NCBI GenBank assembly: GCA_028532985.1
Contig: JANCIK010000004.1
Location: 620,001-684,000 of the forward strand
DNA from: Stropharia rugosoannulata
Taxonomy: Eukaryota > Basidiomycota > Agaricomycetes > Agaricales > Strophariaceae
Reading direction: 5' to 3'
DNA: 64,000 nucleotides
Positions 1 through 64,000 of this stretch are shown here, piece by piece (within the stretch, counting starts at the first letter, position 1; each line of letters begins with the position of its first letter). The notes under the pieces were generated by a model. It did not search any database. It was given only the letters and a program-made list of their open reading frames with translations, and was not told the DNA's origin. The translations under genes were made by a program, and so were the position numbers.

Positions 1-787
1 CTTCGGGTAAGTTATCTGGAACTTCGTTCAGTGCCTTCACAACGTGATGGCAAATTATTGTTTCTACACGGCAGCAGAACCGCAGCAGGGTATAGCAGTC
101 GCGATCCGTGATGACTTTTGTGAAGGTGAGGGAGTTGAAATACAAGAAATTGGGCGCTTGATTGACGACGTGGGGAAAGCTGTTTATCACAGGTGATTCA
201 AGGCTCGTGAGATTAGTGGCAACGAAGAACTGCTTTACGTGGCGATCACTCCCTTGAATATCCGTAGATTCAATGCGGTCTACGTTCTTGAAAACGATGG
301 AAAGCACGCCTGTCAGTGAGTCCGCAGGCCAACAATGCAGGTTGAATTTCAGCGAGAATAACCGCACACAAGTTAGGGTAAGCCAGGTTTGCAAAAAGTT
401 CAACATTGTAAGGTGTGTTACAGGCTGGTGTAGAACTCGAGACAAAGCATAACGGTATGACACGTAAACCTGATGCCCAAGCTCGTTGTCATTCGAGGTT
501 ACTAAAAAGTATTCAGAGTCGGGCCACCGTGGTTCGCCACCGGTTGGCTCGAGAGGCGACAATGAAAGTAAAATATAGTCGACGTGGTGGTTTTGGAACA
601 TATCTCGGTTTATTATGCTGGTCCCCTTGTTAGGTTGACTTGCAATCAAAAATCTGGGGTCAAAACTGCCCGTGTCAGAGGGCAATTCGTCGGGAGTTCG
701 GGCATGAGTGCCTATCTTGTCTAAATTTTGTATTGAAGAGTTTATCGGGAGGCGATAGGGATGACATGTTGGTCGTAAAGAGGCCAT
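1..787 (-). CDS. F-box/LRR-like hypothetical protein, C-terminus beyond left edge
   Basis: An uninterrupted minus-strand reading frame of about 262 codons runs from an ATG at 787 to the window edge without a stop, so it is the 5' part of a gene. The product starts MASLRPTCHPYRLP. It is rich in Leu/Phe/Asn in spaced repeats (for example the stretch with TNLTSLESPVINSFPHVV), like the leucine-rich-repeat-type C-terminal regions of basidiomycete F-box-like proteins. I see no F-box in this part. A TATA box lies about 86-92 bp upstream of the ATG. A downstream in-frame ATG at 406 is possible but would drop 127 well-conserved-looking codons. The assignment to the F-box/LRR class rests on texture and on the two F-box neighbours, not on a recognised domain. 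Confidence 0.5.
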   Translation of the reverse strand, partial: MASLRPTCHPYRLPINSSIQNLDKIGTHARTPDELPSDTGSFDPRFLIASQPNKGTSIINRDMFQNHHVDYILLSLSPLEPTGGEPRWPDSEYFLVTSNDNELGHQVYVSYRYALSRVLHQPVTHLTMLNFLQTWLTLTCVRLFSLKFNLHCWPADSLTGVLSIVFKNVDRIESTDIQGSDRHVKQFFVATNLTSLESPVINSFPHVVNQAPNFLYFNSLTFTKVITDRDCYTLLRFCCRVETIICHHVVKALNEVPDNLPE

Positions 788-1493
788 AGAAGTAGTTGTA
801 CGGAGAAGTCGAAGAGCCACAAGTGAGATGAAGAAAGAAGGTAAAGATCTCTCCGAAAGTGTGGTGGGCCCATTATATAGCACTCATTTTCAGGCCACAA
901 GCCACATAATATAGAGAGGGCCGCTAAGCTCAGATATCATGCGACAGAGCCACAGAGAGCCACTCGCGAGTAAGGAAATGCATCCGAGAAGCAGCCCAAT
1001 CACAGCCCAAAGAGTAGAGTCATTGGAATAAGATTCTAGTAATGTCAAAGTAAAGCAGTAGTCGTCGTCAGAAGAAAATCTTGCCGGAAACAGCCGGTAG
1101 CCTTTCCCAGCAATAAAGTAATCACGGCCCGGCAGACCGAGGCGGCTTTCATCCTTCAACGTCTCCGAGTCACCGTCCTTCAGTCCATCCCGAATTTACT
1201 CCATATACTTGCAGATTCCATACAATGTACTAAGTAAAAGAGCGACCTGAAAATAAACACTATGTAAGCTGATGCGGGATTTTGCACGCAGCAGCATTTC
1301 TTCTTCCTTGGCTCCCCTCGACTCCTTTTAACTTTACATTCATATATAACTTGCTAACCGTTTGACCAATGGAAACGAATACGCATGCTACATAGTGGGA
1401 AAGCTAACTTCTTACAGCCAGGACGCATCAGTCACCAGTGACAGAGGTCATCGGGCATCGAAATCAAAATGCAACTCTTTTTATGTAACTTGA
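788..1493. other. Divergent intergenic region between the left-edge gene and the first F-box gene
   Basis: It holds the minus-strand TATA box at 873-879 and, for the plus-strand F-box gene, an AT-rich TATA-like sequence (CATATATAAC) near 1341-1350. An 89-codon minus-strand frame (890-1159) with one hydrophobic stretch lies here. I do not regard it as a gene. Confidence 0.4.
873..879 (-). promoter_or_regulatory. TATA box of the left-edge gene
   Basis: On the minus strand this reads TATATAA, about 90 bp upstream of the ATG at 787. Spacing and sequence fit a fungal core promoter. Confidence 0.4.
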
Positions 1494-3314
1494 ATGCCAA
1501 CCGCCTCCGACGAGACCACTGCTCGCCCACTGCTGTCTCTCACTATAGCTCTCTCCAGGGACTCCAACACAATGTCAACTTCTCCTTTCCAGACGCGTCT
1601 GTATCACGACCTTCTCGTACGAATTGTAGGCATGAATGCAGACATGTTCACTGAAAGAAGCGCTCTCCAAAGTACATGCTCTGCATCGCAGGTATGCCAG
1701 AATTGGCGGACCATTATCCTCAGGACATCATCTATATGGGCAAAGTTGCTTGACTTGGACACAATAAGACAAGAAGACGTCTGGTGGAGAGAAGAACTTC
1801 TTCGTCGAAGTGGTCAATCACTCCTGTGGATTAAGTCAAAACGCAGAGTGGATGATGAATTGGCCAAGTTTGTTCTCGAACTTCTGGATCAACATTGGCA
1901 GCGAATCGAAAAATTATGTTTACACCCCGGGTTCAGCCTCTTTAAACCTATACGTCGTCTCAAACCCAGCGTGCAGGCAAGGCGCCTCCAATCTCTCACC
2001 CTCCCTGCGCCATACCTCAAAGTGTTTAACGTTGATCTCATTACTGCTCTAGCTAACCGAAAACTACGAAAGAAACTTTCAAAAATGGTCATGTTTTCTG
2101 ACTGCGCGCCAATGATACAAGAATTCGCAATGACTGGACATTGTTTCTCAGTCAATGCTCCATGGCTTCAGCTGCTACACGCTCTGGAGATACGGGACGA
2201 CTTTAACGGCACGATTACGGATGTGTCGATGCTTCTCAACATACTCCAAAATACTCCAAGTCTTCAAAGATTAGTGGTCGAAACTGACGACGATTTCCGG
2301 AGTACGACTCCAAGCGAAGTCCTGCCCACAGTGTCTTTACAACAACTCAGCTATTTGGAGCTAAAGAGCCCATTCATTGCAGGCGCTATTTTTCTGGGCC
2401 AGCTTGTCACACCCCACTGTTGTCGTTTGAATTTCTCAGCGTATCCATTCGAAGAGGACGAGAGTTTACCAGACGAGATAACAAGACCCGCCATCAGATC
2501 AGTCGCAGGTTATGCTCGCCGATACTTTGAAGCAGAGTCGCCCAAAGAAATATCAGTGAAATACTTCCTCGAAGCTACGGGTATCACATTTGACCGTCAA
2601 ACATTACCTCTGAGGCCCAATTTCCGCTTTGAAATCTGCCAACTGGTTCCGCTCCACATCTTTGAGGAGATACTGACAGAATTCTCTACTAGAGAATTTG
2701 CAGCAGTTACACAGCTTAAAATCGACATCGACGATTTTGATGAACTGCTTCAGCCTGGTCTCTTCACCCAGTTCTTCTCGTCTCTGTGTTCTATACAGGT
2801 CATCAGTCCAAATGAGTTTCTCCTGCAATGTTTGAAGCAGAACAGCTCACGCGAGGATGGGTCCGACACCGAACCAACTTTGGAAATCTTGCTTCCCGCT
2901 CTCAACACCGTGAAGCTGACTGATTTGGGCGACACTAAATACAAAGGTACTAAAGGAGGCTTGTTTAGCTTTCTTGAATTCCGACAGAATCACGGACGGC
3001 CCATCGCTGTTCTCGCAGTGACGTTGTCATCCATAGATGACATGCCTTCCATATCTTTCTTAGAGCAATTTACGGGACTGAAGGTTGAATATTCGAGAAA
3101 TGTATCCTTTAAAGTCTTGGAGAGGTTGGAGTACATCTGCGGGGGTGGCTATCCAGAAATCTTGGAATTTTCAGCATCCAAAAGGACCGATCCGGGTACA
3201 GATTCCACTGACTCAAAGCTTGTCAAAAGCTCATCTGAGCCGCGACCAAGATTCCGAAAATCAGTAGGGCCTCTCACACGTGCTGAATGGGAGGCATACA
3301 TAAGCTCGCTGTAG
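1494..3314 (+). CDS. F-box domain protein with LRR-like C-terminal region (copy 1)
   Basis: A single 606-codon exon. An F-box-like segment lies near residues 30-90: a helix with HDLLVRIVGMNADMF, then SQVCQNWRTIIL and SSIWAKLLDL, the usual VCxxWR and W-K-L positions of basidiomycete F-box proteins. The remaining 500 residues are a divergent leucine-rich region that would recruit a substrate. By family knowledge such proteins are substrate adaptors of SCF (Skp1-Cullin-F-box) ubiquitin ligases. The real start may be the ATG at 1572 (MSTSPFQTRL), which sits just ahead of the F-box. The 26 residues before it are low quality. The next gene (3894-5720) is a tandem paralogue with the same opening motifs (EMNADMF, WAKLLDMDT, EELLRRSGQSLLWIK). 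The substrate is unknown. Confidence 0.8.
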   Translation: MPTASDETTARPLLSLTIALSRDSNTMSTSPFQTRLYHDLLVRIVGMNADMFTERSALQSTCSASQVCQNWRTIILRTSSIWAKLLDLDTIRQEDVWWREELLRRSGQSLLWIKSKRRVDDELAKFVLELLDQHWQRIEKLCLHPGFSLFKPIRRLKPSVQARRLQSLTLPAPYLKVFNVDLITALANRKLRKKLSKMVMFSDCAPMIQEFAMTGHCFSVNAPWLQLLHALEIRDDFNGTITDVSMLLNILQNTPSLQRLVVETDDDFRSTTPSEVLPTVSLQQLSYLELKSPFIAGAIFLGQLVTPHCCRLNFSAYPFEEDESLPDEITRPAIRSVAGYARRYFEAESPKEISVKYFLEATGITFDRQTLPLRPNFRFEICQLVPLHIFEEILTEFSTREFAAVTQLKIDIDDFDELLQPGLFTQFFSSLCSIQVISPNEFLLQCLKQNSSREDGSDTEPTLEILLPALNTVKLTDLGDTKYKGTKGGLFSFLEFRQNHGRPIAVLAVTLSSIDDMPSISFLEQFTGLKVEYSRNVSFKVLERLEYICGGGYPEILEFSASKRTDPGTDSTDSKLVKSSSEPRPRFRKSVGPLTRAEWEAYISSL

Positions 3315-3893
3315 CAATCTTCTGAATACATTCTTGTGCCGAACCGCAGAAAATTGTTAATCACCACAAGTTCAAGTTGCTTGTGATAGTTTGTCATGGA
3401 TGACCACTTATCTGAGTCCGCGTAAATGCAAGTGGACAAAGCTCGAGTTTAGGTCCTCGTATTTCCGATAAGCCCCCCTTCGAGCGATGATCGATGATCA
3501 CAGACTCTGAATTTGTTCTTCTAAGTTCCGGGTCCCTTTCTTCACGACATCACGGAGTTTTAACAATAAGTACAACCCGATCAATAAAACATGATGCAAA
3601 TCCCCATATGGAATGTCTCTTTCCTGTCGAGGTTACGCTGTTTGATAGATCCACAAGCACCGTCACCGCATATTCCATACGTGCTTCCTCACTCCTGGAT
3701 GCAGTTTCCACCGAAGCAGAAGCGGCAAATGGAAAAACTCGATTTGAAATACTCTTGAGTTCCGCTAACAGTGATATAGATAGTACAAAGTTCATTGAAG
3801 CGGATCACCGCACCATATGTACATGTGACACGATCATGATAGATCTTGGATAAGACTGACCCATATCAGCTGCAGCCATTCTAACGTTGCATA
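3315..3893 (+). other. Intergenic spacer between tandem F-box genes
   Basis: It should hold the 3' end of the first F-box gene and the promoter of the second. A 119-codon frame (3494-3853) has no recognisable domain and is probably chance. I see no RNA gene or repeat here. Confidence 0.4.
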
Positions 3894-5720
3894 ATGGCGT
3901 CTTTCTACCCATCGAAGATGGCAGGCTCAACAATTGTATATGCGCAGAAACTACATGGCGACATTCTTTTGAAGATCGCAGAGATGAATGCAGACATGTT
4001 TGTGGAGTCAAAGGCTCTCCAAATCACTCGACGTACATCGCAGGTATGCCATCAATGGAGGGATATACTGCTCGGAGCATCATACATATGGGCAAAGTTG
4101 CTTGACATGGACACCCTGAAGCCAAATGACATCTGGTGGACTGAAGAGCTCCTCCGTCGAAGTGGCCAGTCGTTGCTGTGGATAAAGGCCGAGCGTGGCA
4201 TAGCCGGTATACACCAGCTCGCATACCTGCTCAAGATTGTGAACGAAAACTGGCAGCGAATAGAGAATATCACTGTGGAGCTGAAGTTCGATGGGTCAAG
4301 TCTGATCGCGCGAGCTATACAGACAAATATAAAGCAATGGCTTACTGTCACTCGTCCGGCACCGAATCTCCAGGTGTTCGACATCAACTTCTGGCCTTCA
4401 TCATGGCTACTGGATAAAGAGGAGGCGGAATCGTTTATGCAGACGCCCATCTTCTCCAACCATGCTCCAAAGTTGGAATTTTTTAATGTAAAGGGGTATC
4501 AGTTGTCAAGCCAGGCTCAATGGCTGAAGAATCTGTCCTGTTTGAAAATGGACAATACGAATACTTCCATTTCCGAAATACTCGCCATATTGGAGAACGC
4601 TCAGAATATTCACCAGTTGGTTGTTCTATCTGATTATGACATTGACATAACCGGCAGTACGCCTCTCCCTATCGTCTCTCTGTCCAAACTGGATCACATA
4701 GAGGTTGGCCTTCCATTCAAAACAGGAGTTACCCTTCTGGATCATCTCAACCTACCCCGCTCCTGTTCTCTCAACTTCCAGACGCCAGGCTTTAAACCCG
4801 ATGAAGATATATCGAAGGACGAAATTATGCCATATATCAGCACTCTCGTAAAATTCGCTCGCCGTTACTTCCAGTCCCATAAGCCAGCGAGCATTGAAGT
4901 GCTTTACTACGGGTATTCGCTGGAATTTACAGACGAAACTAGCCCAGAGACTTCAGAATTCAGCGTTTCCGTATCTATAGGTCAAGGCAGGGACATACAG
5001 GAATGGTTCAAGTTCTTTGGTGACTTCTTGAAGGAGCTTTCCATCCCGGAACTCTCATCCGTTACACAATTTAGACTCAACACGATTGAATATCATGACA
5101 GTATTCCGCCACTTTTCTTGCCACTGCTGAAATGTATTCCGTCCGTCCAAGTTTTTAAGACGAACTATGGATCCTTGCCTCTATATTTGAATAAAGCTGA
5201 GTTTGAGAACAAAGGCTCAGATGGCGAGCCGCTGGTCCTTCTGCCCATTTTGGACACTATCGACTTGCGTTATCCAATTTACAACGCAGGCGTAGAAGCT
5301 TGTGTCTCTGAATTTGTTGACTTCCGCTACACTCACGGGAAGCCCGTAGAAAGTCTTATCATAGCGGTGACCGACGATGATACAATGCCCGACCTGGCCT
5401 CCTTCGAGCGCTTCACCGGACTGAAGGTCAGACTATCGAAACATAGAGATAATGGGGCTATCCTAAGTATGGTAGAGCATATCTGTGGCAGTGATGAGCC
5501 ACCGAGAACAACGGTACCAAGGAATGGGCTCTTGAACAGGAATGACGACGAAGATGACGATGAAGACGAAGATGAGGACGAGGGAGCAAACGAGGACGAG
5601 GTCGAAAACGAGGACGAGGCAGGGGAGGCCAAAGAAGAAGAGGACTTGGAACACTTGGACGAGAACTCGCTACTGTGGCTCATGATGGTTGCAGCTCTGC
5701 ACGAATTAATTCACAAATGA
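3894..5720 (+). CDS. F-box domain protein with LRR-like region and acidic tail (copy 2)
   Basis: A single 608-codon exon, a tandem paralogue of 1494-3314. The F-box-like segment spans roughly residues 18-75 (LHGDILLKIAEMNADMF, SQVCHQWRDILLG, SYIWAKLLDMD). The middle is a long, diverged LRR-like region. Unlike copy 1, the C-terminus (about residues 545-590) is a run of Asp/Glu encoded by GAC/GAG/GAA repeats at about 5544-5650, followed by a short hydrophobic end. The acidic run also gives long Ser-rich frames on the other strand, which are shadows. Two Met codons (3894, and 3918 just downstream) could start translation; the longer is used. The likely role is SCF ubiquitin ligase adaptor, by family only. 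Confidence 0.8.
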   Translation: MASFYPSKMAGSTIVYAQKLHGDILLKIAEMNADMFVESKALQITRRTSQVCHQWRDILLGASYIWAKLLDMDTLKPNDIWWTEELLRRSGQSLLWIKAERGIAGIHQLAYLLKIVNENWQRIENITVELKFDGSSLIARAIQTNIKQWLTVTRPAPNLQVFDINFWPSSWLLDKEEAESFMQTPIFSNHAPKLEFFNVKGYQLSSQAQWLKNLSCLKMDNTNTSISEILAILENAQNIHQLVVLSDYDIDITGSTPLPIVSLSKLDHIEVGLPFKTGVTLLDHLNLPRSCSLNFQTPGFKPDEDISKDEIMPYISTLVKFARRYFQSHKPASIEVLYYGYSLEFTDETSPETSEFSVSVSIGQGRDIQEWFKFFGDFLKELSIPELSSVTQFRLNTIEYHDSIPPLFLPLLKCIPSVQVFKTNYGSLPLYLNKAEFENKGSDGEPLVLLPILDTIDLRYPIYNAGVEACVSEFVDFRYTHGKPVESLIIAVTDDDTMPDLASFERFTGLKVRLSKHRDNGAILSMVEHICGSDEPPRTTVPRNGLLNRNDDEDDDEDEDEDEGANEDEVENEDEAGEAKEEEDLEHLDENSLLWLMMVAALHELIHK

Positions 5721-6266
5721 ACAAGATATGTCGATGATCGTTGCCGAGTCGGGATTTATCTTCGCTTCTGTATTGCTTCCATACTGGCTCTGCTCAAAAA
5801 TCCAAGTGTACTACGTAGTTTCAATCTTTTGTTAGCAGTTTACATCGGTCTATTGCGACATGTAATCTTGGAATCGTATTCTATCAAGCTCGTTTCACTC
5901 TGCTGTAGTTTTCACCTTCCATTGCTTGCATCTCAATTAGGCAAATCAATTTACATCCTTGGAACATTCTTGGCGCCCGCTTGAATTTCTAGTGGGCGCC
6001 AAATGCCAAGCCAACATGAACACATGGTATAACTCAGAAGCTGACCCTCACGGCGACTGTGGCCGTTGTTGATATCTGAATTACACAGGGAGGAGGTGCC
6101 AACGGTACACCTGACGAATGGTTGTCATGCTAATCCTACGAAAAAGTCCAATTGATATATGGAAGGAGAACGGTAAACAAACCTGTGTATAGTATTAAAG
6201 TGTCGAAAGTCCGATATTCAATTAAAGCGTACGCTCAGCGTTACGTCCACAGTCTCACCCTATAGG
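5721..6266. other. Intergenic region with a GGCGCC hairpin
   Basis: No gene is visible. A perfect 9-bp inverted repeat, TTGGCGCCC (5970-5978) and GGGCGCCAA (5994-6002), has a 15-nt loop. It lies between the convergent ends of the second F-box gene and the peroxidase gene and could be a transposon footprint or an RNA hairpin near the 3' ends. Confidence 0.4.
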
Positions 6267-8408
6267 CTATAGGGTTATGCGCAGCAAGACCCCTCCAAGA
6301 ATGGTACCGATCAACGTCCTGAATAGACTCGAGCTTGCTGTACGCCCAGCCGCGCTCTTGGTCGTCGAAGACGACTTGGAGTCGCTCTTAGTGACAGTTC
6401 CAGGCTTGACAAGCGGAGTGTTATCCAGCAGGGACGTCGCCATGAAGTTCTGAGAGTACGTCTGCTGCGACGTTACAGCATGGAGGTTGAGAAGCAGCTG
6501 CACGCCGCTATCTTGCATTGTGCCGGTATAGAACGAGTACCCCGCCACTGACGGCAACGTCGAGTTCAGGACCAGGTCGACAGTGCTGTTGACTGCGTAG
6601 GGGAAGTTGACCACGGCGACGTCGCTGCCTTCGACGTAGACGCGTGAGGGGTTTACACCGTCCTTCACGGCAGCCACTAGGGAATATACACGGGTAAAGG
6701 CGGTGGTATCTCGGTTGGTGTAGGTTTGGGAGATAGTTGTATTTGAAACAACATCCATGTGGCTCGACATGGGGATGAACAAGATCTGATCCTGGTCAAT
6801 AACATAACCATTGCCTCCGTTGTTGTAGACCGTCGGGGCGCTACCGTCTTTCTCGTCGACAGAGAACCAGAATTTCGAGATGGACACATTCCCATCAATA
6901 GGGACGACGTAGTTGTACTCCAAGAAGTACAGCCCCATGGCCAAAGTTATGGGCGAAATGTTGGGATCCTCAGCGGTTTTGCTAACAGGAAGCGCTCCGT
7001 TCGTCTGCCCTGAGCAATTTTGGTTCTCACCATTTTTGTCACACCAGAACATAGTGACGTTGCGGTTGGCATTAGCGGTGGAGTTGATCGGTTGCGTGAG
7101 CTGAAACGAAAAAAAGTGAGTCCAGTAAATATAGGTCAAATGTAGACGACATACCCGGAAAGTTGACTTGAAGACCAACTGATTCTGCTCAATGGTTAGT
7201 TGTGCTGCAGAGACTTTCGCTGGCAGGAGTGTGATTTCGTCGGAAAGATTGACATTTGAAGGAACAACATCCAGCATGCGGCCCAACAAACTCTGGCACT
7301 CTGACTGGAATACGGATTCGTTGGCTAGACTGCATGTAATAATGTCAGATTTAGCAGCTTGTAGTGGAAACTAATGCCAACCTTTGCATAGTGCTATTAT
7401 TATCGGCTTCAAAGACGCGCAGGTCAGAGGCCATGGTCTTGTTAGACGTGGTGACAAGAACGTTCTGGGTAGATCCGTTGAGGTATTCGGTTACACTAGC
7501 AAAAATTATCAATAACATTTCGGACAGTTTGGCAAGTAAATGGAGCTTACACAGCGTTGTCAAACGCCATCGTAGTGTCAAAGTCCACGATAACTGGCGT
7601 TACGGAGTCTGGGTTGGGTGCTACAAGGGCGGGGAAATCCGAGCTTCGTACACCTCCCATAGTATGGCCACATGCGACGAGCTTGATCATCTCGGTCTGG
7701 TTAAACCCTTGCTTCCTGAACATTTCCACAAAGGTCGGTAGGTCATTCTGGGGTTCAGGTGTCCCTACCGCACCGGCCTGCCAACTGTCAATCCGTCCAC
7801 CACGCAGAGGTATCGTAGGCCCGCCGCAAGTCGAAACGGCCATAATGGCACCGATGGCGATCACATCAGAACCTTCTCTGGGGTGAATACACCTTGTGGA
7901 AGAGGGCGCTTAAAATAAAGTACATACGTGATATAAGGGTGTTTGGGAAGGCCTCGAAGTCGTTGAGGGTCTGGTTGAAGCCCAGCCCGAAGTTCTGGAT
8001 TGATTGAGTTGAACAAGTCTATTTTAACACGCGCAGAGATTTTGTGCGTACCTCCGAACGTCCAAGTTCATAAACAATTGATCCATCCAAACCCCCTGTA
8101 CCATCATCAACGTTATGTGTAGCCATATCATGGAATGCCTACGCAGAGCGGGTTGGTTAGTCAAATACTCGGATATTTCAGGCACAGAAACGTACAAAAC
8201 GAAGCCATTCCGCAGCTACAGACGCCAGAGTACCTGTACGTTTCCGACAGGGATGAACAAGGGAGGCAAGACTAGATCCGTCGGACCGGCGGCCTTCGAA
8301 GAGTAGGCCTTCAAGAGCATCGTATTGTGGTGAGGGCCATGTATACGAAGCAGCAGAAGTAAGTGTTGGAATGAGCGTGAGTAGATAAAGAGTAGATTTT
8401 GGCAGCAT
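6267..8408 (-). CDS. Secreted heme peroxidase (plant/fungal peroxidase superfamily), probably GPI-anchored
   Basis: A multi-exon minus-strand gene. Exon 1 (8196-8408) encodes a signal peptide (MLPKSTLYLLTLIPTLTSAA). It splices through an intron at 8139-8195 so that the distal motif reads LRFAFHDM: the catalytic Arg, Phe and distal His of heme peroxidases. Further exons carry the proximal heme-ligand motif ACGHTMGG. The last exons form a Ser/Thr/Asn-rich domain with many N-glycosylation sites. The C-terminus (SSSTTKSAAGRTASSSLFR then a hydrophobic tail) looks like a GPI-anchor signal. The family uses H2O2 to oxidise substrates through a ferryl heme and acts outside the cell. The C-terminal extension of about 300 residues makes it longer than classic ligninolytic class II enzymes. 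I cannot assign Mn, lignin or versatile peroxidase activity. The exon boundary at 7866-7870 was chosen because only the acceptor giving SQGSDVIAIG keeps the frame. Confidence 0.85.
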
Positions 8409-9279
8409 TTTCTCCCTGAGTATCGAGATTTAGTGTGTTGGTAGGACCTCGCGAATCGCAGGATGCTTGAAGGTAAATTCCAGTACGTGAGGGAATATCG
8501 AAGTGATGCTGTATTAAGATGGTCGATGATTAAAAAAGCATCTACGTTAAGGAGAGGAAGATGCTTGGGGGGATGGAAGGGAGGAGGACGAAGCGGCGGA
8601 GGAGTTGTAACGGGAAAGAGTTTGCAGGCACTGGTGCTGAAGATCAGCGATGCCGCTATTTGAGACGGACAAATAAAGATCGGCAAACACAGCTATTTTT
8701 AAATACCGGCTACAGGTGCCCGTATCTTCGAGAAGTTGGAGTACGGCCACTACAGCTGGATTTGATGACAAATGGCTCCTCTATGCGCCATGGTACAGAC
8801 TGTCTACAAAAATGGACTTCTAGAACGATGAGAAAATTTGTAGTGCGGCTTAGCTTAATTTCATGCACTTGTAGCCAAACACACGAAAGTTAACTTGGAT
8901 ACCTAGCGGTCTACAAAGGACGGAACACAGTAATCAGTCTTGCCTATTAATTTTGCGTGTTCGTAGTATCTTCATCTTTCTTTTTGTGATCGGGTGGGGG
9001 GAATACTTGACTGTGAAACTGCGATATTGTTTGCGCTACTAGTCTAAGTGGTGCCAATTAACATCGTTTAGCGATGATTGTCTCAGTTAACCGACCAATG
9101 CATGTAATTTGCGTTATTCCACTCATTATTTTACCTATTGAAAAGGAGATGAGATGAGCCCAGAGATGCGTGACTAGATGACTTACAGAACTCTCCAGAT
9201 ACGCGGAGGAAATATGGTACAGATAATGTTACAGTACAACATTTCGGAAGTGTTTTAGACTGACTTCTTGGAGCACCGC
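8409..9279. other. Intergenic region upstream of the peroxidase gene
   Basis: About 870 bp holding the promoter side of the peroxidase gene and the 3' flank of the adenylyltransferase gene. Small frames here have no recognisable content. I see no RNA gene or repeat. Confidence 0.4.
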
Positions 9280-10531
9280 CTAATTCGATATAGTTGGCGG
9301 GACTTCGTCTTCCTCTTTCTGTCTATTCTTGTCTGCGATCCATTGGCGGATGTAGGTGCTACTAAGCTTGTGTAGTTTGAGAAGCTCGACGTCTTCGTGC
9401 TGCAAACTGGTCTCCGTCGCAGATATCACGTCTATTAAGAGGCACTGCAGAGGAGGCAGATCATGCGTCGCTCGATGTTTAGCGACTAAATAAAAGTCAA
9501 CTTCCGAACATACACTTCAATCATGACATTACTTACTAGCTTCGGCTCCGCCTAATGTTTCTTTGCTCACGACCAAGGCTTGTATATTGGGATCCCACCC
9601 AGTTGGCCCATAGACATCAGTGATCGGAACGATGTCTGGTACGATCCCAGGCTTGCAAAATGCTAAAAACTCGCGTACTCGTCGTGTCCGCGTAGACAGA
9701 TTTTCTAGAATATCTTTGTTTGATTTGTTCTGCAACAATGCGTCATCTAAAGAAAGCATAGATAGGTCAGGAATAACTCCAGCCTGTGGGTATCCGAGAT
9801 CATACCAGTAATGCCAACTATTAGCTTCTGGTTCGTAACGTAGGCGGCCATAGAAAGAAGTATCTTGTGACCCGCATGCAGATGGTCGAATGTTCCACCA
9901 AGCGCAGTAACGGGATAGGTGCTGGGCAAGGTCGACTGAGATGGATCCAAAGTGCATGCTTCTTCAACGACGGATTCTCCTGGTATGAGATACTTATCCC
10001 TGACAATAGATATCGAACGCGGGAGTGGGGTTGCGATCGCGTCTTCGCGCATATATTAGTCCGAGAAAGATGTAGAACCTGGTAAGGCGGCTCACCGCCA
10101 TTGACCCGGAAAACGATATTCATCCCGTTCCCTATGCTTTCCTCTAGATCCTCGTTGAAGCCCTTCAGCAAGACATCAATTTCCATGAGCACCTTGTCCA
10201 TCTTGAACGCAATCTTCGTTGCCTGAACGTAAGTAAAGGTCAGAATCCGCTGCACTGCATCCCAGCACAATGTATGCGGCAGCCCTTGTTTTTCCACGAA
10301 AGTTGGCTTGCGTTGGTCAGGATCGTCCGGCTCAGGAAATTTCGGGCAGACATTAAAAAAGCGAGAAAACAAGACGATGACCAGACGATTCCGGGTACAC
10401 CCCACGGCATGGGTAATGACCGGTGCAAGGAAGTGAGGCACAGCAAGGTTGGGAAGAGAAGCCAGAAGAAGAGCGTTATCGACGATTTCCGGGGACGAAG
10501 GGAATGCAGCTTTGTTTGGTATAGCAGGCAT
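9280..10531 (-). CDS. CAB4: Phosphopantetheine adenylyltransferase (coenzyme A biosynthesis)
   Basis: The enzyme joins 4'-phosphopantetheine and ATP to give dephospho-CoA and pyrophosphate, the penultimate step of CoA synthesis. The nucleotidyltransferase signature is clear: ALGGTFDHLHAGHKILLSMA, with the HxGH motif that binds ATP, and near the C-terminus KLSSTYIRQWI, the conserved S-S-x-x-I-R turn. An N-terminal region of about 150 residues precedes the catalytic domain, as in other eukaryotic (Cab4/PPAT-type) proteins. There are at least three introns: one before DKYLIPGE, one after KLIVGIT, and one before HRATHDLPPLQ. The stop is at 9280-9282. The start is taken at 10531 (MPAIPNKAAF); an in-frame ATG at 10612 would add 27 residues. 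The symbol is used by functional analogy with yeast CAB4. Confidence 0.85.
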
Positions 10532-11013
10532 TCTATACAGGAGAAAGAGTAGGAAGAGAGAGGTGGGGACGCCGGGAGTATTTCCTTGAATCACCCGGTG
10601 GTGGCGCGTCAAGATGATTCATGTCGCCGCACATCTTATCTCATCCCGTGAGAATAATCCACTTCTGGTAAGCGCCTAGGCGCCTAGACTTGAAAGTTGA
10701 AACCATCCAACATACCCGTAACAAACGAAATATCGTTTTAATTGATAAACTGATTATTTAAACAACCAATACTAAAGAGCGTTAAAACCCCTCCAAGAAG
10801 TCTGCATATTTGCTGCATGTGGCCCGGAACGAATTAACGAATGTTCAAGAACGAAGGATGCAAAGGCATCGTAAGTTGAATGAGAAACTGTTTTTGAGTT
10901 CTGCTTTGTCTTTTATCGTATATTCAGCTGCTCAGTCTGCTCAGCGGTGCCCACGGTGCTGTATATAGCTCTACGGCGTATTTCCTAGAAAAAGTTTGGA
11001 AAAAGTAGTATCG
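10532..11013. other. Intergenic region
   Basis: About 480 bp between the adenylyltransferase promoter and the 3' end of the first glycoprotein gene. It includes overlapping 12-bp palindromes around 10673-10688 (GCGCCTAGGCGC, CTAGGCGCCTAG). Nothing else is visible. Confidence 0.3.
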
Positions 11014-12453
11014 CTACTTCTCGAGTTCCGTATCCAATGTGTTGCCAGTAATACCGCGCGAGTAAACACCGCGAGGAGAATGAGGAGGGGTACCAGCGTA
11101 GTCACTGCCAACTTGTGCGGTCTGCGGGGAAGGCCTGAACGACCTAAAAGATCTTGAAGAAATAATCGACTTCGACATGGACCATCTCGGGAGGGAGGGG
11201 ATTGGCGGTCGTACAGTCTTCGGCTCTGTATAGTTGATAGTAGACGCCGGAAATACGGACTCTCTGGTGAAAGCATAGCTTGAAGGTCCGGGAGAGAATA
11301 TGTTCCCCGTTATGGTGCTTTGAAACCGACTTTCTCTGCGCATTTCCTTTCTATTACGATGACGTTTGAGCAACAGTATCCCAATAACCAGAAGGACCCC
11401 TATCACAACTCCTCCAATGACGGAACCCGCAATAATTGCCTTCGTGTTACTCGGTTCAGTGAGAAGAGAGTTGGGCGAGTTTGACGGTGGACCATTCATC
11501 GCCGACATTTTTGAAGGATGCATGTCAAACGTGGATTTGGGATTGTATTGATTAAGTGGGGAATGGGTAATTCCCAGCCCACAAACCGACAAGGGAACCG
11601 AGCCTCCATTGTAATTGACTTTCAACTGGTGTTCTCCGGGAGTGTTCCATGACGCACTGAGCAAAATTGACGTCGCATCTACCAGGCTTAAAGACGTCAA
11701 GTCATCTAGCGTGGATGTAAAACTTGCTGTGCTGGACACGTTGGGAGAAGTTCCCGACTGTGGACAACTAAACCAGGTAATGGATTGTCCTGCATTTGTA
11801 TTAACATGCGCTTAGCGAGATAACGCGAAATTGACCGCTCACCCGAGAAATTAGACGAAAGCACCGCAGTCGCGTCCTTGGCCGAAAATCCTGTTAAGCC
11901 ATTTGACAAGTTGCTTGAAATATTATCCCAATGACCCTCCAAATTGATCAGGGAGGAGCTAGCGGGTATAAACAGATCGCTTCCTGTTGAAGGCGGGGAA
12001 GAGGGTGTGTATATGACATAATCTATCCAGAACTGAGAAGTTGAAGTTGAATTCTTGTCAACTCCTATTGTAATTATGTGCTGTCCATCGGGAAGACCGG
12101 CAGTTGAACACAGTATACCAACCTGGTCAGAAGGGTTTACTGTTGCAAGAGATTTGCCATCGACAAAACATTGGTACTGGAATGGTAATATGTTATCCTT
12201 TTGCACAAAAGCACCACCCGCCATAAAGCTGGTTCCTGTGTAAATGATTAATATATCCTCGTAGGACGACTCAACAGACTCTTGTACCATTAAATTTATA
12301 TTGTACTGTTCCTCCAGTTCCATTTTTCAGATGATAGAAAGTGTTGTTATAGAATGAATTAGGAGGAAACCCCGCAGTAGGACCAGCCTCCCATGCTCCT
12401 GGAGAATATGCAATACCAGGGTCGGTGTCATCGACAAGTACACTGGTCGCCAT
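11014..12453 (-). CDS. Single-pass membrane glycoprotein, family copy 1 (EGFR-like TM segment)
   Basis: Three exons. Exon 1 starts MATSVLVDDTDPGIAYSPG and ends at the Asn-Gly of KFNG. Splicing joins it to TSFMAGGAF in exon 2. Intron 2 has a GTGAGC donor after SSNFSG and joins to QSITWFSCPQSG. The extracellular part is a beta-rich, Asn/Ser/Thr-rich double domain with conserved Cys residues. A Ser/Pro-rich stalk, a transmembrane helix (IIAGSVIGGVVIGVLLVIGI) and a basic stop-transfer KRHRNRK follow. A Ser/Arg-rich cytoplasmic tail of about 120 residues ends the protein. Architecture and length match a large uncharacterised agaricomycete family with a TM_EGFR-like segment. There is no classical N-terminal signal peptide: the VLVDDTD start is itself typical of the family. 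It is the only one of the four copies with a long cytoplasmic tail. Confidence 0.75.
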
Positions 12454-13217
12454 TTCCAGAACGAGCGAGATAATCAAGCAAAAAACGGAAGCTGCAGCAA
12501 CCTGGCTACAGAACTGACAGGGGGTCGGGAAGTAAAACCGGAATGAAGTCCGCAGGCTGATTCATATGAATGAACCTCTCCATCTTACTGATGAGCGTCA
12601 TGATCTCTGTTGCTGCCGGGTACAGCAATGACTGTTCCATAGAGGTACTGAAGATCAGTTCTTGATATGTTGAGTGCCTAAATCAATACGTTGGACTGCC
12701 ATAGTTGACTGTTGGTTGATTGTCGAAAAGGGAACCTTGTATGATGTCGAACAATTCAACTCGGAGGTAGAAAAAGTGATCAGAAATGGGTCGCAGAGGA
12801 AGCAGATATGATCATAAACGCCGAAGGCCAGAATGATACAACGTCGTAAGTGAAGTGCAACTTGTTCTTGTGCATGATCTGTTCTGAAGAAAGCCACCAC
12901 GAGGTTTGGCACAACCGGCATGTTTGATCGGATTGCTGATGGTGGGAATTTGTCGATCATTCATACCATCCCAATGTCTTCTTCATACCAAAGCAACGAC
13001 CAAGCGACGACACCAGATTCCATAGGACACATTATTATATACCTTTCAAACGCAATTTATAGGAAATTGTTTGAAGTGCTAAAATTATGCTATCGATAGG
13101 ACATCAAGTACTACAAGGACAGGAATATTTGAGCACTGGTACGTTGAATATAATAGGAAAGAGAATACCGCCGCAAGTAAAAAGCAAGTAAAAACTAGGC
13201 GTATAGTAGGTTTGGGG
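12454..13217. other. Intergenic region between glycoprotein copies 1 and 2
   Basis: No supported gene. A 101-codon minus-strand frame (12655-12960) shows no motif. The region should contain the promoter of copy 1. Confidence 0.3.
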
Positions 13218-14360
13218 TCACTCTTTTCCGTCTGTATTTCTCAATAGGTGAACAACCTGTTTTTGTCTATGCCGTTTGATCAGGAAACCGATAATAAGGG
13301 TAAAGAGGACAAGTGTTGCTATTGCACCAGCGACAACGCCCACAATAAGAACTTTAAATGACTTCATTCCACGGGATGATGTTTGGCGTGGCACAGAGCT
13401 TTGCGGAGGTTTGATCGCGATCATTGCGGTGTAGGCATTGTACTTAGTAAGTGGGGTTTGGGTAATACCTAGTCCACAAATCGACAAGGGAACCGAGCCT
13501 CCATTGAAATCGACTTGTAATTGGTGTACTCCGGGAGCGCTCCATGACGCACTGAATAAAATAGGTGTCGTATCCACAATGCTTAAAGACGTCAAGTCAT
13601 CTAGCATTGATGTAAAACTTGCTAAGGTGGATACGGAGACGTTCTGAGAGCTTCCCGACTGGGGACAGCTAAACCAGGTAACAGACTGTCCTGAATTTGG
13701 TCTAACTTCAGCTCAGCGTAACAAAGCGAAATTGACCACTCACCCAAGAAATTAGATGAAAGCACCGCAGTCGCGTCCTTGGCCGAAAATCCTGTCAAGC
13801 CATTTGACAAGTTGCTTGAAATATTACCCCAGTGACCCTCCAAATTGATCAGGGAAGAGCTAGCGGGTATAAACAAGTTGTCGCTTTCTATTAAAGGTGG
13901 GGAAGAGGGCGTGTATGTGATATAATCTATCTGGAGCTGAGAACTTGAACTTGAATTCTTTGTAACCCCTATTGTAATTGCATGCAGTCCATCGGAAAGA
14001 CTGGGTGCTTGACAGAGTATCCCAACTCGGTTAGAATTGGGTGCTGTTGGGAGCATTTGGCCATCGACGGAACATTGGTACTTAAATGGTGCTAAGCTAT
14101 CCTTTTGCACAAAAGCACCACCTGCCAGGAAGCTGGTTCCTATGTAAATAATGAGTATATTCTTTCAGGACAATTCAGCAGATTCTCGTACCATTAAAAG
14201 TATACTGCACTGTTCCTCCCTGGTTTCCACTTCCCAGATGATGGAAAGTGTTGTTATAGTATGAATTAGGAGGAAAGCTTAAGGTAGGACCGGCCTCCCA
14301 TGCTCCTGGAGAATACACAACTGCCGGATCAGTATCGTCAACAAGTACGCTGGTCGCCAT
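13218..14360 (-). CDS. Single-pass membrane glycoprotein, family copy 2
   Basis: A tandem paralogue of 11014-12453 with the same three-exon structure and splice positions (FNG/TSF; SSNFLG then the WF-S-C-P block). Exon 1 starts MATSVLVDDTDPAVVYSPG. The block around FIPASSSLINLEGHW through FSAKDATAVLSSNF is almost identical to copy 1, while the rest has diverged, as after recent duplication or gene conversion. The TM helix near the C-terminus (VLIVGVVAGAIATLVLFTLI) is followed by KRHRQKQ and a short tail ending LLRNTDGKE. That tail is shared with copy 3 (LGNTDGKE), so copies 2 and 3 are probably closest there. Confidence 0.75.
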
Positions 14361-14699
14361 TTTGAGAATAGATGAACGTGTAGGTTTGAAGCACCCGGCT
14401 GAAAAGTTGTGTGCTAACTGCCACTGGCAGTGACTGCAGAACGGTGGAATCAGAATAATTTGCGCAAACTGCTAAGCTCTGAATATAAGCAATGCCTCCT
14501 CATCTCCTTGATATAGACTTGATTTAGACCATGATTCGTGAGTTGCTTGCAAGCTGTGAGTGTGGAACTCGCTGAGATAACCAAGAGAGAACCAGGAGTT
14601 CGATGACAAGAAGAAAGTTTGTTGCCATAGTCAGAGGTGCTGATATCAGAAACCATGCTACATAGGATCACTCGTAGACTTTGAGTAGACTACTACATA
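14361..14699. other. Promoter region of glycoprotein copy 2, cut by a DNA transposon
   Basis: About 340 bp between the start of copy 2 and the TA target site of the DNA transposon. No gene is visible. The insertion has probably moved any more distal promoter elements 3 kb away. Confidence 0.3.
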
Positions 14700-17600
14700 A
14701 GGTAGATGTCATCCATTGTCGACCAGGTCACGTGGTCTCAGTGTGACAGTCCAAAAAAGGGCAAAACACGTCAATTTGAGCTAAAAGATACAATTTTGAG
14801 ATAACTGAGCGCATTTTTGGGAAATCTACTTCCTGGCAAATATGTATTAGTCTAAAATACACGTTCTTGCTAAGTTTGGTAGATTACGGGAAAGAATTGC
14901 TATAGTTATTTACGGAAATACGTAGGTTGCCTCATTTATCACAGTCGCGTCTCCTAATCTCGCCAATTACAAGCCAATTAACGCGTTTTTAGCATAAAAT
15001 GGGACGCAGAAAGCGAAAGGATATGGCCAGAATACAAAACCTGTGCAGTTCTGGCAATGGCACATCCTCCAAACGGCAAAAAATCAGACACACTTCGGAA
15101 GCAGAAAACATAGTAAATAAAGAGAATGTGAGAGTTACTCACTCTTTACAATACATTATTATTAAACAAACATGATTAGAGCACTCCCGATAGTGCACCA
15201 GGCTTACCTAGCAAATCAAATACACAAAAAGCTGCAGTTCCGGCACCTATACCAAACACGCAATTAGTATTCCGTTATGCTAACAAGATGAACTCTATAC
15301 AAGCCTTGCCGGATACTCACTGGTCTTTTCACTGTTTCTCGGTGATATCAGAAAAGCTAGAAGATCATGAGAAGATTGATAGCACAGACATATACTCCAA
15401 CTTACCTGAGCTATTGCCATTTTGTCCTGATGACGATGACAGGAACTTCTATGGATCAGCATTTGACTTGGACTTGGAATCGGGCTCAGACTCGGGCTCA
15501 GACTCGGACTCAGACAAAGATGAAGCACCAAATCAAGACCAGAGTGGGCATACCAGCTTACAACAGCCAGCCGCATGCAAGGCTGCACCATCAGCTCACA
15601 CAAGTCTGCAAAACAAGCCTAGAGACATGTCTTCTACTACATCACAATCCAGGTTGCAAAACGGCATGACAGCACCTGAACAAGCAGACGCACTTTTGGC
15701 ATCGAATGATCTCCACAATCATATTCACCCACACCGACAGACGGGACCTGGGTACAAAGATCCTAATATCGATCTCTGGACACGAGCACGTCTAGAGGGA
15801 ATGCAGTCATTAATCAACATGTACACCAACAAAGGCTCACTTACTTACAACCAATGGTCGGCATCTTCACTCCAGGCAGCTATAGGCATGGGCAGAGGCC
15901 GTTACTGCGCTCGCCGTCTCCGTAAATTAAGCCGTGCATACATCAATGACAGGACAGTCTTACCCATCAATCCATTTGGGGATTGGAATGAATCTATGCT
16001 TGTCGATGAAAACCTGCGCAATGAAATTGGTATATATCTCATGTCAATTGGGAATGAAATATCTGCAAGAAAATTAATGGACTTTCTTCGACAACCAGAT
16101 ATCAAGGAAAAGTTCGGAATCGAAAGGGAAATCAGTCACAAAACGGCATGCCGGTATCTTCACGCACTTGGTTATCAGTACAAAGCAGCCCCAAAGGGGC
16201 AGTACGTGGATGGCCATGAACGTGATGATGTTGTTTTCTATCGCCAGAACTTGTTTTTACCTCAATGGCGCCATATTCAAGAACGAATGGCAACTTGGGA
16301 CAAACATCTTGTGGAATCACCTCCTATGAATTCGTCAGGTAAACGGGTCATTGCCTGGTTCCATGATGAGTCAGTATTTTATGCACATGACCGCCGCAAA
16401 AAGGGATGGTTTCACAAGGACGCACCTGCAAAACCATATGCTAAAGGAGAAGGTGCATCAATGATGGTGGCTGACTTTGTTTCTAGTGACTTTGGCTGGC
16501 TACGCTCTCCTAATGGAGACAAATCAGCACGGCGTCTCTTCAAGCCTGGAAAAAATCGAGACGGCTACTTTTCAAATGATGACATTCAAGAGCAGGCACA
16601 AGCAGCAATGAACATTCTGGCAGAGTACTATCCTCAGTTTGATCATGTTTTTATATATGATAATGCAACAACACACCTCAAACGTGCAGATGATGCTCTA
16701 TCTGCACGACGGATGCCAAAGAACATTCCAAAGCCTGGGACCAATTGGGGAGTTGAAGTGACTTTACGCAGTCCCGAAACTGGAAAACCTATCTGCAAAC
16801 CGGATGGAACTTACGAAAAAATCAAAGTGCGAATGCAAGATACATACCTCCCAACAAGTGGCAGTCTTCAGCAACTGTACTTTCCCGAAGGTCACCCTCG
16901 TGCAGGTGTATTCAAGGGCATGGCTATTTTGCTCGAAGAACGAGGTTTTGGGGATGTGTCAAAGGTACGCACGGAGTGCAAAGGCTTCAAATGTGCACCT
17001 GGTCAAAAAGATTGTTGTTGCCGCCGGATGTTATATGAGCAACCTGACTTTGCACATGTCGACTCACTCTTGCAGATCATTTGCAAGGCCCGTGGCTTTG
17101 AGGTCATCTTCCTGCCGAAATTCCACTGTGAACTTAATTTCATTGAACAATGCTGGGGCCAGGCAAAAGCTATATATCGGACTTACCCTGAATCATCGCG
17201 TGAAGACAGGCTGGAGTCAAACATGATTATGGCACTAGAATCAATTCCTTTGGACATGATGCGCAAGTTTTCAAACCGATCTCAAAGATTTATGGATGCT
17301 TATCTTCGGGGGTTGAATGGCTGGCAAGCTGCATGGGCATCCAGGAAGTATAGGGGGCATAGAATCTTACCTGAAAGCATTTTGGAGGAGCTTGAAAGGG
17401 CACAAATAACATAGAAGATGGGTGGGGGGATGTTCATGATGGTTGTTAGACAAGAAGCGTGCAAAGGCGGCTTATAGGCGGCGACATCTGACAAGTGTTC
17501 TCATGACTGATTTAGAAAGTGAACTTCATTGCGAAATAACTTCGCACGTAATGCTCCGATTGTCCCCATTCTTGGAAATAATGTTCTCAGGTATGTACTC

Positions 17601-17755
17601 TACAATTGCCAGGAAGCAGATTCCTCTCGATTATGATTAAACTCCCAAAACATGACCTCCGTTGTTTCTCCGTGCTTTTTTCGCCTTATTTGGACGATCG
17701 GGTCACAGAAAAAGTCACGTCTCGTGACCTGGTCGACAATGGATGACATCTACCT
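14700..17755 (+). mobile_element. DNA transposon, TA-target, 33-bp TIRs (copy 1)
   Basis: A 3056-bp element bounded by perfect 33-bp terminal inverted repeats beginning AGGTAGATGTCATCCATT (14700-14732 and 17723-17755). The TA target duplications are at 14698-14699 and 17756-17757. It holds one DDE transposase gene. TA duplication and TIR type fit the IS630/Tc1/mariner-like superfamily. A nearly identical copy in opposite orientation lies at 52858-55910. Confidence 0.9.
14999..17414 (+). CDS. DDE transposase (IS630/Tc1/mariner-like), two exons
   Basis: I place the start at 14999, not at the ATG at 15288. Exon 1 (14999-15127, MGRRKRKDMARIQNL) ends at a GTGAGA donor. The 52-nt intron ends TTAG at 15179. 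Exon 2 stays in frame through 36 codons into MNSIQALPDTHW, for 787 residues in all. The basic N-terminus (GRRKRK, SSKRQKIRH) looks like a nuclear localisation signal. An HTH-like segment, IEREISHKTACRYLHALGY, precedes the catalytic domain. Catalytic acids are Asp in VIAWFHDESV, Asp in HVFIYDNATTH, and Glu in LNFIEQCWGQ. A Cys-rich insert (CAPGQKDCCCRRML) lies between the second and third acids. The protein would cut and paste its element by binding the 33-bp TIRs. It is intact, so copy 1 may be active. Confidence 0.85.
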
Positions 17756-18075
17756 TACTTCTGTTCCTAATACACATGGATATGGTAACAAATTTCTAGT
17801 ACTATCTCTGACCAATGTCAAGCCAAATGGTGGCCACGATCTGTTTCATTGTACAGTACTAGAGTTACTACAGATCATGATTTATATTTGTCATTGCATC
17901 AGGCACAGGCAGCAACGGAGATCATGATGGTTTTTGTCAATAAGGTGAGGAGTATATGAAATCATTGTACACTGGCTAGTAACGTACAGCTGCCTCAGAG
18001 TTCATTTTTTCTACTCCGCAGTACACTCTTCACCTAATCCTCTAGAGGTCTTCAGATTTCATCGTCTTTCCGGCA
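17756..18075. other. Promoter region of glycoprotein copy 3
   Basis: About 320 bp between the transposon end and the copy 3 start. No gene or repeat is visible. Confidence 0.3.
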
Positions 18076-19251
18076 ATGGCGACTGGCATACTTGTTGACG
18101 ACACCGACTTTTCTATCATATACTCTCCATCGGATACGTGGGTGGTCGGTTCTCCTGCAGAGTTTACCATTAATTCCTTTTATAACAATACTTATCACCA
18201 ATTCAAAGGAGGGAGTACTGGCGGATCAATGCAGTTCACTTTTAATGGTATTAAGGCTCTTTTCTACTGTCAAAACCGCAAGTTGTTGAACATCTGCACA
18301 GGGACCGGCTTTATGCTCGCGGGTTCCCTCTCGCCAGCCGGTGAAGGAGGCTCTCTGACATATTCATGTTCTCTGGATAGCTTGTTGCTTGAAACTTCTC
18401 TACCCTCTGGGGCAGTCGGTACACTGTGCCAAAGCAACAGTCTCCTAGATGGGCAACATACAATTACTGTTGATGTGGTGGGAAATCGACAATCTCAATC
18501 GCAGTTCATTGTAGATTACCTTATTTATGTGCCTTCCTCTCCACTGGGGACACCACCGGATCGAAATCTATTTTTACCCGTCAACTCCGCACAAATTAAC
18601 TATCAGGGCTCCTGGAAAAACATCACAAGTACTTCAAATGCTTTTATTCAAGGGGTAACGGCAAATGAAAATGACGCAGCTCTCTCCGTCAATTTTACAG
18701 GTAAGTGTTCCATCATGCCTTGATGTTTTAACTCTTATGATTCTAAGCACATAAATATAGGCAAATCTGTTACGTGGTTTACCTGTCCGAGTACCCAGAG
18801 CTTGTCGGATAGCTCCCTTGATGTATCCAGTTACACTTACGCAGTGGATGGTTTAACGTCGTCGACATTTGTGGTCAACCAGCCTATTTTATTTACTGCA
18901 TCGCACGCATCCCTCGGAATACATCAATTGCAAGTTGCTTATGATGACAGTCAAGGCCATCTACCACTGGCGTTCTGCGGACTGGGAATCAGTCCAAATG
19001 CAATTAATTTTTATAACACACGTCTGACTACAACTTTCAACCCAAGTTCTTCAGATGGTGCTACTTCGCCGGATAATCCTATTGTTTCCTCACCGAAGGT
19101 GACAAATAGTCATGTAGCTGGTGTTGTGGGCGTTGTCCTCGGTACTTCTGTGACCATTTTGCTTGTTCTTGTTGGTATATTCTTGTTTAGACGGCGCAGT
19201 ATGCAGAGGAAGTCTATGCGCATGTTAGGAAATACAGACGGAAAAGAGTAG
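18076..19251 (+). CDS. Single-pass membrane glycoprotein, family copy 3
   Basis: A third paralogue, in opposite orientation to copies 1, 2 and 4. Exon 1 starts MATGILVDDTDFSIIYSPS. The family splice site after FNG is present (ATG/GTATTA donor, CACAG acceptor near 18301), although the intron happens to read open. The second intron (GTAAGT after NFTG, acceptor near 18762) joins to KSVTWFTCP. The TM helix VAGVVGVVLGTSVTILLVLV is followed by RRRSMQRKS and a tail ending LGNTDGKE. It is now boxed in by the DNA transposon (320 bp upstream) and the giant retrotransposon (840 bp downstream). Confidence 0.75.
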
Positions 19252-20093
19252 TAGTCCTCTTTTTTTTATTTGTTAGCAAGATAGCATGAACTATACACTC
19301 AGAACAGTATGTATGTCATCGGGTAGTAGATCTTAATAGGAATAACCTGACTTGTTAGCAATTTCCTTGTCGGAAGCATGAGATTAACCCTGATATCTGC
19401 TCCCGCCTAGTTACATAGAACGAGCTCAATTATTTCTGCCGTCAAATCGAGTACTTTGAAGTTCATCAATATCAAGTAGTCGTTCCCCGGCCTCATCCAG
19501 TACCACAATGGATATTTATAGACCACACTGCTTGTGGGCATCGTTATTGGAATTTGGTACTACGGTGTTTATACCTCTCGCTGCTATCAGTGCATTCTGT
19601 ATTAAACGGCCCAGAGAGGCATTTTGACTGCCCTGAATAACAAGTTACTTTGCAGTCCGAGTGGTCTTGCAGTGGTCACTATCAATCAATATCTTACTTC
19701 GCTTCAACACTGCGGTATACTTACTTTCTCATCTTTTGCTGAATGTCATAAAAGTTGCGCCGAGTTGCGCCGAGCTGATGTTGAGTTAACGTCGAGGCAA
19801 CCAAGAGGCAACATCGAGGTTTGATCAACTTGGTCTACTAGACATTCACCCGTGCTGCGCACGGGGTAAATTAAGTGCATGCAGTAGTCAAACTCAACTA
19901 TGTCCCCGGTCATGTAACTCCTCGTAATAGCCTTTCATCCGAGTCCTGTTATATTGCTGTCATGTGTAAGCTGACCCCCAGGTGTGTTGGCATTTTTTTG
20001 TGAGCTGCGTGAAGGCCTACTACCCAAAATTTGAATGCTTGTAATATTTAATGGTTATTTGAACACCTTTGAAGCTTGAAGTTGAATTGACGT
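19252..20093. other. Intergenic region with a possible Helitron-type hairpin
   Basis: The 3' flank of copy 3 up to the retrotransposon. A 7-bp perfect stem CCCGTGC-TGC-GCACGGG at about 19848-19864 is followed by GGTAAATTAAG, resembling the 3' terminal hairpin of fungal Helitrons. A short direct repeat GAGTTGCGCC occurs twice near 19755-19775. No gene is visible. Confidence 0.35.
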
Positions 20094-20433
20094 TGAAGGA
20101 CCTTGTTTGGGTCTGGTCAAGTGCTCAGTGATGGCCCGTTTGTATGTCCTGCTAGAAATGATCTAACCCAACACAACCAACAACCACAACAAAAACACAC
20201 AACCAATCTCAAACAAATGCTTCTTTAATGCGAAGTCGGGGGTCTATGTACAAAAGAAAGACACAGTTGTCTTTTATAATATAAGCCGGTTAAACGTTTT
20301 CTTAACACAAAGACTCAGCCCGAGGGGCGTGGTGGTGTAGTGTGATAAGTGTAGTTTTGTGTGCGTGTAACGCGAGGTGCTCGAATGAGACTTAGTCTGA
20401 CACGACGATCAGAAAGAGAACTGAAAACTGTTT

Positions 20434-20592
20434 AACCGCTCCAGGTATGTGCGCGACGACACTGCCTGCAAAATAACCGCTCCAGGTATACACGTAGTGT
20501 TGCCTGCAAAATGACCGCTCCAGGTATGTGCGCGACGACACTGCCTGCAAAATTAAACCGCTCCAGGTATACGTTAAACGTTGCCTGCAAAA
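20434..20592 (+). repeat. Tandem repeat in OUTER LTR
   Basis: Four units of about 38-43 bp, each beginning ACCGCTCCAGGTAT and ending TGCCTGCAAAA. They alternate: units 1 and 3 carry GTGCGCGACGACAC, while units 2 and 4 carry ACACGTAGTGT or ACGTTAAACGT in the same place. Each unit has a short inverted repeat in the variable part. The other LTR copy is at about 50944-51102. Such arrays often act as enhancers; that is inference. Confidence 0.8.
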
Positions 20593-21109
20593 CTGCTTCC
20601 AGACTCAAGACTTAGTCAAGTAATCCGTCAAAAGCTTTGAACTCTCTCTAAACTCGCAGTGAGGACTTTAAACCGTATATATTCACTCTAGGTAAATCTA
20701 CTCGGGGGAACCTGCTATTCTACATTACATGCTGGGGTATTTATACGTTTCTGGGAGACGGGTTTTCGTAGGCGCCCGGAGACGTTCTCTACTAAAACCT
20801 CGCACCCGATTGGTTTGTAGGTCCATACGGTTCTGCCCGTTTAATTACATTTTAGGCGTTCTAGATGAGTGGAGTAAGAATTTGAAATAACTGAAAAAGG
20901 ATAGATTCTGGAGGCTTGTCAGGAACGAGCCTATTTTTAGAACGGTTAAACCGTCTTTTGGTGCCTGGGCGTCTGTCTGCCCCCTGAGTACAGTCAGTTT
21001 TACTACGCCTTGGCTTTTTGGAATGTAAGCCGGGACAGAGTTACCCCACTGGTGAGTCATCTCGCCTCCGACTGTACCCGCTTTTCAGGGTCTATCAGGC
21101 TCCTGCCAA

Positions 21110-21840
21110 ATAGCCCGCTATATTCCCTCCGTATGGCCAGTACGAGGCTTCGCTAATTAGCCCGGTAGAACTGTCTAAGTTTATTAGCCCGGCTTATTGA
21201 CCTTTGTTAATTAACCCGGTATAACGTTCAATCAAAACAGCCCGGTATAACGACTAAGTCATTTAGTCCGGTATAATGCCTAAGTCAAATAGCCCGGTAT
21301 AATTACTCGAGTTAAATAACCCGGCATAATGATCTGCTTTCCCTAATCTCTCGTTTTCGATGGCTGGTTTTTAGAAGACTGACCCGCTATAAGTCTCTAG
21401 TCGAGTTTCGTCGTTATGGTTGGTGTCATTTAACCCGGTATAATTTAACCCGGTATAATGCCTCTGCCTTTGCACTCTGTTTAACCCGCTTATCTGACTT
21501 CCTCGAATTTGAAGACATTACTAAGTATATTTCTTGGGCAGTAACTTTACATTTAGCCCGGTATAATTATACCGGGTTGAATGCAAAGCGTACCTGTGCT
21601 CTCCTTTATGCCGGGCTTATTATTATTCTAACTTTAAGCCGGTCAGATGCGCTTATAAGCCATACTGGTCCTGCGACTAAGTCCAACCGTAAAGGCTTAT
21701 TAACCCGCTTGTTTAAAGTCTCTTGGTTTACTCTCCAGTTAAATTCTCTAACGTGGACAGTTACCGTCGTCACTTTTACTTAAGCTTTTAGTGTGGTTTC
21801 GCTTATAGTTAAAATAGCCCGCTTAATTGATTAAGTGGAG
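21110..21840 (+). repeat. Array of OUTER-specific CCCGGTATAA-type motifs in the LTR
   Basis: At least seven exact CCCGGTATAA in either orientation, plus many variants (CCCGCTATA, CCCGGCTTA, CCCGCTTAATT, TCCGGTATAA). Most are preceded by TA(A/G). One inverted pair makes the perfect palindrome CCCGGTATAATTATACCGGG at 21557-21576. The motif recurs throughout OUTER but not in flanking DNA or INNER. Confidence 0.8.
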
Positions 21841-21985
21841 GTCTACACTTGTCTTCGTTATTCTCTGTCTCTCATTGGGTCATACTGAAGTCTTTAATAC
21901 GACTTTAATAGTCTAGACTACTGAAATGATAGGATTTATAGTAAAATCGCAAAATTTCATGGCCAGGCACTTAGGTGCCCTATCA

Positions 21986-22021
21986 TCTCCCCCAAACCAT
22001 AACTCGACTGTCCTCAGTCGA
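21986..22021 (-). promoter_or_regulatory. OUTER polypurine tract plus hairpin (LTR-adjacent copy)
   Basis: On the plus strand TCTCCCCCAAACC follows the LTR directly; in element sense this is a GGGGGAGA polypurine tract, the usual plus-strand primer. Next is the perfect hairpin TCGACTG-TCCT-CAGTCGA (22004-22021). The same block, with compensating stem changes, recurs at 41991-42025 and twice in INNER. Confidence 0.75.
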
Positions 22022-22642
22022 TACTGACTGATCTCTTTTTACTTTCGGACTTCGCCGGCCGTCTATTTTTAACCCGCCACGCTGTTCATCGTTCTCTCCG
22101 TTGAGCGATTGCACTTCTTCATTGTTTATCACAATGAGGAATGCGTTTATTCATTGTGCTCATTGTTTGGCTATTTTTAGTATGTACTCCCGGCTACTAT
22201 CTCCTTTTTAGGATACAGTGCTGCGCCACCGCCACGTCCCGCATATGTCTCGATTCCCCATTGTGCCCGCCTTTTTGTAAGATGACCGAGCTGCTCTTCT
22301 GCTTAAGACGGGGACACAGGATGACTGTTTTTGGAACGGTGATCTTGCTATGTCAAAATGACTCTCGTTTCCAACGGTCTTTCAAGTGCCCGGTTAAGTG
22401 CCCGGTGCCTAATTAGGCAACGATTCTTCCATTCCTGGTCGAATGACTCCCGTTGACCCGTCTTCTACTACTACCCGCTCTCTGGATCCTCGTATGTTTT
22501 CTTCTCCCTCCATTCTACTCTCTTTCTGGCAATGTCTCTCCCTTTCTTTTGCTTTTGCTCGCGCGGTCTTTTCGCCTATTATTTTGTATTTAAACAGCCC
22601 GGCTCAGTGTCGCTTTCCTTCATTCCCCCTCTACTTTTTATC

Positions 22643-24506
22643 ATGGCTGCGCCTTCTCCTTCTCCGTCGCTCTCTATCCGCACTATCTATAGCGAATTCT
22701 TTGAGGATCTGGTCGAGGCCCTGGAACGCTGCCATTTCCCCGCGGCATCTATTGATTGGGCCGAACCCTTCCGCCTCCTCCGCGATGCTTTAATTGCTCG
22801 TCCCCTCCTCAACGATCCCTCTGCGGCTCGGAAATTCGTGAAGTCCACCTTACCCCCCTTGTTTCGCAATGCTCGAAACTCTCTTCTCGCTCTCAACGGT
22901 GGTTCGTACCTGAAGATTGAGCAAGCGGGTACCATGTTGCCAGAAATCCGGCAAATTTTTCGGTGGCTTATATTGATCGTTCAGTCTTTGCCCTCCGAGA
23001 TCCTGGACGAGCTAGACCTGGACTGGCTAGTACTTCCCCGGGTACGCTTTTTCTCTCTTTAGCCTTTCTATTATCCTTGCTGATTTGCCTTCTCTATTTC
23101 CAGATAGACTACGGCTCTGTTTGCCCCGTCTCTGTCCTTAAGCGGCTCAACTTCCCTTCTCCTCTAATCGCCCCGGTTCAAGAGTTTGATGGGGACTTTC
23201 CCCACATCCTGGAGGGTTTGTTGGAGGGCTTTGGCCCGGGCTTACTTCAGCTCGACGGGTACCGCCCTGCTCTCGAATTTCACCGGACCCCGCCTCCCCT
23301 ACCTCCCCCAATAGTGGACGCAGAGCCATTGTCTCCCCCAACCCCTGTTTTTCCCGGTTCCCCTACTCTGGCCCCTCCTGTTGCAGGCCCTGATTGGAAC
23401 CTTCTCGCTGCAGAGGACTTAGACTTGGCTTCCCTTCCTCCACGCGAACTCGTGCATCCATTTACTGGTAGACCCCGGCCATCTGTTTCCCGTGCAGTCC
23501 CCGTACCCGCAAGTCAGGCTGACGGGTCCGTTTTTACTCCGCCGCCTATTCGCCCCATTCGCCGGAACACTGCCCGCGAAGGTCCCGCATATGCGCATTA
23601 TGCACAACAGCATCGTTGGGAGGCCACCCCTCTAGAGTTTAAGGATCCCCGTCCCCCTCAAATGATAAACCGGGCTCAAGCCGAGGGGCTTCGGGTCCAA
23701 CACAACATTCAAGTGAGTTTTCGTAGTTCTGCCCTTGTCTCTTTTTTTTTTTTTTTGGTATTCAGAACTTATTCTCTTCTAGCTCCCGACGCCTTGCGCC
23801 GCCTGCCTGCTTCTCGGTTTAGAGGACCGTTGCGAGGTACAGGAAGGGGAAGACAGGTGCACTCCTTGTATAGTGCGCAAATCCACCACTTTCCCTTGTA
23901 CTTTCCTTGCCTCTCCGGACGAGCGGGCTCTTTTAGCTGAGCGGTGCCACTTTTTGGGTGGCACTTCCCTAGCTGGTAAGCTGCATTTCTTCTAACTCTC
24001 TTATTATTTCTAACTTATTTCTCTCCTTTTTTATTTTTTTATTTTTTTTAGCTATTCAAGATGACTTCTCCAGCTTGCAACATCAGGCGGAGCAATATCT
24101 CGTCCAGAGTCGGTTAGCTGAGGCCAGTTTCGCCCGGGCCGAATTTTATCGTGACCGGATCTACGCCCGCTTGGGCTTACTTCTCGAGTCAGACTCGCCT
24201 GATGCCATCTTCTCCACCCATGCCTCGATGGACCGCGCGTCTTTTGACGCCCTGGTGGAAGCTGTTCGCGCCTCTGATGGGTTGGGGCGGGTGCGCTCCC
24301 GGTTCTCCTTTGATTCTGTGGTGGAGAACTTGGCAGAGTCTTACCTGCCCGAGGTGCCCCAAGTTGCACCCTATAACGACACCCAGCGCGCCGACCCCGC
24401 TACTTTGGCTGAGTCTGAGATGGAGGCCGGCGAATCTGAAGAGGTGGGCCCAGCTCCTTTAGCTGACTCCGAAATGGAGGTCGATGGATCCGGGGAGACT
24501 ATCTGA
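22643..24506 (+). CDS. OUTER AccA: accessory protein with Zn-cluster-like Cys motif
   Basis: Four exons (22643-23041, 23104-23712, 23783-23975, 24052-24506), all with GT-AG ends and consistent frame, giving about 551 residues. The N-terminal domain is helical (from MAAPSPSPSLSIRTIYSEFF). A Pro-rich linker fills about residues 185-320. A six-Cys cluster C-x2-C-x8-C-x8-C-x2-C-x9-C follows at about 340-375, close to the fungal Zn2Cys6 DNA-binding pattern but with longer spacing. A helical segment (QHQAEQYLVQSRLAEAS) and an acidic C-terminus end it. It is antisense to gag-pol. INNER has a gene at the same place with the same order of parts (26559-28571). The function is unknown; a DNA-binding regulator is my inference. 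Confidence 0.65.
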
Positions 24507-24801
24507 TTGTACTTTTTGATACTATTCTTGTCTGCCTCTTTGTGTAATATTCTCTCTTGTGTACTTCTTTAGTAGGAGTACAAATGTTATATTCTCTCTC
24601 TTTTGGTAACTTCTTAAGTGTGAATTTGAGTGAATGGTTTATTCTTTCAAGTTTTTTCCTTTAAGAATTTTGTTATAAGTTTTCTGCCCGATTATTTGTC
24701 CACATTTAGGACTCCGTCTTTTGATCCCTCTTTTAAACTGAGTCTTTTTGACCCTTGTTCACTCATGGACAACTTGGAACTCTCTAATACCTTGCAGGCG
24801 A

Positions 24802-26009
24802 TGTGAGGTCTACTGCGTAGCTAGACTCGAAATCGCGAAACACAACACACACACACACCCAGCGGAGCGAGATCCTATCCCTTAGATCGAGTGAACGCCC
24901 TCAACTAAATGGCTAGTATAATCTATGCTCTGCCCTGGTTCCCGTTCTGGGCGTGCGATGCGCGCACCTCGTGTCCTCTAGTCTTTGTAACAGCAAGTAG
25001 TGCCTGCAAGTTCGTTTGTAAGGAGGGGTTTAATTCTAGTAATTCTCGGATAGAGCCCGGTTGCTAGTGGCGTGCACTAGGCAAAATGATGAATGAAATA
25101 AGTTGTTTTAGCGAACGGCTTCGCTGCGCGCACTTCCGGGTCCGGTGACCTCGTGCGATGCGCGGACTCTCCAAAGTCCAACAATCCCAAGACTCTCCAA
25201 AGTCTTTCACCCGGCGGTGCAGTCTCACAGTCTAAACACTACAGTGCGAGTTTCCGTACACGTTTGTACTGACTCCTCACTGAGCTCTCCAAATGACCCG
25301 GTGGCCAGAAGCTATCCAAAACTCCTATGATTCACAAACACTTCACAGTTAAAACCCTAACAAAAGCTAAACACAGCCCGCTGACGGCCTGGGACGGAAC
25401 CCAGCACACAGATCTAGTGGGTAGACAATTGCTTGAATTACTATAGCCAAGGATACAGGTTTATATGCGATGCGCGCATGTGTACTAATCGTAAGGTAAA
25501 GTAAATACTAGCAACGTGTAAAAGGTCCGCGCATCGCATCCGGGCTTCCCTCTAGTGTTCCAGCCCCTTGGCATTTCGCTGCGCGCGTGTCGTTCGTTCC
25601 CTCGGGCTTTTGCGCGTCTTTTGATGCGCGCCGCCACGGTCACATGATGTGTGGACTTAGGCAAATTCTGCCTTTGCGATGCGCGCACATGAGATGCGCG
25701 CACAGCCCTTCACACCGCCCTTGGTACTCGCTCAGCTGTACTCACACCGCACTTCGCTGGTGCTTAACCGTTCTACGCCTCTCCGATCGCTCGCACGGAT
25801 GACCAGACTATGCACTTTAGGCTGTGCAGCTCGCTGACCGATCTCTCTCGCAATGCGGTGCGCGCAGGCGCTTATAGTCATAAAGCGCGCTGATAGCTAT
25901 AGACTATGAGTCAGGCTCCACTCTAGTCCCTCTGTGTTTCCCGCGCGCAGCTGTCCCGCCACTGGGACTTCAGACTGTTTACACCCATAGCCAAAAAGCA
26001 GCCCTCTCA
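24802..26009 (-). repeat. INNER LTR (3' LTR in element sense)
   Basis: 1208 bp, TG...CA ends. Compared with 39450-40660 I see a clustered difference near 25517-25526 (3-bp indel plus substitutions) and a C/T change near 25627. It contains six exact TGCGCGCA octamers and near matches. Short frames here are not genes. Confidence 0.95.
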
Positions 26010-26046
26010 TCTCCCCCCCACTAAAATCTTGACTGTCCTCAGTCAA
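26010..26046 (-). promoter_or_regulatory. INNER polypurine tract plus hairpin (LTR-adjacent copy)
   Basis: TCTCCCCCCCACTAAAATC directly follows the LTR (a GTGGGGGGGAGA polypurine tract in element sense). The perfect hairpin TTGACTG-TCCT-CAGTCAA follows at 26029-26046. Confidence 0.75.
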
Positions 26047-26450
26047 CTTCAGATGCGCGCATCTCATCTTTGATAGCAGTTCACCATTATCCCGTTTTCC
26101 TGCCTACGGCTCAGCTACTGCCTTACGCGGCTACTACGGCGCCTCCGCCGGAGTCACTATCGCTATCCATCCTCTTTCCTTCCTTTTCAGGTATCCCCAG
26201 CCCGACTTTTCTCGACTAGTTTATTTTAGGCAACCGCCACCGCACTCATACGCGCACCGTACCTCCCGCTGACTTCCTTCTTGGGTCATTTGCCTAGTCA
26301 GGTCTTTTCTTCTCCTTTTCTGATCCTTGCTGGACCTTCTTTTGGCGTTACGCTGTTCTAGCATATTGCCGGTAAGTTTACTCGACATGCGCTCACCGCC
26401 TTCCGCTTCTCTCATACTCCAGAATTTTCTTTTGCTATTCCTCCCTGCCA

Positions 26451-26458
26451 TATATAAA
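26451..26458 (+). promoter_or_regulatory. TATA box of INNER AccA
   Basis: TATATAAA about 100 bp upstream of the AccA ATG at 26559, showing that the antisense cassette has its own promoter. Confidence 0.6.
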
Positions 26459-26558
26459 GCAGCCATTCACGCTACCTTTCCTTCTTCTTTCTCGTCCTCT
26501 TTTTACCTATCCTTACTGCTTCCCTTTCTATTCTCCCATCCTAGACCACAAGTGCTCC

Positions 26559-28571
26559 ATGGCTTTCCGAGGCGTCAGCAAGCTACTCAAGGTTCAACAG
26601 GAAGAGCGCGCCCTTGACCGCGCGGATCATTTCCATCGACTCCGCCCCGTCTTAGCCCAATACGACATTTTCGAGGACTTGGGCGGCCGTGACCGGCTGA
26701 GCCCCGAGGAAGTTAACCAATTCGTGTCCCTTCGCGAACGTTTCGGCCTCGCAGTCGAAAACCATGTGCGCGCATTTCCTATCGACGCCACTCACCACGC
26801 AGGAACGCGCGAATTGGTTCTCCTGTTGTCCCTCCTGGCCACCGGTGACGACGACCCAATTTTTGGATGGAACTCGGAGGACATAACCCAGCGCGCCTTA
26901 TGGTTCACCGAGCCCGACCCCGAGCTAAAACCCGTAAGTCCCCTTTTTCATTTTCTTTATCATGTGCGCTAACAGATCCTCTACAGCTGACTTCTTACAA
27001 GGTCGCTTTCGCTAGCGCCTTCCCTCTGTCTTGGTCGCCGGGGGCTCAGCCAGAGCCCCGTTTGCAGTACATCCCCCTGGCGCCATCCGACATAGAAATG
27101 GCCGCGCCAGGAACGGAGGCTTCTGGCACTGTCGAGACAACAGCCGCGCCCCCGCCCCCGCCCGAACAAATGCGCGCATCATCCACTCCACCGCCCCCTT
27201 CCCCTTCCCCGGTGCCTTCTGCGCGCACCTCACCAGTCCCTACTGCGCCTGCCCCCATTGCGCCTGCCAAGCGCAAGCGCACTGTTCATGTACCCCTTTC
27301 GTCCCTGCCAGTCCCCGACCTTCCATTGGCTAAGCGTACGCGCTCCGCCCCCGAGACTTCTGGTAACGTTTCCTTAATCACTGGCCTTTTCTTTCTTCTT
27401 GATGCTTTTCTAGTGATCCAAGAGGCCGTAGCCGGTCCTTCTCGTACGCGCACTTCTGCCCCCACTTCCAAGAAACGCGCGTCGCGCACTAAGGTGGTGC
27501 CTTTGGAGGTGGTCCCCAGTGGCCTCCCCGAGCTTCCTCGTCTGGTAGGCGTGGACAACTCAAAAGTTGCCTACCAGTCTACATATCCTATCTATAATCT
27601 CCTCCCCGGCGTATATTCCGCGTCGCTTGCCTTGGCGGGCAAGCCCTTGCCTGACGCCATTCAGATGCGCCAACTGCCTTCCGAGGAGCAGCTGAACGCT
27701 GCCGTGATCGTACGTCTCGTGTTCCCTTTTAAAATTTGTATTTATCTAGCTAACTCTTTCCCAACCCTAGCCCGGGTTTTCTTGCTCTCTTTGCGGGCGT
27801 CCTCAGGACGAGTCTTCCGATACCGCTTCTCACAAGACATTTTGTCTCCTGCGCGGCCCTGGCAGGAAATGCGCGAGTTGTCGCTTGAGCAATCAGGGCC
27901 CTTGTCTCCATACGATGACCAGTACCGAACTCGACAGTGCCCTTGAGGGGACTTCTGGCTGGCATCGGACTTCTCCCCGTGGTATGCGCGCATCCTTTAT
28001 CTTACTTTTCCTTCCACTTTGTTAACTTCTCTTCTTTTCAGAACTTCAAGCTTCCTTCGCTCGTCTCGAGGCCTATGGTCAGCAGGCGCGCGCCGCGGAA
28101 GAGTCCCGCCGAGGCCTTCAGCGCCTGTACTTCGCCGAGCTGATCCAGCTCGTCCAGCTTGCGCAAGCCATGGCTGCGACCCTCCCTACGAACGTCGTGA
28201 TAGGCGCGCGTTTCACTGATTGCGAGACCTTTGACGCCTTGCGTCATATGGATCTCCCTGCTCTCTGCGCGTCATACGATGCGCTTTGCCAGCCTCTGGA
28301 CCCCGACCATCCGACTGACTTCGTTCCCTCTTCCTCCTTTTACGATCCCGCGCACCCTCGTCAAGATCCTTCATCTTTCATCCCCGCCCCCCAACCTTCT
28401 AAAGCCTCCAAGGTCCGCGCCTCGGTTTCTAAAAATAAAGGCAAGGGTAAAGGCAAAGGCAAGGCGCCTGTTCGATCCTACAAGTCTTCTCCCGTCGTTG
28501 TCGACGACTCAAGCCCCGAGGCCTCTGCTGAAGAAGAGGCTGTTAACGAGGGCGATAATATGGAGACCTGA
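26559..28571 (+). CDS. INNER AccA: accessory protein with Cys cluster and basic C-terminal region
   Basis: Five exons (26559-26933, 26987-27362, 27414-27709, 27807-27981, 28042-28571), all in frame, giving 583 residues. It starts MAFRGVSKLLKVQQEERALD with a helical N-terminal domain. A Pro/Ala-rich linker holds two basic KRKR/KRTR stretches. A Cys group C-x8-C-x2-C-x7-C (KTFCLLRGPGRKCASCR...) lies at about residue 377, matching the last four Cys of OUTER AccA but lacking the first CxxC. A helical segment and a Lys-Gly-rich basic stretch (KNKGKGKGKGKA) follow, then an acidic end. The last intron donor is GTATGCGCGCA, so the element motif sits on a splice site. The function is unknown; a nuclear DNA- or chromatin-binding protein is inferred. 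Confidence 0.65.
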
Positions 28572-29016
28572 GTCTTGCTGCGGGACGCGCATTTTGGCGC
28601 CTGTTTTCTTTTTATCTTTCTTTCTTGTGCCCTCCCTTACTATTCTATCTAGCATATGTAGAGTAGCTTTGTCTAGTATTATATGCTTTGGAATTTACAA
28701 TTCTCTTCTTATCTTCCTCCTGTGTGATCCTAAGCATTTTTATTTCTTCTTAAGGTAATCCCTAACAGCTAGCTTTCTTTTGAGCGAGTACAAGTGCGAT
28801 GCGCGCACATTAGGAATGCACGCTTGCTTGTATGTGCCCATCAACTTCTGTTCCGGTTTTCCTACAGTACTTGGGCGAGTATCAGTGCGATGCGCGCATA
28901 TGAAGTGATGTGCATATGCGTATCCGCTAGCCCACTGCTACTTCTACCCTGCACTTCTGATCCTTCTGCCGTATCTCCTTAAGCTGCTAGATTTATCTCT
29001 GCTTGGCTAGGCCATC

Positions 29017-29053
29017 TCTCCCCCCCACTATAAATTCAACTGTCCCCAGTTGA
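29017..29053 (-). promoter_or_regulatory. INNER internal polypurine tract plus hairpin (second copy)
   Basis: CTCCCCCCCACTATAAAT is followed by the hairpin TCAACTG-TCCC-CAGTTGA (29036-29053), 20 bp before the AccB ATG. It copies the LTR-adjacent block with compensating stem changes. TATAAAT at 29030-29036 may also serve as the AccB TATA box. Confidence 0.65.
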
Positions 29054-29073
29054 GAGTTTCTTTACTCTCTGTT

Positions 29074-29554
29074 ATGGCTCTCCGATATCAGCGCACCGCT
29101 GTTGCTCGCCAATTCACTGTTTTACTGAGACAACTCGCCGTTCATGCGGAGCTCGCAGAGGACTGCGACAACGGCCCTTTTCACTTTCCTCTACAGTCTG
29201 CTCAGTCCCTCGTGCGCGCACTGGTAAAGTCCCTATGTTCATGCAAGCGCTTCCTCTGCTGACGTTTTCCTCCAGGATCGCATTACACTGCCTTTGCGCT
29301 TTATCGATTTCAACCGCCAATACCTGTCTTTAGTCATGACGATCGTGTTTTACGAAGGCCGCGCTCAGCGCAGATTCAGCGATGATCATTTCGATGCGCG
29401 CATGCTCAGCAATGCCGCTCTTCACATTCTCGATCGGTACAGCCATCTTGGCATGCCTTTTCACAATCTCCCACCCTCGGAACCAACAGGGACCGCCATT
29501 TTAGACACAGATCCCGACGCTGCCCTTGTAGTAGATGATATTAGCTACGATTGA
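29074..29554 (+). CDS. INNER AccB: small accessory protein
   Basis: Two exons. Exon 1 is MALRYQRTAVARQFTVLLRQ... up to SLVRAL (donor GTAAAG directly after a TGCGCGCA at 29213-29220). Exon 2 begins DRITLPLRFIDFNRQYLSLV. The product is about 140 residues, helical, with an acidic C-terminus (TDPDAALVVDDISYD). Position, exon layout and acidic end match the split OUTER AccB. No known domain recognised. Confidence 0.55.
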
Positions 29555-29571
29555 GCCCGTGCGCGGCTCTG

Positions 29572-30174
29572 ATGGATCGTTTAGTGCTATATATGATCCT
29601 TCAAATGAACATGTCTTTTATCATCATGCCCTCCTTCGATACCGAAAGTAATCTCCTTCAACGCGCAAGGTCCGATCCTTCCTTCTTGCGCTTAGCTGCT
29701 CTACCCAAGCGGGCGCTAGCTGATATTCCTCTTGATGACCATGAGCGCGTCTGCCGCATCTACATAGGCGCCCTTCATTTTATTCTTGAGGCCGCGACTG
29801 AACCGCTGCTCCCCATGACCGTCTGCCTAGACATGATGCGTCATGTTCAAGACCATGCGGTGCGCGCATGTCCCCTTTTTCCAGCCTTCTCGTGCACAGC
29901 TCTGACATCCTTGTAGCGGGCACTGGCGCTAACCGAAGCTACCAGTCATTCGCCTCGCATCTCGCACTTGTGCGCTCAACTTCACTATAGCGAGCTCGTC
30001 CTGCGCATGTGTGGTACCACTGATGCAGAGCGCTACGGCACCCTCCCTCACTCTGAACACTTCCAACAACTTCACTATGCCGCCCAGGTCTTTTATCAGG
30101 AGGAATTCTTTCCTGTAGGCCTCTTCTTCTCATGTGCTGCGCTGACCCTGACCATCACTTCTTAGGATGTTTAA
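29572..30174 (+). CDS. INNER AccC: small accessory protein
   Basis: It starts MDRLVLYMILQMNMSFIIMP. An intron at 29860-29916 has the donor GTGCGCGCA, the element motif itself, and joins HVQDHA to RALALTEATS. The C-terminal exon has several Cys/His residues (LCAQLHYSELVLRMCG). The end is uncertain: either reading through to a stop at 30163-30165 or splicing a 51-nt GTAGGC...TTAG intron to end PDV at 30174. The product is about 180-190 residues. The OUTER gene in the same place is 41239-41858. Function unknown. Confidence 0.5.
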
Positions 30175-30667
30175 TTCCCGAACTGACACTCTGCTGTCTT
30201 TTCATTGATAACTATCTATACTCATAGCTAGCATCTATTCCTTGGTACATGTGTCATGACCCTGTATTTGAAATAAGACTGTCGGGTAACATTGTTATGC
30301 ACTTTCGGCATCAATCCCAAAGCAGACATCATTTTCCCAAACGGGGAAAGACCTGCATCTCTTTTGATGCGCGCACCCTTTTGCTGCGATGCGCGCACGA
30401 TCCTCCCACCTCTTGTCGCTATATGGGCTCTTGTATTCAGGTCCCCTCCATCCCACTCAATCTCCGTGAATGTAACGTCAGACAGGTGTAGCCTTGTGCT
30501 ATGACCCATCTGGACCTTTTGTTGAGTCCCTCTTTTCTTAACTCCTTGGGCCTGCTGCTCAGTCACTAGCTGCGCGCAGCGCTGATCATCTCAGTGAATG
30601 CTATATAAGCGCTCGCCGTCTCTGTATGAGCGCATCGCATCTTATTCCTACTTTCTCAACCACCACT

Positions 30668-31983
30668 ATGGCTACTACTCATGCTCCTCTTTTCAACTTC
30701 ACCAATGTCAAGCATCAGCTCTCGCTGATCCAGGACATTCGTGGGTTGGCCTCTGCCACTCCTGCGAATTATACCGGCAGCCTGGAGCTGCTTGCTGTCG
30801 ATTTGGTGCGCGCATCGCGCGGTTCCTTTGTTGTATGTTACTGATTCCGTCTGGCACGATTGCAGAACCGCTGGCGCGACGCGCACGGCGGTATCACTCG
30901 CGTTATAAACAACAATGAAGCTATCGAGATACTCAATGAGACTCGCGCCATATATACGTCGCTCGAGGCTGACCACCACATTCGCTCCTTTTCCCCTGCT
31001 GCCAACGCATTCATCAACTTGCATGAACAAGTCCTCAAGGCTAAGGCTGCCGCTTCTCGTCAGCGCACCCATACCCCTACTGGACCTGTGCGCTCATATT
31101 CCTCTCCTAACCCTTTCTATACTTAATCCCCTTTTTGGTGCGCGCAGCGCAACGTTCGCGTTCTTACGCGTTCCGCAACTGCGGACCTTGAAACCGCCTC
31201 CGCGCCTGGAGGTACTACATCTCCTGACTCTGACGATGACAAGGTGTGGCTAACCTTGGTCTCTTACCAGACATCACTAACATGCAACTTTACATGCTCC
31301 TCAAAAAGATGGCCCTCGACGATAAAGTTGAAGCCGCGACTGAGGGAGGTCCTCCCAGCAGGCAGCATACACCCGAGCCGAGCCCTAACAAGAAGCGCGC
31401 CGCGCCTCCTGATACTCCTAAACAGGTGTGTGTTTGACCCGTCTCCGCTGCGCGCACTTAGATTCTTATAGAAATACCAGCGCGAGCGCGGAGACACTCC
31501 TGGTTACCGCTCTCGTCCCCTTGGTCGAGGCATGACTTATCGTCAAACCGAGCTTCGTCGCTCATTCCGTGACGCCGCTGCAGGTGAGGCCTCTCCTAAG
31601 AAAGCCAGGCTGGGCTCAGAGGGCGTTCCTACGTTCCCCGACTCTCCTTTTATTATGCAAGGTGCGCGCACCGCACCGTTCTCTTACTAATCTTTTCTAA
31701 CCTTTCTCCCTCAGGCACTTCTCTTGTTTTGGACAATGACAAGGTCAATGCTTGTCTTGATGCCGCCGCTAACCTCCTTAAGGAGCCCCTTAATACGGGT
31801 AACCCTTCCGAGTTGGTGACGCGCCGCCTCATTGGTGATTTACAAGCAGAGATCATTTGTGATCTCCACAAGGTCGACTTCATCCTCAAGCGCCGCGCGC
31901 TCCTCGTCGAGCAGCTTGTCATTCTGCAGCGCAGCCTCGACGTTACTGGCGTTACTGCCACCGAGGACAAACCGGCCCAGTAG
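30668..31983 (+). CDS. INNER AccD: accessory protein, helical, six exons
   Basis: Exons 30668-30805, 30866-31087, 31148-31243, 31309-31425, 31472-31661 and 31715-31983 keep the frame and give 343 residues. It starts MATTHAPLFNFTNVKHQLSL. The middle is basic and disordered (PNKKRAAPPDTPK, SPKKARLGS). The last exon is a coiled-coil-like helix (LQAEIICDLHKVDFILKRRA). Element motifs form the donors of introns 1 and 5 (GTGCGCGCA) and the acceptor of intron 2 (TGCGCGCAG). A TATATAA box lies at about 30602. It converges on pol with 127 bp between the stop codons. OUTER AccD (42231-43642) has the same layout. Function unknown. Confidence 0.6.
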
Positions 31984-32110
31984 ATAGCCTGGCTCAATGT
32001 GCGCTGCGCGCCTTAAAGGGGCATCTGTAGCTAGCCCTCTCTGTATTCCCCGTCTTCTTTACCCAATATATTATATTGTGGTCGCTTTTCTTCCTACAGT
32101 GCTCACACAT

Positions 32111-35100
32111 CTAAGTGTCTTCTTCGCCCCAGTCATCCTCGTCTTCTTCATCTTCTTCCACTGTAAGCGCACCGCTACCCGAGGGTACACCGGGCTCATC
32201 AAAGATATAATCTTTGGGAATAGCTGGCTCATAGTCCGGCGCCTCTAACATTTTAGCTAGGTTCTCCTTGGTCTGATCAATTATATCATCCAAACCGTCC
32301 GGTAAGCGCAGCTGCCTTCGTGCAAAGTAAGGAATGAGGCGGAACGCCGCCACCTTATCCTTCAACACAGAGCCATCCATCTCTGCCACTAAGTATGCTC
32401 CACCGTCTTTTCGTGCGATAACGATGTAAGGCCCATTCCATCGTGCAAGCATCTTACGGTTCAGACTGGATTCTATGCCCGAGTTCCTCATTAGCACTAC
32501 ATCTCCTGGCTTAAACACATAGTCACGGATTTTAGCCGAGTGCTTCTTTTCAAATGCCCTGATCGCATCTCTTTTCGTCTTTGATACTCGTGCGCGCATC
32601 TCCTCTACTGTGTCGCGATGTTTGGCTAGTGCGCGCGCGCGATACCCTACTAACTCCTCTGTAGTCAGTACGCGATCTGGTAGTTTCACCAGCCAAGTCG
32701 CTTCCGCTATGTCAAAGGGTAGTATGGGGTGCGCGCCCGTCACCATGAAGAATGGGGAACACCCAAATCCTCGTCGTACGGTGATACGGTCAGCCCACAA
32801 CACATGGTAGAAGAATCTACTCCAACGCTTGTGCGCGCCCTCTGTCCCTCCACACGCTTTCCACAACATCTGTCTTATGTCCCAATGGGGACGCTCTATT
32901 TTTCCATTCGCTTGCGAGTTGTACGCGGAGATAGTAATCCCTGTAATCCCATACTTCTTTTCTAAGTACTTAAGCGCTGCGCGGAACGGTCCACCGTTAT
33001 CTGTGATGATTTCTTGCAGACAGCCCCAACGGCAGATAATGTCCTCGAATATCCACTGCGCTATTGCACGGGCATTCTCTTTCTTTAATGGCCGTCCTTC
33101 CGCCCATGAGCTCAGCGCACATCTTCCGTGCACTATGTAATTATACCCATTGGAGGCCGGGGACATGTGCATAGTGTCTGCGTGTAGTTGCTGGAAGATA
33201 GACGGCGTGTGTCTCGGTGCGCGGGATCTGGATGATAGTCTTCTGTCTTAACTGACAGACATGACATGTTTTCACATACCAGTAGACATCCCTTTCCAAC
33301 TCCGGCCACCAGAAGCGCTCAGCTAGCAGTTTGCGCGTAGCGTACGCTCCTCTGTGCCCCAAGCTGTCATGCGCTGAGCGCAGCATGCGTGTCCGCTGCG
33401 CCTGATCTATCACCAACTTATGCGCGTCATCTATGGATCTCCGGTACATCCGCCCATCCCTGTCTAAGAAGAAGTTGCGAGCGTTCCTCGTAAAGTTCTG
33501 ATATTCTCGCTCCGTCATGCCTTTAGGCCTAGTGGTTGGATTCTGCAACCAGTAGCGTATCACCGGCAATTTCTCATCCATATCTTTTCCTGCAGACGTC
33601 CTGTTGCGCTCATCGTACTCCTCATCCTCCAGATCCTCTATTTTGGAGTCGGGTATTGCATGTGCTAGTATGAATTTCTCTAAATACTCGCGCTGCGCGA
33701 GCGGCACACTCTCTTTCTGTATGAAGTCCCGCACGGCCCGCTTTTCCGCTTCCGTCTCTTTCCGTGCGCGCTCGAGCTCCTGCTGGAAACAGCCTATAGA
33801 GCGCGCTTCTGGTAACTTGCGCGTGGTGGGACCTTCAAACAACTCGTTGAGTAGTCCTGTATATAGATACCCTCCGCGATCATCGATCTGTTCCTTGAAT
33901 TCCTCAAAGTCCAGGGGATCTGGGTCATCTTCATAGACTTTCTCGTATTCGAGCGGTCCCACCTCCTGATCATCATCTTCTTCGGAGTGCGCGTACGCCT
34001 CATCTCCAGGTTGCCCTTCCCTACGCGATAAACCATCCGCACCAAAGGTTTTGCCCGCAACATGTTTCAACTGGAAGTGATACATAAGTATTTTATCTAT
34101 CCAGCGATTAATAGTCGCATTAGGGCCCATGCCCGGATTTTCCAACATGCCCTTCAAGTATTTGGCATCCGTTTCCACCACCAGCTTGCGCGCACCGATG
34201 AGCCAGTAATAACAGGCTTGTAGCGCACGTAAGAGTCCATACAACTCCCGTTTGGGCTGTGAGAAACGCTGCTCGCGTTCCGTTAACAGTATTGATCCGA
34301 AGCGCGCATATACCCTCTTCTTCGAATCTTGTGGGTCCTGCTGGTAAATATAGAATCCTACTGCCCTCCATGATGTGTCTACAGCCAAAGTAATCGGCCC
34401 TGTCAATGTGTAATCCAGTGGTTTCACGCAATGTGCGTTGCGCGCACCGTCTTTCAACGAGTCCATGCTAGCTTGCTGAGCGGGCCCCCACTCAAAGGGC
34501 TCTTTCCCACGCAATAGCCGCTGTATGTGCTCTGCTCGCTTCGCATAGTCTGAGATGTAAATACGGAGCAGACCCATTGTACCCATGAATGCGCGCACAT
34601 CACTGATGTTCTTGCATGGCCCCCAATTGAGGATCGCATGCACTTTATCAGGTGCTGGCCTTCGCCCTTCGTATGTGCACAAGTGCCCCACCACTACGAT
34701 CTCAGCCGCGCACAGTATGGACTTCTTTCCACTAAATGTTCCTCCCGAGTACTTCATGCGCTGCACGATTCTGTTGACATTCAACATGTGCTCCCATACG
34801 AATCTCCTTATTCCTTTATTCTCCGGTATCGTCTCGTATCCTCCTCCTTCTAACTCATAGCGCGTTTTAGGTCCCCTAATAGGTACATCGTCTATATAGG
34901 GCTCTGTAACTTCAGGTATTTCATCGCGTAATATATAGGCGACATCCTCGTGAAAGATGGGCACAGAGTTCGTCCATCCCATAGGTAGGGTTACTAAGCG
35001 CAGTGCACCGAACGGTGTCTGGAATGTAGTCAGGTCTCTAGAGGACTCAGCTAACAGCCGCTCATCGTACCCAACATACAAGTCCAGGATGCCGCCACAT

Positions 35101-36050
35101 GCGCGCCCCGCAAAATGTTCCGCTAGACTCTCCGCTGCCGGAGGTAGCCCTGAATGTGCAATGGTTACCGCGTTTAATGGCTCCAAACTGTGCACGATCC
35201 TGAACGAGACCCCGTCTTTCTTAGTTACTGTAAACCAGCGCGACCGGTACGATGAGCTCGAGGGCTCATACGTGCCTGCGCGAATCTTGGTGGCGATGAA
35301 TTCACATACGCGCTCATACATCCCAGGTGGTATCGGAATGTTCTTCAATACCCAAGGCGTGTGCTCTACAGTGGGAATGTCTACTGGAGGGAAGAAGTCC
35401 GTACGGAATCTACCCTTCTCTGTGTCATCCCACGCGAACGCCTCGTTCTGCTGCATGAAAACTTGATGCACCAACTTGCGCTCCTCGGGCCACAGGAAAT
35501 CCCCTTCATGCGCCTTGTCAATTCCCTCCATGCGCTCAGCGGTGTACCGACCTGTAGGTACTACGAAGTCTGGCGGATGTGGTGACAATTGCGGCATGTC
35601 CTTTAGTGGGTCTCCTTTTATCTCCCTCACTATCCTAAACTTCTCTGGTAAATCTTGATAGACGGGCCTGACTTTCTCAGCCACTGGCTTATACTTCTTT
35701 CCTGCGAGCACCGTAACTGTTGTGGCATTCTTGCCAGTCAAGCGCTTACGCGTTACTCCTTGTTTCTTACTAGGGACCTGTTCTTCGTGCGATGCGCGGA
35801 ACTGTCCTCTAGGTTCTCCTTTGACTACTTCCTCCTTGCGCCATTCGCGCTGCTGAAAATACTTGTATATTCTTTCTTTCTCATCATCCTCCATCTTTGC
35901 CTCATGTACTGCTTGAGCCATGTATACATCCCTGAGCTCAGCGCTCCCAAACCGCTTCTTATTCTTTGGTAGCGCGTACCCCGCTATCTCTATTTTCCCC
36001 GTGCGATCATCTCTGTCAAACATCAACGCGACCTCTCCTTGACGCATCAA
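32111..36050 (-). pseudogene. pol: INNER pol (reverse transcriptase-RNase H-integrase), frameshifted in integrase
   Basis: The upstream frame (33141-36050) carries RT with the YIDD catalytic motif (EPYIDDVPIRGP), the RNase H Asp motifs (AVDTSWRAVGF, VETDAKYLKG) and the integrase HHCC zinc domain (HDSLGHRGAY, CHVCQLRQ). It then runs into unrelated residues and a stop. The downstream frame (32111-33172) supplies the integrase core with ITDNGGPF and NSQANGKIERPHWD, the second Asp and the Glu of DDE, and the GP(Y/F)-like WNGPYIVIA. Comparison with OUTER places the break at about 33205-33212, where the (AC)n stretch appears two bases short. Pol overlaps the protease gene by ATGA at 36047-36050. 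There is no chromodomain. An in vivo frameshift is not excluded but OUTER needs none. Confidence 0.85.
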
Positions 36051-37324
36051 ATCATCGAGGATTGAAAATCCTGATCTGCGTTAGGGTTTTCCATCGTGCC
36101 AGGGTCCTGCAACTTAGGTTCGCGCTGCACAATCTTGGGACCGCACCCTCGGTTATAGGTGGGTACGACCAATTTGCGCTGTGTGTTGGGATCGGTGAGC
36201 GTAAGCTCAACCGTTCCATCACCGCGCGTCTTGACATTGCTCTCCGTGAGGATCTCGAACGGCCTGCCCAAGAGTACCTCATAAGCCGCTGCGCTGATGA
36301 CATGTACTTGTAAATACACTGTCAGCCCGTTAAACACAAACGGTACATTGCGCGCTAAACCCTTGGTGGATTCCACCTGCTTATTCGCGCTCTGCATTCG
36401 TATAGTGAAGTCCGGGTCCCAACTAAGTCCTAAGCGCTCAGCGGTGTCCTGTGCCATTGACACAATCTGCGACCCACTGTCGAGCAACGTCTCTGCGTGT
36501 CCCTTGCCGTTGATGAGCGGAAATACCGCCTTCAGATGGTGCGATTCGCGCGCCACAATAAGTCCCTTAGGCTTTTCGCCTGGCTGCAGAGTCGAGACGT
36601 ACTGCTCGTACGGGTCTTCCATGATGATGGTCCCCGGTTGCAGTCCGCTGCGCTCATCTGAGCAAGTAAGGAAAGTGGCCACTGGTAGCTCGTCCATCTG
36701 CATAAACTCCTCTTCCTCTTCTTCCCCTGCTAACCGCGCGATAGCCTCATCTACTTCACGCTCTTCTTCATCGTAGTCTAGTTGTAATACACGCATCGTA
36801 TTCAAATCCAATGGTACCTTTCTTGGTACTATGCGCTCAACGAATTTTCTTCTGAAGCCTGCAGTCGAGATGCCTAACAACTGGCCCTGCGTGATCTCAA
36901 TTTTCTGATTTTCTAAGTGCTTGAGGACTGCGTCAGCCTGCGCCTCATCTTCGATAGGTGCGCGCAGCTTATAAGCAGGTTTCCTCTTCTCTACTACAGG
37001 TATGGGTTCTTCCCTAACCTTAGGTTTTACTTTCTCTGGTACGCGCAGCGGAGGTACCATTACATATGGCACTGCTGCTGGTCGTGCACTAGGCCCAGCC
37101 TTTGCAGGAACCTCAAATACTACTTTCTTCTTTACTGGTGCGCTGCGCGCACCTTGCTCCTCCACTACTTCTCGCAACTCATCTTCCTCCTCATCACTCG
37201 CGTCCTCAACTGATGCTCTGGGTATATTTCTGATTGGTAACTTCTTATTTGCGCCCTCCGGGTTCTTGGGTTTATCAGAGCCGCTACGCATAACTCTGCC
37301 CGCGTTTCCCTTCATCAGACTCAA
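36047..37324 (-). CDS. INNER retropepsin-like protease
   Basis: 425 codons. The C-terminal half holds the aspartic protease domain: active site LLDSGSQIVSM (D-S-G) and the family's YEVLLGRPFEIL flap-distal motif. The N-terminal half is charged and probably a Gag-linked region. It is joined to the NC frame upstream and to pol downstream by 4-nt ATGA stop/start overlaps, which suggests termination-reinitiation instead of the frameshifting common in Ty3 elements. Confidence 0.85.
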   Translation of the reverse strand: MSLMKGNAGRVMRSGSDKPKNPEGANKKLPIRNIPRASVEDASDEEEDELREVVEEQGARSAPVKKKVVFEVPAKAGPSARPAAVPYVMVPPLRVPEKVKPKVREEPIPVVEKRKPAYKLRAPIEDEAQADAVLKHLENQKIEITQGQLLGISTAGFRRKFVERIVPRKVPLDLNTMRVLQLDYDEEEREVDEAIARLAGEEEEEEFMQMDELPVATFLTCSDERSGLQPGTIIMEDPYEQYVSTLQPGEKPKGLIVARESHHLKAVFPLINGKGHAETLLDSGSQIVSMAQDTAERLGLSWDPDFTIRMQSANKQVESTKGLARNVPFVFNGLTVYLQVHVISAAAYEVLLGRPFEILTESNVKTRGDGTVELTLTDPNTQRKLVVPTYNRGCGPKIVQREPKLQDPGTMENPNADQDFQSSMI

Positions 37325-37860
37325 TCGAAACCCTGACTGAGCGCAGCGTCACGTTCGGCTTTCATAGTCGCTATTAACTGACGCTGTTCCTCTATCACCT
37401 CCTCAGGCGTCTTTGCCGATGCGCGCTCCTTCAGGAACGCCTTCTTACTTTCCAACTCTTGTTGAAGTGCGCGTATCTGCTCCTCGTAGGTCTCGTCCAA
37501 GGAACTGGCCGGTTGGTACATCTGCGAGTATACCATGCTAGGAGGCATACCCATGTATGACGGATGGACCGGTGCCATATACGCTTGCTGCGCGGGCGGC
37601 CCATTCTTCTTATGCCATTCGTCGACGCGCTCTTTGATCGCGCGCGAAGGGTCCCAAGGTATCGATGACCCGTCAGGTAACTGTAAGCGCCCCGCCTCAG
37701 TAATGACAATCCTCCCCGCTGACAAGTCTTGCTGCCGTACGATGCACTCAGCAACCACATGTCCCGTCTGCTTGCAGTAGAAGCAGCGAGGCTCCGGGCG
37801 TTGTTGGTATTGGAAGGGCCTAGGCGCTCCACCAAAACTCGGTGCGCTCATGGGCATCAT
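37321..37860 (-). CDS. INNER nucleocapsid-like protein with CCHC zinc knuckle
   Basis: 179 codons. The zinc knuckle CFYCKQTGHVVAEC (C-x2-C-x4-H-x4-C) binds RNA during packaging. A coiled-coil-like C-terminus follows (EEQIRALQQELESKKAFLKE). In OUTER the equivalent is fused to Gag in one frame. Here it is separate, with ATGA overlaps on both sides (37857-37860, 37321-37324). Confidence 0.8.
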   Translation of the reverse strand: MMPMSAPSFGGAPRPFQYQQRPEPRCFYCKQTGHVVAECIVRQQDLSAGRIVITEAGRLQLPDGSSIPWDPSRAIKERVDEWHKKNGPPAQQAYMAPVHPSYMGMPPSMVYSQMYQPASSLDETYEEQIRALQQELESKKAFLKERASAKTPEEVIEEQRQLIATMKAERDAALSQGFD

Positions 37861-38788
37861 GGGGCTACTGGTTGCACAGGCACCGACATCGGTGCGGCGC
37901 GCGCAGCCATGACATTGCGGATAATGTCCTCCAACTCTTTCCTACTCGACTCCTTTGACTTCGCCACTGTCTTCTCCACTAGCGACAAGGTATCCTTGAA
38001 GGAAGCGACGAACCCTTTCAGGTCCTCAATCTCTCCGCGCAGCGAACCAACATCCGCGGCCTCAGTCTTGATGGCGGGCACCGGCATGAGTCCATCAGTG
38101 CTATCGCGCCCTAGGCTCAGCGTAGTGCTTGGGTTCTTGGTGCGGGCCATTTGTTCCGCCATCTCGGCTACCTGTTTGAGAGGGTACATGTCCTCGGTGC
38201 GCGCTTCTACCGTCACCCCAGTAGGTGCAGTGAACTGTATATTGCGCTCAGTCAGGAACTTGTCGAACGATGCGCGCGTTGTGTAATCAATGTCCAGTTT
38301 ATTAAACAATCGATCCCTGAACCCCGCAGTGAGACTATTGGTGAAGTAAGTCACCAAGGTATGATTCGCGAGCAGGGTAGGCGCCTTCGTGAGCTTAGCG
38401 GCCTCGGCCAAGAACGCGCGCTTGAAGTCCAGCAACACCTGGAGGTCTTCCTCCGAGATGCGCTGATTCTCCTTGCAGAGCTTCTTGAGCCGCGCGATGG
38501 ACCCTGTCTGAATGCTGATCACCTCCGGGTACTCGTTGAGAATCATTTTCTTGAGCTCCGCGTACCCCTTGGTATCATAACCTGGTAGATTCTTCCACTC
38601 CTCCGCCGTCTGCATGGGTACATATTTGATTACATATCCTCTCTTCTCATCGTCCTCCGTCACCTCCGCGCGCTTAAACCAATCCTCCAGGTCCTCGAAG
38701 TACCGCGGCAGCTCATCGCGCTCTGCAGCAGGATCGAAGCTCGACGCGCCAGCGCACCGCGTACTGGCATGGACATATCCTTAGGCAT
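37857..38788 (-). pseudogene. gag: INNER gag capsid gene, frameshifted near its start
   Basis: The open frame starts at 38663 (MTEDDEKRGYVIKYVP). However, the residues that align with the OUTER Gag N-terminus (SFDPAAERDELPRYFEDL) are found upstream in the same frame without an ATG. The plausible start MPKDMSMPVRGA at 38788 is in another frame. An indel of one or two bases near 38743-38750, in a CGCG run, would explain this. The body matches OUTER Gag (Y/S-LKKL-CK...ISEEDL, FVA/FLAEAAKL), the capsid assembly domain of Ty3 elements. Confidence 0.7.
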
Positions 38789-39429
38789 AGTTTCTGGTTC
38801 TCGTGGGGTGAATTCCGTTCGCTTTCTGAAAGATCTGACAAGTCTCCTTCAAATATATCTCTCGCTACGCGCTCTGCCTCACTTTCGCTATTTTCCGCCG
38901 TGCGCTGCGGATGTCTTAGCAGTCCCAAATACTTCCGAGAATGGAGGAGGGGTGTCTTGGGTAGCTTGGCTATCAGAAGTACCGAATGGTGCGGTTTCAA
39001 GTGTAATATCACCGTCCACTAATTGGTCTTCTGATTCAATGCCAGATGGTGGTCCCCAAAATCCACTAGTCCCTACTCTTAATTCCGAGTCGCTTTCGGT
39101 GAGCGCACCAGGGATGCGCTGCGCTAATCCCTGAGTCTCGATCTGCAACTGCGCTTCCTCCCTCGCTCTTTTCTTTGCTTTTCTGTCTCGCGTCGGTGTA
39201 ATTACCAACGGCTCTACCAGCTCAGCGTTTTTCTTGCTCCTCGTGGTTCTCTCGCGTGAAGGCACCGTTCCAAAGGATGGTCTGGCTTCTTCTGGCTCGG
39301 CGAGCGATGAAGGCGCAGGAAATTTGCCTCGCTTGTTACTCGTCCCCGTTTTATTTGAAATTTTTGTAATTTATTGTAATAGGCGCAAGCCGTAGTTCCC
39401 GAAACACTAATTGAGATTTCTGAACCTTC
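38789..39429 (-). other. INNER 5' leader, with an open basic/acidic frame
   Basis: Between primer binding site and gag. A frame at 38888-39265 (MPSRERTTRSKKNAEL...) is Lys/Arg-rich then acidic. Another frame continues with ESEAERVARDIFEGDLSDL up to the gag start. OUTER has a Lys-rich open stretch in the corresponding place. It may be a diverged, broken N-terminal Gag extension. No confident gene. Confidence 0.35.
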
Positions 39430-39447
39430 CCCTCGCGGTGGGCTCCA
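39430..39447 (-). other. INNER primer binding site
   Basis: The plus strand reads CCCTCGCGGTGGGCTCCA, which looks like a tRNA 3' end (CCA, discriminator T, C61 in place), two bases from the 5' LTR. The minus strand is the complementary binding site. The U discriminator fits tRNA-Cys. OUTER has the same 18 bases. Confidence 0.8.
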
Positions 39448-39449
39448 GA

Positions 39450-40660
39450 TGTGAGGTCTACTGCGTAGCTAGACTCGAAATCGCGAAACACAACACACAC
39501 ACACACCCAGCGGAGCGAGATCCTATCCCTTAGATCGAGTGAACGCCCTCAACTAAATGGCTAGTATAATCTATGCTCTGCCCTGGTTCCCGTTCTGGGC
39601 GTGCGATGCGCGCACCTCGTGTCCTCTAGTCTTTGTAACAGCAAGTAGTGCCTGCAAGTTCGTTTGTAAGGAGGGGTTTAATTCTAGTAATTCTCGGATA
39701 GAGCCCGGTTGCTAGTGGCGTGCACTAGGCAAAATGATGAATGAAATAAGTTGTTTTAGCGAACGGCTTCGCTGCGCGCACTTCCGGGTCCGGTGACCTC
39801 GTGCGATGCGCGGACTCTCCAAAGTCCAACAATCCCAAGACTCTCCAAAGTCTTTCACCCGGCGGTGCAGTCTCACAGTCTAAACACTACAGTGCGAGTT
39901 TCCGTACACGTTTGTACTGACTCCTCACTGAGCTCTCCAAATGACCCGGTGGCCAGAAGCTATCCAAAACTCCTATGATTCACAAACACTTCACAGTTAA
40001 AACCCTAACAAAAGCTAAACACAGCCCGCTGACGGCCTGGGACGGAACCCAGCACACAGATCTAGTGGGTAGACAATTGCTTGAATTACTATAGCCAAGG
40101 ATACAGGTTTATATGCGATGCGCGCATGTGTACTAATCGTAAGGTAAAGTAAATACTAGCAACGCGTGGCCAAAGGTCCGCGCATCGCATCCGGGCTTCC
40201 CTCTAGTGTTCCAGCCCCTTGGCATTTCGCTGCGCGCGTGTCGTTCGTTCCCTCGGGCTTTTGCGCGTCTTTTGATGCGTGCCGCCACGGTCACATGATG
40301 TGTGGACTTAGGCAAATTCTGCCTTTGCGATGCGCGCACATGAGATGCGCGCACAGCCCTTCACACCGCCCTTGGTACTCGCTCAGCTGTACTCACACCG
40401 CACTTCGCTGGTGCTTAACCGTTCTACGCCTCTCCGATCGCTCGCACGGATGACCAGACTATGCACTTTAGGCTGTGCAGCTCGCTGACCGATCTCTCTC
40501 GCAATGCGGTGCGCGCAGGCGCTTATAGTCATAAAGCGCGCTGATAGCTATAGACTATGAGTCAGGCTCCACTCTAGTCCCTCTGTGTTTCCCGCGCGCA
40601 GCTGTCCCGCCACTGGGACTTCAGACTGTTTACACCCATAGCCAAAAAGCAGCCCTCTCA
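39450..40660 (-). repeat. INNER LTR (5' LTR in element sense)
   Basis: 1211 bp, paired with 24802-26009. Six exact TGCGCGCA. It should hold the gag-pol promoter. Confidence 0.95.
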
Positions 40661-41238
40661 GCGATTAACCGTGCTAAACAGTCCAACCCGGTTAGCTTAG
40701 ATGACATCTATTGGCTTGCCGTTGGTTGTATGTCTGAGACAGTGAGCGGTCTGTTTTTATACCCGGCTATTTATTCTGACTCTCCCCTTTCGTCTAGCTG
40801 GATCTCCTGGATCATTTGCCCGGCATATCCACTGGTCTACAATTTCGCAACCAGGTCGTACAGTTACTCAAGGAGTATCATTTGTGTCTTTATTACGCGG
40901 TCAATCCCCCTTCGTACCCGTCAGTCTATTATACCCGGTTGACTTCTGTCGTTCGCAATTGGTATGACTGGGACTCTGAGGAATTTGCCCGTCGTCTCGC
41001 AAGGGTATGTCTGTTCTTGGCTTCTAGATTGTTCGCCAACAGCCCGGTTAATTTGTCTTTCTCAGCACATTCGCTCTGAGGCTTGCTTCCGCTCGTATCA
41101 TGTGAACGTGCTGCCCTACGATTTTACCCGTTACCATCCGTCAGGTAGTAGTGATCCCGGGGATATGGACTTAGATCTGTACATATAAAATCCTGTATTT
41201 TTCTATCGGTTTTTACTTGTCTCTTTGACCGTCTATCC

Positions 41239-41858
41239 ATGTCTCCTCCTCGCAGGCCACGTTCCCCTCGGGTTCGCTTTTCCTCAGACATTATTGCCTC
41301 TCGTCTGGCCGATGCTATGGCTGATATTAACCAGCATTGCAATCGTAACGTCATAGACTTAGCAGGTCTTGCTCGACTCTTAGCCCGGGCTTCTTGTTTA
41401 ATGGTCAGTCACTTTTCTTATTTCTAAGCTTTTTAAGTGGCCTGATTTTGTCGTAGTCCCGTCTATTTGACGCTGTCGAGTCCTCTACTCCTACGGACGC
41501 CAATTATCCCCTTGCTTTCAACTCGATAACCCGCTATCTTCGGGCATTGTTGCGGCATTATCACCTTCTACGCTATTTCTTGCGTGATAGGGCGTATTTT
41601 TATCCCGCCAACTATCATCGTTTTGCGCGTGTCGGGGTTATGCTTGGCTTTCTCTTTGATCGCGATACCCGCTTAATTGAGGCTGAGGTTCGGGCTTATT
41701 ATTCTCTCTCAGTCTCTCTGCTTACTCTCTCGTGTTTTTAGGACTGGTATTCTGAACGGTGCAAGTATCCGCTAGACCGGCGCGTCACTTCTCGTGCGTT
41801 GACTTTGGAGGAGCAGAACCCATTTTGCCCGTGTGGTTTCTTAGTACACACATTGTAG
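41239..41858 (+). CDS. OUTER AccC: small accessory protein
   Basis: It starts MSPPRRPRSPRVRFSSDIIA. Intron 1 (GTCAGT near 41404, TAG near 41456) joins SCLM to SRLFDAVES. Intron 2 has a GTTCGG donor overlapping the element motif CGGGCTTATT and joins EAE to DWYSERCKYP. The C-terminus has CPCG and ends at 41858. The product is about 165 residues. A TATA-like CATATAAAA lies at about 41181-41189, overlapping the AccB stop. It is positionally equivalent to INNER AccC. Function unknown. Confidence 0.5.
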
Positions 41859-41990
41859 ATTATTAATTTGTTGACGTCAATCGTGATCTGCCCGCTTAAT
41901 TAAAGATTTAGCGTTTTTGGCTTGGCGTTGGATTTGTTTATGTGTATAGGCGAATTAAACCGGTCTAAGTTTTAGCCCGCTTATTTCTCC

Positions 41991-42025
41991 TCTCCCCCAA
42001 ACCAAAAATCGAGTGTCCCACTCGA
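41991..42025 (-). promoter_or_regulatory. OUTER internal polypurine tract plus hairpin (second copy)
   Basis: TCTCCCCCAAACC, identical to the LTR-adjacent copy, is followed by the hairpin TCGAGTG-TCC-CACTCGA (42009-42025). It lies 200 bp upstream of AccD, in the interior of the element. Confidence 0.65.
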
Positions 42026-42161
42026 CCCGAGTGTGCCCGTGTCATGGCCTAGAATTCTTGTGCGTTCGCCCTGAATTAACCCGGCTAAATGTGTACCCAT
42101 CTGGCCCTCCTTGCCTTCTTTAATGCGAGGAACTTAGCGGACTCTGGCGTGGTGAGAAATG

Positions 42162-42168
42162 TATAAAA
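42162..42168 (+). promoter_or_regulatory. TATA box of OUTER AccD
   Basis: TATAAAA 63 bp before the AccD ATG; a strong core-promoter match. Confidence 0.65.
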
Positions 42169-42230
42169 GGCCGCGCTTTCCAACGTCGAAGAACAGACCA
42201 ACATTACTTGTCCGCGTCCTCCGTCGCAAC

Positions 42231-43642
42231 ATGGCTACTTTTGACATCTCTTCTACCCTTGAACGTGTTCAAGCGGGTCTCGCCCAATACAAGTCTACCC
42301 GGCCGTTATTGGGTACTGTCGATGCTATTACGCCCAAGCTCTTAGCCGACCAGTTAGTAGCCCAGGTTATGCTGATGGTAAGCAAAATCCCAGCGACCCT
42401 AAATAACCCGTCTCATCACTTCTTATTGTAGCTCCCGTGGGGCGAGGATATGTCGTCCCTACTTGCACATACTGCTGCGTGCGACGCGTTGTTATTCTGC
42501 CGGGCAGAGTTACTACACATTCACGCGGCTGGTGTGGCGTCTGGTTACGAACATCCTTCGGAGTTCCACAAGCTTAGCTCGCTTACTATCCATATCCACA
42601 ATCATCGCAAAGGTCAATCCCTCAAAGCTCAGCAGCAAAAAGTACGTGCAGAAGCTGAAGCCGCTCTGCGCGACCAAGCGAAGCAGTCCCAGCGCGAGGT
42701 GAGCCAGTCGTATCTCAACTTTCATTATACCGGGCTAATTTTACCCGGTACAGACCCGCCATCGCAAGGTCAAATCCAAGGCGACCGTAGAGGACAGTGA
42801 CGAAGAAATGGAGCCGGTTATCATCCTGGATGGTAATCCCCGTTCTCTCCAAGGATCTATGCATGCCCCAGCCACCCCGGTATGTTGTTGGAGTTTTTAG
42901 CCCGGTAAAACACTTGTCTCACGGGTCTGGTTACTTAGGATGCGATGGTCGTTGACGACGCCACTGCTACTCCTACTCAAGCGTCTGTACGTGCTGAGGC
43001 TAAAGCTGCTAAGAACGCTCCTCCGACGCCTGGAACTCCTTCCTCTGTAAGTAGTGGCACCCTTCTATCTTAGGTGACTTACTAACTGCGCTTCTCTACC
43101 CGGTTCAGCGTGAACGCAAGGCTGAGGTGCGCTATTTCCCTCTGGCACAGATTAGCGGCCTCAACACTGATACCTCGGCTTACCGTAAGGTCACCCGTGT
43201 TACCAGCAAGTCTGACCGTCCGTCCTCCAAGCGCCCTCGTTCTTCTATGACGCCGCGCACTGTAGCAGGCGCTCCCGCTGGTGAAGGTACTGCGTATTTC
43301 CACTGTTCCCAAAGGACACCTCGTTGACCCATTTTTGCAAAGCAGGCGGCCTCGATGGACCCGTCGAGCTAGACGAATGCCTTATGCGGGTACGCGTCCT
43401 TCAATCCCAGGAGAAGCTCGCTATCTCATCCGTCCGTGGCGCACAAAAGGAAAAGGAGCTCTTACTTGCCCAACTCGAAGAACACCACTATCACTTGCGC
43501 TACAACCTTCGTATGCGCGACTTGGTAGTCGAAAGCCTCCAGAAGTGGCAGGCCAAGCATGAACCCGGTATGTCATTCTCTCATTATATCAGGCTTTACA
43601 ATTAACCCGTTATGACTAGATGCGCCTCTTCTCTTCGCTTGA
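42231..43642 (+). CDS. OUTER AccD: accessory protein, helical, multi-exon
   Basis: It starts MATFDISSTLERVQAGLAQY. Exon 1 (42231-42377) and exon 2 (42432-42698) are in frame. Exon 3 begins at 42754 after an acceptor formed by ACCCGGTACAG. A later acceptor is ACCCGGTTCAG near 43109. The middle is basic and disordered (DRPSSKRPRSS). The last main exon is a coiled-coil-like helix (RGAQKEKELLLAQLEEHHYH). It probably ends by splicing a GTATGT...CTAG intron to a TGA at 43640-43642; without that the stop is at 43603-43605. It has the same order of parts as INNER AccD and the same MAT start. It converges on pol with 173 bp between the ends. Function unknown. Confidence 0.6.
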
Positions 43643-43815
43643 CCAGCAGGTCCACAGCGAGATCATCCGGTGCCCAGTATCTACGTAGTCAAAAGCTCTT
43701 ATAGTACCCTCAAGTAGTGTTGTTAGACTTCATAGGATAGAAATACGAATAGAATCTCCATGTGTTAAAATCTGGACTCCTTTGAACAGAGCTTCAACCT
43801 TTTACACCGGGCAAT

Positions 43816-46800
43816 TCAGTCGTCTTCGCTATTCTCAGAGTCGCTCAGATTCCCAGACAAGTCTTCATCAGCCGATGGTTCTGAAGCGTCCAAGATCCTT
43901 TGTAACCCGTCTTTTGAAATGTTCAACCACTTTAATAAATTGTCCGGTAAGTCTATTTTTGACCGGGCAAAATAAGGTAAAACCCTAAATTGCGCGACTT
44001 TGTGACTCCACAGGGCACCGTTTAATTCTGCCACGATGTAGGATCCGCCTGTAGTCCGTCGGATGACAACCATCGGTCCAAGATATCGCGGCTTCATTTT
44101 CTTGTCTAGGCTAGACTCGATGCCTGTGTTGCGGACTAAAACCAAATTGCCCGGTTTAAAATCAAAGTCTTTTATAACAGCCTTGTGATCGGCTTCATAC
44201 TTCAACAACCGGTCTACTTTGGCCTTAGTTATTTTAGCCCGCATTTCGTCAATCAGAGTGGCTTGTTTAGCTAGCGCTTGAGCCCGAAAGCCAATTAATT
44301 CTGCATCTGTCAGAATCCTACCCGGCAGTTTAACTAACCAGGTAGCTTCAACTACATCCAGAGGTATGGTAGGGTGCGCCGCTGTTACCATAAAGAAGGG
44401 TGAACAACCGAGCCGCTTCCTTATTGAAATACGGTCGGCCCACAACACATGGTATAAGAACCAGAACCACTTCGAGATCTGACCGCCTGTTGCTTTGTAC
44501 AACATTTGACGGATATCCCAATGAGGCCTTTCCACTGTCCCATTTGCCCGTGAGTTATATGGAGAAATTCTGATACCCCGGATGCCATATTTATCAGCTA
44601 GCCATTTGACCGCCTTAATAAACGGAGGTCCGTTGTCTGTCACTATCTCCACCATACAACCCCATCTTGTTATAATCTCTTCGAAAAGCCATTTGCCAAT
44701 AGTTTCACTGTTTTCATTTCTAACTGCCCGGGCTTCTGGCCACGATGTAAGGTTACATCGCCCGTGTACTATGTATTTACACCCGTTTGAAGGCGGTGAC
44801 ATATTCATGGTATCACAATGCACGACTTGGAAAACTGACGGTGTATGAGTAACGACAGGGGGTATCTGGACCAGTATTTTCTGTCGCTCTTGACAGAAAT
44901 GGCAAGTCTTGATATACCACACCACATCTCGCTCTAATTCTGGCCACCAGAATCTACCCGCTAAAAGGTTCTTAGTGGAATAGACTCCCCGGTGTCCTAA
45001 ACTGTCATGCGCTGCCTTCAACATATACATGCGGTCTTTCTTGGCGACCACTAGTCTGTGTTGAGAGTTTTCGCTCCGTCTGTACAGCCGTCCCTCTGCG
45101 TCTAAGAAGAAATGAGCTGCCCATCTTTTAAAGTTTTTAACTTTCTTAGATGTGTCGCAATAAGCGGGCAGGGTAGTCAAGTCTTTTAACCAGGTTGTTA
45201 TATCCGGTAACTTAGCATCATGATCTATGCCTATTTTAGTTCGTAGGTCCTCGGGATATGCATCCACAACCGGATCCTCGGTCCGTTCTGGCAGTAAGTC
45301 TCTACTTATTTGGTTTGTAAAGGCTGTCATCGCGGCTACCACTTGTTTATTTTGCCGGGGTGTTTCCTTTTTCAAGAACTCCCTTAGCTCTTTACAAGTT
45401 TCTTGTGCTAGGACTTTGGCAGTTTTAATTTCTGTCTCGAAGTCTTTTACACAAGTAGCTCGCGTATGTAGAAATCCCTTCCTAGAGTCTATTTGATCTG
45501 CAAACTTCTCTATTTCAAAGGGAATAGGCCCGTTTGGATCATCTAAGACACATTTAGGAGGTAATTCTTCTGCCTCTTCCTCGAGATCTGGGTTAGAATA
45601 TTCTTCGTCCCCTGGGTAATATGGTCTACGAGATAGCCCGTCTGGTCCAAAAGTTGCTCCTACTTTGTGTACCAGTGTGAATTGGAACAATTTAATATTG
45701 TCAATCCACCGGTTTATAGTAGCATTTGGCATCAGATCTGGATTCTCTAACATCCCCTTTATGTAAGATGCGTCGGTTTCCACTACTAATTTTCGTACCC
45801 CCAGTAGCCAGTGTCGACAAGCGTACAAGGCTCTCATGAGGCCAAACAATTCTCTCTTAGGTTGAGAGAAGCGGGCTTCTCGTTCGTTCATAGGTATTGA
45901 TCCGAATCGTACGTAGTATTTCTTTTTAGGGTCTTCTATATCGCGTTGATAAATATAATAGCCTATAGCCATATATGAAGTATCAACCGCCAACACTACT
46001 TCCCCTTGCCCCTCGTAGTCTATGGTTTTTAGGCATTCGACCACGTCTAGACCTTCCTTTATAAGTCGCATGCTTTCTTCTTGTTCAGCACCCCACTCAA
46101 ACGGGTTATTGCTCTTGAGTAATTTCGCAATGTGTTGTGCCCGTTTCGCGTAGTTAGGTATAAATATTCGCAATAGTCCCAGCGTTCCTAAGAATGCTCG
46201 TACATCGCTCACATTTTTACAAGTGCCCCAGTTTTTGATGACAGCTAGCTTGTCTGGGGATGGTTTTCTTCCATCATAGGAACACAAGTGTCCCACGACG
46301 GTGATTTCACTCTCACATACGACGGATTTATGCCCGCTAAACGTTCCCCCGCAATACCTCATTCTCTGAAGTACCCGGTTCACGTTATTCATATGCTCCC
46401 AGACAAACCGCCTAATCCCTGGATTTTCTTTGATAGTTTCATACGACCCGTCAGGTTGTTGGTAGCGTGAGGCGGGGCCTCTTACTGGTACGTCGTCTAT
46501 ATATGGCATAGTAAATTCTGGGACTTCCTCTTGCAAAATGAAATTAACATCATCATGAAAGATTGGTACTGAATTTGTCCATCCCATAGGCAGTGTTACC
46601 AGCCTCATAGCTCCAAAAGGCGTTTGGAATGTGGTCAGGTCTCTAGATTCTTCCGCGAGAAGCCTTTCGTCGTATCCTACATATAAATCAAACATCCCTC
46701 CACAAGCCCGACCTGAGAAATGTATTGCCAATTCCTCGGTAGCCGGGGGAACCCCAGAGTGTGCGATGGTTACCGCGTTTAGCGGTTCCAGACTATGCAC

Positions 46801-47625
46801 CACTCTTAGCTTCCCGTTTTTCTTTAGCACGGTAAACCAACGCGTTCTATACGGTGAATTTGATGGTTCTATTATTTTGCTTTCCAATTTCTCCTTGAGT
46901 ATCCGACACACCTCGCCTTGTAACCCTGGCGGAATAGGTATGTTCTTGAGCACCCAAGGCTTATGTTCGATAACCGGTATTTCTACCGGTGGAAAGTACT
47001 CTTCTTTGAAGCGTCCTTTCTCACTATCTTCCCAAGCAAAAGCTCCATTCTGGTTCATCATAAGGTTATGCATTAGATCTCTTTCTGCCGGCCATAAGAA
47101 ATCACTCTTGTGTACCTCGTCAAACTGTTCTTTTCTCTCTTGGGTATACCGACCTGTTGGTACGAACGGTACTGGATTTGTAGGTAAAGCGGGCATATCA
47201 GCTAGAGGGTCTCCCTTGATATCCCGCTTAATCCTATATCTCTCTGGTAGCTCTTGAAAAACTGGTCTCACTTTTTGTGCGACCGGCTTATATTTCTTTC
47301 CTACGTACTGTCCTCGAGTTTTACTAGTATCCCTTCTTTTACCCGCTAGTTTACCTATGCCCGTTTCTCGTGTAATATCCGTTTTCACCGTTTGTTGAAC
47401 GTATGATTTTCGGCTACTATACTTTTGACCCATGAACAAGGCAAGCTTCTCTCTCTCGTTATCTTCGATCGGGCTTTCTTTTCCCGCTACCTCTAAGTAG
47501 GCATTCATTATCCCTCTTTCCGAAAATTTACCCGTCTCAGCTACAGTGTAACCGAGTACTTGTAAACTCCCCGTCCTGGAATCATATTCCAGCATAACCG
47601 CAGTATCTCCTTGATCATCGATCAA
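43816..47625 (-). CDS. pol: OUTER pol: reverse transcriptase-RNase H-integrase, intact
   Basis: A single open frame of 1269 codons. RT: LDLYVGYDERLL-type palm (here FDLYVGYDERLL), LPMGWTNSVPIFHDD, and the YIDD catalytic motif in MPYIDDVPVRGP. RNase H: AVDTSYMAIGYY and VETDASYIKGMLENP. Integrase: HHCC domain (HDSLGHRGVYSTK, CHFCQERQ). DDE core: Asp in VHCDTMNMSP, Asp in EIVTDNGPPF, Glu in NGTVERPHWD. A GP(Y/F)-like module (RYLGPMVVIR) follows, with no chromodomain. It makes cDNA from the genomic RNA and inserts it. It starts with an ATGA overlap with the protease gene (47622-47625). Sequence type is the agaricomycete Ty3 lineage with VGYDERLL/TNSVPIFH. Confidence 0.9.
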   Translation of the reverse strand: MIDDQGDTAVMLEYDSRTGSLQVLGYTVAETGKFSERGIMNAYLEVAGKESPIEDNEREKLALFMGQKYSSRKSYVQQTVKTDITRETGIGKLAGKRRDTSKTRGQYVGKKYKPVAQKVRPVFQELPERYRIKRDIKGDPLADMPALPTNPVPFVPTGRYTQERKEQFDEVHKSDFLWPAERDLMHNLMMNQNGAFAWEDSEKGRFKEEYFPPVEIPVIEHKPWVLKNIPIPPGLQGEVCRILKEKLESKIIEPSNSPYRTRWFTVLKKNGKLRVVHSLEPLNAVTIAHSGVPPATEELAIHFSGRACGGMFDLYVGYDERLLAEESRDLTTFQTPFGAMRLVTLPMGWTNSVPIFHDDVNFILQEEVPEFTMPYIDDVPVRGPASRYQQPDGSYETIKENPGIRRFVWEHMNNVNRVLQRMRYCGGTFSGHKSVVCESEITVVGHLCSYDGRKPSPDKLAVIKNWGTCKNVSDVRAFLGTLGLLRIFIPNYAKRAQHIAKLLKSNNPFEWGAEQEESMRLIKEGLDVVECLKTIDYEGQGEVVLAVDTSYMAIGYYIYQRDIEDPKKKYYVRFGSIPMNEREARFSQPKRELFGLMRALYACRHWLLGVRKLVVETDASYIKGMLENPDLMPNATINRWIDNIKLFQFTLVHKVGATFGPDGLSRRPYYPGDEEYSNPDLEEEAEELPPKCVLDDPNGPIPFEIEKFADQIDSRKGFLHTRATCVKDFETEIKTAKVLAQETCKELREFLKKETPRQNKQVVAAMTAFTNQISRDLLPERTEDPVVDAYPEDLRTKIGIDHDAKLPDITTWLKDLTTLPAYCDTSKKVKNFKRWAAHFFLDAEGRLYRRSENSQHRLVVAKKDRMYMLKAAHDSLGHRGVYSTKNLLAGRFWWPELERDVVWYIKTCHFCQERQKILVQIPPVVTHTPSVFQVVHCDTMNMSPPSNGCKYIVHGRCNLTSWPEARAVRNENSETIGKWLFEEIITRWGCMVEIVTDNGPPFIKAVKWLADKYGIRGIRISPYNSRANGTVERPHWDIRQMLYKATGGQISKWFWFLYHVLWADRISIRKRLGCSPFFMVTAAHPTIPLDVVEATWLVKLPGRILTDAELIGFRAQALAKQATLIDEMRAKITKAKVDRLLKYEADHKAVIKDFDFKPGNLVLVRNTGIESSLDKKMKPRYLGPMVVIRRTTGGSYIVAELNGALWSHKVAQFRVLPYFARSKIDLPDNLLKWLNISKDGLQRILDASEPSADEDLSGNLSDSENSEDD

Positions 47626-48917
47626 CTCCTCGATGCTGGAAAAACTTGTTCTGCTGCTTGCGCTGCAGTTGGCTTTCTTAGTTCTGCCGGTGATTTTCCT
47701 CTATCAAATGTTGGTACTACTAGTTTATTCCCATTTCTTGGATCCGTCAGAGTGATGGTTTGATCACCAGACGTTTCATTTTTAATGTTACAGGCGGATA
47801 CTACCTCAAAAGGGCGACCCAGAAGAACTTTGTAAGGCGGGTCGTTTATGATGTGGACTTGTAGCAAGTATTTCAACCCGCCAAAATCAAACATCACATT
47901 TCTAGCCAAACCCAGAGTCCTTTCTACATGTCCTTGGGCGCTCTGCATATTGATGGTTATTTTTGGATTCCAGGATATACCCAATGAGACCGCGACGTCT
48001 TTGGCCATGGATACTATTTCTGATCCTCCATCTAGTAATGCTTCCTCCTGATCCACATTATTAATCTTTGGGTACACTGACCTAACTGGTCTGGCTTCTG
48101 TAGCTACCCATCTGATGTCAACGGGCTCATCTGTCTCTGCTAGACTATCCAAGTATTGGACTACCGGATCAGTTACTACTATTGTACCCGCTTGACCTAT
48201 TTCTGAGTCGTGAGGCAAGATACAATAATTGGTACACTGCGGCAAGTCTTCGATATATATTTCTACCCGCTTTTGGGTGTCTGATATTATATCCAAGCTC
48301 GGTTCGGTATCTAGCTCTATTGCTGGCTCAGAAGTACTAGGTAGTACTTCCTGACTAGCAAATGATAGACTCTCCTCCGGATCAACCGGTTTATTTATTT
48401 CCCCGTCACTTTCTATATACTCATCATACCAATCTTTCCTGTTCTCGTCCTCTGTGATGTTTACATTGGACGCGACCGTAGGGTGGACTGGTACTCTGAC
48501 TTTAGAAATATGCCGGGTTAATTCTTTTAATAAAGCGGGCGAATTGCCCAGCAATTGCCCCACTGTAGTGCCTACCGGCGTATTTAATATTAAGTCTACT
48601 ACATCTTTTGTTACTGCGCTAGCTTCCACTGGTGCTCTGGTCTGATAAGCGGGTATATGTTTCTCTCTCGGGACATCCCGCCTATGAACTTCATTCAAAG
48701 GCCTTACGTCCACGAAAGGTACCTCTGCCACTTGGCTAGGCGGAGGGTTCACATTTTCCTCTACACTTCTCGTTTGTGCAACCGGCTTCTTTCTAGCGTT
48801 CATAACGACTTCAACTATTTTATTTTTATTTTTCATCTTTGGCTGTTTTTCTAATTTGTCCTCCGGGGCTGATAAACCTACTAAGCTAGCCAACTTATTA
48901 GGGTCAGCTGATCCCAT
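47622..48917 (-). CDS. OUTER retropepsin-like protease with DGG active site
   Basis: 431 codons. The protease domain is in the C-terminal half. The active-site loop reads LLDGGSEIVSM, with Gly where retropepsins and INNER have Ser or Thr (DSG/DTG). The partner motif YKVLLGRPFEVV is present. The N-terminal half is charged and low complexity. The start lies 11 nt past the gag stop, in another frame. It overlaps pol by ATGA. Whether DGG is active is uncertain. Confidence 0.8.
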   Translation of the reverse strand: MGSADPNKLASLVGLSAPEDKLEKQPKMKNKNKIVEVVMNARKKPVAQTRSVEENVNPPPSQVAEVPFVDVRPLNEVHRRDVPREKHIPAYQTRAPVEASAVTKDVVDLILNTPVGTTVGQLLGNSPALLKELTRHISKVRVPVHPTVASNVNITEDENRKDWYDEYIESDGEINKPVDPEESLSFASQEVLPSTSEPAIELDTEPSLDIISDTQKRVEIYIEDLPQCTNYCILPHDSEIGQAGTIVVTDPVVQYLDSLAETDEPVDIRWVATEARPVRSVYPKINNVDQEEALLDGGSEIVSMAKDVAVSLGISWNPKITINMQSAQGHVERTLGLARNVMFDFGGLKYLLQVHIINDPPYKVLLGRPFEVVSACNIKNETSGDQTITLTDPRNGNKLVVPTFDRGKSPAELRKPTAAQAAEQVFPASRS

Positions 48918-48928
48918 CCTTGAACGCT

Positions 48929-50188
48929 TTAGAAATTTTCTTGGTCTGCGTCTTCTTGCATTTTACCGTATAGGTATTGCCTGACGTCGTTCAGATCCAT
49001 TTTGTCCAGAAGAATCTCCAAGTCAGCCTGGGTTGAATCACCCGGGTTGAATTGTTCTCCTTCGGCTCTGTGAGCGACTGTGTGGTTGAACTGTATTATA
49101 CCGGGCTGGTTCCTTGGTTTCACATTAAGATTAACCGTGACCTTGCCGTCAACAAACAGCGCCTCAACTCGCTCTTTTACTGAGTCCCCTGCTTTTCCCC
49201 ACGGAACAGGTCTTCCGTCAGCCAATTTAACTTTGCCATAGACATCTACCAATATCCATCCTTTAGCTATATGATCCCCTTTTACTGGGCATTCATTTTT
49301 CATATGGCCAGACTCATTGCAATAGAAACAAATGCCTGACGGGCTGCTGCTAGCACCATACCTAGGTCCGTTACTACCTGAGGATTGGGCTAGCACCCTA
49401 GACTGCGACATTAACCGGGTTAATTCCTCAATCTTATTATTAATAAGTTTCATATTGCTCTCAGCCTGTTTGGCTTGGATATTAAAGGTATCTTTCATCC
49501 TGCATATCTCAGCTTCTACCTTAGTAGACATTTCTGGATTAGCCCGGCTGTTTTGGCTTGTACTCGCGCGCGACGTTAACGATTTGTAGGTCGTTCGGGA
49601 ACCTTGACCAATCGATATAGCCGTCTCGATCACATCGTCTAATTTATACCGGTCTTCGGGTCGTACTTTTCCTTCTACAGCTTTACTTGTTACCTCTAAA
49701 CGGCTCTGTACGTTACTTCTAAACTCTGGCTCTAGACACTCCAAGAACATTTCCACGGCTTCTCTGTTAGACAGTAAGGCGGGTTCTTTTTGTAGTTTAG
49801 AGACCTCGGCTACAAAGCTTCGTATCAAAGATTTCAGATCCACGAGGTCGGTCTGATCGATTCCTCTATGATCCTTGCATAGTCGCTGTAATTTCTTAAG
49901 CGAACCCCGTTCTTGGTCGGCTGCCTGGGGATATGAGTCTATCAGTTCACTTTTGAACTTCTCCCAATTTTCCCCAGTATAGGATTTCAGATATTGCCAC
50001 TCCATTTCTGAAGTCGCATCTGCGTATTTCCCTAGATTGGTAATCTTTTCCTCGTCCTCTGTGATTGAGTACTTTTTGTATAAGTCCTCCATTCGACTGA
50101 TGAATCTCAGGAGTTCTTCTGGCTTTTCCGAATCAAAGGACGGGGCGTCCCTTGATTGGGGGTTGGGCATTCTGCTTTTATCCGCCAT
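48929..50188 (-). CDS. gag: OUTER Gag-nucleocapsid protein
   Basis: 419 codons. It starts MADKSRMPNPQSRDAPSFDS. The capsid-like helical region includes SLKKLQRLCKDHRGID and RSFVAEVSKLQKEPALL. The zinc knuckle CFYCNESGHMKNEC lies at about residue 285. It forms the virus-like particle and packages RNA. The frame stays open and Lys-rich for about 100 codons upstream of the ATG (KSSKNKSSSKTSSPVKRATK) but I find no ATG there, so a longer product would need splicing or a non-ATG start. Confidence 0.85.
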   Translation of the reverse strand: MADKSRMPNPQSRDAPSFDSEKPEELLRFISRMEDLYKKYSITEDEEKITNLGKYADATSEMEWQYLKSYTGENWEKFKSELIDSYPQAADQERGSLKKLQRLCKDHRGIDQTDLVDLKSLIRSFVAEVSKLQKEPALLSNREAVEMFLECLEPEFRSNVQSRLEVTSKAVEGKVRPEDRYKLDDVIETAISIGQGSRTTYKSLTSRASTSQNSRANPEMSTKVEAEICRMKDTFNIQAKQAESNMKLINNKIEELTRLMSQSRVLAQSSGSNGPRYGASSSPSGICFYCNESGHMKNECPVKGDHIAKGWILVDVYGKVKLADGRPVPWGKAGDSVKERVEALFVDGKVTVNLNVKPRNQPGIIQFNHTVAHRAEGEQFNPGDSTQADLEILLDKMDLNDVRQYLYGKMQEDADQENF

Positions 50189-50583
50189 ATTCTCTAGAGG
50201 AGGTATACTCTCTGTACTAGTAGTGGTTTGGAAGTTTAAGCGGGGTACTGGTTTTAAAACTCGTTTACGGACGGTGGGTACTAGACCACTGGATAACCCG
50301 GCAGTAACTGAATTTAAAGTCGCGCGTTTCTTAGGAGCACCAGGCGGTTGTAATGCGCTGATGGCTAATGAGGAAGTAGCGGCTTGTTTTGCTCGGTCTA
50401 ACTTAGTCGCTCGTTTGACTGGCGACGACGTTTTACTAGAGCTTTTGTTTTTAGAGCTTTTTGTAACCGGCGAAATCTTTACTAAGATCCAGTAATGATT
50501 TCAACCGGGTAGAACTGAATTCTTTATATAAAGAACCCGTTTATTTAGGTTTATATTATAATAACTGTAATCAGTCTAAAACC
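50189..50583 (-). other. OUTER 5' leader
   Basis: Holds the open Lys-rich stretch upstream of gag and, nearer the LTR, TTTATATAAAG at about 50521-50531, a TATA-like sequence downstream of the LTR in element sense. No separate gene. Confidence 0.35.
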
Positions 50584-50601
50584 CCCTCGCGGTGGGCTCC
50601 A
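50584..50601 (-). other. OUTER primer binding site
   Basis: The same 18 bases as INNER (CCCTCGCGGTGGGCTCCA on the plus strand), two bases from the LTR. Probably tRNA-Cys, judged by the U discriminator. Confidence 0.8.
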
Positions 50602-50603
50602 GA

Positions 50604-52495
50604 TGAAGGACCTTGTTTGGGTCTGGTCAAGTGCTCAGTGATGGCCCGTTTGTATGTCCTGCTAGAAATGATCTAACCCAACACAACCAACAACCACAAC
50701 AAAAACACACAACCAATCTCAAACAAATGCTTCTTTAATGCGAAGTCGGGGGTCTATGTACAAAAGAAAGACACAGTTGTCTTTTATAATATAAGCCGGT
50801 TAAACGTTTTCTTAACACAAAGACTCAGCCCGAGGGGCGTGGTGGTGTAGTGTGATAAGTGTAGTTTTGTGTGCGTGTAACGCGAGGTGCTCGAATGAGA
50901 CTTAGTCTGACACGACGATCAGAAAGAGAACTGAAAACTGTTTAACCGCTCCAGGTATGTGCGCGACGACACTGCCTGCAAAATAACCGCTCCAGGTATA
51001 CACGTAGTGTTGCCTGCAAAATGACCGCTCCAGGTATGTGCGCGACGACACTGCCTGCAAAATTAAACCGCTCCAGGTATACGTTAAACGTTGCCTGCAA
51101 AACTGCTTCCAGACTCAAGACTTAGTCAAGTAATCCGTCAAAAGCTTTGAACTCTCTCTAAACTCGCAGTGAGGACTTTAAACCGTATATATTCACTCTA
51201 GGTAAATCTACTCGGGGGAACCTGCTATTCTACATTACATGCTGGGGTATTTATACGTTTCTGGGAGACGGGTTTTCGTAGGCGCCCGGAGACGTTCTCT
51301 ACTAAAACCTCGCACCCGATTGGTTTGTAGGTCCATACGGTTCTGCCCGTTTAATTACATTTTAGGCGTTCTAGATGAGTGGAGTAAGAATTTGAAATAA
51401 CTGAAAAAGGATAGATTCTGGAGGCTTGTCAGGAACGAGCCTATTTTTAGAACGGTTAAACCGTCTTTTGGTGCCTGGGCGTCTGTCTGCCCCCTGAGTA
51501 CAGTCAGTTTTACTACGCCTTGGCTTTTTGGAATGTAAGCCGGGACAGAGTTACCCCACTGGTGAGTCATCTCGCCTCCGACTGTACCCGCTTTTCAGGG
51601 TCTATCAGGCTCCTGCCAAATAGCCCGCTATATTCCCTCCGTATGGCCAGTACGAGGCTTCGCTAATTAGCCCGGTAGAACTGTCTAAGTTTATTAGCCC
51701 GGCTTATTGACCTTTGTTAATTAACCCGGTATAACGTTCAATCAAAACAGCCCGGTATAACGACTAAGTCATTTAGTCCGGTATAATGCCTAAGTCAAAT
51801 AGCCCGGTATAATTACTCGAGTTAAATAACCCGGCATAATGATCTGCTTTCCCTAATCTCTCGTTTTCGATGGCTGGTTTTTAGAAGACTGACCCGCTAT
51901 AAGTCTCTAGTCGAGTTTCGTCGTTATGGTTGGTGTCATTTAACCCGGTATAATTTAACCCGGTATAATGCCTCTGCCTTTGCACTCTGTTTAACCCGCT
52001 TATCTGACTTCCTCGAATTTGAAGACATTACTAAGTATATTTCTTGGGCAGTAACTTTACATTTAGCCCGGTATAATTATACCGGGTTGAATGCAAAGCG
52101 TACCTGTGCTCTCCTTTATGCCGGGCTTATTATTATTCTAACTTTAAGCCGGTCAGATGCGCTTATAAGCCATACTGGTCCTGCGACTAAGTCCAACCGT
52201 AAAGGCTTATTAACCCGCTTGTTTAAAGTCTCTTGGTTTACTCTCCAGTTAAATTCTCTAACGTGGACAGTTACCGTCGTCACTTTTACTTAAGCTTTTA
52301 GTGTGGTTTCGCTTATAGTTAAAATAGCCCGCTTAATTGATTAAGTGGAGGTCTACACTTGTCTTCGTTATTCTCTGTCTCTCATTGGGTCATACTGAAG
52401 TCTTTAATACGACTTTAATAGTCTAGACTACTGAAATGATAGGATTTATAGTAAAATCGCAAAATTTCATGGCCAGGCACTTAGGTGCCCTATCA
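50604..52495 (-). repeat. OUTER LTR (5' LTR in element sense)
   Basis: 1892 bp, apparently identical to 20094-21985, which indicates very recent insertion or later LTR homogenisation. Contains the tandem repeat (50944-51102) and the motif array (about 51620-52350). Confidence 0.95.
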
Positions 52496-52857
52496 ACGTA
52501 ATCAATTGATAATCAAGGCATGATTCTTGAGGGTAGATGCATCTTTGTACTAATGCATCGTAGGTTTCAACCACTTTGAAGCTGTTTGCAACTCGGGCAA
52601 GATATCTAATCAAATTTTCCTGGTCTGTCAAGCATACTGGAAAGCCTTGTCTTGCAGGAGATGCTTTCCCACGCCACCCGGACGCAGTGACTTGGCTGAT
52701 GCAAGATGCTTTGCCAGCCAATCGGCTTTCAGATTTGTCTAGCCAATCATAGGCGTTCTTTGTCTCTTTATACTGAATTTTATTATAATAGATACATGGA
52801 GGGCTGAGGGTGAGAAGGTATTTGTCAGCAATGCACCTTACGTTCCGAATACTAGTA
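52496..52857 (-). other. Orphan coding-like fragment trapped between two transposons
   Basis: 362 bp between the OUTER target duplication and the DNA transposon TA site. The minus strand is open throughout (about 110 codons, for example YNKIQYKETKNAYDWLDKSE) with balanced composition, as in a real exon fragment. Joining across OUTER at the ACGT site gives only 12 more codons before a stop. The family is not recognised. Confidence 0.35.
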
Positions 52858-55800
52858 AGGTAGATGTCATCCATTGTCGACCAGGTCACGAGACGTGACT
52901 TTTTCTGTGACCCGATCGTCCAAATAAGGCGAAAAAAGCACGGAGAAACAACGGAGGTCATGTTTTGGGAGTTTAATCATAATCGAGAGGAATCTGCTTC
53001 CTGGCAATTGTAGAGTACATACCTGAGAACATTATTTCCAAGAATGGGGACAATCGGAGCATTACGTGCGAAGTTATTTCGCAATGAAGTTCACTTTCTA
53101 AATCAGTCATGAGAACACTTGTCAGATGTCGCCGCCTATAAGCCGCCTTTGCACGCTTCTTGTCTAACAACCATCATGAACATCCCCCCACCCATCTTCT
53201 ATGTTATTTGTGCCCTTTCAAGCTCCTCCAAAATGCTTTCAGGTAAGATTCTATGCCCCCTATACTTCCTGGATGCCCATGCAGCTTGCCAGCCATTCAA
53301 CCCCCGAAGATAAGCATCCATAAATCTTTGAGATTGGTTTGAAAACTTGCGCATCATGTCCAAAGGAATTGATTCTAGTGCCATAATCATGTTTGACTCC
53401 AGCCTGTCTTCACGCGATGATTCAGGGTAAGTCCGATATATAGCTTTTGCCTGGCCCCAGCATTGTTCAATGAAATTAAGTTCACAGTGGAATTTCGGCA
53501 GGAAGATGACCTCAAAGCCACGGGCCTTGCAAATGATCTGCAAGAGTGAGTCGACATGTGCAAAGTCAGGTTGCTCATATAACATCCGGCGGCAACAACA
53601 ATCTTTTTGACCAGGTGCACATTTGAAGCCTTTGCACTCCGTGCGTACCTTTGACACATCCCCAAAACCTCGTTCTTCGAGCAAAATAGCCATGCCCTTG
53701 AATACACCTGCACGAGGGTGACCTTCGGGAAAGTACAGTTGCTGAAGACTGCCACTTGTTGGGAGGTATGTATCTTGCATTCGCACTTTGATTTTTTCGT
53801 AAGTTCCATCCGGTTTGCAGATAGGTTTTCCAGTTTCGGGACTGCGTAAAGTCACTTCAACTCCCCAATTGGTCCCAGGCTTTGGAATGTTCTTTGGCAT
53901 CCGTCGTGCAGATAGAGCATCATCTGCACGTTTGAGGTGTGTTGTTGCATTATCATATATAAAAACATGATCAAACTGAGGATAGTACTCTGCCAGAATG
54001 TTCATTGCTGCTTGTGCCTGCTCTTGAATGTCATCATTTGAAAAGTAGCCGTCTCGATTTTTTCCAGGCTTGAAGAGACGCCGTGCTGATTTGTCTCCAT
54101 TAGGAGAGCGTAGCCAGCCAAAGTCACTAGAAACAAAGTCAGCCACCATCATTGATGCACCTTCTCCTTTAGCATATGGTTTTGCAGGTGCGTCCTTGTG
54201 AAACCATCCCTTTTTGCGGCGGTCATGTGCATAAAATACTGACTCATCATGGAACCAGGCAATGACCCGTTTACCTGACGAATTCATAGGAGGTGATTCC
54301 ACAAGATGTTTGTCCCAAGTTGCCATTCGTTCTTGAATATGGCGCCATTGAGGTAAAAACAAGTTCTGGCGATAGAAAACAACATCATCACGTTCATGGC
54401 CATCCACGTACTGCCCCTTTGGGGCTGCTTTGTACTGATAACCAAGTGCGTGAAGATACCGGCATGCCGTTTGTGACTGATTTCCTTTCGATTCGAACTT
54501 TTCCTTGATATCTGGTTGTCGAAGAAAGTCCATTAATTTTCTTGCAGATATTTCATTCCCAATTGACATGAGATATATACCAATTTCATTGCGCAGGTTT
54601 TCATCGACAAGCATAGATTCATTCCAATCCCCAAATGGATTGATGGGTAAGACTGTCCTGTCATTGATGTATGCACGGCTTAATTTACGGAGACGGCGAG
54701 CGCAGTAACGGCCTCTGCCCATGCCTATAGCTGCCTGGAGTGAAGATGCCGACCATTGGTTGTAAGTAAGTGAGCCTTTGTTGGTGTACATGTTGATTAA
54801 TGACTGCATTCCCTCTAGACGTGCTCGTGTCCAGAGATCGATATTAGGATCTTTGTACCCAGGTCCCGTCTGTCGGTGTGGGTGAATATGATTGTGGAGA
54901 TCATTCGATGCCAAAAGTGCGTCTGCTTGTTCAGGTGCTGTCATGCCGTTTTGCAACCTGGATTGTGATGTAGTAGAAGACATGTCTCTAGGCTTGTTTT
55001 GCAGACTTGTGTGAGCTGATGGTGCAGCCTTGCATGCGGCTGGCTGTTGTAAGCTGGTATGCCCACTCTGGTCTTGATTTGGTGCTTCATCTTTGTCTGA
55101 GTCCGAGTCTGAGCCCGAGTCTGAGCCCGATTCCAAGTCCAAGTCAAATGCTGATCCATAGAAGTTCCTGTCATCGTCATCAGGACAAAATGGCAATAGC
55201 TCAGGTAAGTTGGAGTATATGTCTGTGCTATCAATCTTCTCATGATCTTCTAGCTTTTCTGATATCACCGAGAAACAGTGAAAAGACCAGTGAGTATCCG
55301 GCAAGGCTTGTATAGAGTTCATCTTGTTAGCATAACGGAATACTAATTGCGTGTTTGGTATAGGTGCCGGAACTGCAGCTTTTTGTGTATTTGATTTGCT
55401 AGGTAAGCCTGGTGCACTATCGGGAGTGCTCTAATCATGTTTGTTTAATAATAATGTATTGTAAAGAGTGAGTAACTCTCACATTCTCTTTATTTACTAT
55501 GTTTTCTGCTTCCGAAGTGTGTCTGATTTTTTGCCGTTTGGAGGATGTGCCATTGCCAGAACTGCACAGGTTTTGTATTCTGGCCATATCCTTTTGCTTT
55601 CTGCGTCCCATTTTATGCTAAAAACGCGTTAATTGGCTTGTAATTGGCGAGATTAGGAGACGCGACTGTGATAAATGAGGCAACCTACGTATTTCCGTAA
55701 ATAACTATAGCAATTCTTTCCCGTAATCTACCAAACTTAGCAAGAACGTGTATTTTAGACTAATACATATTTGCCAGGAAGTAGATTTCCCAAAAACGCG

Positions 55801-55910
55801 CTCAGTTATCTCAAAATTGTATCTTTTAGCTCAAATTGACGTGTTTTGCCCTTTTTTGGACTGTCACACTGAGACCACGTGACCTGGTCGACAATGGATG
55901 ACATCTACCT
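52858..55910 (-). mobile_element. DNA transposon, TA-target, 33-bp TIRs (copy 2)
   Basis: A 3053-bp inverted copy of 14700-17755 with the same perfect TIRs. TA duplications are at 52856-52857 and 55911-55912. It is nearly identical in sequence to copy 1, so one is a very recent product of the other or both come from one source. Confidence 0.9.
53199..55611 (-). CDS. DDE transposase, copy 2, with a 12-residue scrambled segment
   Basis: The same two-exon structure as copy 1 (ATG at 55611, MGRRKRKD), with DDE residues intact. Between about 54462 and 54502 three separate single-base deletions, each in a homopolymer, shift the frame and then restore it. KFGIEREISHKTACRYL becomes KFESKGNQSQTACRYL, destroying part of the HTH-like segment. 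Arg to Gln in RKFSNRSQRF is a further change. It is probably impaired in TIR recognition if the deletions are real and not assembly errors. Confidence 0.8.
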
Positions 55911-56101
55911 TATCAATATATATGATCGTTGCTTACTATGTATATATTATTGCTGAAAAAGATATTCCCACAATTGAAACCATCGGTGATCAAGATGTGA
56001 TTCATGTGTATGATTCGGCAAAAAATGAGAAGTACTAAAGCATAGTAACTATAGCCTGTGTGATGCTACACAAAGTAGTAAAGTCTGCAAAATTACAAGT
56101 G

Positions 56102-57289
56102 TTACTCAGGCTCTGCCGCCCCGTCTGTATGCTCTAACGACAGGCGTACAAAGTGTCTCTGTCTGCGGCGTCTGATCCAGGACACACTGATAGCAATGAT
56201 CAATACAAACACAGCAGCTCCAATCACAGTGCCCACAATAATAGCAGTGTGGTTCGTTGTGGTACTGGATGCGGATGAGGAATGATTAATATTCGGTGAG
56301 CTTACACCAGTTGACGGCGAAATAATTGAGCTCATTGCGATTGCGGTGGTGGTAGAGTTTGACATTTGTGTAGGGTTTAAGAGATCGACTGCATTTTGGC
56401 TGACGCCCATGCCGCAAAAGGTCATTGACGTCGGGCTTTTGTCAGCGATAACCTGCAGCTGATGATTTCCCACTGCAGATGCCACAGCACTAAACATTAG
56501 GGATGTGTTACTAATACTGCCTGATGACGAGACATCATCCAGCATGTATGTAAAGCCCTCGTCGGACATATTCTTCGACAGGGACAAACTTTGCGGACAA
56601 CTAAACCAAGTTACGGAACGTCCTGTAACGTGCATCACCTTCAGCGACCAGGTGAAAGCTATTATTGACGACTCACCAGTAAAATTAAAGGAGAGTGCAG
56701 AAGTCTTGTCCTTCGCTGAAAACCCAGTCATGTTATTTAAGGTATTCGAAATATTATCCCAGCGACCCTGGTAAGCAATCTGGGAAGAGGTGGCAGAGAA
56801 AAACAGACTTCCGCTCAAGTCCATCGATGGCGACGAAGGAGATATGTACATGATGTAGTCCACGCGGATTTGAGATGCAGATGGTTGATTTTTTGTAACC
56901 GCTAGAGAGATGGTATGCTGTTGAAGAAAAAGGTCGTTAATTTGGCACAGAATACCCTCCCCTTGAGAAGCATTTCCAAGTGGCATGCCGTCCACGGAGC
57001 ATTGGTATGATAATGATCCTATATCATCTTGCTCGAGAACACCTCCTACTGCAAAGCCGGTTCCTGTGTAATCCAGTCTTATAGCTCAAGATTTGTGAGA
57101 ACAGTAAATATGCATACCGTTAAACGTATACTGCACCGTTCCTCCACTATTTCCGCTATTTAGGTGGTGGAATGTGTTGTTGTAAAATGAGTTAGGAGGA
57201 AAAGAGTTGTAGGGCCCCGGACCCCATACTGCTCCTGGAGAGTACATAATAGCAAGGTCGGTGTCGTCCACAAGTATAGTGGCCGCCAT
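56102..57289 (-). CDS. Single-pass membrane glycoprotein, family copy 4
   Basis: Exon 1 starts MAATILVDDTDLAIMYSPGA and ends at FNG (donor GTATGC). Exon 2 begins TGFAVGGVLEQDD and runs to FNFTG (donor GTGAGT). Exon 3 begins near RSVTWFSCPQSL. The Ser/Thr-rich stalk is followed by the TM helix HTAIIVGTVIGAAVFVLIIA and RRRRQRHF, then a short tail ending DGAAEPE. It is the most diverged of the four copies. A 28-bp perfect palindrome lies about 315 bp upstream of its start. Confidence 0.75.
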
Positions 57290-58253
57290 TTATGAAAGAA
57301 GCAATGCGACTAAGAGAAGGGTCTGTAGTGCAGAACTCAGAGAGACGTGTCTGAAAGAATTTGGGGGAGATTGCCAGTGTGATAGATCTGCGAGGTTGAT
57401 GCACACCGAATATAAACGAAGGTACCCAGCCCGCAGACGAAACAGAGGACTGCGGAACTGGTGAACATACCAGATACCAATCACTCCAAATGGACATCCT
57501 ATTCAGACCTGAGCGCTATGATGTACTACTCCCATAGAGCTCAGCTCCGTTGTATAACCTAGAGCGGGGCTCGAAAAAACATCAAGCGGAAACCACGGTG
57601 ATCAATGATCGATTGATCAATCGATCATTGCCGATAGGAGGGTCAGAGCAAGCCTGTGCGTTGTCATAGTCGTAGTTCGTTGAAATCGGAGAAAGAGACA
57701 AAAATCGACCAGTCAGAAATGTGCATAGAATACAGAGTTGATGCATCCTACATAGATGCATTAAGCATGTTTATCCAACAAAACGCACCCGATTGACCTC
57801 TCGACCATCAAGTTGCTGTTTGCTGCCGAAGTTCTCACACTGTCCTGGACCAATGGGTTCAAAATTCAAATGGTTTCGATGACGAACGAATGACGCTAGA
57901 TTCAGGCTTGAAGGTCTTCCTTATAACCAGGTCACACGTGCGATGCAGTTCGGCCTCGAGGAAATGATAGCATAACCGTGTATTGAGATGTCAGTGTCCA
58001 ACTAAATCAATAAACACTGGAGAACGACAATCTGGAGTTCCACTGACTTCAGTGTATTACATTGTATCTATGAGTCGTATGAAAAACACACACAAGTACG
58101 TCGGAAAATGGTAGTTGCCACTGATGTTCAAATACCTATTAAATAAAGAAATAAGAAAGCAAACGAGTTAGACAAGTGAGGGGTATGTGATGTCGACAAA
58201 AAGATCAGAGCCGTGCACGACCTTGAGTATCTCAAGAGCGCCTGTGATTAAAT
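57290..58253. other. Intergenic region with a 28-bp perfect palindrome
   Basis: The promoter region of glycoprotein copy 4 and 3' flank of the first kinase gene. At 57603-57630 is a perfect palindrome whose left half is CAATGATCGATTGA. No gene is visible in the rest. Confidence 0.5.
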
Positions 58254-61123
58254 TTATGCGAAATTAAGTTTACTGGGTGGTGTGTGCCGGCGCGAGGATG
58301 AAGAATGGGAAGGTGTAGAGAGATGAACGGATTCCGAGTCTTGTAATCGCTCTGAATCATTCTCTTTATGTTCCACAGATATACGATGCTTCTTGCTGCT
58401 ACGTGGACTTGTTTGCTGTTCGGCTGGTATGTCACGCTCTTTGTAACGGCGCTTACTCGAAGGAGATGGCGTAAGGTAGGGAGAGCGGCCTTTCATGTAC
58501 TCTAGACGACTCCGTGCCTGTATTGAGGAGGTGGAATGCGTCTCAGCATATCCAGGGCTGGTGTGTTGAAATTTTGTGGAATGACTGGAAAGGCGTTTAG
58601 GAGATAGTGGGGAGACAAACTCTACACCACTCGAGTCGGCAGAGGTATGCATATCTGTTATGCCGTCAAGATAGTTGATCTGTCGCGTCGTCAGTGCAAC
58701 ATCGATACTCCCGCGCTGCTTCGAGTCGAGAATTCTGTCTTGCCGAAAATCAAAAGGAGCGTCCGCCGAGCTGGCGCAGCACCAGTCCGATCGATTGGCC
58801 GGCGGCAGGGAGTCATTTGTGGGTGACTTTAGACCGGTCGGCGTCACGTTAAGAGGCTGCATTTCAGCCGCTTTTGCTCTGAGGAGGTCGGTCAACCAGC
58901 TTTCATCGGGGTTGTCGAGATCAATATGGGTAAAGGTCTTTTCAAAACCAGTATATCTCTTATCGAAGAAAACCTTGCCAACGGAATCAATTACATCGTT
59001 AACCCCAGGAGTGTTGAATTGGGCGAAGGCGAGCTTACTCGCATAGATAGTACACATACTGAGATAGGCAGCCCTTGCTCCAAAACTGTCGAACGAATGC
59101 GAAAACATTGACTTGAATCTGTCTGATAATGCAAGTGGTTTGCTGTACATGTCGTGACGCAGGAACCGTAAGGCATCGTAGATGATCACCCAGAGGTATG
59201 ATTCCAGATCGTCAGCTAGGGTATGTGTAACGGTAGCCGTCCTCGACATCAGATTGACTGACATGAAAGCCCACGTCCCCTGCACAACGAAATTGTCAGC
59301 GTTGAATTGTCGAAGCCCGTGTACATGCTACGTACAGTGCGGCCTGAAGAAAGCTCTGGTGCTTCATTCAATAGCATACACATATCCCAGTCGACAAGAA
59401 GTCCCCTCCATTCACCAGTTTGCTTATTTCGAGTTATCATGACGTTTCCAGCGCTAATATCCCGATGAAGTATACCAGCTTTGTACGCCTGCTGTGAAGC
59501 TATAATGTGATGTTAGTGAAGCAAGAAGAACAGACCAGGCATACCCTTACCTTGAACGGCATCAGCGACACATGAAATCAGAACTTTGGCCCATCCAAAT
59601 GTTGACAGGTCGCGGCCAATAGTCTCAAGCACGATGCGGTGGCAGACCATTGCACTGGAATTTCGAGAGCGGGAGCTGTCCGATGGATCCTGTTCATCAG
59701 AGTAATCCTGTGTTCTGGTAATCAGCCCTTGAACATCACCGCCGAGGCGCATTGAGGCGACATGTTCGACGCGGTTCTGCTTCAATAAACGGTAGATATC
59801 TGCTTCTGGTGCGGAACGAACGGATAATTCCTGCCACGACTCTTTGAAAAAGCACATGTCGAGCGGCGCGGAAGGGTTGTCCGGGGAAGGAACGGGACAT
59901 GCAAGTGATCGTCTAGTTCCACGGGTGAATGGGTTGTAATGTCTTGTATGGAACCGGGGACAAGGGACAATGAAAGCCTCAGTACGCTTCAAAACATTGT
60001 CCATCACTTCTATCTGAAAAAATATGTCTTCGCATGTATCCATGGAATTTCCTGCCTTGCTAGATTTGGGTATATGTCTGAACTCTGCGCCACCGTACCA
60101 GGCTTCGCGCGGATAATGGTTGAATGCGTCTCTCACAGCCTCGGGGAGTGGACCTACCCACTGGGAAACGGTTGGATCAAATCCCCGTTGCGCCTCAGAC
60201 AGCTGGCCATATCGAAGATAGAATTCAAAAAGCAAATGGGGTCGATGAACGTAGTCAAATCGATGGGTGACTACTGCTCCCCGTCTATCCCATCGTATAA
60301 AACGTGCATAGCGGCCCATGATCAACAAAGAGAATAGATGTGTTCGAAATGCCATCGAAAGAGCGATTCCAGCATAACATGCGATTTCCCCAAGTGTTGT
60401 GCAGCCACGCTCTGTTCTGTTCTCACCTTGTGAGGATGTCGAAGGCACCTCGTCTTCGCTATCTTCGTCACTGTCCGAGCCATTATCGTCAAAGCGTTCC
60501 CGCTCTGACACGGGTATATGTAAATTCGTTGTCCCCACCGCTTCGCCAAAGTCATTCTCATGCGTTGCGTTTTCTGAGATAGCACGCGGCGACATTTGAA
60601 TTCCACTGCGTTGGACAATGAGTGGTTCATCATACGCATGACAGAACGCGTCATCCTGATGAGTGGCCCGGAAAATTTGTTGCGTCTGGTGTAGGGAGAA
60701 TGTATTTTTATGAGGGAGACAACTCTGCCAATACGTCGCAACGTCCAAGTTAATGTTGTTGCACTGTGGATCAGGCTCTTTGAATGATGAGAAGCGCAGC
60801 TTTTCGTCGTTACTAACGACCCATCCGTCCAGGGCTTCTACCTATTAACGGTCAACAAAATAAGGTACACTCCAAATTACCCTTAAACTCACAAAGCGTG
60901 AACGCAATAGCGATGATAGTTGTGTTTCATTCTCAAAGTCTGGAACTTTTAAAAGCGTTGAGACACGGTCATCGGTGGGCGCCTTCTTCTTGTACGATGA
61001 GGAAGTAGCCGGGTTCCATGGTAAGAAGTCCTGGAAGAACAATTCAGGCTTGATTCCAACATTGTAATGTCCATGAGTCTCTGTGGCAACATAAGCCATT
61101 TCTTTCATACAGTTAGATGGCAT
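58254..61123 (-). CDS. FunK1-type protein kinase
   Basis: Multi-exon minus-strand gene starting MPSNCMKEMAYVATETHGHY. The N-terminal part (PELFFQDFLPW, then VEALDGWVV) and the block SMAFRTHLFSLLIMGRYARFIRWDRRGAVVT are FunK1 hallmarks. Catalytic loop HRDISAGNVMIT (HRD, with Asn), Mg-binding loop VDWDM (DWD in place of DFG), and GTWAFMS as the P+1 region. The C-terminal 250 residues are a Ser-rich, disordered tail with SPLSPKRLSS-type sites. Exons join at ADAVQ, at SSGRTV and before QGTWAF. FunK1 kinases are a large basidiomycete expansion thought to act in multicellular development. Substrates are unknown. Confidence 0.85.
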
Positions 61124-61974
61124 CTTGTCGAAGGTGGGTTAGGGAGACGGCGGAGCAAGGAGGGTAATCTGGGCCAATGTTGAGAGTCAACCATGAAAGC
61201 GGCGTAATGTACGCGTCAAGGTCAACTGTAAAGACGTCACGCGTCACTTAGCGTTACGAGTTGCATTCCTACTAAGTTTGTGATGTCAAGTCTTGCCAAT
61301 CAGAAAGTTGTTTGTTTCAGGACACTGCACTTACATTTCAGCTTGAGATTAAGCTTCAGAAACAGTTCAGAAACACGGTAACATGAGTGGAAATGGTAAT
61401 CCTCAGGCTTGATTCCTTTTTAGGTTTCTGAATTTTGAACATATACATGTTTCCGAGGACACTGAGGGTTTCCTATTTTTTGCGGTTTTTTTTGCTGTTT
61501 CCGGGGTGAGAAACTGGAGGAAAAAATTGAAAAAAAAAACTAAATGGTTAAATTGCTGATCACTGCTGACGCCCATCTGTATATGGCGACCAAATATGTG
61601 TTCCAAAATACGTCATATATTTCCATACATACATTTGGCAAAGATAAAGGCCTCGGGCTTACCACTTATGGGAAGCCCGAGGCCGTTTCTGACCTATTTG
61701 CAGGCTGTAAATGTAGAAACAGATACAAGACGTATTTAAAAACACATATTTGGTTGTCATATACAGGTGGGCGCCCGCAGTGGATGTGGCCAAGTTAAGG
61801 TACTTGGATTTAATTAAATAAAGTCCAAAACCCAAATTTGGGTATCACATTGACTGATGGTACCTGTAGTTGGGACTAATGTCAAACGATACATCCTGGG
61901 AACAATTGGTCCAGTGGCTCTTGACGCTTTCGAATATTATTGTTCAAGCTCGGTTCCATCCACCTCGGACTATC
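61124..61974. other. Divergent intergenic region of the two FunK1 genes
   Basis: About 850 bp carrying both promoters, a 222-bp foldback MITE (61561-61782) and a poly-A run near 61530. No further gene is seen. Confidence 0.5.
61561..61782. mobile_element. 222-bp foldback MITE with CACTG ends
   Basis: Two imperfect arms of about 100 and 110 bp make nearly the whole element an inverted repeat. They meet at a perfect 12-bp stem (GGCCTCGGGCTT, 61649-61660, and its complement 61673-61684) with a 12-nt loop. Ends are CACTGC...GCAGTG and the flanks are GAT at 61558-61560 and 61783-61785. CACTG ends with a 3-bp duplication fit the CACTA/EnSpm superfamily. It has no coding capacity. Confidence 0.75.
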
Positions 61975-64000
61975 ATGGAGACCGCAAGCTTCAAATCAGA
62001 CGAAGATGATTCCTCTGAGCCCGATCCTCGCTTCAAGTCCCCTCCTCCATCGAATACAAGTGGTCTTGCACTAGATATGACTCCATTAGTCCACAAGATG
62101 GCTTCCCAGACCCCATTCACCCCTGATTTCCATAGAATGGATGAAGTATATGAACAGGTCTGCAAGGATACACAAGGCTATTATGTCGTTGGAATGAGCC
62201 CTTTACAATTCTTCGAAGAATTTATGCCCTGGCAGAAGAGCACCAAGAAGAAATACAAGACTAGACGACCAAGCGCGGAACGATTGGAAAACCTCAAAAG
62301 TATGACCTCTGCTAGATGGGAAGGCGAGATGTATCCTAAGTTTGTGGGTGACACTGATTTTGTATCAATTACATATTCCATCTAACTTAATTCTTGTTTT
62401 CTAGGTAGATGCTCTTGATGGATGGGTTATCGAAGGCCAGGCATCCGGAAATCACCACACAAACGCCAAGAAGCTTCTCTTCCTGCGCTCAACAGCTGGT
62501 GATAAAGATTGCAATAATCTTAATATAGACATCTCAACATACTTCGAGCAAGAACTTCCAAAATCATGCAAATTCTCATTACAACAAACACAAGAAGAAT
62601 TTAAGCTACACGTTTCATGTGACCCATTCACGCATAGTAAGGATGCACCGTCTTCAGGAATTATACAAGAAGAAGAGGATACAGATGAGCAGTCAGAAGA
62701 AGAAGGCAAAGAGGGAACATGGTCTGAAACGGCAGAATCTTGCTCTAAGGGTACGCAAACTCTTGTAAAAAAGGTCAAAAGAGGTCCAGGGGAAAGAGAC
62801 ATCGAAGCCGCGAATGCAGTTCGTGGTCAAATTGCTGCTTACGCTGGTGTAGCTATGTCAATGTCACCCCGAACTCACCTATTTTCTGCAATCTACCTCG
62901 GCAAATATGCTCGTTTTATTCGATGGGATCGGCGAGGGGCCATCGTGACTCGTCGTTTTGACTATGAATGCCACCCCGAATACGTATTCGAGTTCTACAG
63001 TCGCTTTGGGCAGCTTTCTCCTCGGGAGAGAGGGTTCGACCCTACTTTCAAGGTGTTTGATGAGAAATTGCCGGAAATAGCATTACGCGCCTTTGAGAAA
63101 TACCTGAAAGACGTCTGGGATGGGGGAGTTCCACTTGAGGAACTGTTATACAGCAACAAGAAGACAAAAAAGGGGCCCGTCAATAATAGATTCTACTTAG
63201 TTGAAGCCAAAGACGACAAGAGCGGTCGGTCGCAAACCTTTCTAGTTCCAGAGCCTAAGTTCCATGTCCGGTTCTACAACCCATTTAATAGGGCTACAAG
63301 GAGGTCATTGGCTTACCCTTATAAGATTGGCCGCACGCCTGCGACGGCAATTGAAGACATGTGCTTTATTAAAGATTCATGGCAAGAAGTCTCCCGTCGC
63401 ACGCCTCGAGAGGCAGAGATTTATAGACGGTTGAAAAAATATGGTGTTGAGCATGTGGCTTCTATGCGTATTGGTGGAGATGTGGAAGGCTTAGAAACAA
63501 GGACACAAGACTACTTCAACGATTTCGATCATGCTAACCGTTTCTCCAGCCTGGGCAAGATGATATGCCACCGCATTATTCTGGAAACCGTTGCTCGAGA
63601 CCTCTCAGCTTTTGGATGGACAAAGGTGCTTCTGTCATGTATTGCAGATGCAGTGGAAGGTAAGTTTTGTCCCCGTACTATCTGTAGTATTTGCTTTCAA
63701 GCTAACCGTGACGGTTGTGGGTACACTTTGTAGCATGTCAACAAGCGCATAAAGCTGGTATACTTCACAGAGATATAAGCGCCGGAAATGTCATGATCAC
63801 CAGAGATAGAGATACAAGCGAGTGGAGGGGCCTTCTTGTTGACTGGGATATGTGCACCCTCTTGGATTTGGATGATGTTAATAACAATATCAGTGATCCT
63901 CGCTCAGGGCGTACGGTAAGCCATTTCAATGTCCTACTATATGGGACTTCTACTGAGAGCAATGCATTTATTAGGGTACTTGGGCATTTTTGTCTGTGAA
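61975..64000 (+). CDS. FunK1-type protein kinase, partial at right edge
   Basis: It starts METASFKSDEDDSSEPDPRF at 61975 (an upstream in-frame ATG at 61880 is possible). The intron at about 62346-62404 joins YPKF to VDALDGWVIEG. The FunK1 block SMSPRTHLFSAIYLGKYARF and RWDRRGAIVTRRFDYE is clear. Another intron (about 63661-63733) leads to HRDISAGNVMITRD and the VDWDMCTLLD metal loop. The gene continues beyond 64000, so the C-lobe end and tail are missing. It is a divergent neighbour and paralogue of 58254-61123, closest in the catalytic core. Confidence 0.85.

Follow-up and report, generated by a model that had tools for sequence, protein, structure and literature searches.

The window analysed in this study was a stretch of 64,000 nucleotides of Stropharia rugosoannulata (assembly GCA_028532985.1, contig JANCIK010000004.1, positions 620,001-684,000, forward strand), and it contains two giant Ty3-type LTR retrotransposons, each with a set of antisense genes located between its pol and 3' LTR. 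One of them, OUTER, houses the other, INNER, as a nested insertion. The two LTRs of OUTER (20094-21985 and 50604-52495) are completely identical over 1892 bp, and those of INNER (24800-26009 and 39448-40660) share 99.5% identity. In both elements the LTRs end in TG...CA and short target duplications were read by eye (ACGT for OUTER, GCGA for INNER), while a script limited to duplications of at least 5 bp gave GCGAT for INNER and found no duplication at OUTER. The Pfam order in both was asp-protease, RT_RNaseH and Integrase_H2C2, the order of Ty3/Gypsy elements; the OUTER protease matches scored under the curated thresholds, and the Pfam output did not list RVT_1 itself. The INNER family is abundant, with 47 RT matches scored. 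The features are as follows.

20094-21985, minus strand: OUTER LTR (3' in pol orientation), with 7 CCCGGTATAA, part of them in 26-bp and 15-bp tandem repeats
22532-23041, 23104-23712, 23783-23975 and 24052-24506, plus strand: OUTER AccA (model), 4 exons, Cys cluster in exon 3; alternative ATG at 22643
24800-26009, minus strand: INNER LTR (3'), with 6 TGCGCGCA
24959-40517, unstranded: stretch containing every one of the 35 TGCGCGCA sites in the window (exact-word count)
26559-28571, plus strand: INNER AccA (model), 4 exons, 612 aa, hypervariable among copies
27771-27981, plus strand: INNER AccA exon 3, Zn-cluster-like C-x2-C-x16-C-x8-C-x2-C-x7-C
28042-28571, plus strand: INNER AccA exon 4, starting with a predicted helix, coiled-coil candidate
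29074-29554, plus strand: INNER AccB (model), 2 exons
29572-30165, plus strand: INNER AccC (model), 2 exons
30668-31983, plus strand: INNER AccD region, several exons, start set by eye from the frames
32111-37348, minus strand: INNER protease, RT-RNase H and integrase frames, with 6 TGCGCGCA
37321-38780, minus strand: INNER gag frames with zinc knuckle, without TGCGCGCA
39448-40660, minus strand: INNER LTR (5'), with 6 TGCGCGCA
40701-41188, plus strand: OUTER AccB (model)
41239-41741, plus strand: OUTER AccC (model)
42159-43605, plus strand: OUTER AccD, two models (7 exons to 43717, 6 exons to 43605)
43816-47700, minus strand: OUTER RT-RNase H-integrase frame
47622-50500, minus strand: OUTER protease and gag frames
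50604-52495, minus strand: OUTER LTR (5')

The antisense Acc genes

A first-pass annotation had assigned four opposite-strand genes to each element, one of them with a Zn-cluster-like Cys pattern. Each element indeed carries an antisense four-exon gene with a Cys cluster (AccA) and about three further antisense gene models, all computed from the sequence alone, although the fourth gene of INNER, AccD, was resolved poorly; its last exon region (31714-31983) is kept between copies. The correspondence of the Acc genes of INNER and OUTER is positional only, and no similarity between their AccA, AccB or AccC proteins was detectable save a weak proline-rich match in AccA. The Cys exon of OUTER AccA gave 9 matches at 8 loci, 7 of which have an OUTER-type pol match no more than about 20 kb away, and none at INNER-type AccA places.

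Six spliced Acc proteins (all but INNER AccD and OUTER AccB) had no Pfam match at E<=1, nor had seven single-exon frames, and spliced INNER AccA found nothing at E<=0.001 among 7998 scored candidates of a large protein set. The single match of the OUTER Cys exon to solved structures, a RanBP2 chain (E 0.16), was judged to be due to chance. Fungal Zn2Cys6 proteins have the spacing C-x2-C-x6-C-x5to12-C-x2-C-x6to8-C, from which both INNER (x2, x16, x8, x2, x7) and OUTER (x2, x8, x8, x2, x9) depart. AlphaFold gave no confident fold for the INNER Cys exon (pLDDT 50). Exon 4 of INNER had an overall pLDDT of 59, with a helix predicted at residues 2-46 (block means of 88, 92, 85, 79 and 63) and low confidence for the remainder. 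This predicted layout, a Cys cluster and then a long helix, would suit a DNA reader.

Lineage-private motifs of INNER and OUTER

All motif counts were obtained with explicit patterns. A mixture-model motif search was too permissive (hundreds of sites) and served solely to suggest consensus forms, and a 6-mer correlation test was excluded from the evidence as weak, since its second-order correction absorbs GCG-rich words.

The INNER octamer TGCGCGCA is palindromic, hence self-complementary, and its sites are non-tandem in INNER. It occurs 35 times in the window, always inside INNER, each LTR accounting for 6 sites, the Acc region for 17 and pol for 6. With respect to 200 dinucleotide shuffles, the expected values were 0.04 per LTR, 0.27 for the Acc region and 0.11 for pol, while gag had 0 sites (0.04 expected). 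The count of about 35 first given for this motif was thus confirmed, together with its enrichment in LTRs, Acc genes and pol, but its spread does not extend to gag. INNER contains 159 GCGCA half-sites (51 expected), 64 on one strand and 95 on the other, and 44 GCGGA (39 expected). Genome-wide there were 2784 TGCGCGCA against 633 for a reversed-word control; among the matches listed, its places reach 1.40 Mb of contig 1.

OUTER has a motif of its own, as had been proposed, which is more degenerate and better described as TTARCCCG / CCCGSTWTA. It shows strand bias and is densest in the LTR, where alone a tandem arrangement was found. The statement that it is equally spread did not hold: 14 of the 16 CCCGGTATAA of the window lie within the two OUTER LTRs, and 2 of the 5 CCCGTTTA lie outside OUTER (places of CCCGGTATAA among the matches listed reach C6). 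Counts of TTARCCCG compared with shuffles were 8 against 0.11 in the LTR, 6 against 0.20 in AccB-D, 3 against 0.19 in gag/PR, 1 against 0.14 in AccA and 1 against 0.17 in pol.

Both motifs are private, as first described: in the shuffle comparison neither was enriched inside the other element, nor was either enriched in 31.6 kb of flanking DNA, where TGCGCGCA was absent. Base composition does not account for them, given that the enrichment holds against dinucleotide and codon-preserving shuffles. CpG depletion or composition as their cause was likewise rejected on the strength of the dinucleotide shuffles and of CpG observed/expected ratios of 1.02, 0.95 and 0.86. In coding regions the excess goes beyond codon choice: INNER RT has 3 TGCGCGCA (0.24 in codon-preserving shuffles) and 36 GCGC (24 expected), INNER PR has 18 GCGC (9.1 expected), and OUTER pol has 27 RCCCG (12 expected), none of 500 shuffles being as high in any of the four cases. 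When the motifs were swapped between the elements as controls, the test was flat.

Motif switch in a relative of INNER and variability of AccA

A relative of INNER, sub2, is 88-90% identical to it in RT-RNase H and uses another half-site, the switch between sub1 (the INNER lineage) and sub2 being from GCGCA to GCGGA. One sub2 copy contained 14 CAGCGGAG (0.6 expected) and its element part was devoid of TGCGCGCA; it had 45 GCGGA (13.4 expected) and 6 GCGCA (13.8 expected), which is the INNER pattern reversed. On contig 1, seven sub1 stretches held 55 sub1-type and 2 sub2-type sites and four sub2 stretches held 0 and 63, respectively, within element spans that we drew ourselves and with sites inherited within copies, so that a Fisher value from these counts does not tally independent events. 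Outside these spans, 35 TCAGCGGAG and 33 GATGCGCGCA were counted among the matches listed, in which TCAGCGGAG places reach 4.71 Mb of contig 1. Clusters that these spans do not take in are, among others, those at 2439-2441k (5 TCAGCGGAG) and 1582k (3 TCAGCGGAG), and those of GATGCGCGCA near 885k, 1419-1434k, 2358-2359k and 2703k. The words of both lineages overlap in part: INNER holds 4 CAGCGGAG (shuffle sum of about 0.9) and 8 CGCTGAGC, a word also common in sub2 (9).

The sub2 LTR has 9 CAGCGGAG in 1.4 kb, and sub2 copies also have motif sites at pol and gag positions, the pol span of one copy having 2 on the plus and 1 on the minus strand. The orientation of CAGCGGA in sub2 is biased (4 plus, 18 minus). 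Three short pol pieces were picked for holding the sub2 motif. In one of them the protein sequence GSAE is kept while its serine codon is AGC in INNER and TCC in sub2, which creates the sub2 motif; in another, a sub2 TCAGCGGAG place adjoins the INNER variant TACGCGCA.

AccA is hypervariable on a uniform backbone. Among the 23 complete copies of the 35 of sub1, median identities were 98% for RT, 99% for AccD and 95% for AccB, but 72% for the Cys exon and 77% for exon 4 of AccA. These medians leave out the rows lacking at least one Acc match (12 of 35 in sub1, 1 of 12 in sub2), and the source tables contributed 91 of 100, 94 of 96, 82 of 95 and 65 of 97 rows once partial or weak ones were dropped. 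Between INNER and a contig 1 copy, dS was 0.13 in pol and 1.2 in AccA exon 2. AccA behaves like an old cassette carried by a younger backbone. Where measurable, dN/dS in AccA was 0.22-0.33, which rules out values above 1.

It had also been proposed that the Acc genes and the motif co-evolve. Motif and AccA do differ jointly across the three lineages compared (INNER/sub1, sub2 and OUTER). Within sub1, however, identity in AccA drops to about 60-70% while the motif undergoes no wholesale change, and therefore covariation at the fine scale is loose: a sub1 copy with a Cys exon 64% identical retained the GCGCA class, and TGCGCGCA persisted at each of the 30 sub1 pol loci that were read, with 2 to 7 sites apiece, whatever AccA they carry (AccA identities being available for 24 of the 30).

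Candidate functions of AccA

The reading that we tentatively prefer, and whose truth we consider close to evenly balanced, is that AccA binds the dispersed private motif of its own lineage and that this coating keeps the element from being silenced, in the manner of VANC. AccA would be a DNA-binding protein with a Cys cluster and with a helix allowing dimerisation, and it would recognise a short lineage-private motif found throughout most of the element, also inside coding regions. Bound at many sites, it would then coat the element DNA and prevent silencing, probably against CpG methylation, and a single expressed copy could maintain the activity of the family in trans. We infer the reader role, the dimerisation and the anti-silencing effect of binding from these patterns.

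VANC, encoded by Arabidopsis VANDAL DNA transposons, is a variable anti-silencing protein whose short motif is packed densely into the family that encodes it and seldom occurs elsewhere; the motif varies between related families and the transposase is better conserved than VANC (PMC5735166, PMC10398659). The elements described here resemble it in the variable element-encoded AccA, in the dense lineage-private motif that is rare elsewhere, in the joint difference of motif and protein between related lineages (three lineages, loose within sub1) and in the partly tandem motifs of the OUTER LTR. They differ in their carrier, a Ty3-type LTR retrotransposon of a fungus-like genome instead of a plant DNA transposon. 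In addition, the VANC motif is mainly non-coding and in tandem arrays, whereas here it also lies in pol coding sequence and is non-tandem in INNER, and the six Acc proteins scanned (Pfam, E<=1) showed no match to the VANC domains DUF1985 and DUF287. VANC binds its motif and removes methylation, activities that are putative for AccA.

In this regard, the 11 older copies had CpG transitions at 13.4% against 0.9% at non-CpG positions, a decay that looks methylation-like. The motif CpGs were not protected from it, as 24 of 143 were lost (16.8%) compared with 320 of 2387 other CpGs (13.4%). The VANC-like reading put forward initially is supported by the element-wide private motifs, their excess over codon choice, the motif switch, the hypervariable AccA and the methylation-like decay itself. 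Against it stand the unprotected motif CpGs, the loose link of motif class and AccA within sub1, the overlap of sub1 and sub2 words, the low dN/dS of AccA, the absence of the exact octamer from INNER gag, the single TTARCCCG in each of OUTER AccA and pol, the lack of a Pfam match or a relative among the scored candidates for AccA, and the low-confidence fold of the Cys exon.

Two other functions of AccA are, in our opinion, about equally unlikely. In the first, AccA bound to the dispersed motifs would repress the transcription of its family, resulting in immunity groups and in control of copy number, as the L5-type repressor of mycobacteriophages does through its stoperators. In cluster A mycobacteriophages a variable DNA-binding protein has many dispersed cognate sites, with a spectrum of related motifs and specificities (PMC6550527, PMC9283540, as far as the excerpts go), and INNER and OUTER match this anatomy with one variable candidate reader, many dispersed sites and related yet distinct motifs per lineage. 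The biased CAGCGGA of sub2 recalls the mostly one-way stoperators, and old AccA alleles retained on one backbone would fit immunity groups. Nevertheless, the stoperators are sites of a dsDNA phage, asymmetric and repressive in the excerpts of PMC6550527, while the INNER octamer is palindromic; self-repression at about 150 half-sites has no obvious gain unless copy number is costly, and the family is abundant.

In the second, AccA would be an ordinary activator or boundary factor, with the LTR sites as enhancer, the other sites as spill-over and no anti-silencing role. Site density peaks in the LTRs (6 per 1.2 kb in INNER, and the above-mentioned 9 in sub2) and a Cys cluster with a predicted helix after it resembles fungal transcription factors, but an enhancer needs neither RT sites beyond codon shuffles nor the sites at sub2 pol and gag positions.

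Still less probable is a motif acting at RNA level, as private packaging or dimerisation signals in genomic RNA, to be recognised by Gag or by one of the Acc proteins. Sites all along the presumed genomic RNA, the strand bias of the sub2 and OUTER motifs and the self-complementary TGCGCGCA would agree with it; against it, the known packaging signals are few and localised, INNER half-sites lie on both strands, and both orientations are present even in one sub2 pol span. We give hardly any credence to motifs without a reader that would stem from a bias of mutation or recombination as each family replicates. In its favour, every family relies on a reverse transcriptase of its own and motif density is uneven along the element, yet two families in one nucleus with RT 88-90% identical have different motifs, GCGCA is under expectation in sub2, neither motif marks the flanking DNA, and polymerase bias would hardly yield an 8-bp palindromic preference together with a serine codon switch.

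Returning to AccA as an anti-silencing reader, a wider proposal, to which we attach somewhat less than even confidence, is self-tagging: a lineage address would be written through the element, coding sequence included, together with a swappable antisense reader gene, and lineages would arise by joint switching of reader and address (GCGCA to GCGGA). Old AccA alleles might be shuffled between backbones, for instance by recombination during reverse transcription. To our knowledge, self-tagging would be the first sequence-specific system of anti-silencing or family identity in an LTR retrotransposon, and also in a fungus-like host. Should AccA prove to read the private motif, the role that VANC has in plant DNA transposons would have arisen independently in an LTR retrotransposon. 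With its dozens of copies, its numerous AccA alleles and a half-site switch of a single base, this would be a case in which reader and site co-evolution could be replayed, and it would also show pol codon choice being reshaped by selection on protein-binding sites.

Judged by titles and the openings of abstracts, we recognised no description of such a system for LTR retrotransposons in the open-licence literature. The nearest are the plant Retand elements (PMC11963269), with antisense ORFs that have a likely DNA-binding domain and, as in INNER and OUTER, are placed downstream of pol and ahead of the 3' LTR; the excerpted text on these TRP28 ORFs mentions neither a private dispersed motif nor a hypervariable reader, and no Pfam match was obtained for the six Acc proteins scanned. 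TET/JBP dioxygenases are encoded by some fungal DNA transposons, which are thought to counter cytosine methylation (PMC12730594, in excerpt). Their action is enzymatic, whereas the Acc proteins scanned had no Pfam domain, and the likeness lies in fungal elements with a presumed anti-methylation role.

Nested elements and their private motifs

The window (contig 4, 620001-684000) contains two nested LTR retrotransposons, in a host taken to be a fungus from its compact genome and short introns. INNER is inserted in OUTER between the models of OUTER AccA and AccB. The LTRs have TG...CA termini, with short duplications ACGT and GCGA by our reading by eye. The main features are as follows.

20094-21985 and 50604-52495: LTRs of OUTER, 1892 bp each, identical
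24800-26009 and 39448-40660: LTRs of INNER, 99.5% identical
Interval from pol to 3' LTR, plus strand: AccA of INNER and of OUTER, four exons, Cys cluster in exon 3 (computed model)
Interval from pol to 3' LTR, plus strand: further Acc genes, about three per element, intron-containing (computed models)

The first-pass annotation had described four opposite-strand genes per element, one of them Cys-patterned; AccA does carry a Cys cluster, and all of these genes are computed models. Both pol regions lie on the minus strand and match protease, RNase H and H2C2 integrase, and the RT-to-integrase frame of OUTER was 55-57% identical to INNER-type copies. Similarity between INNER and OUTER was undetectable in proteins A, B and C except for a weak match in a proline-rich stretch of AccA.

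The motifs of INNER and OUTER are real. About 35 copies of the octamer TGCGCGCA had been claimed for INNER, and all 35 sites of the window indeed fall inside it. Against 200 dinucleotide shuffles, TGCGCGCA occurred 6 times in the LTR (0.04 expected), 17 in the Acc region (0.27), 6 in pol (0.11) and 0 in gag (0.04), and it was absent from 31.6 kb of flanking DNA. Its half-site GCGCA numbered 159 in INNER vs 51 in shuffles (n = 100), with OUTER at 26 vs 19 and flanking DNA at 42 vs 46. OUTER does have a different motif, TTARCCCG (200 shuffles: LTR, 8 vs 0.11; AccB-D, 6 vs 0.20; gag/PR, 3 vs 0.19; more sparsely AccA, 1 vs 0.14, and pol, 1 vs 0.17), but a word originally noted for it, CCCGGTATAA, is chiefly an LTR word (14 of 16 sites). 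In the genome (48 Mb, 20 contigs, as for all genome-wide counts), CCCGGTATAA was found 277 times vs 55 for the reversed control, mostly in LTR-like clusters among the 100 matches listed. CpG depletion as a source of the motifs was ruled out, CpG not being depleted. Two loci of another Gypsy family (L040 and L042) each hold GTCGGGT or its complement 7 times in about 1.1-1.3 kb, in a single orientation, possibly another private motif.

Coding sequence was compared with 500 codon-preserving shuffles (in brackets, shuffles reaching the observed number). The excess was clearest in INNER RT (TGCGCGCA, 3 vs 0.24; GCGC, 36 vs 24; 0/500 for either), INNER PR (GCGC, 18 vs 9.1; 0/500) and OUTER pol (RCCCG, 27 vs 12; 0/500), followed by OUTER PR (8 vs 3.0; 2/500), INNER gag (GCGC, 15 vs 10.1; 5/500), INNER PR (TGCGCGCA, 2 vs 0.37; 13/500) and INNER integrase (GCGC, 13 vs 9.3; 33/500). 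It was weak for TGCGCGCA in INNER integrase (1 vs 0.14; 66/500) and RCCCG in OUTER gag (9 vs 5.8; 48/500). Exchanging the motifs as a control gave no excess: OUTER pol had GCGC 5 times vs 5.8, and INNER RT had RCCCG 7 times vs 10.8.

A switched motif and a variable AccA

With the RT-RNase H frame of INNER as query, 47 of 483 candidates were scored, 35 at 93-100% identity (sub1, the group of INNER) and 12 at 88-90% (sub2). The AccA and LTR side of sub2 is known from one copy, L069, whose AccA is homologous to that of INNER; its four exons are 39, 43, 37 and 56% identical, a divergence far beyond that of pol. In its element part TGCGCGCA is absent, CAGCGGAG occurs 14 times vs 0.6 expected, and the half-sites are reversed relative to INNER (GCGGA, 45 vs 13.4; GCGCA, 6 vs 13.8). 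The two sets partly overlap: CAGCGGAG occurs 4 times in INNER, where shuffles sum to about 0.9, and CGCTGAGC is present in both (INNER 8, sub2 9). Genome-wide, TCAGCGGAG was counted 1085 times and GATGCGCGCA 815 times, vs 284 and 49 for the reversed controls, and the sub2 copy at C1:2293.6-2309.4k (contig 1) carries 20 TCAGCGGAG sites at both-LTR, Acc-region, pol and gag positions. Seven sub1 stretches of contig 1 held 55 sub1-type and 2 sub2-type sites, and four sub2 stretches 0 and 63, in hand-drawn spans outside which 33 sub1-type and 35 sub2-type sites fall. Three 94-base sub2 pol pieces, picked for holding the sub2 motif, were compared with INNER: in the first, GSAE is unchanged and AGC of INNER becomes TCC; in the second, where amino acids also differ, the INNER variant TACGCGCA adjoins the place of sub2 TCAGCGGAG; in the third, sub2 CTCCGCTGA lies opposite unrelated INNER sequence. 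An INNER-type scrap adjoining the L069 copy (reverse strand, 1-416; 97.8% identical to AccB/AccC at 29207-29622 of the window) indicates that these elements nest in one another.

AccA proved hypervariable across the copies in which none of the four Acc matches was missing (sub1, 23 of 35; sub2, 11 of 12; partial and weak rows excluded).

Identity to INNER (%), sub1 range (median) and sub2 median
RT: 96-100 (98); 89
AccD: 96-100 (99); 80
AccB: 87-100 (95); 71
AccA Cys exon: 61-100 (72); 40
AccA exon 4: 70-100 (77); 56

Between INNER and a contig-1 copy, pol dS was 0.13 and AccA exon 2 dS 1.2, synonymous sites of exon 1 were saturated, and the spacing of TGCGCGCA downstream of AccA was nearly alike. 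By these measures, AccA behaves like an old, constrained cassette that has been shifted among young backbones. Measurable positive selection was not supported (exon 2 dN/dS 0.22).

Some results speak against AccA as a reader of the motif. The same contig-1 copy, its Cys exon 64% identical, retains GCGCA: the LTR has 18 vs 5.8, and the portion of the AccA region that was read has 12 vs 5.0 (7 of them TACGCGCA or TGAGCGCA) and no TGCGCGCA. All 30 sub1 pol loci read, including that of INNER, keep TGCGCGCA (2-7 each) irrespective of AccA. Therefore, AccA and motif class change jointly between the three lineages compared, but without fine tracking within sub1.

A candidate reader and its alternatives

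The site excess, coding sequence included, suggests that a bound site benefits the element. Any reader must share a nucleus with the element and vary from lineage to lineage. The leading candidate is AccA: of the genes compared it varies most, it changes together with the motif between lineages, and its Cys cluster precedes a predicted helix. This helix opens exon 4 at residues 2-46, and confidence is good for roughly its first 40 residues; prediction for the Cys exon gave no usable model. A canonical Zn2Cys6 factor was rejected on Cys spacing.

In 11 older sub1 copies, CpG to TpG/CpA changes reached 13.4% (320/2387) vs 0.9% elsewhere (203/23185), as expected of methylated DNA. Against protection by a reader, neither motif CpGs (24/143 lost, 16.8%) nor other GCGC CpGs (123/867, 14.2%) were spared. 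As the host seems to mark these elements with CpG methylation, anti-silencing in trans would be the simplest benefit of the candidate reader; such activity was shown for VANC21 and VANC6 (PMC5735166). Less likely alternatives are self-repression of the stoperator kind, simple activation and a signal acting in RNA. Sites of the sub2 motif are skewed between the strands (18 to 4, p 0.004), a bias that suits stoperators and VANC arrays equally.

The Acc system was rejected as a VANC: no VANC domains were found in the six spliced Acc proteins scanned against Pfam, the motifs also lie within coding DNA, and the element is an LTR retrotransposon, a different class. For Retand, antisense ORFs that probably bind DNA are already reported in the interval from pol to the 3' LTR (PMC11963269). 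Fungal DNA transposons carry TET/JBP, and the paper on these found no retrotransposon that does (PMC12730594). In our search of the open-licence literature, no paper was recognised that pairs a private dispersed motif with a matching reader in an LTR retrotransposon. Because close relatives have switched motif, the co-evolution of a reader and its sites can be tested directly here.

Other loci

On either side of the nested elements lie opposite-orientation frames of 744 aa (15180-17414, plus strand; DDE_3 transposase matches) and 743 aa (53199-55430, minus strand), which look related (6-mer profile r 0.53). The window also holds a tandem duplication (11539-14368; spacing about 1.9 kb, 78-88% identical) and divergent 442-aa frames (59513-60841, minus; 62405-63733, plus), perhaps an inverted gene pair. 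On contig 1, GATGCGCGCA recurs at four places about 9.15 kb apart (C1:4673712-4701178), perhaps an rDNA array, and at six places in steps of 201 bp or double that (C1:4751217-4752624). Stretches L067 (C7:1-2952) and L068 (C8:1-2951) have an equal-score Gypsy integrase match about 1.3 kb from the contig start and are perhaps subtelomeric.
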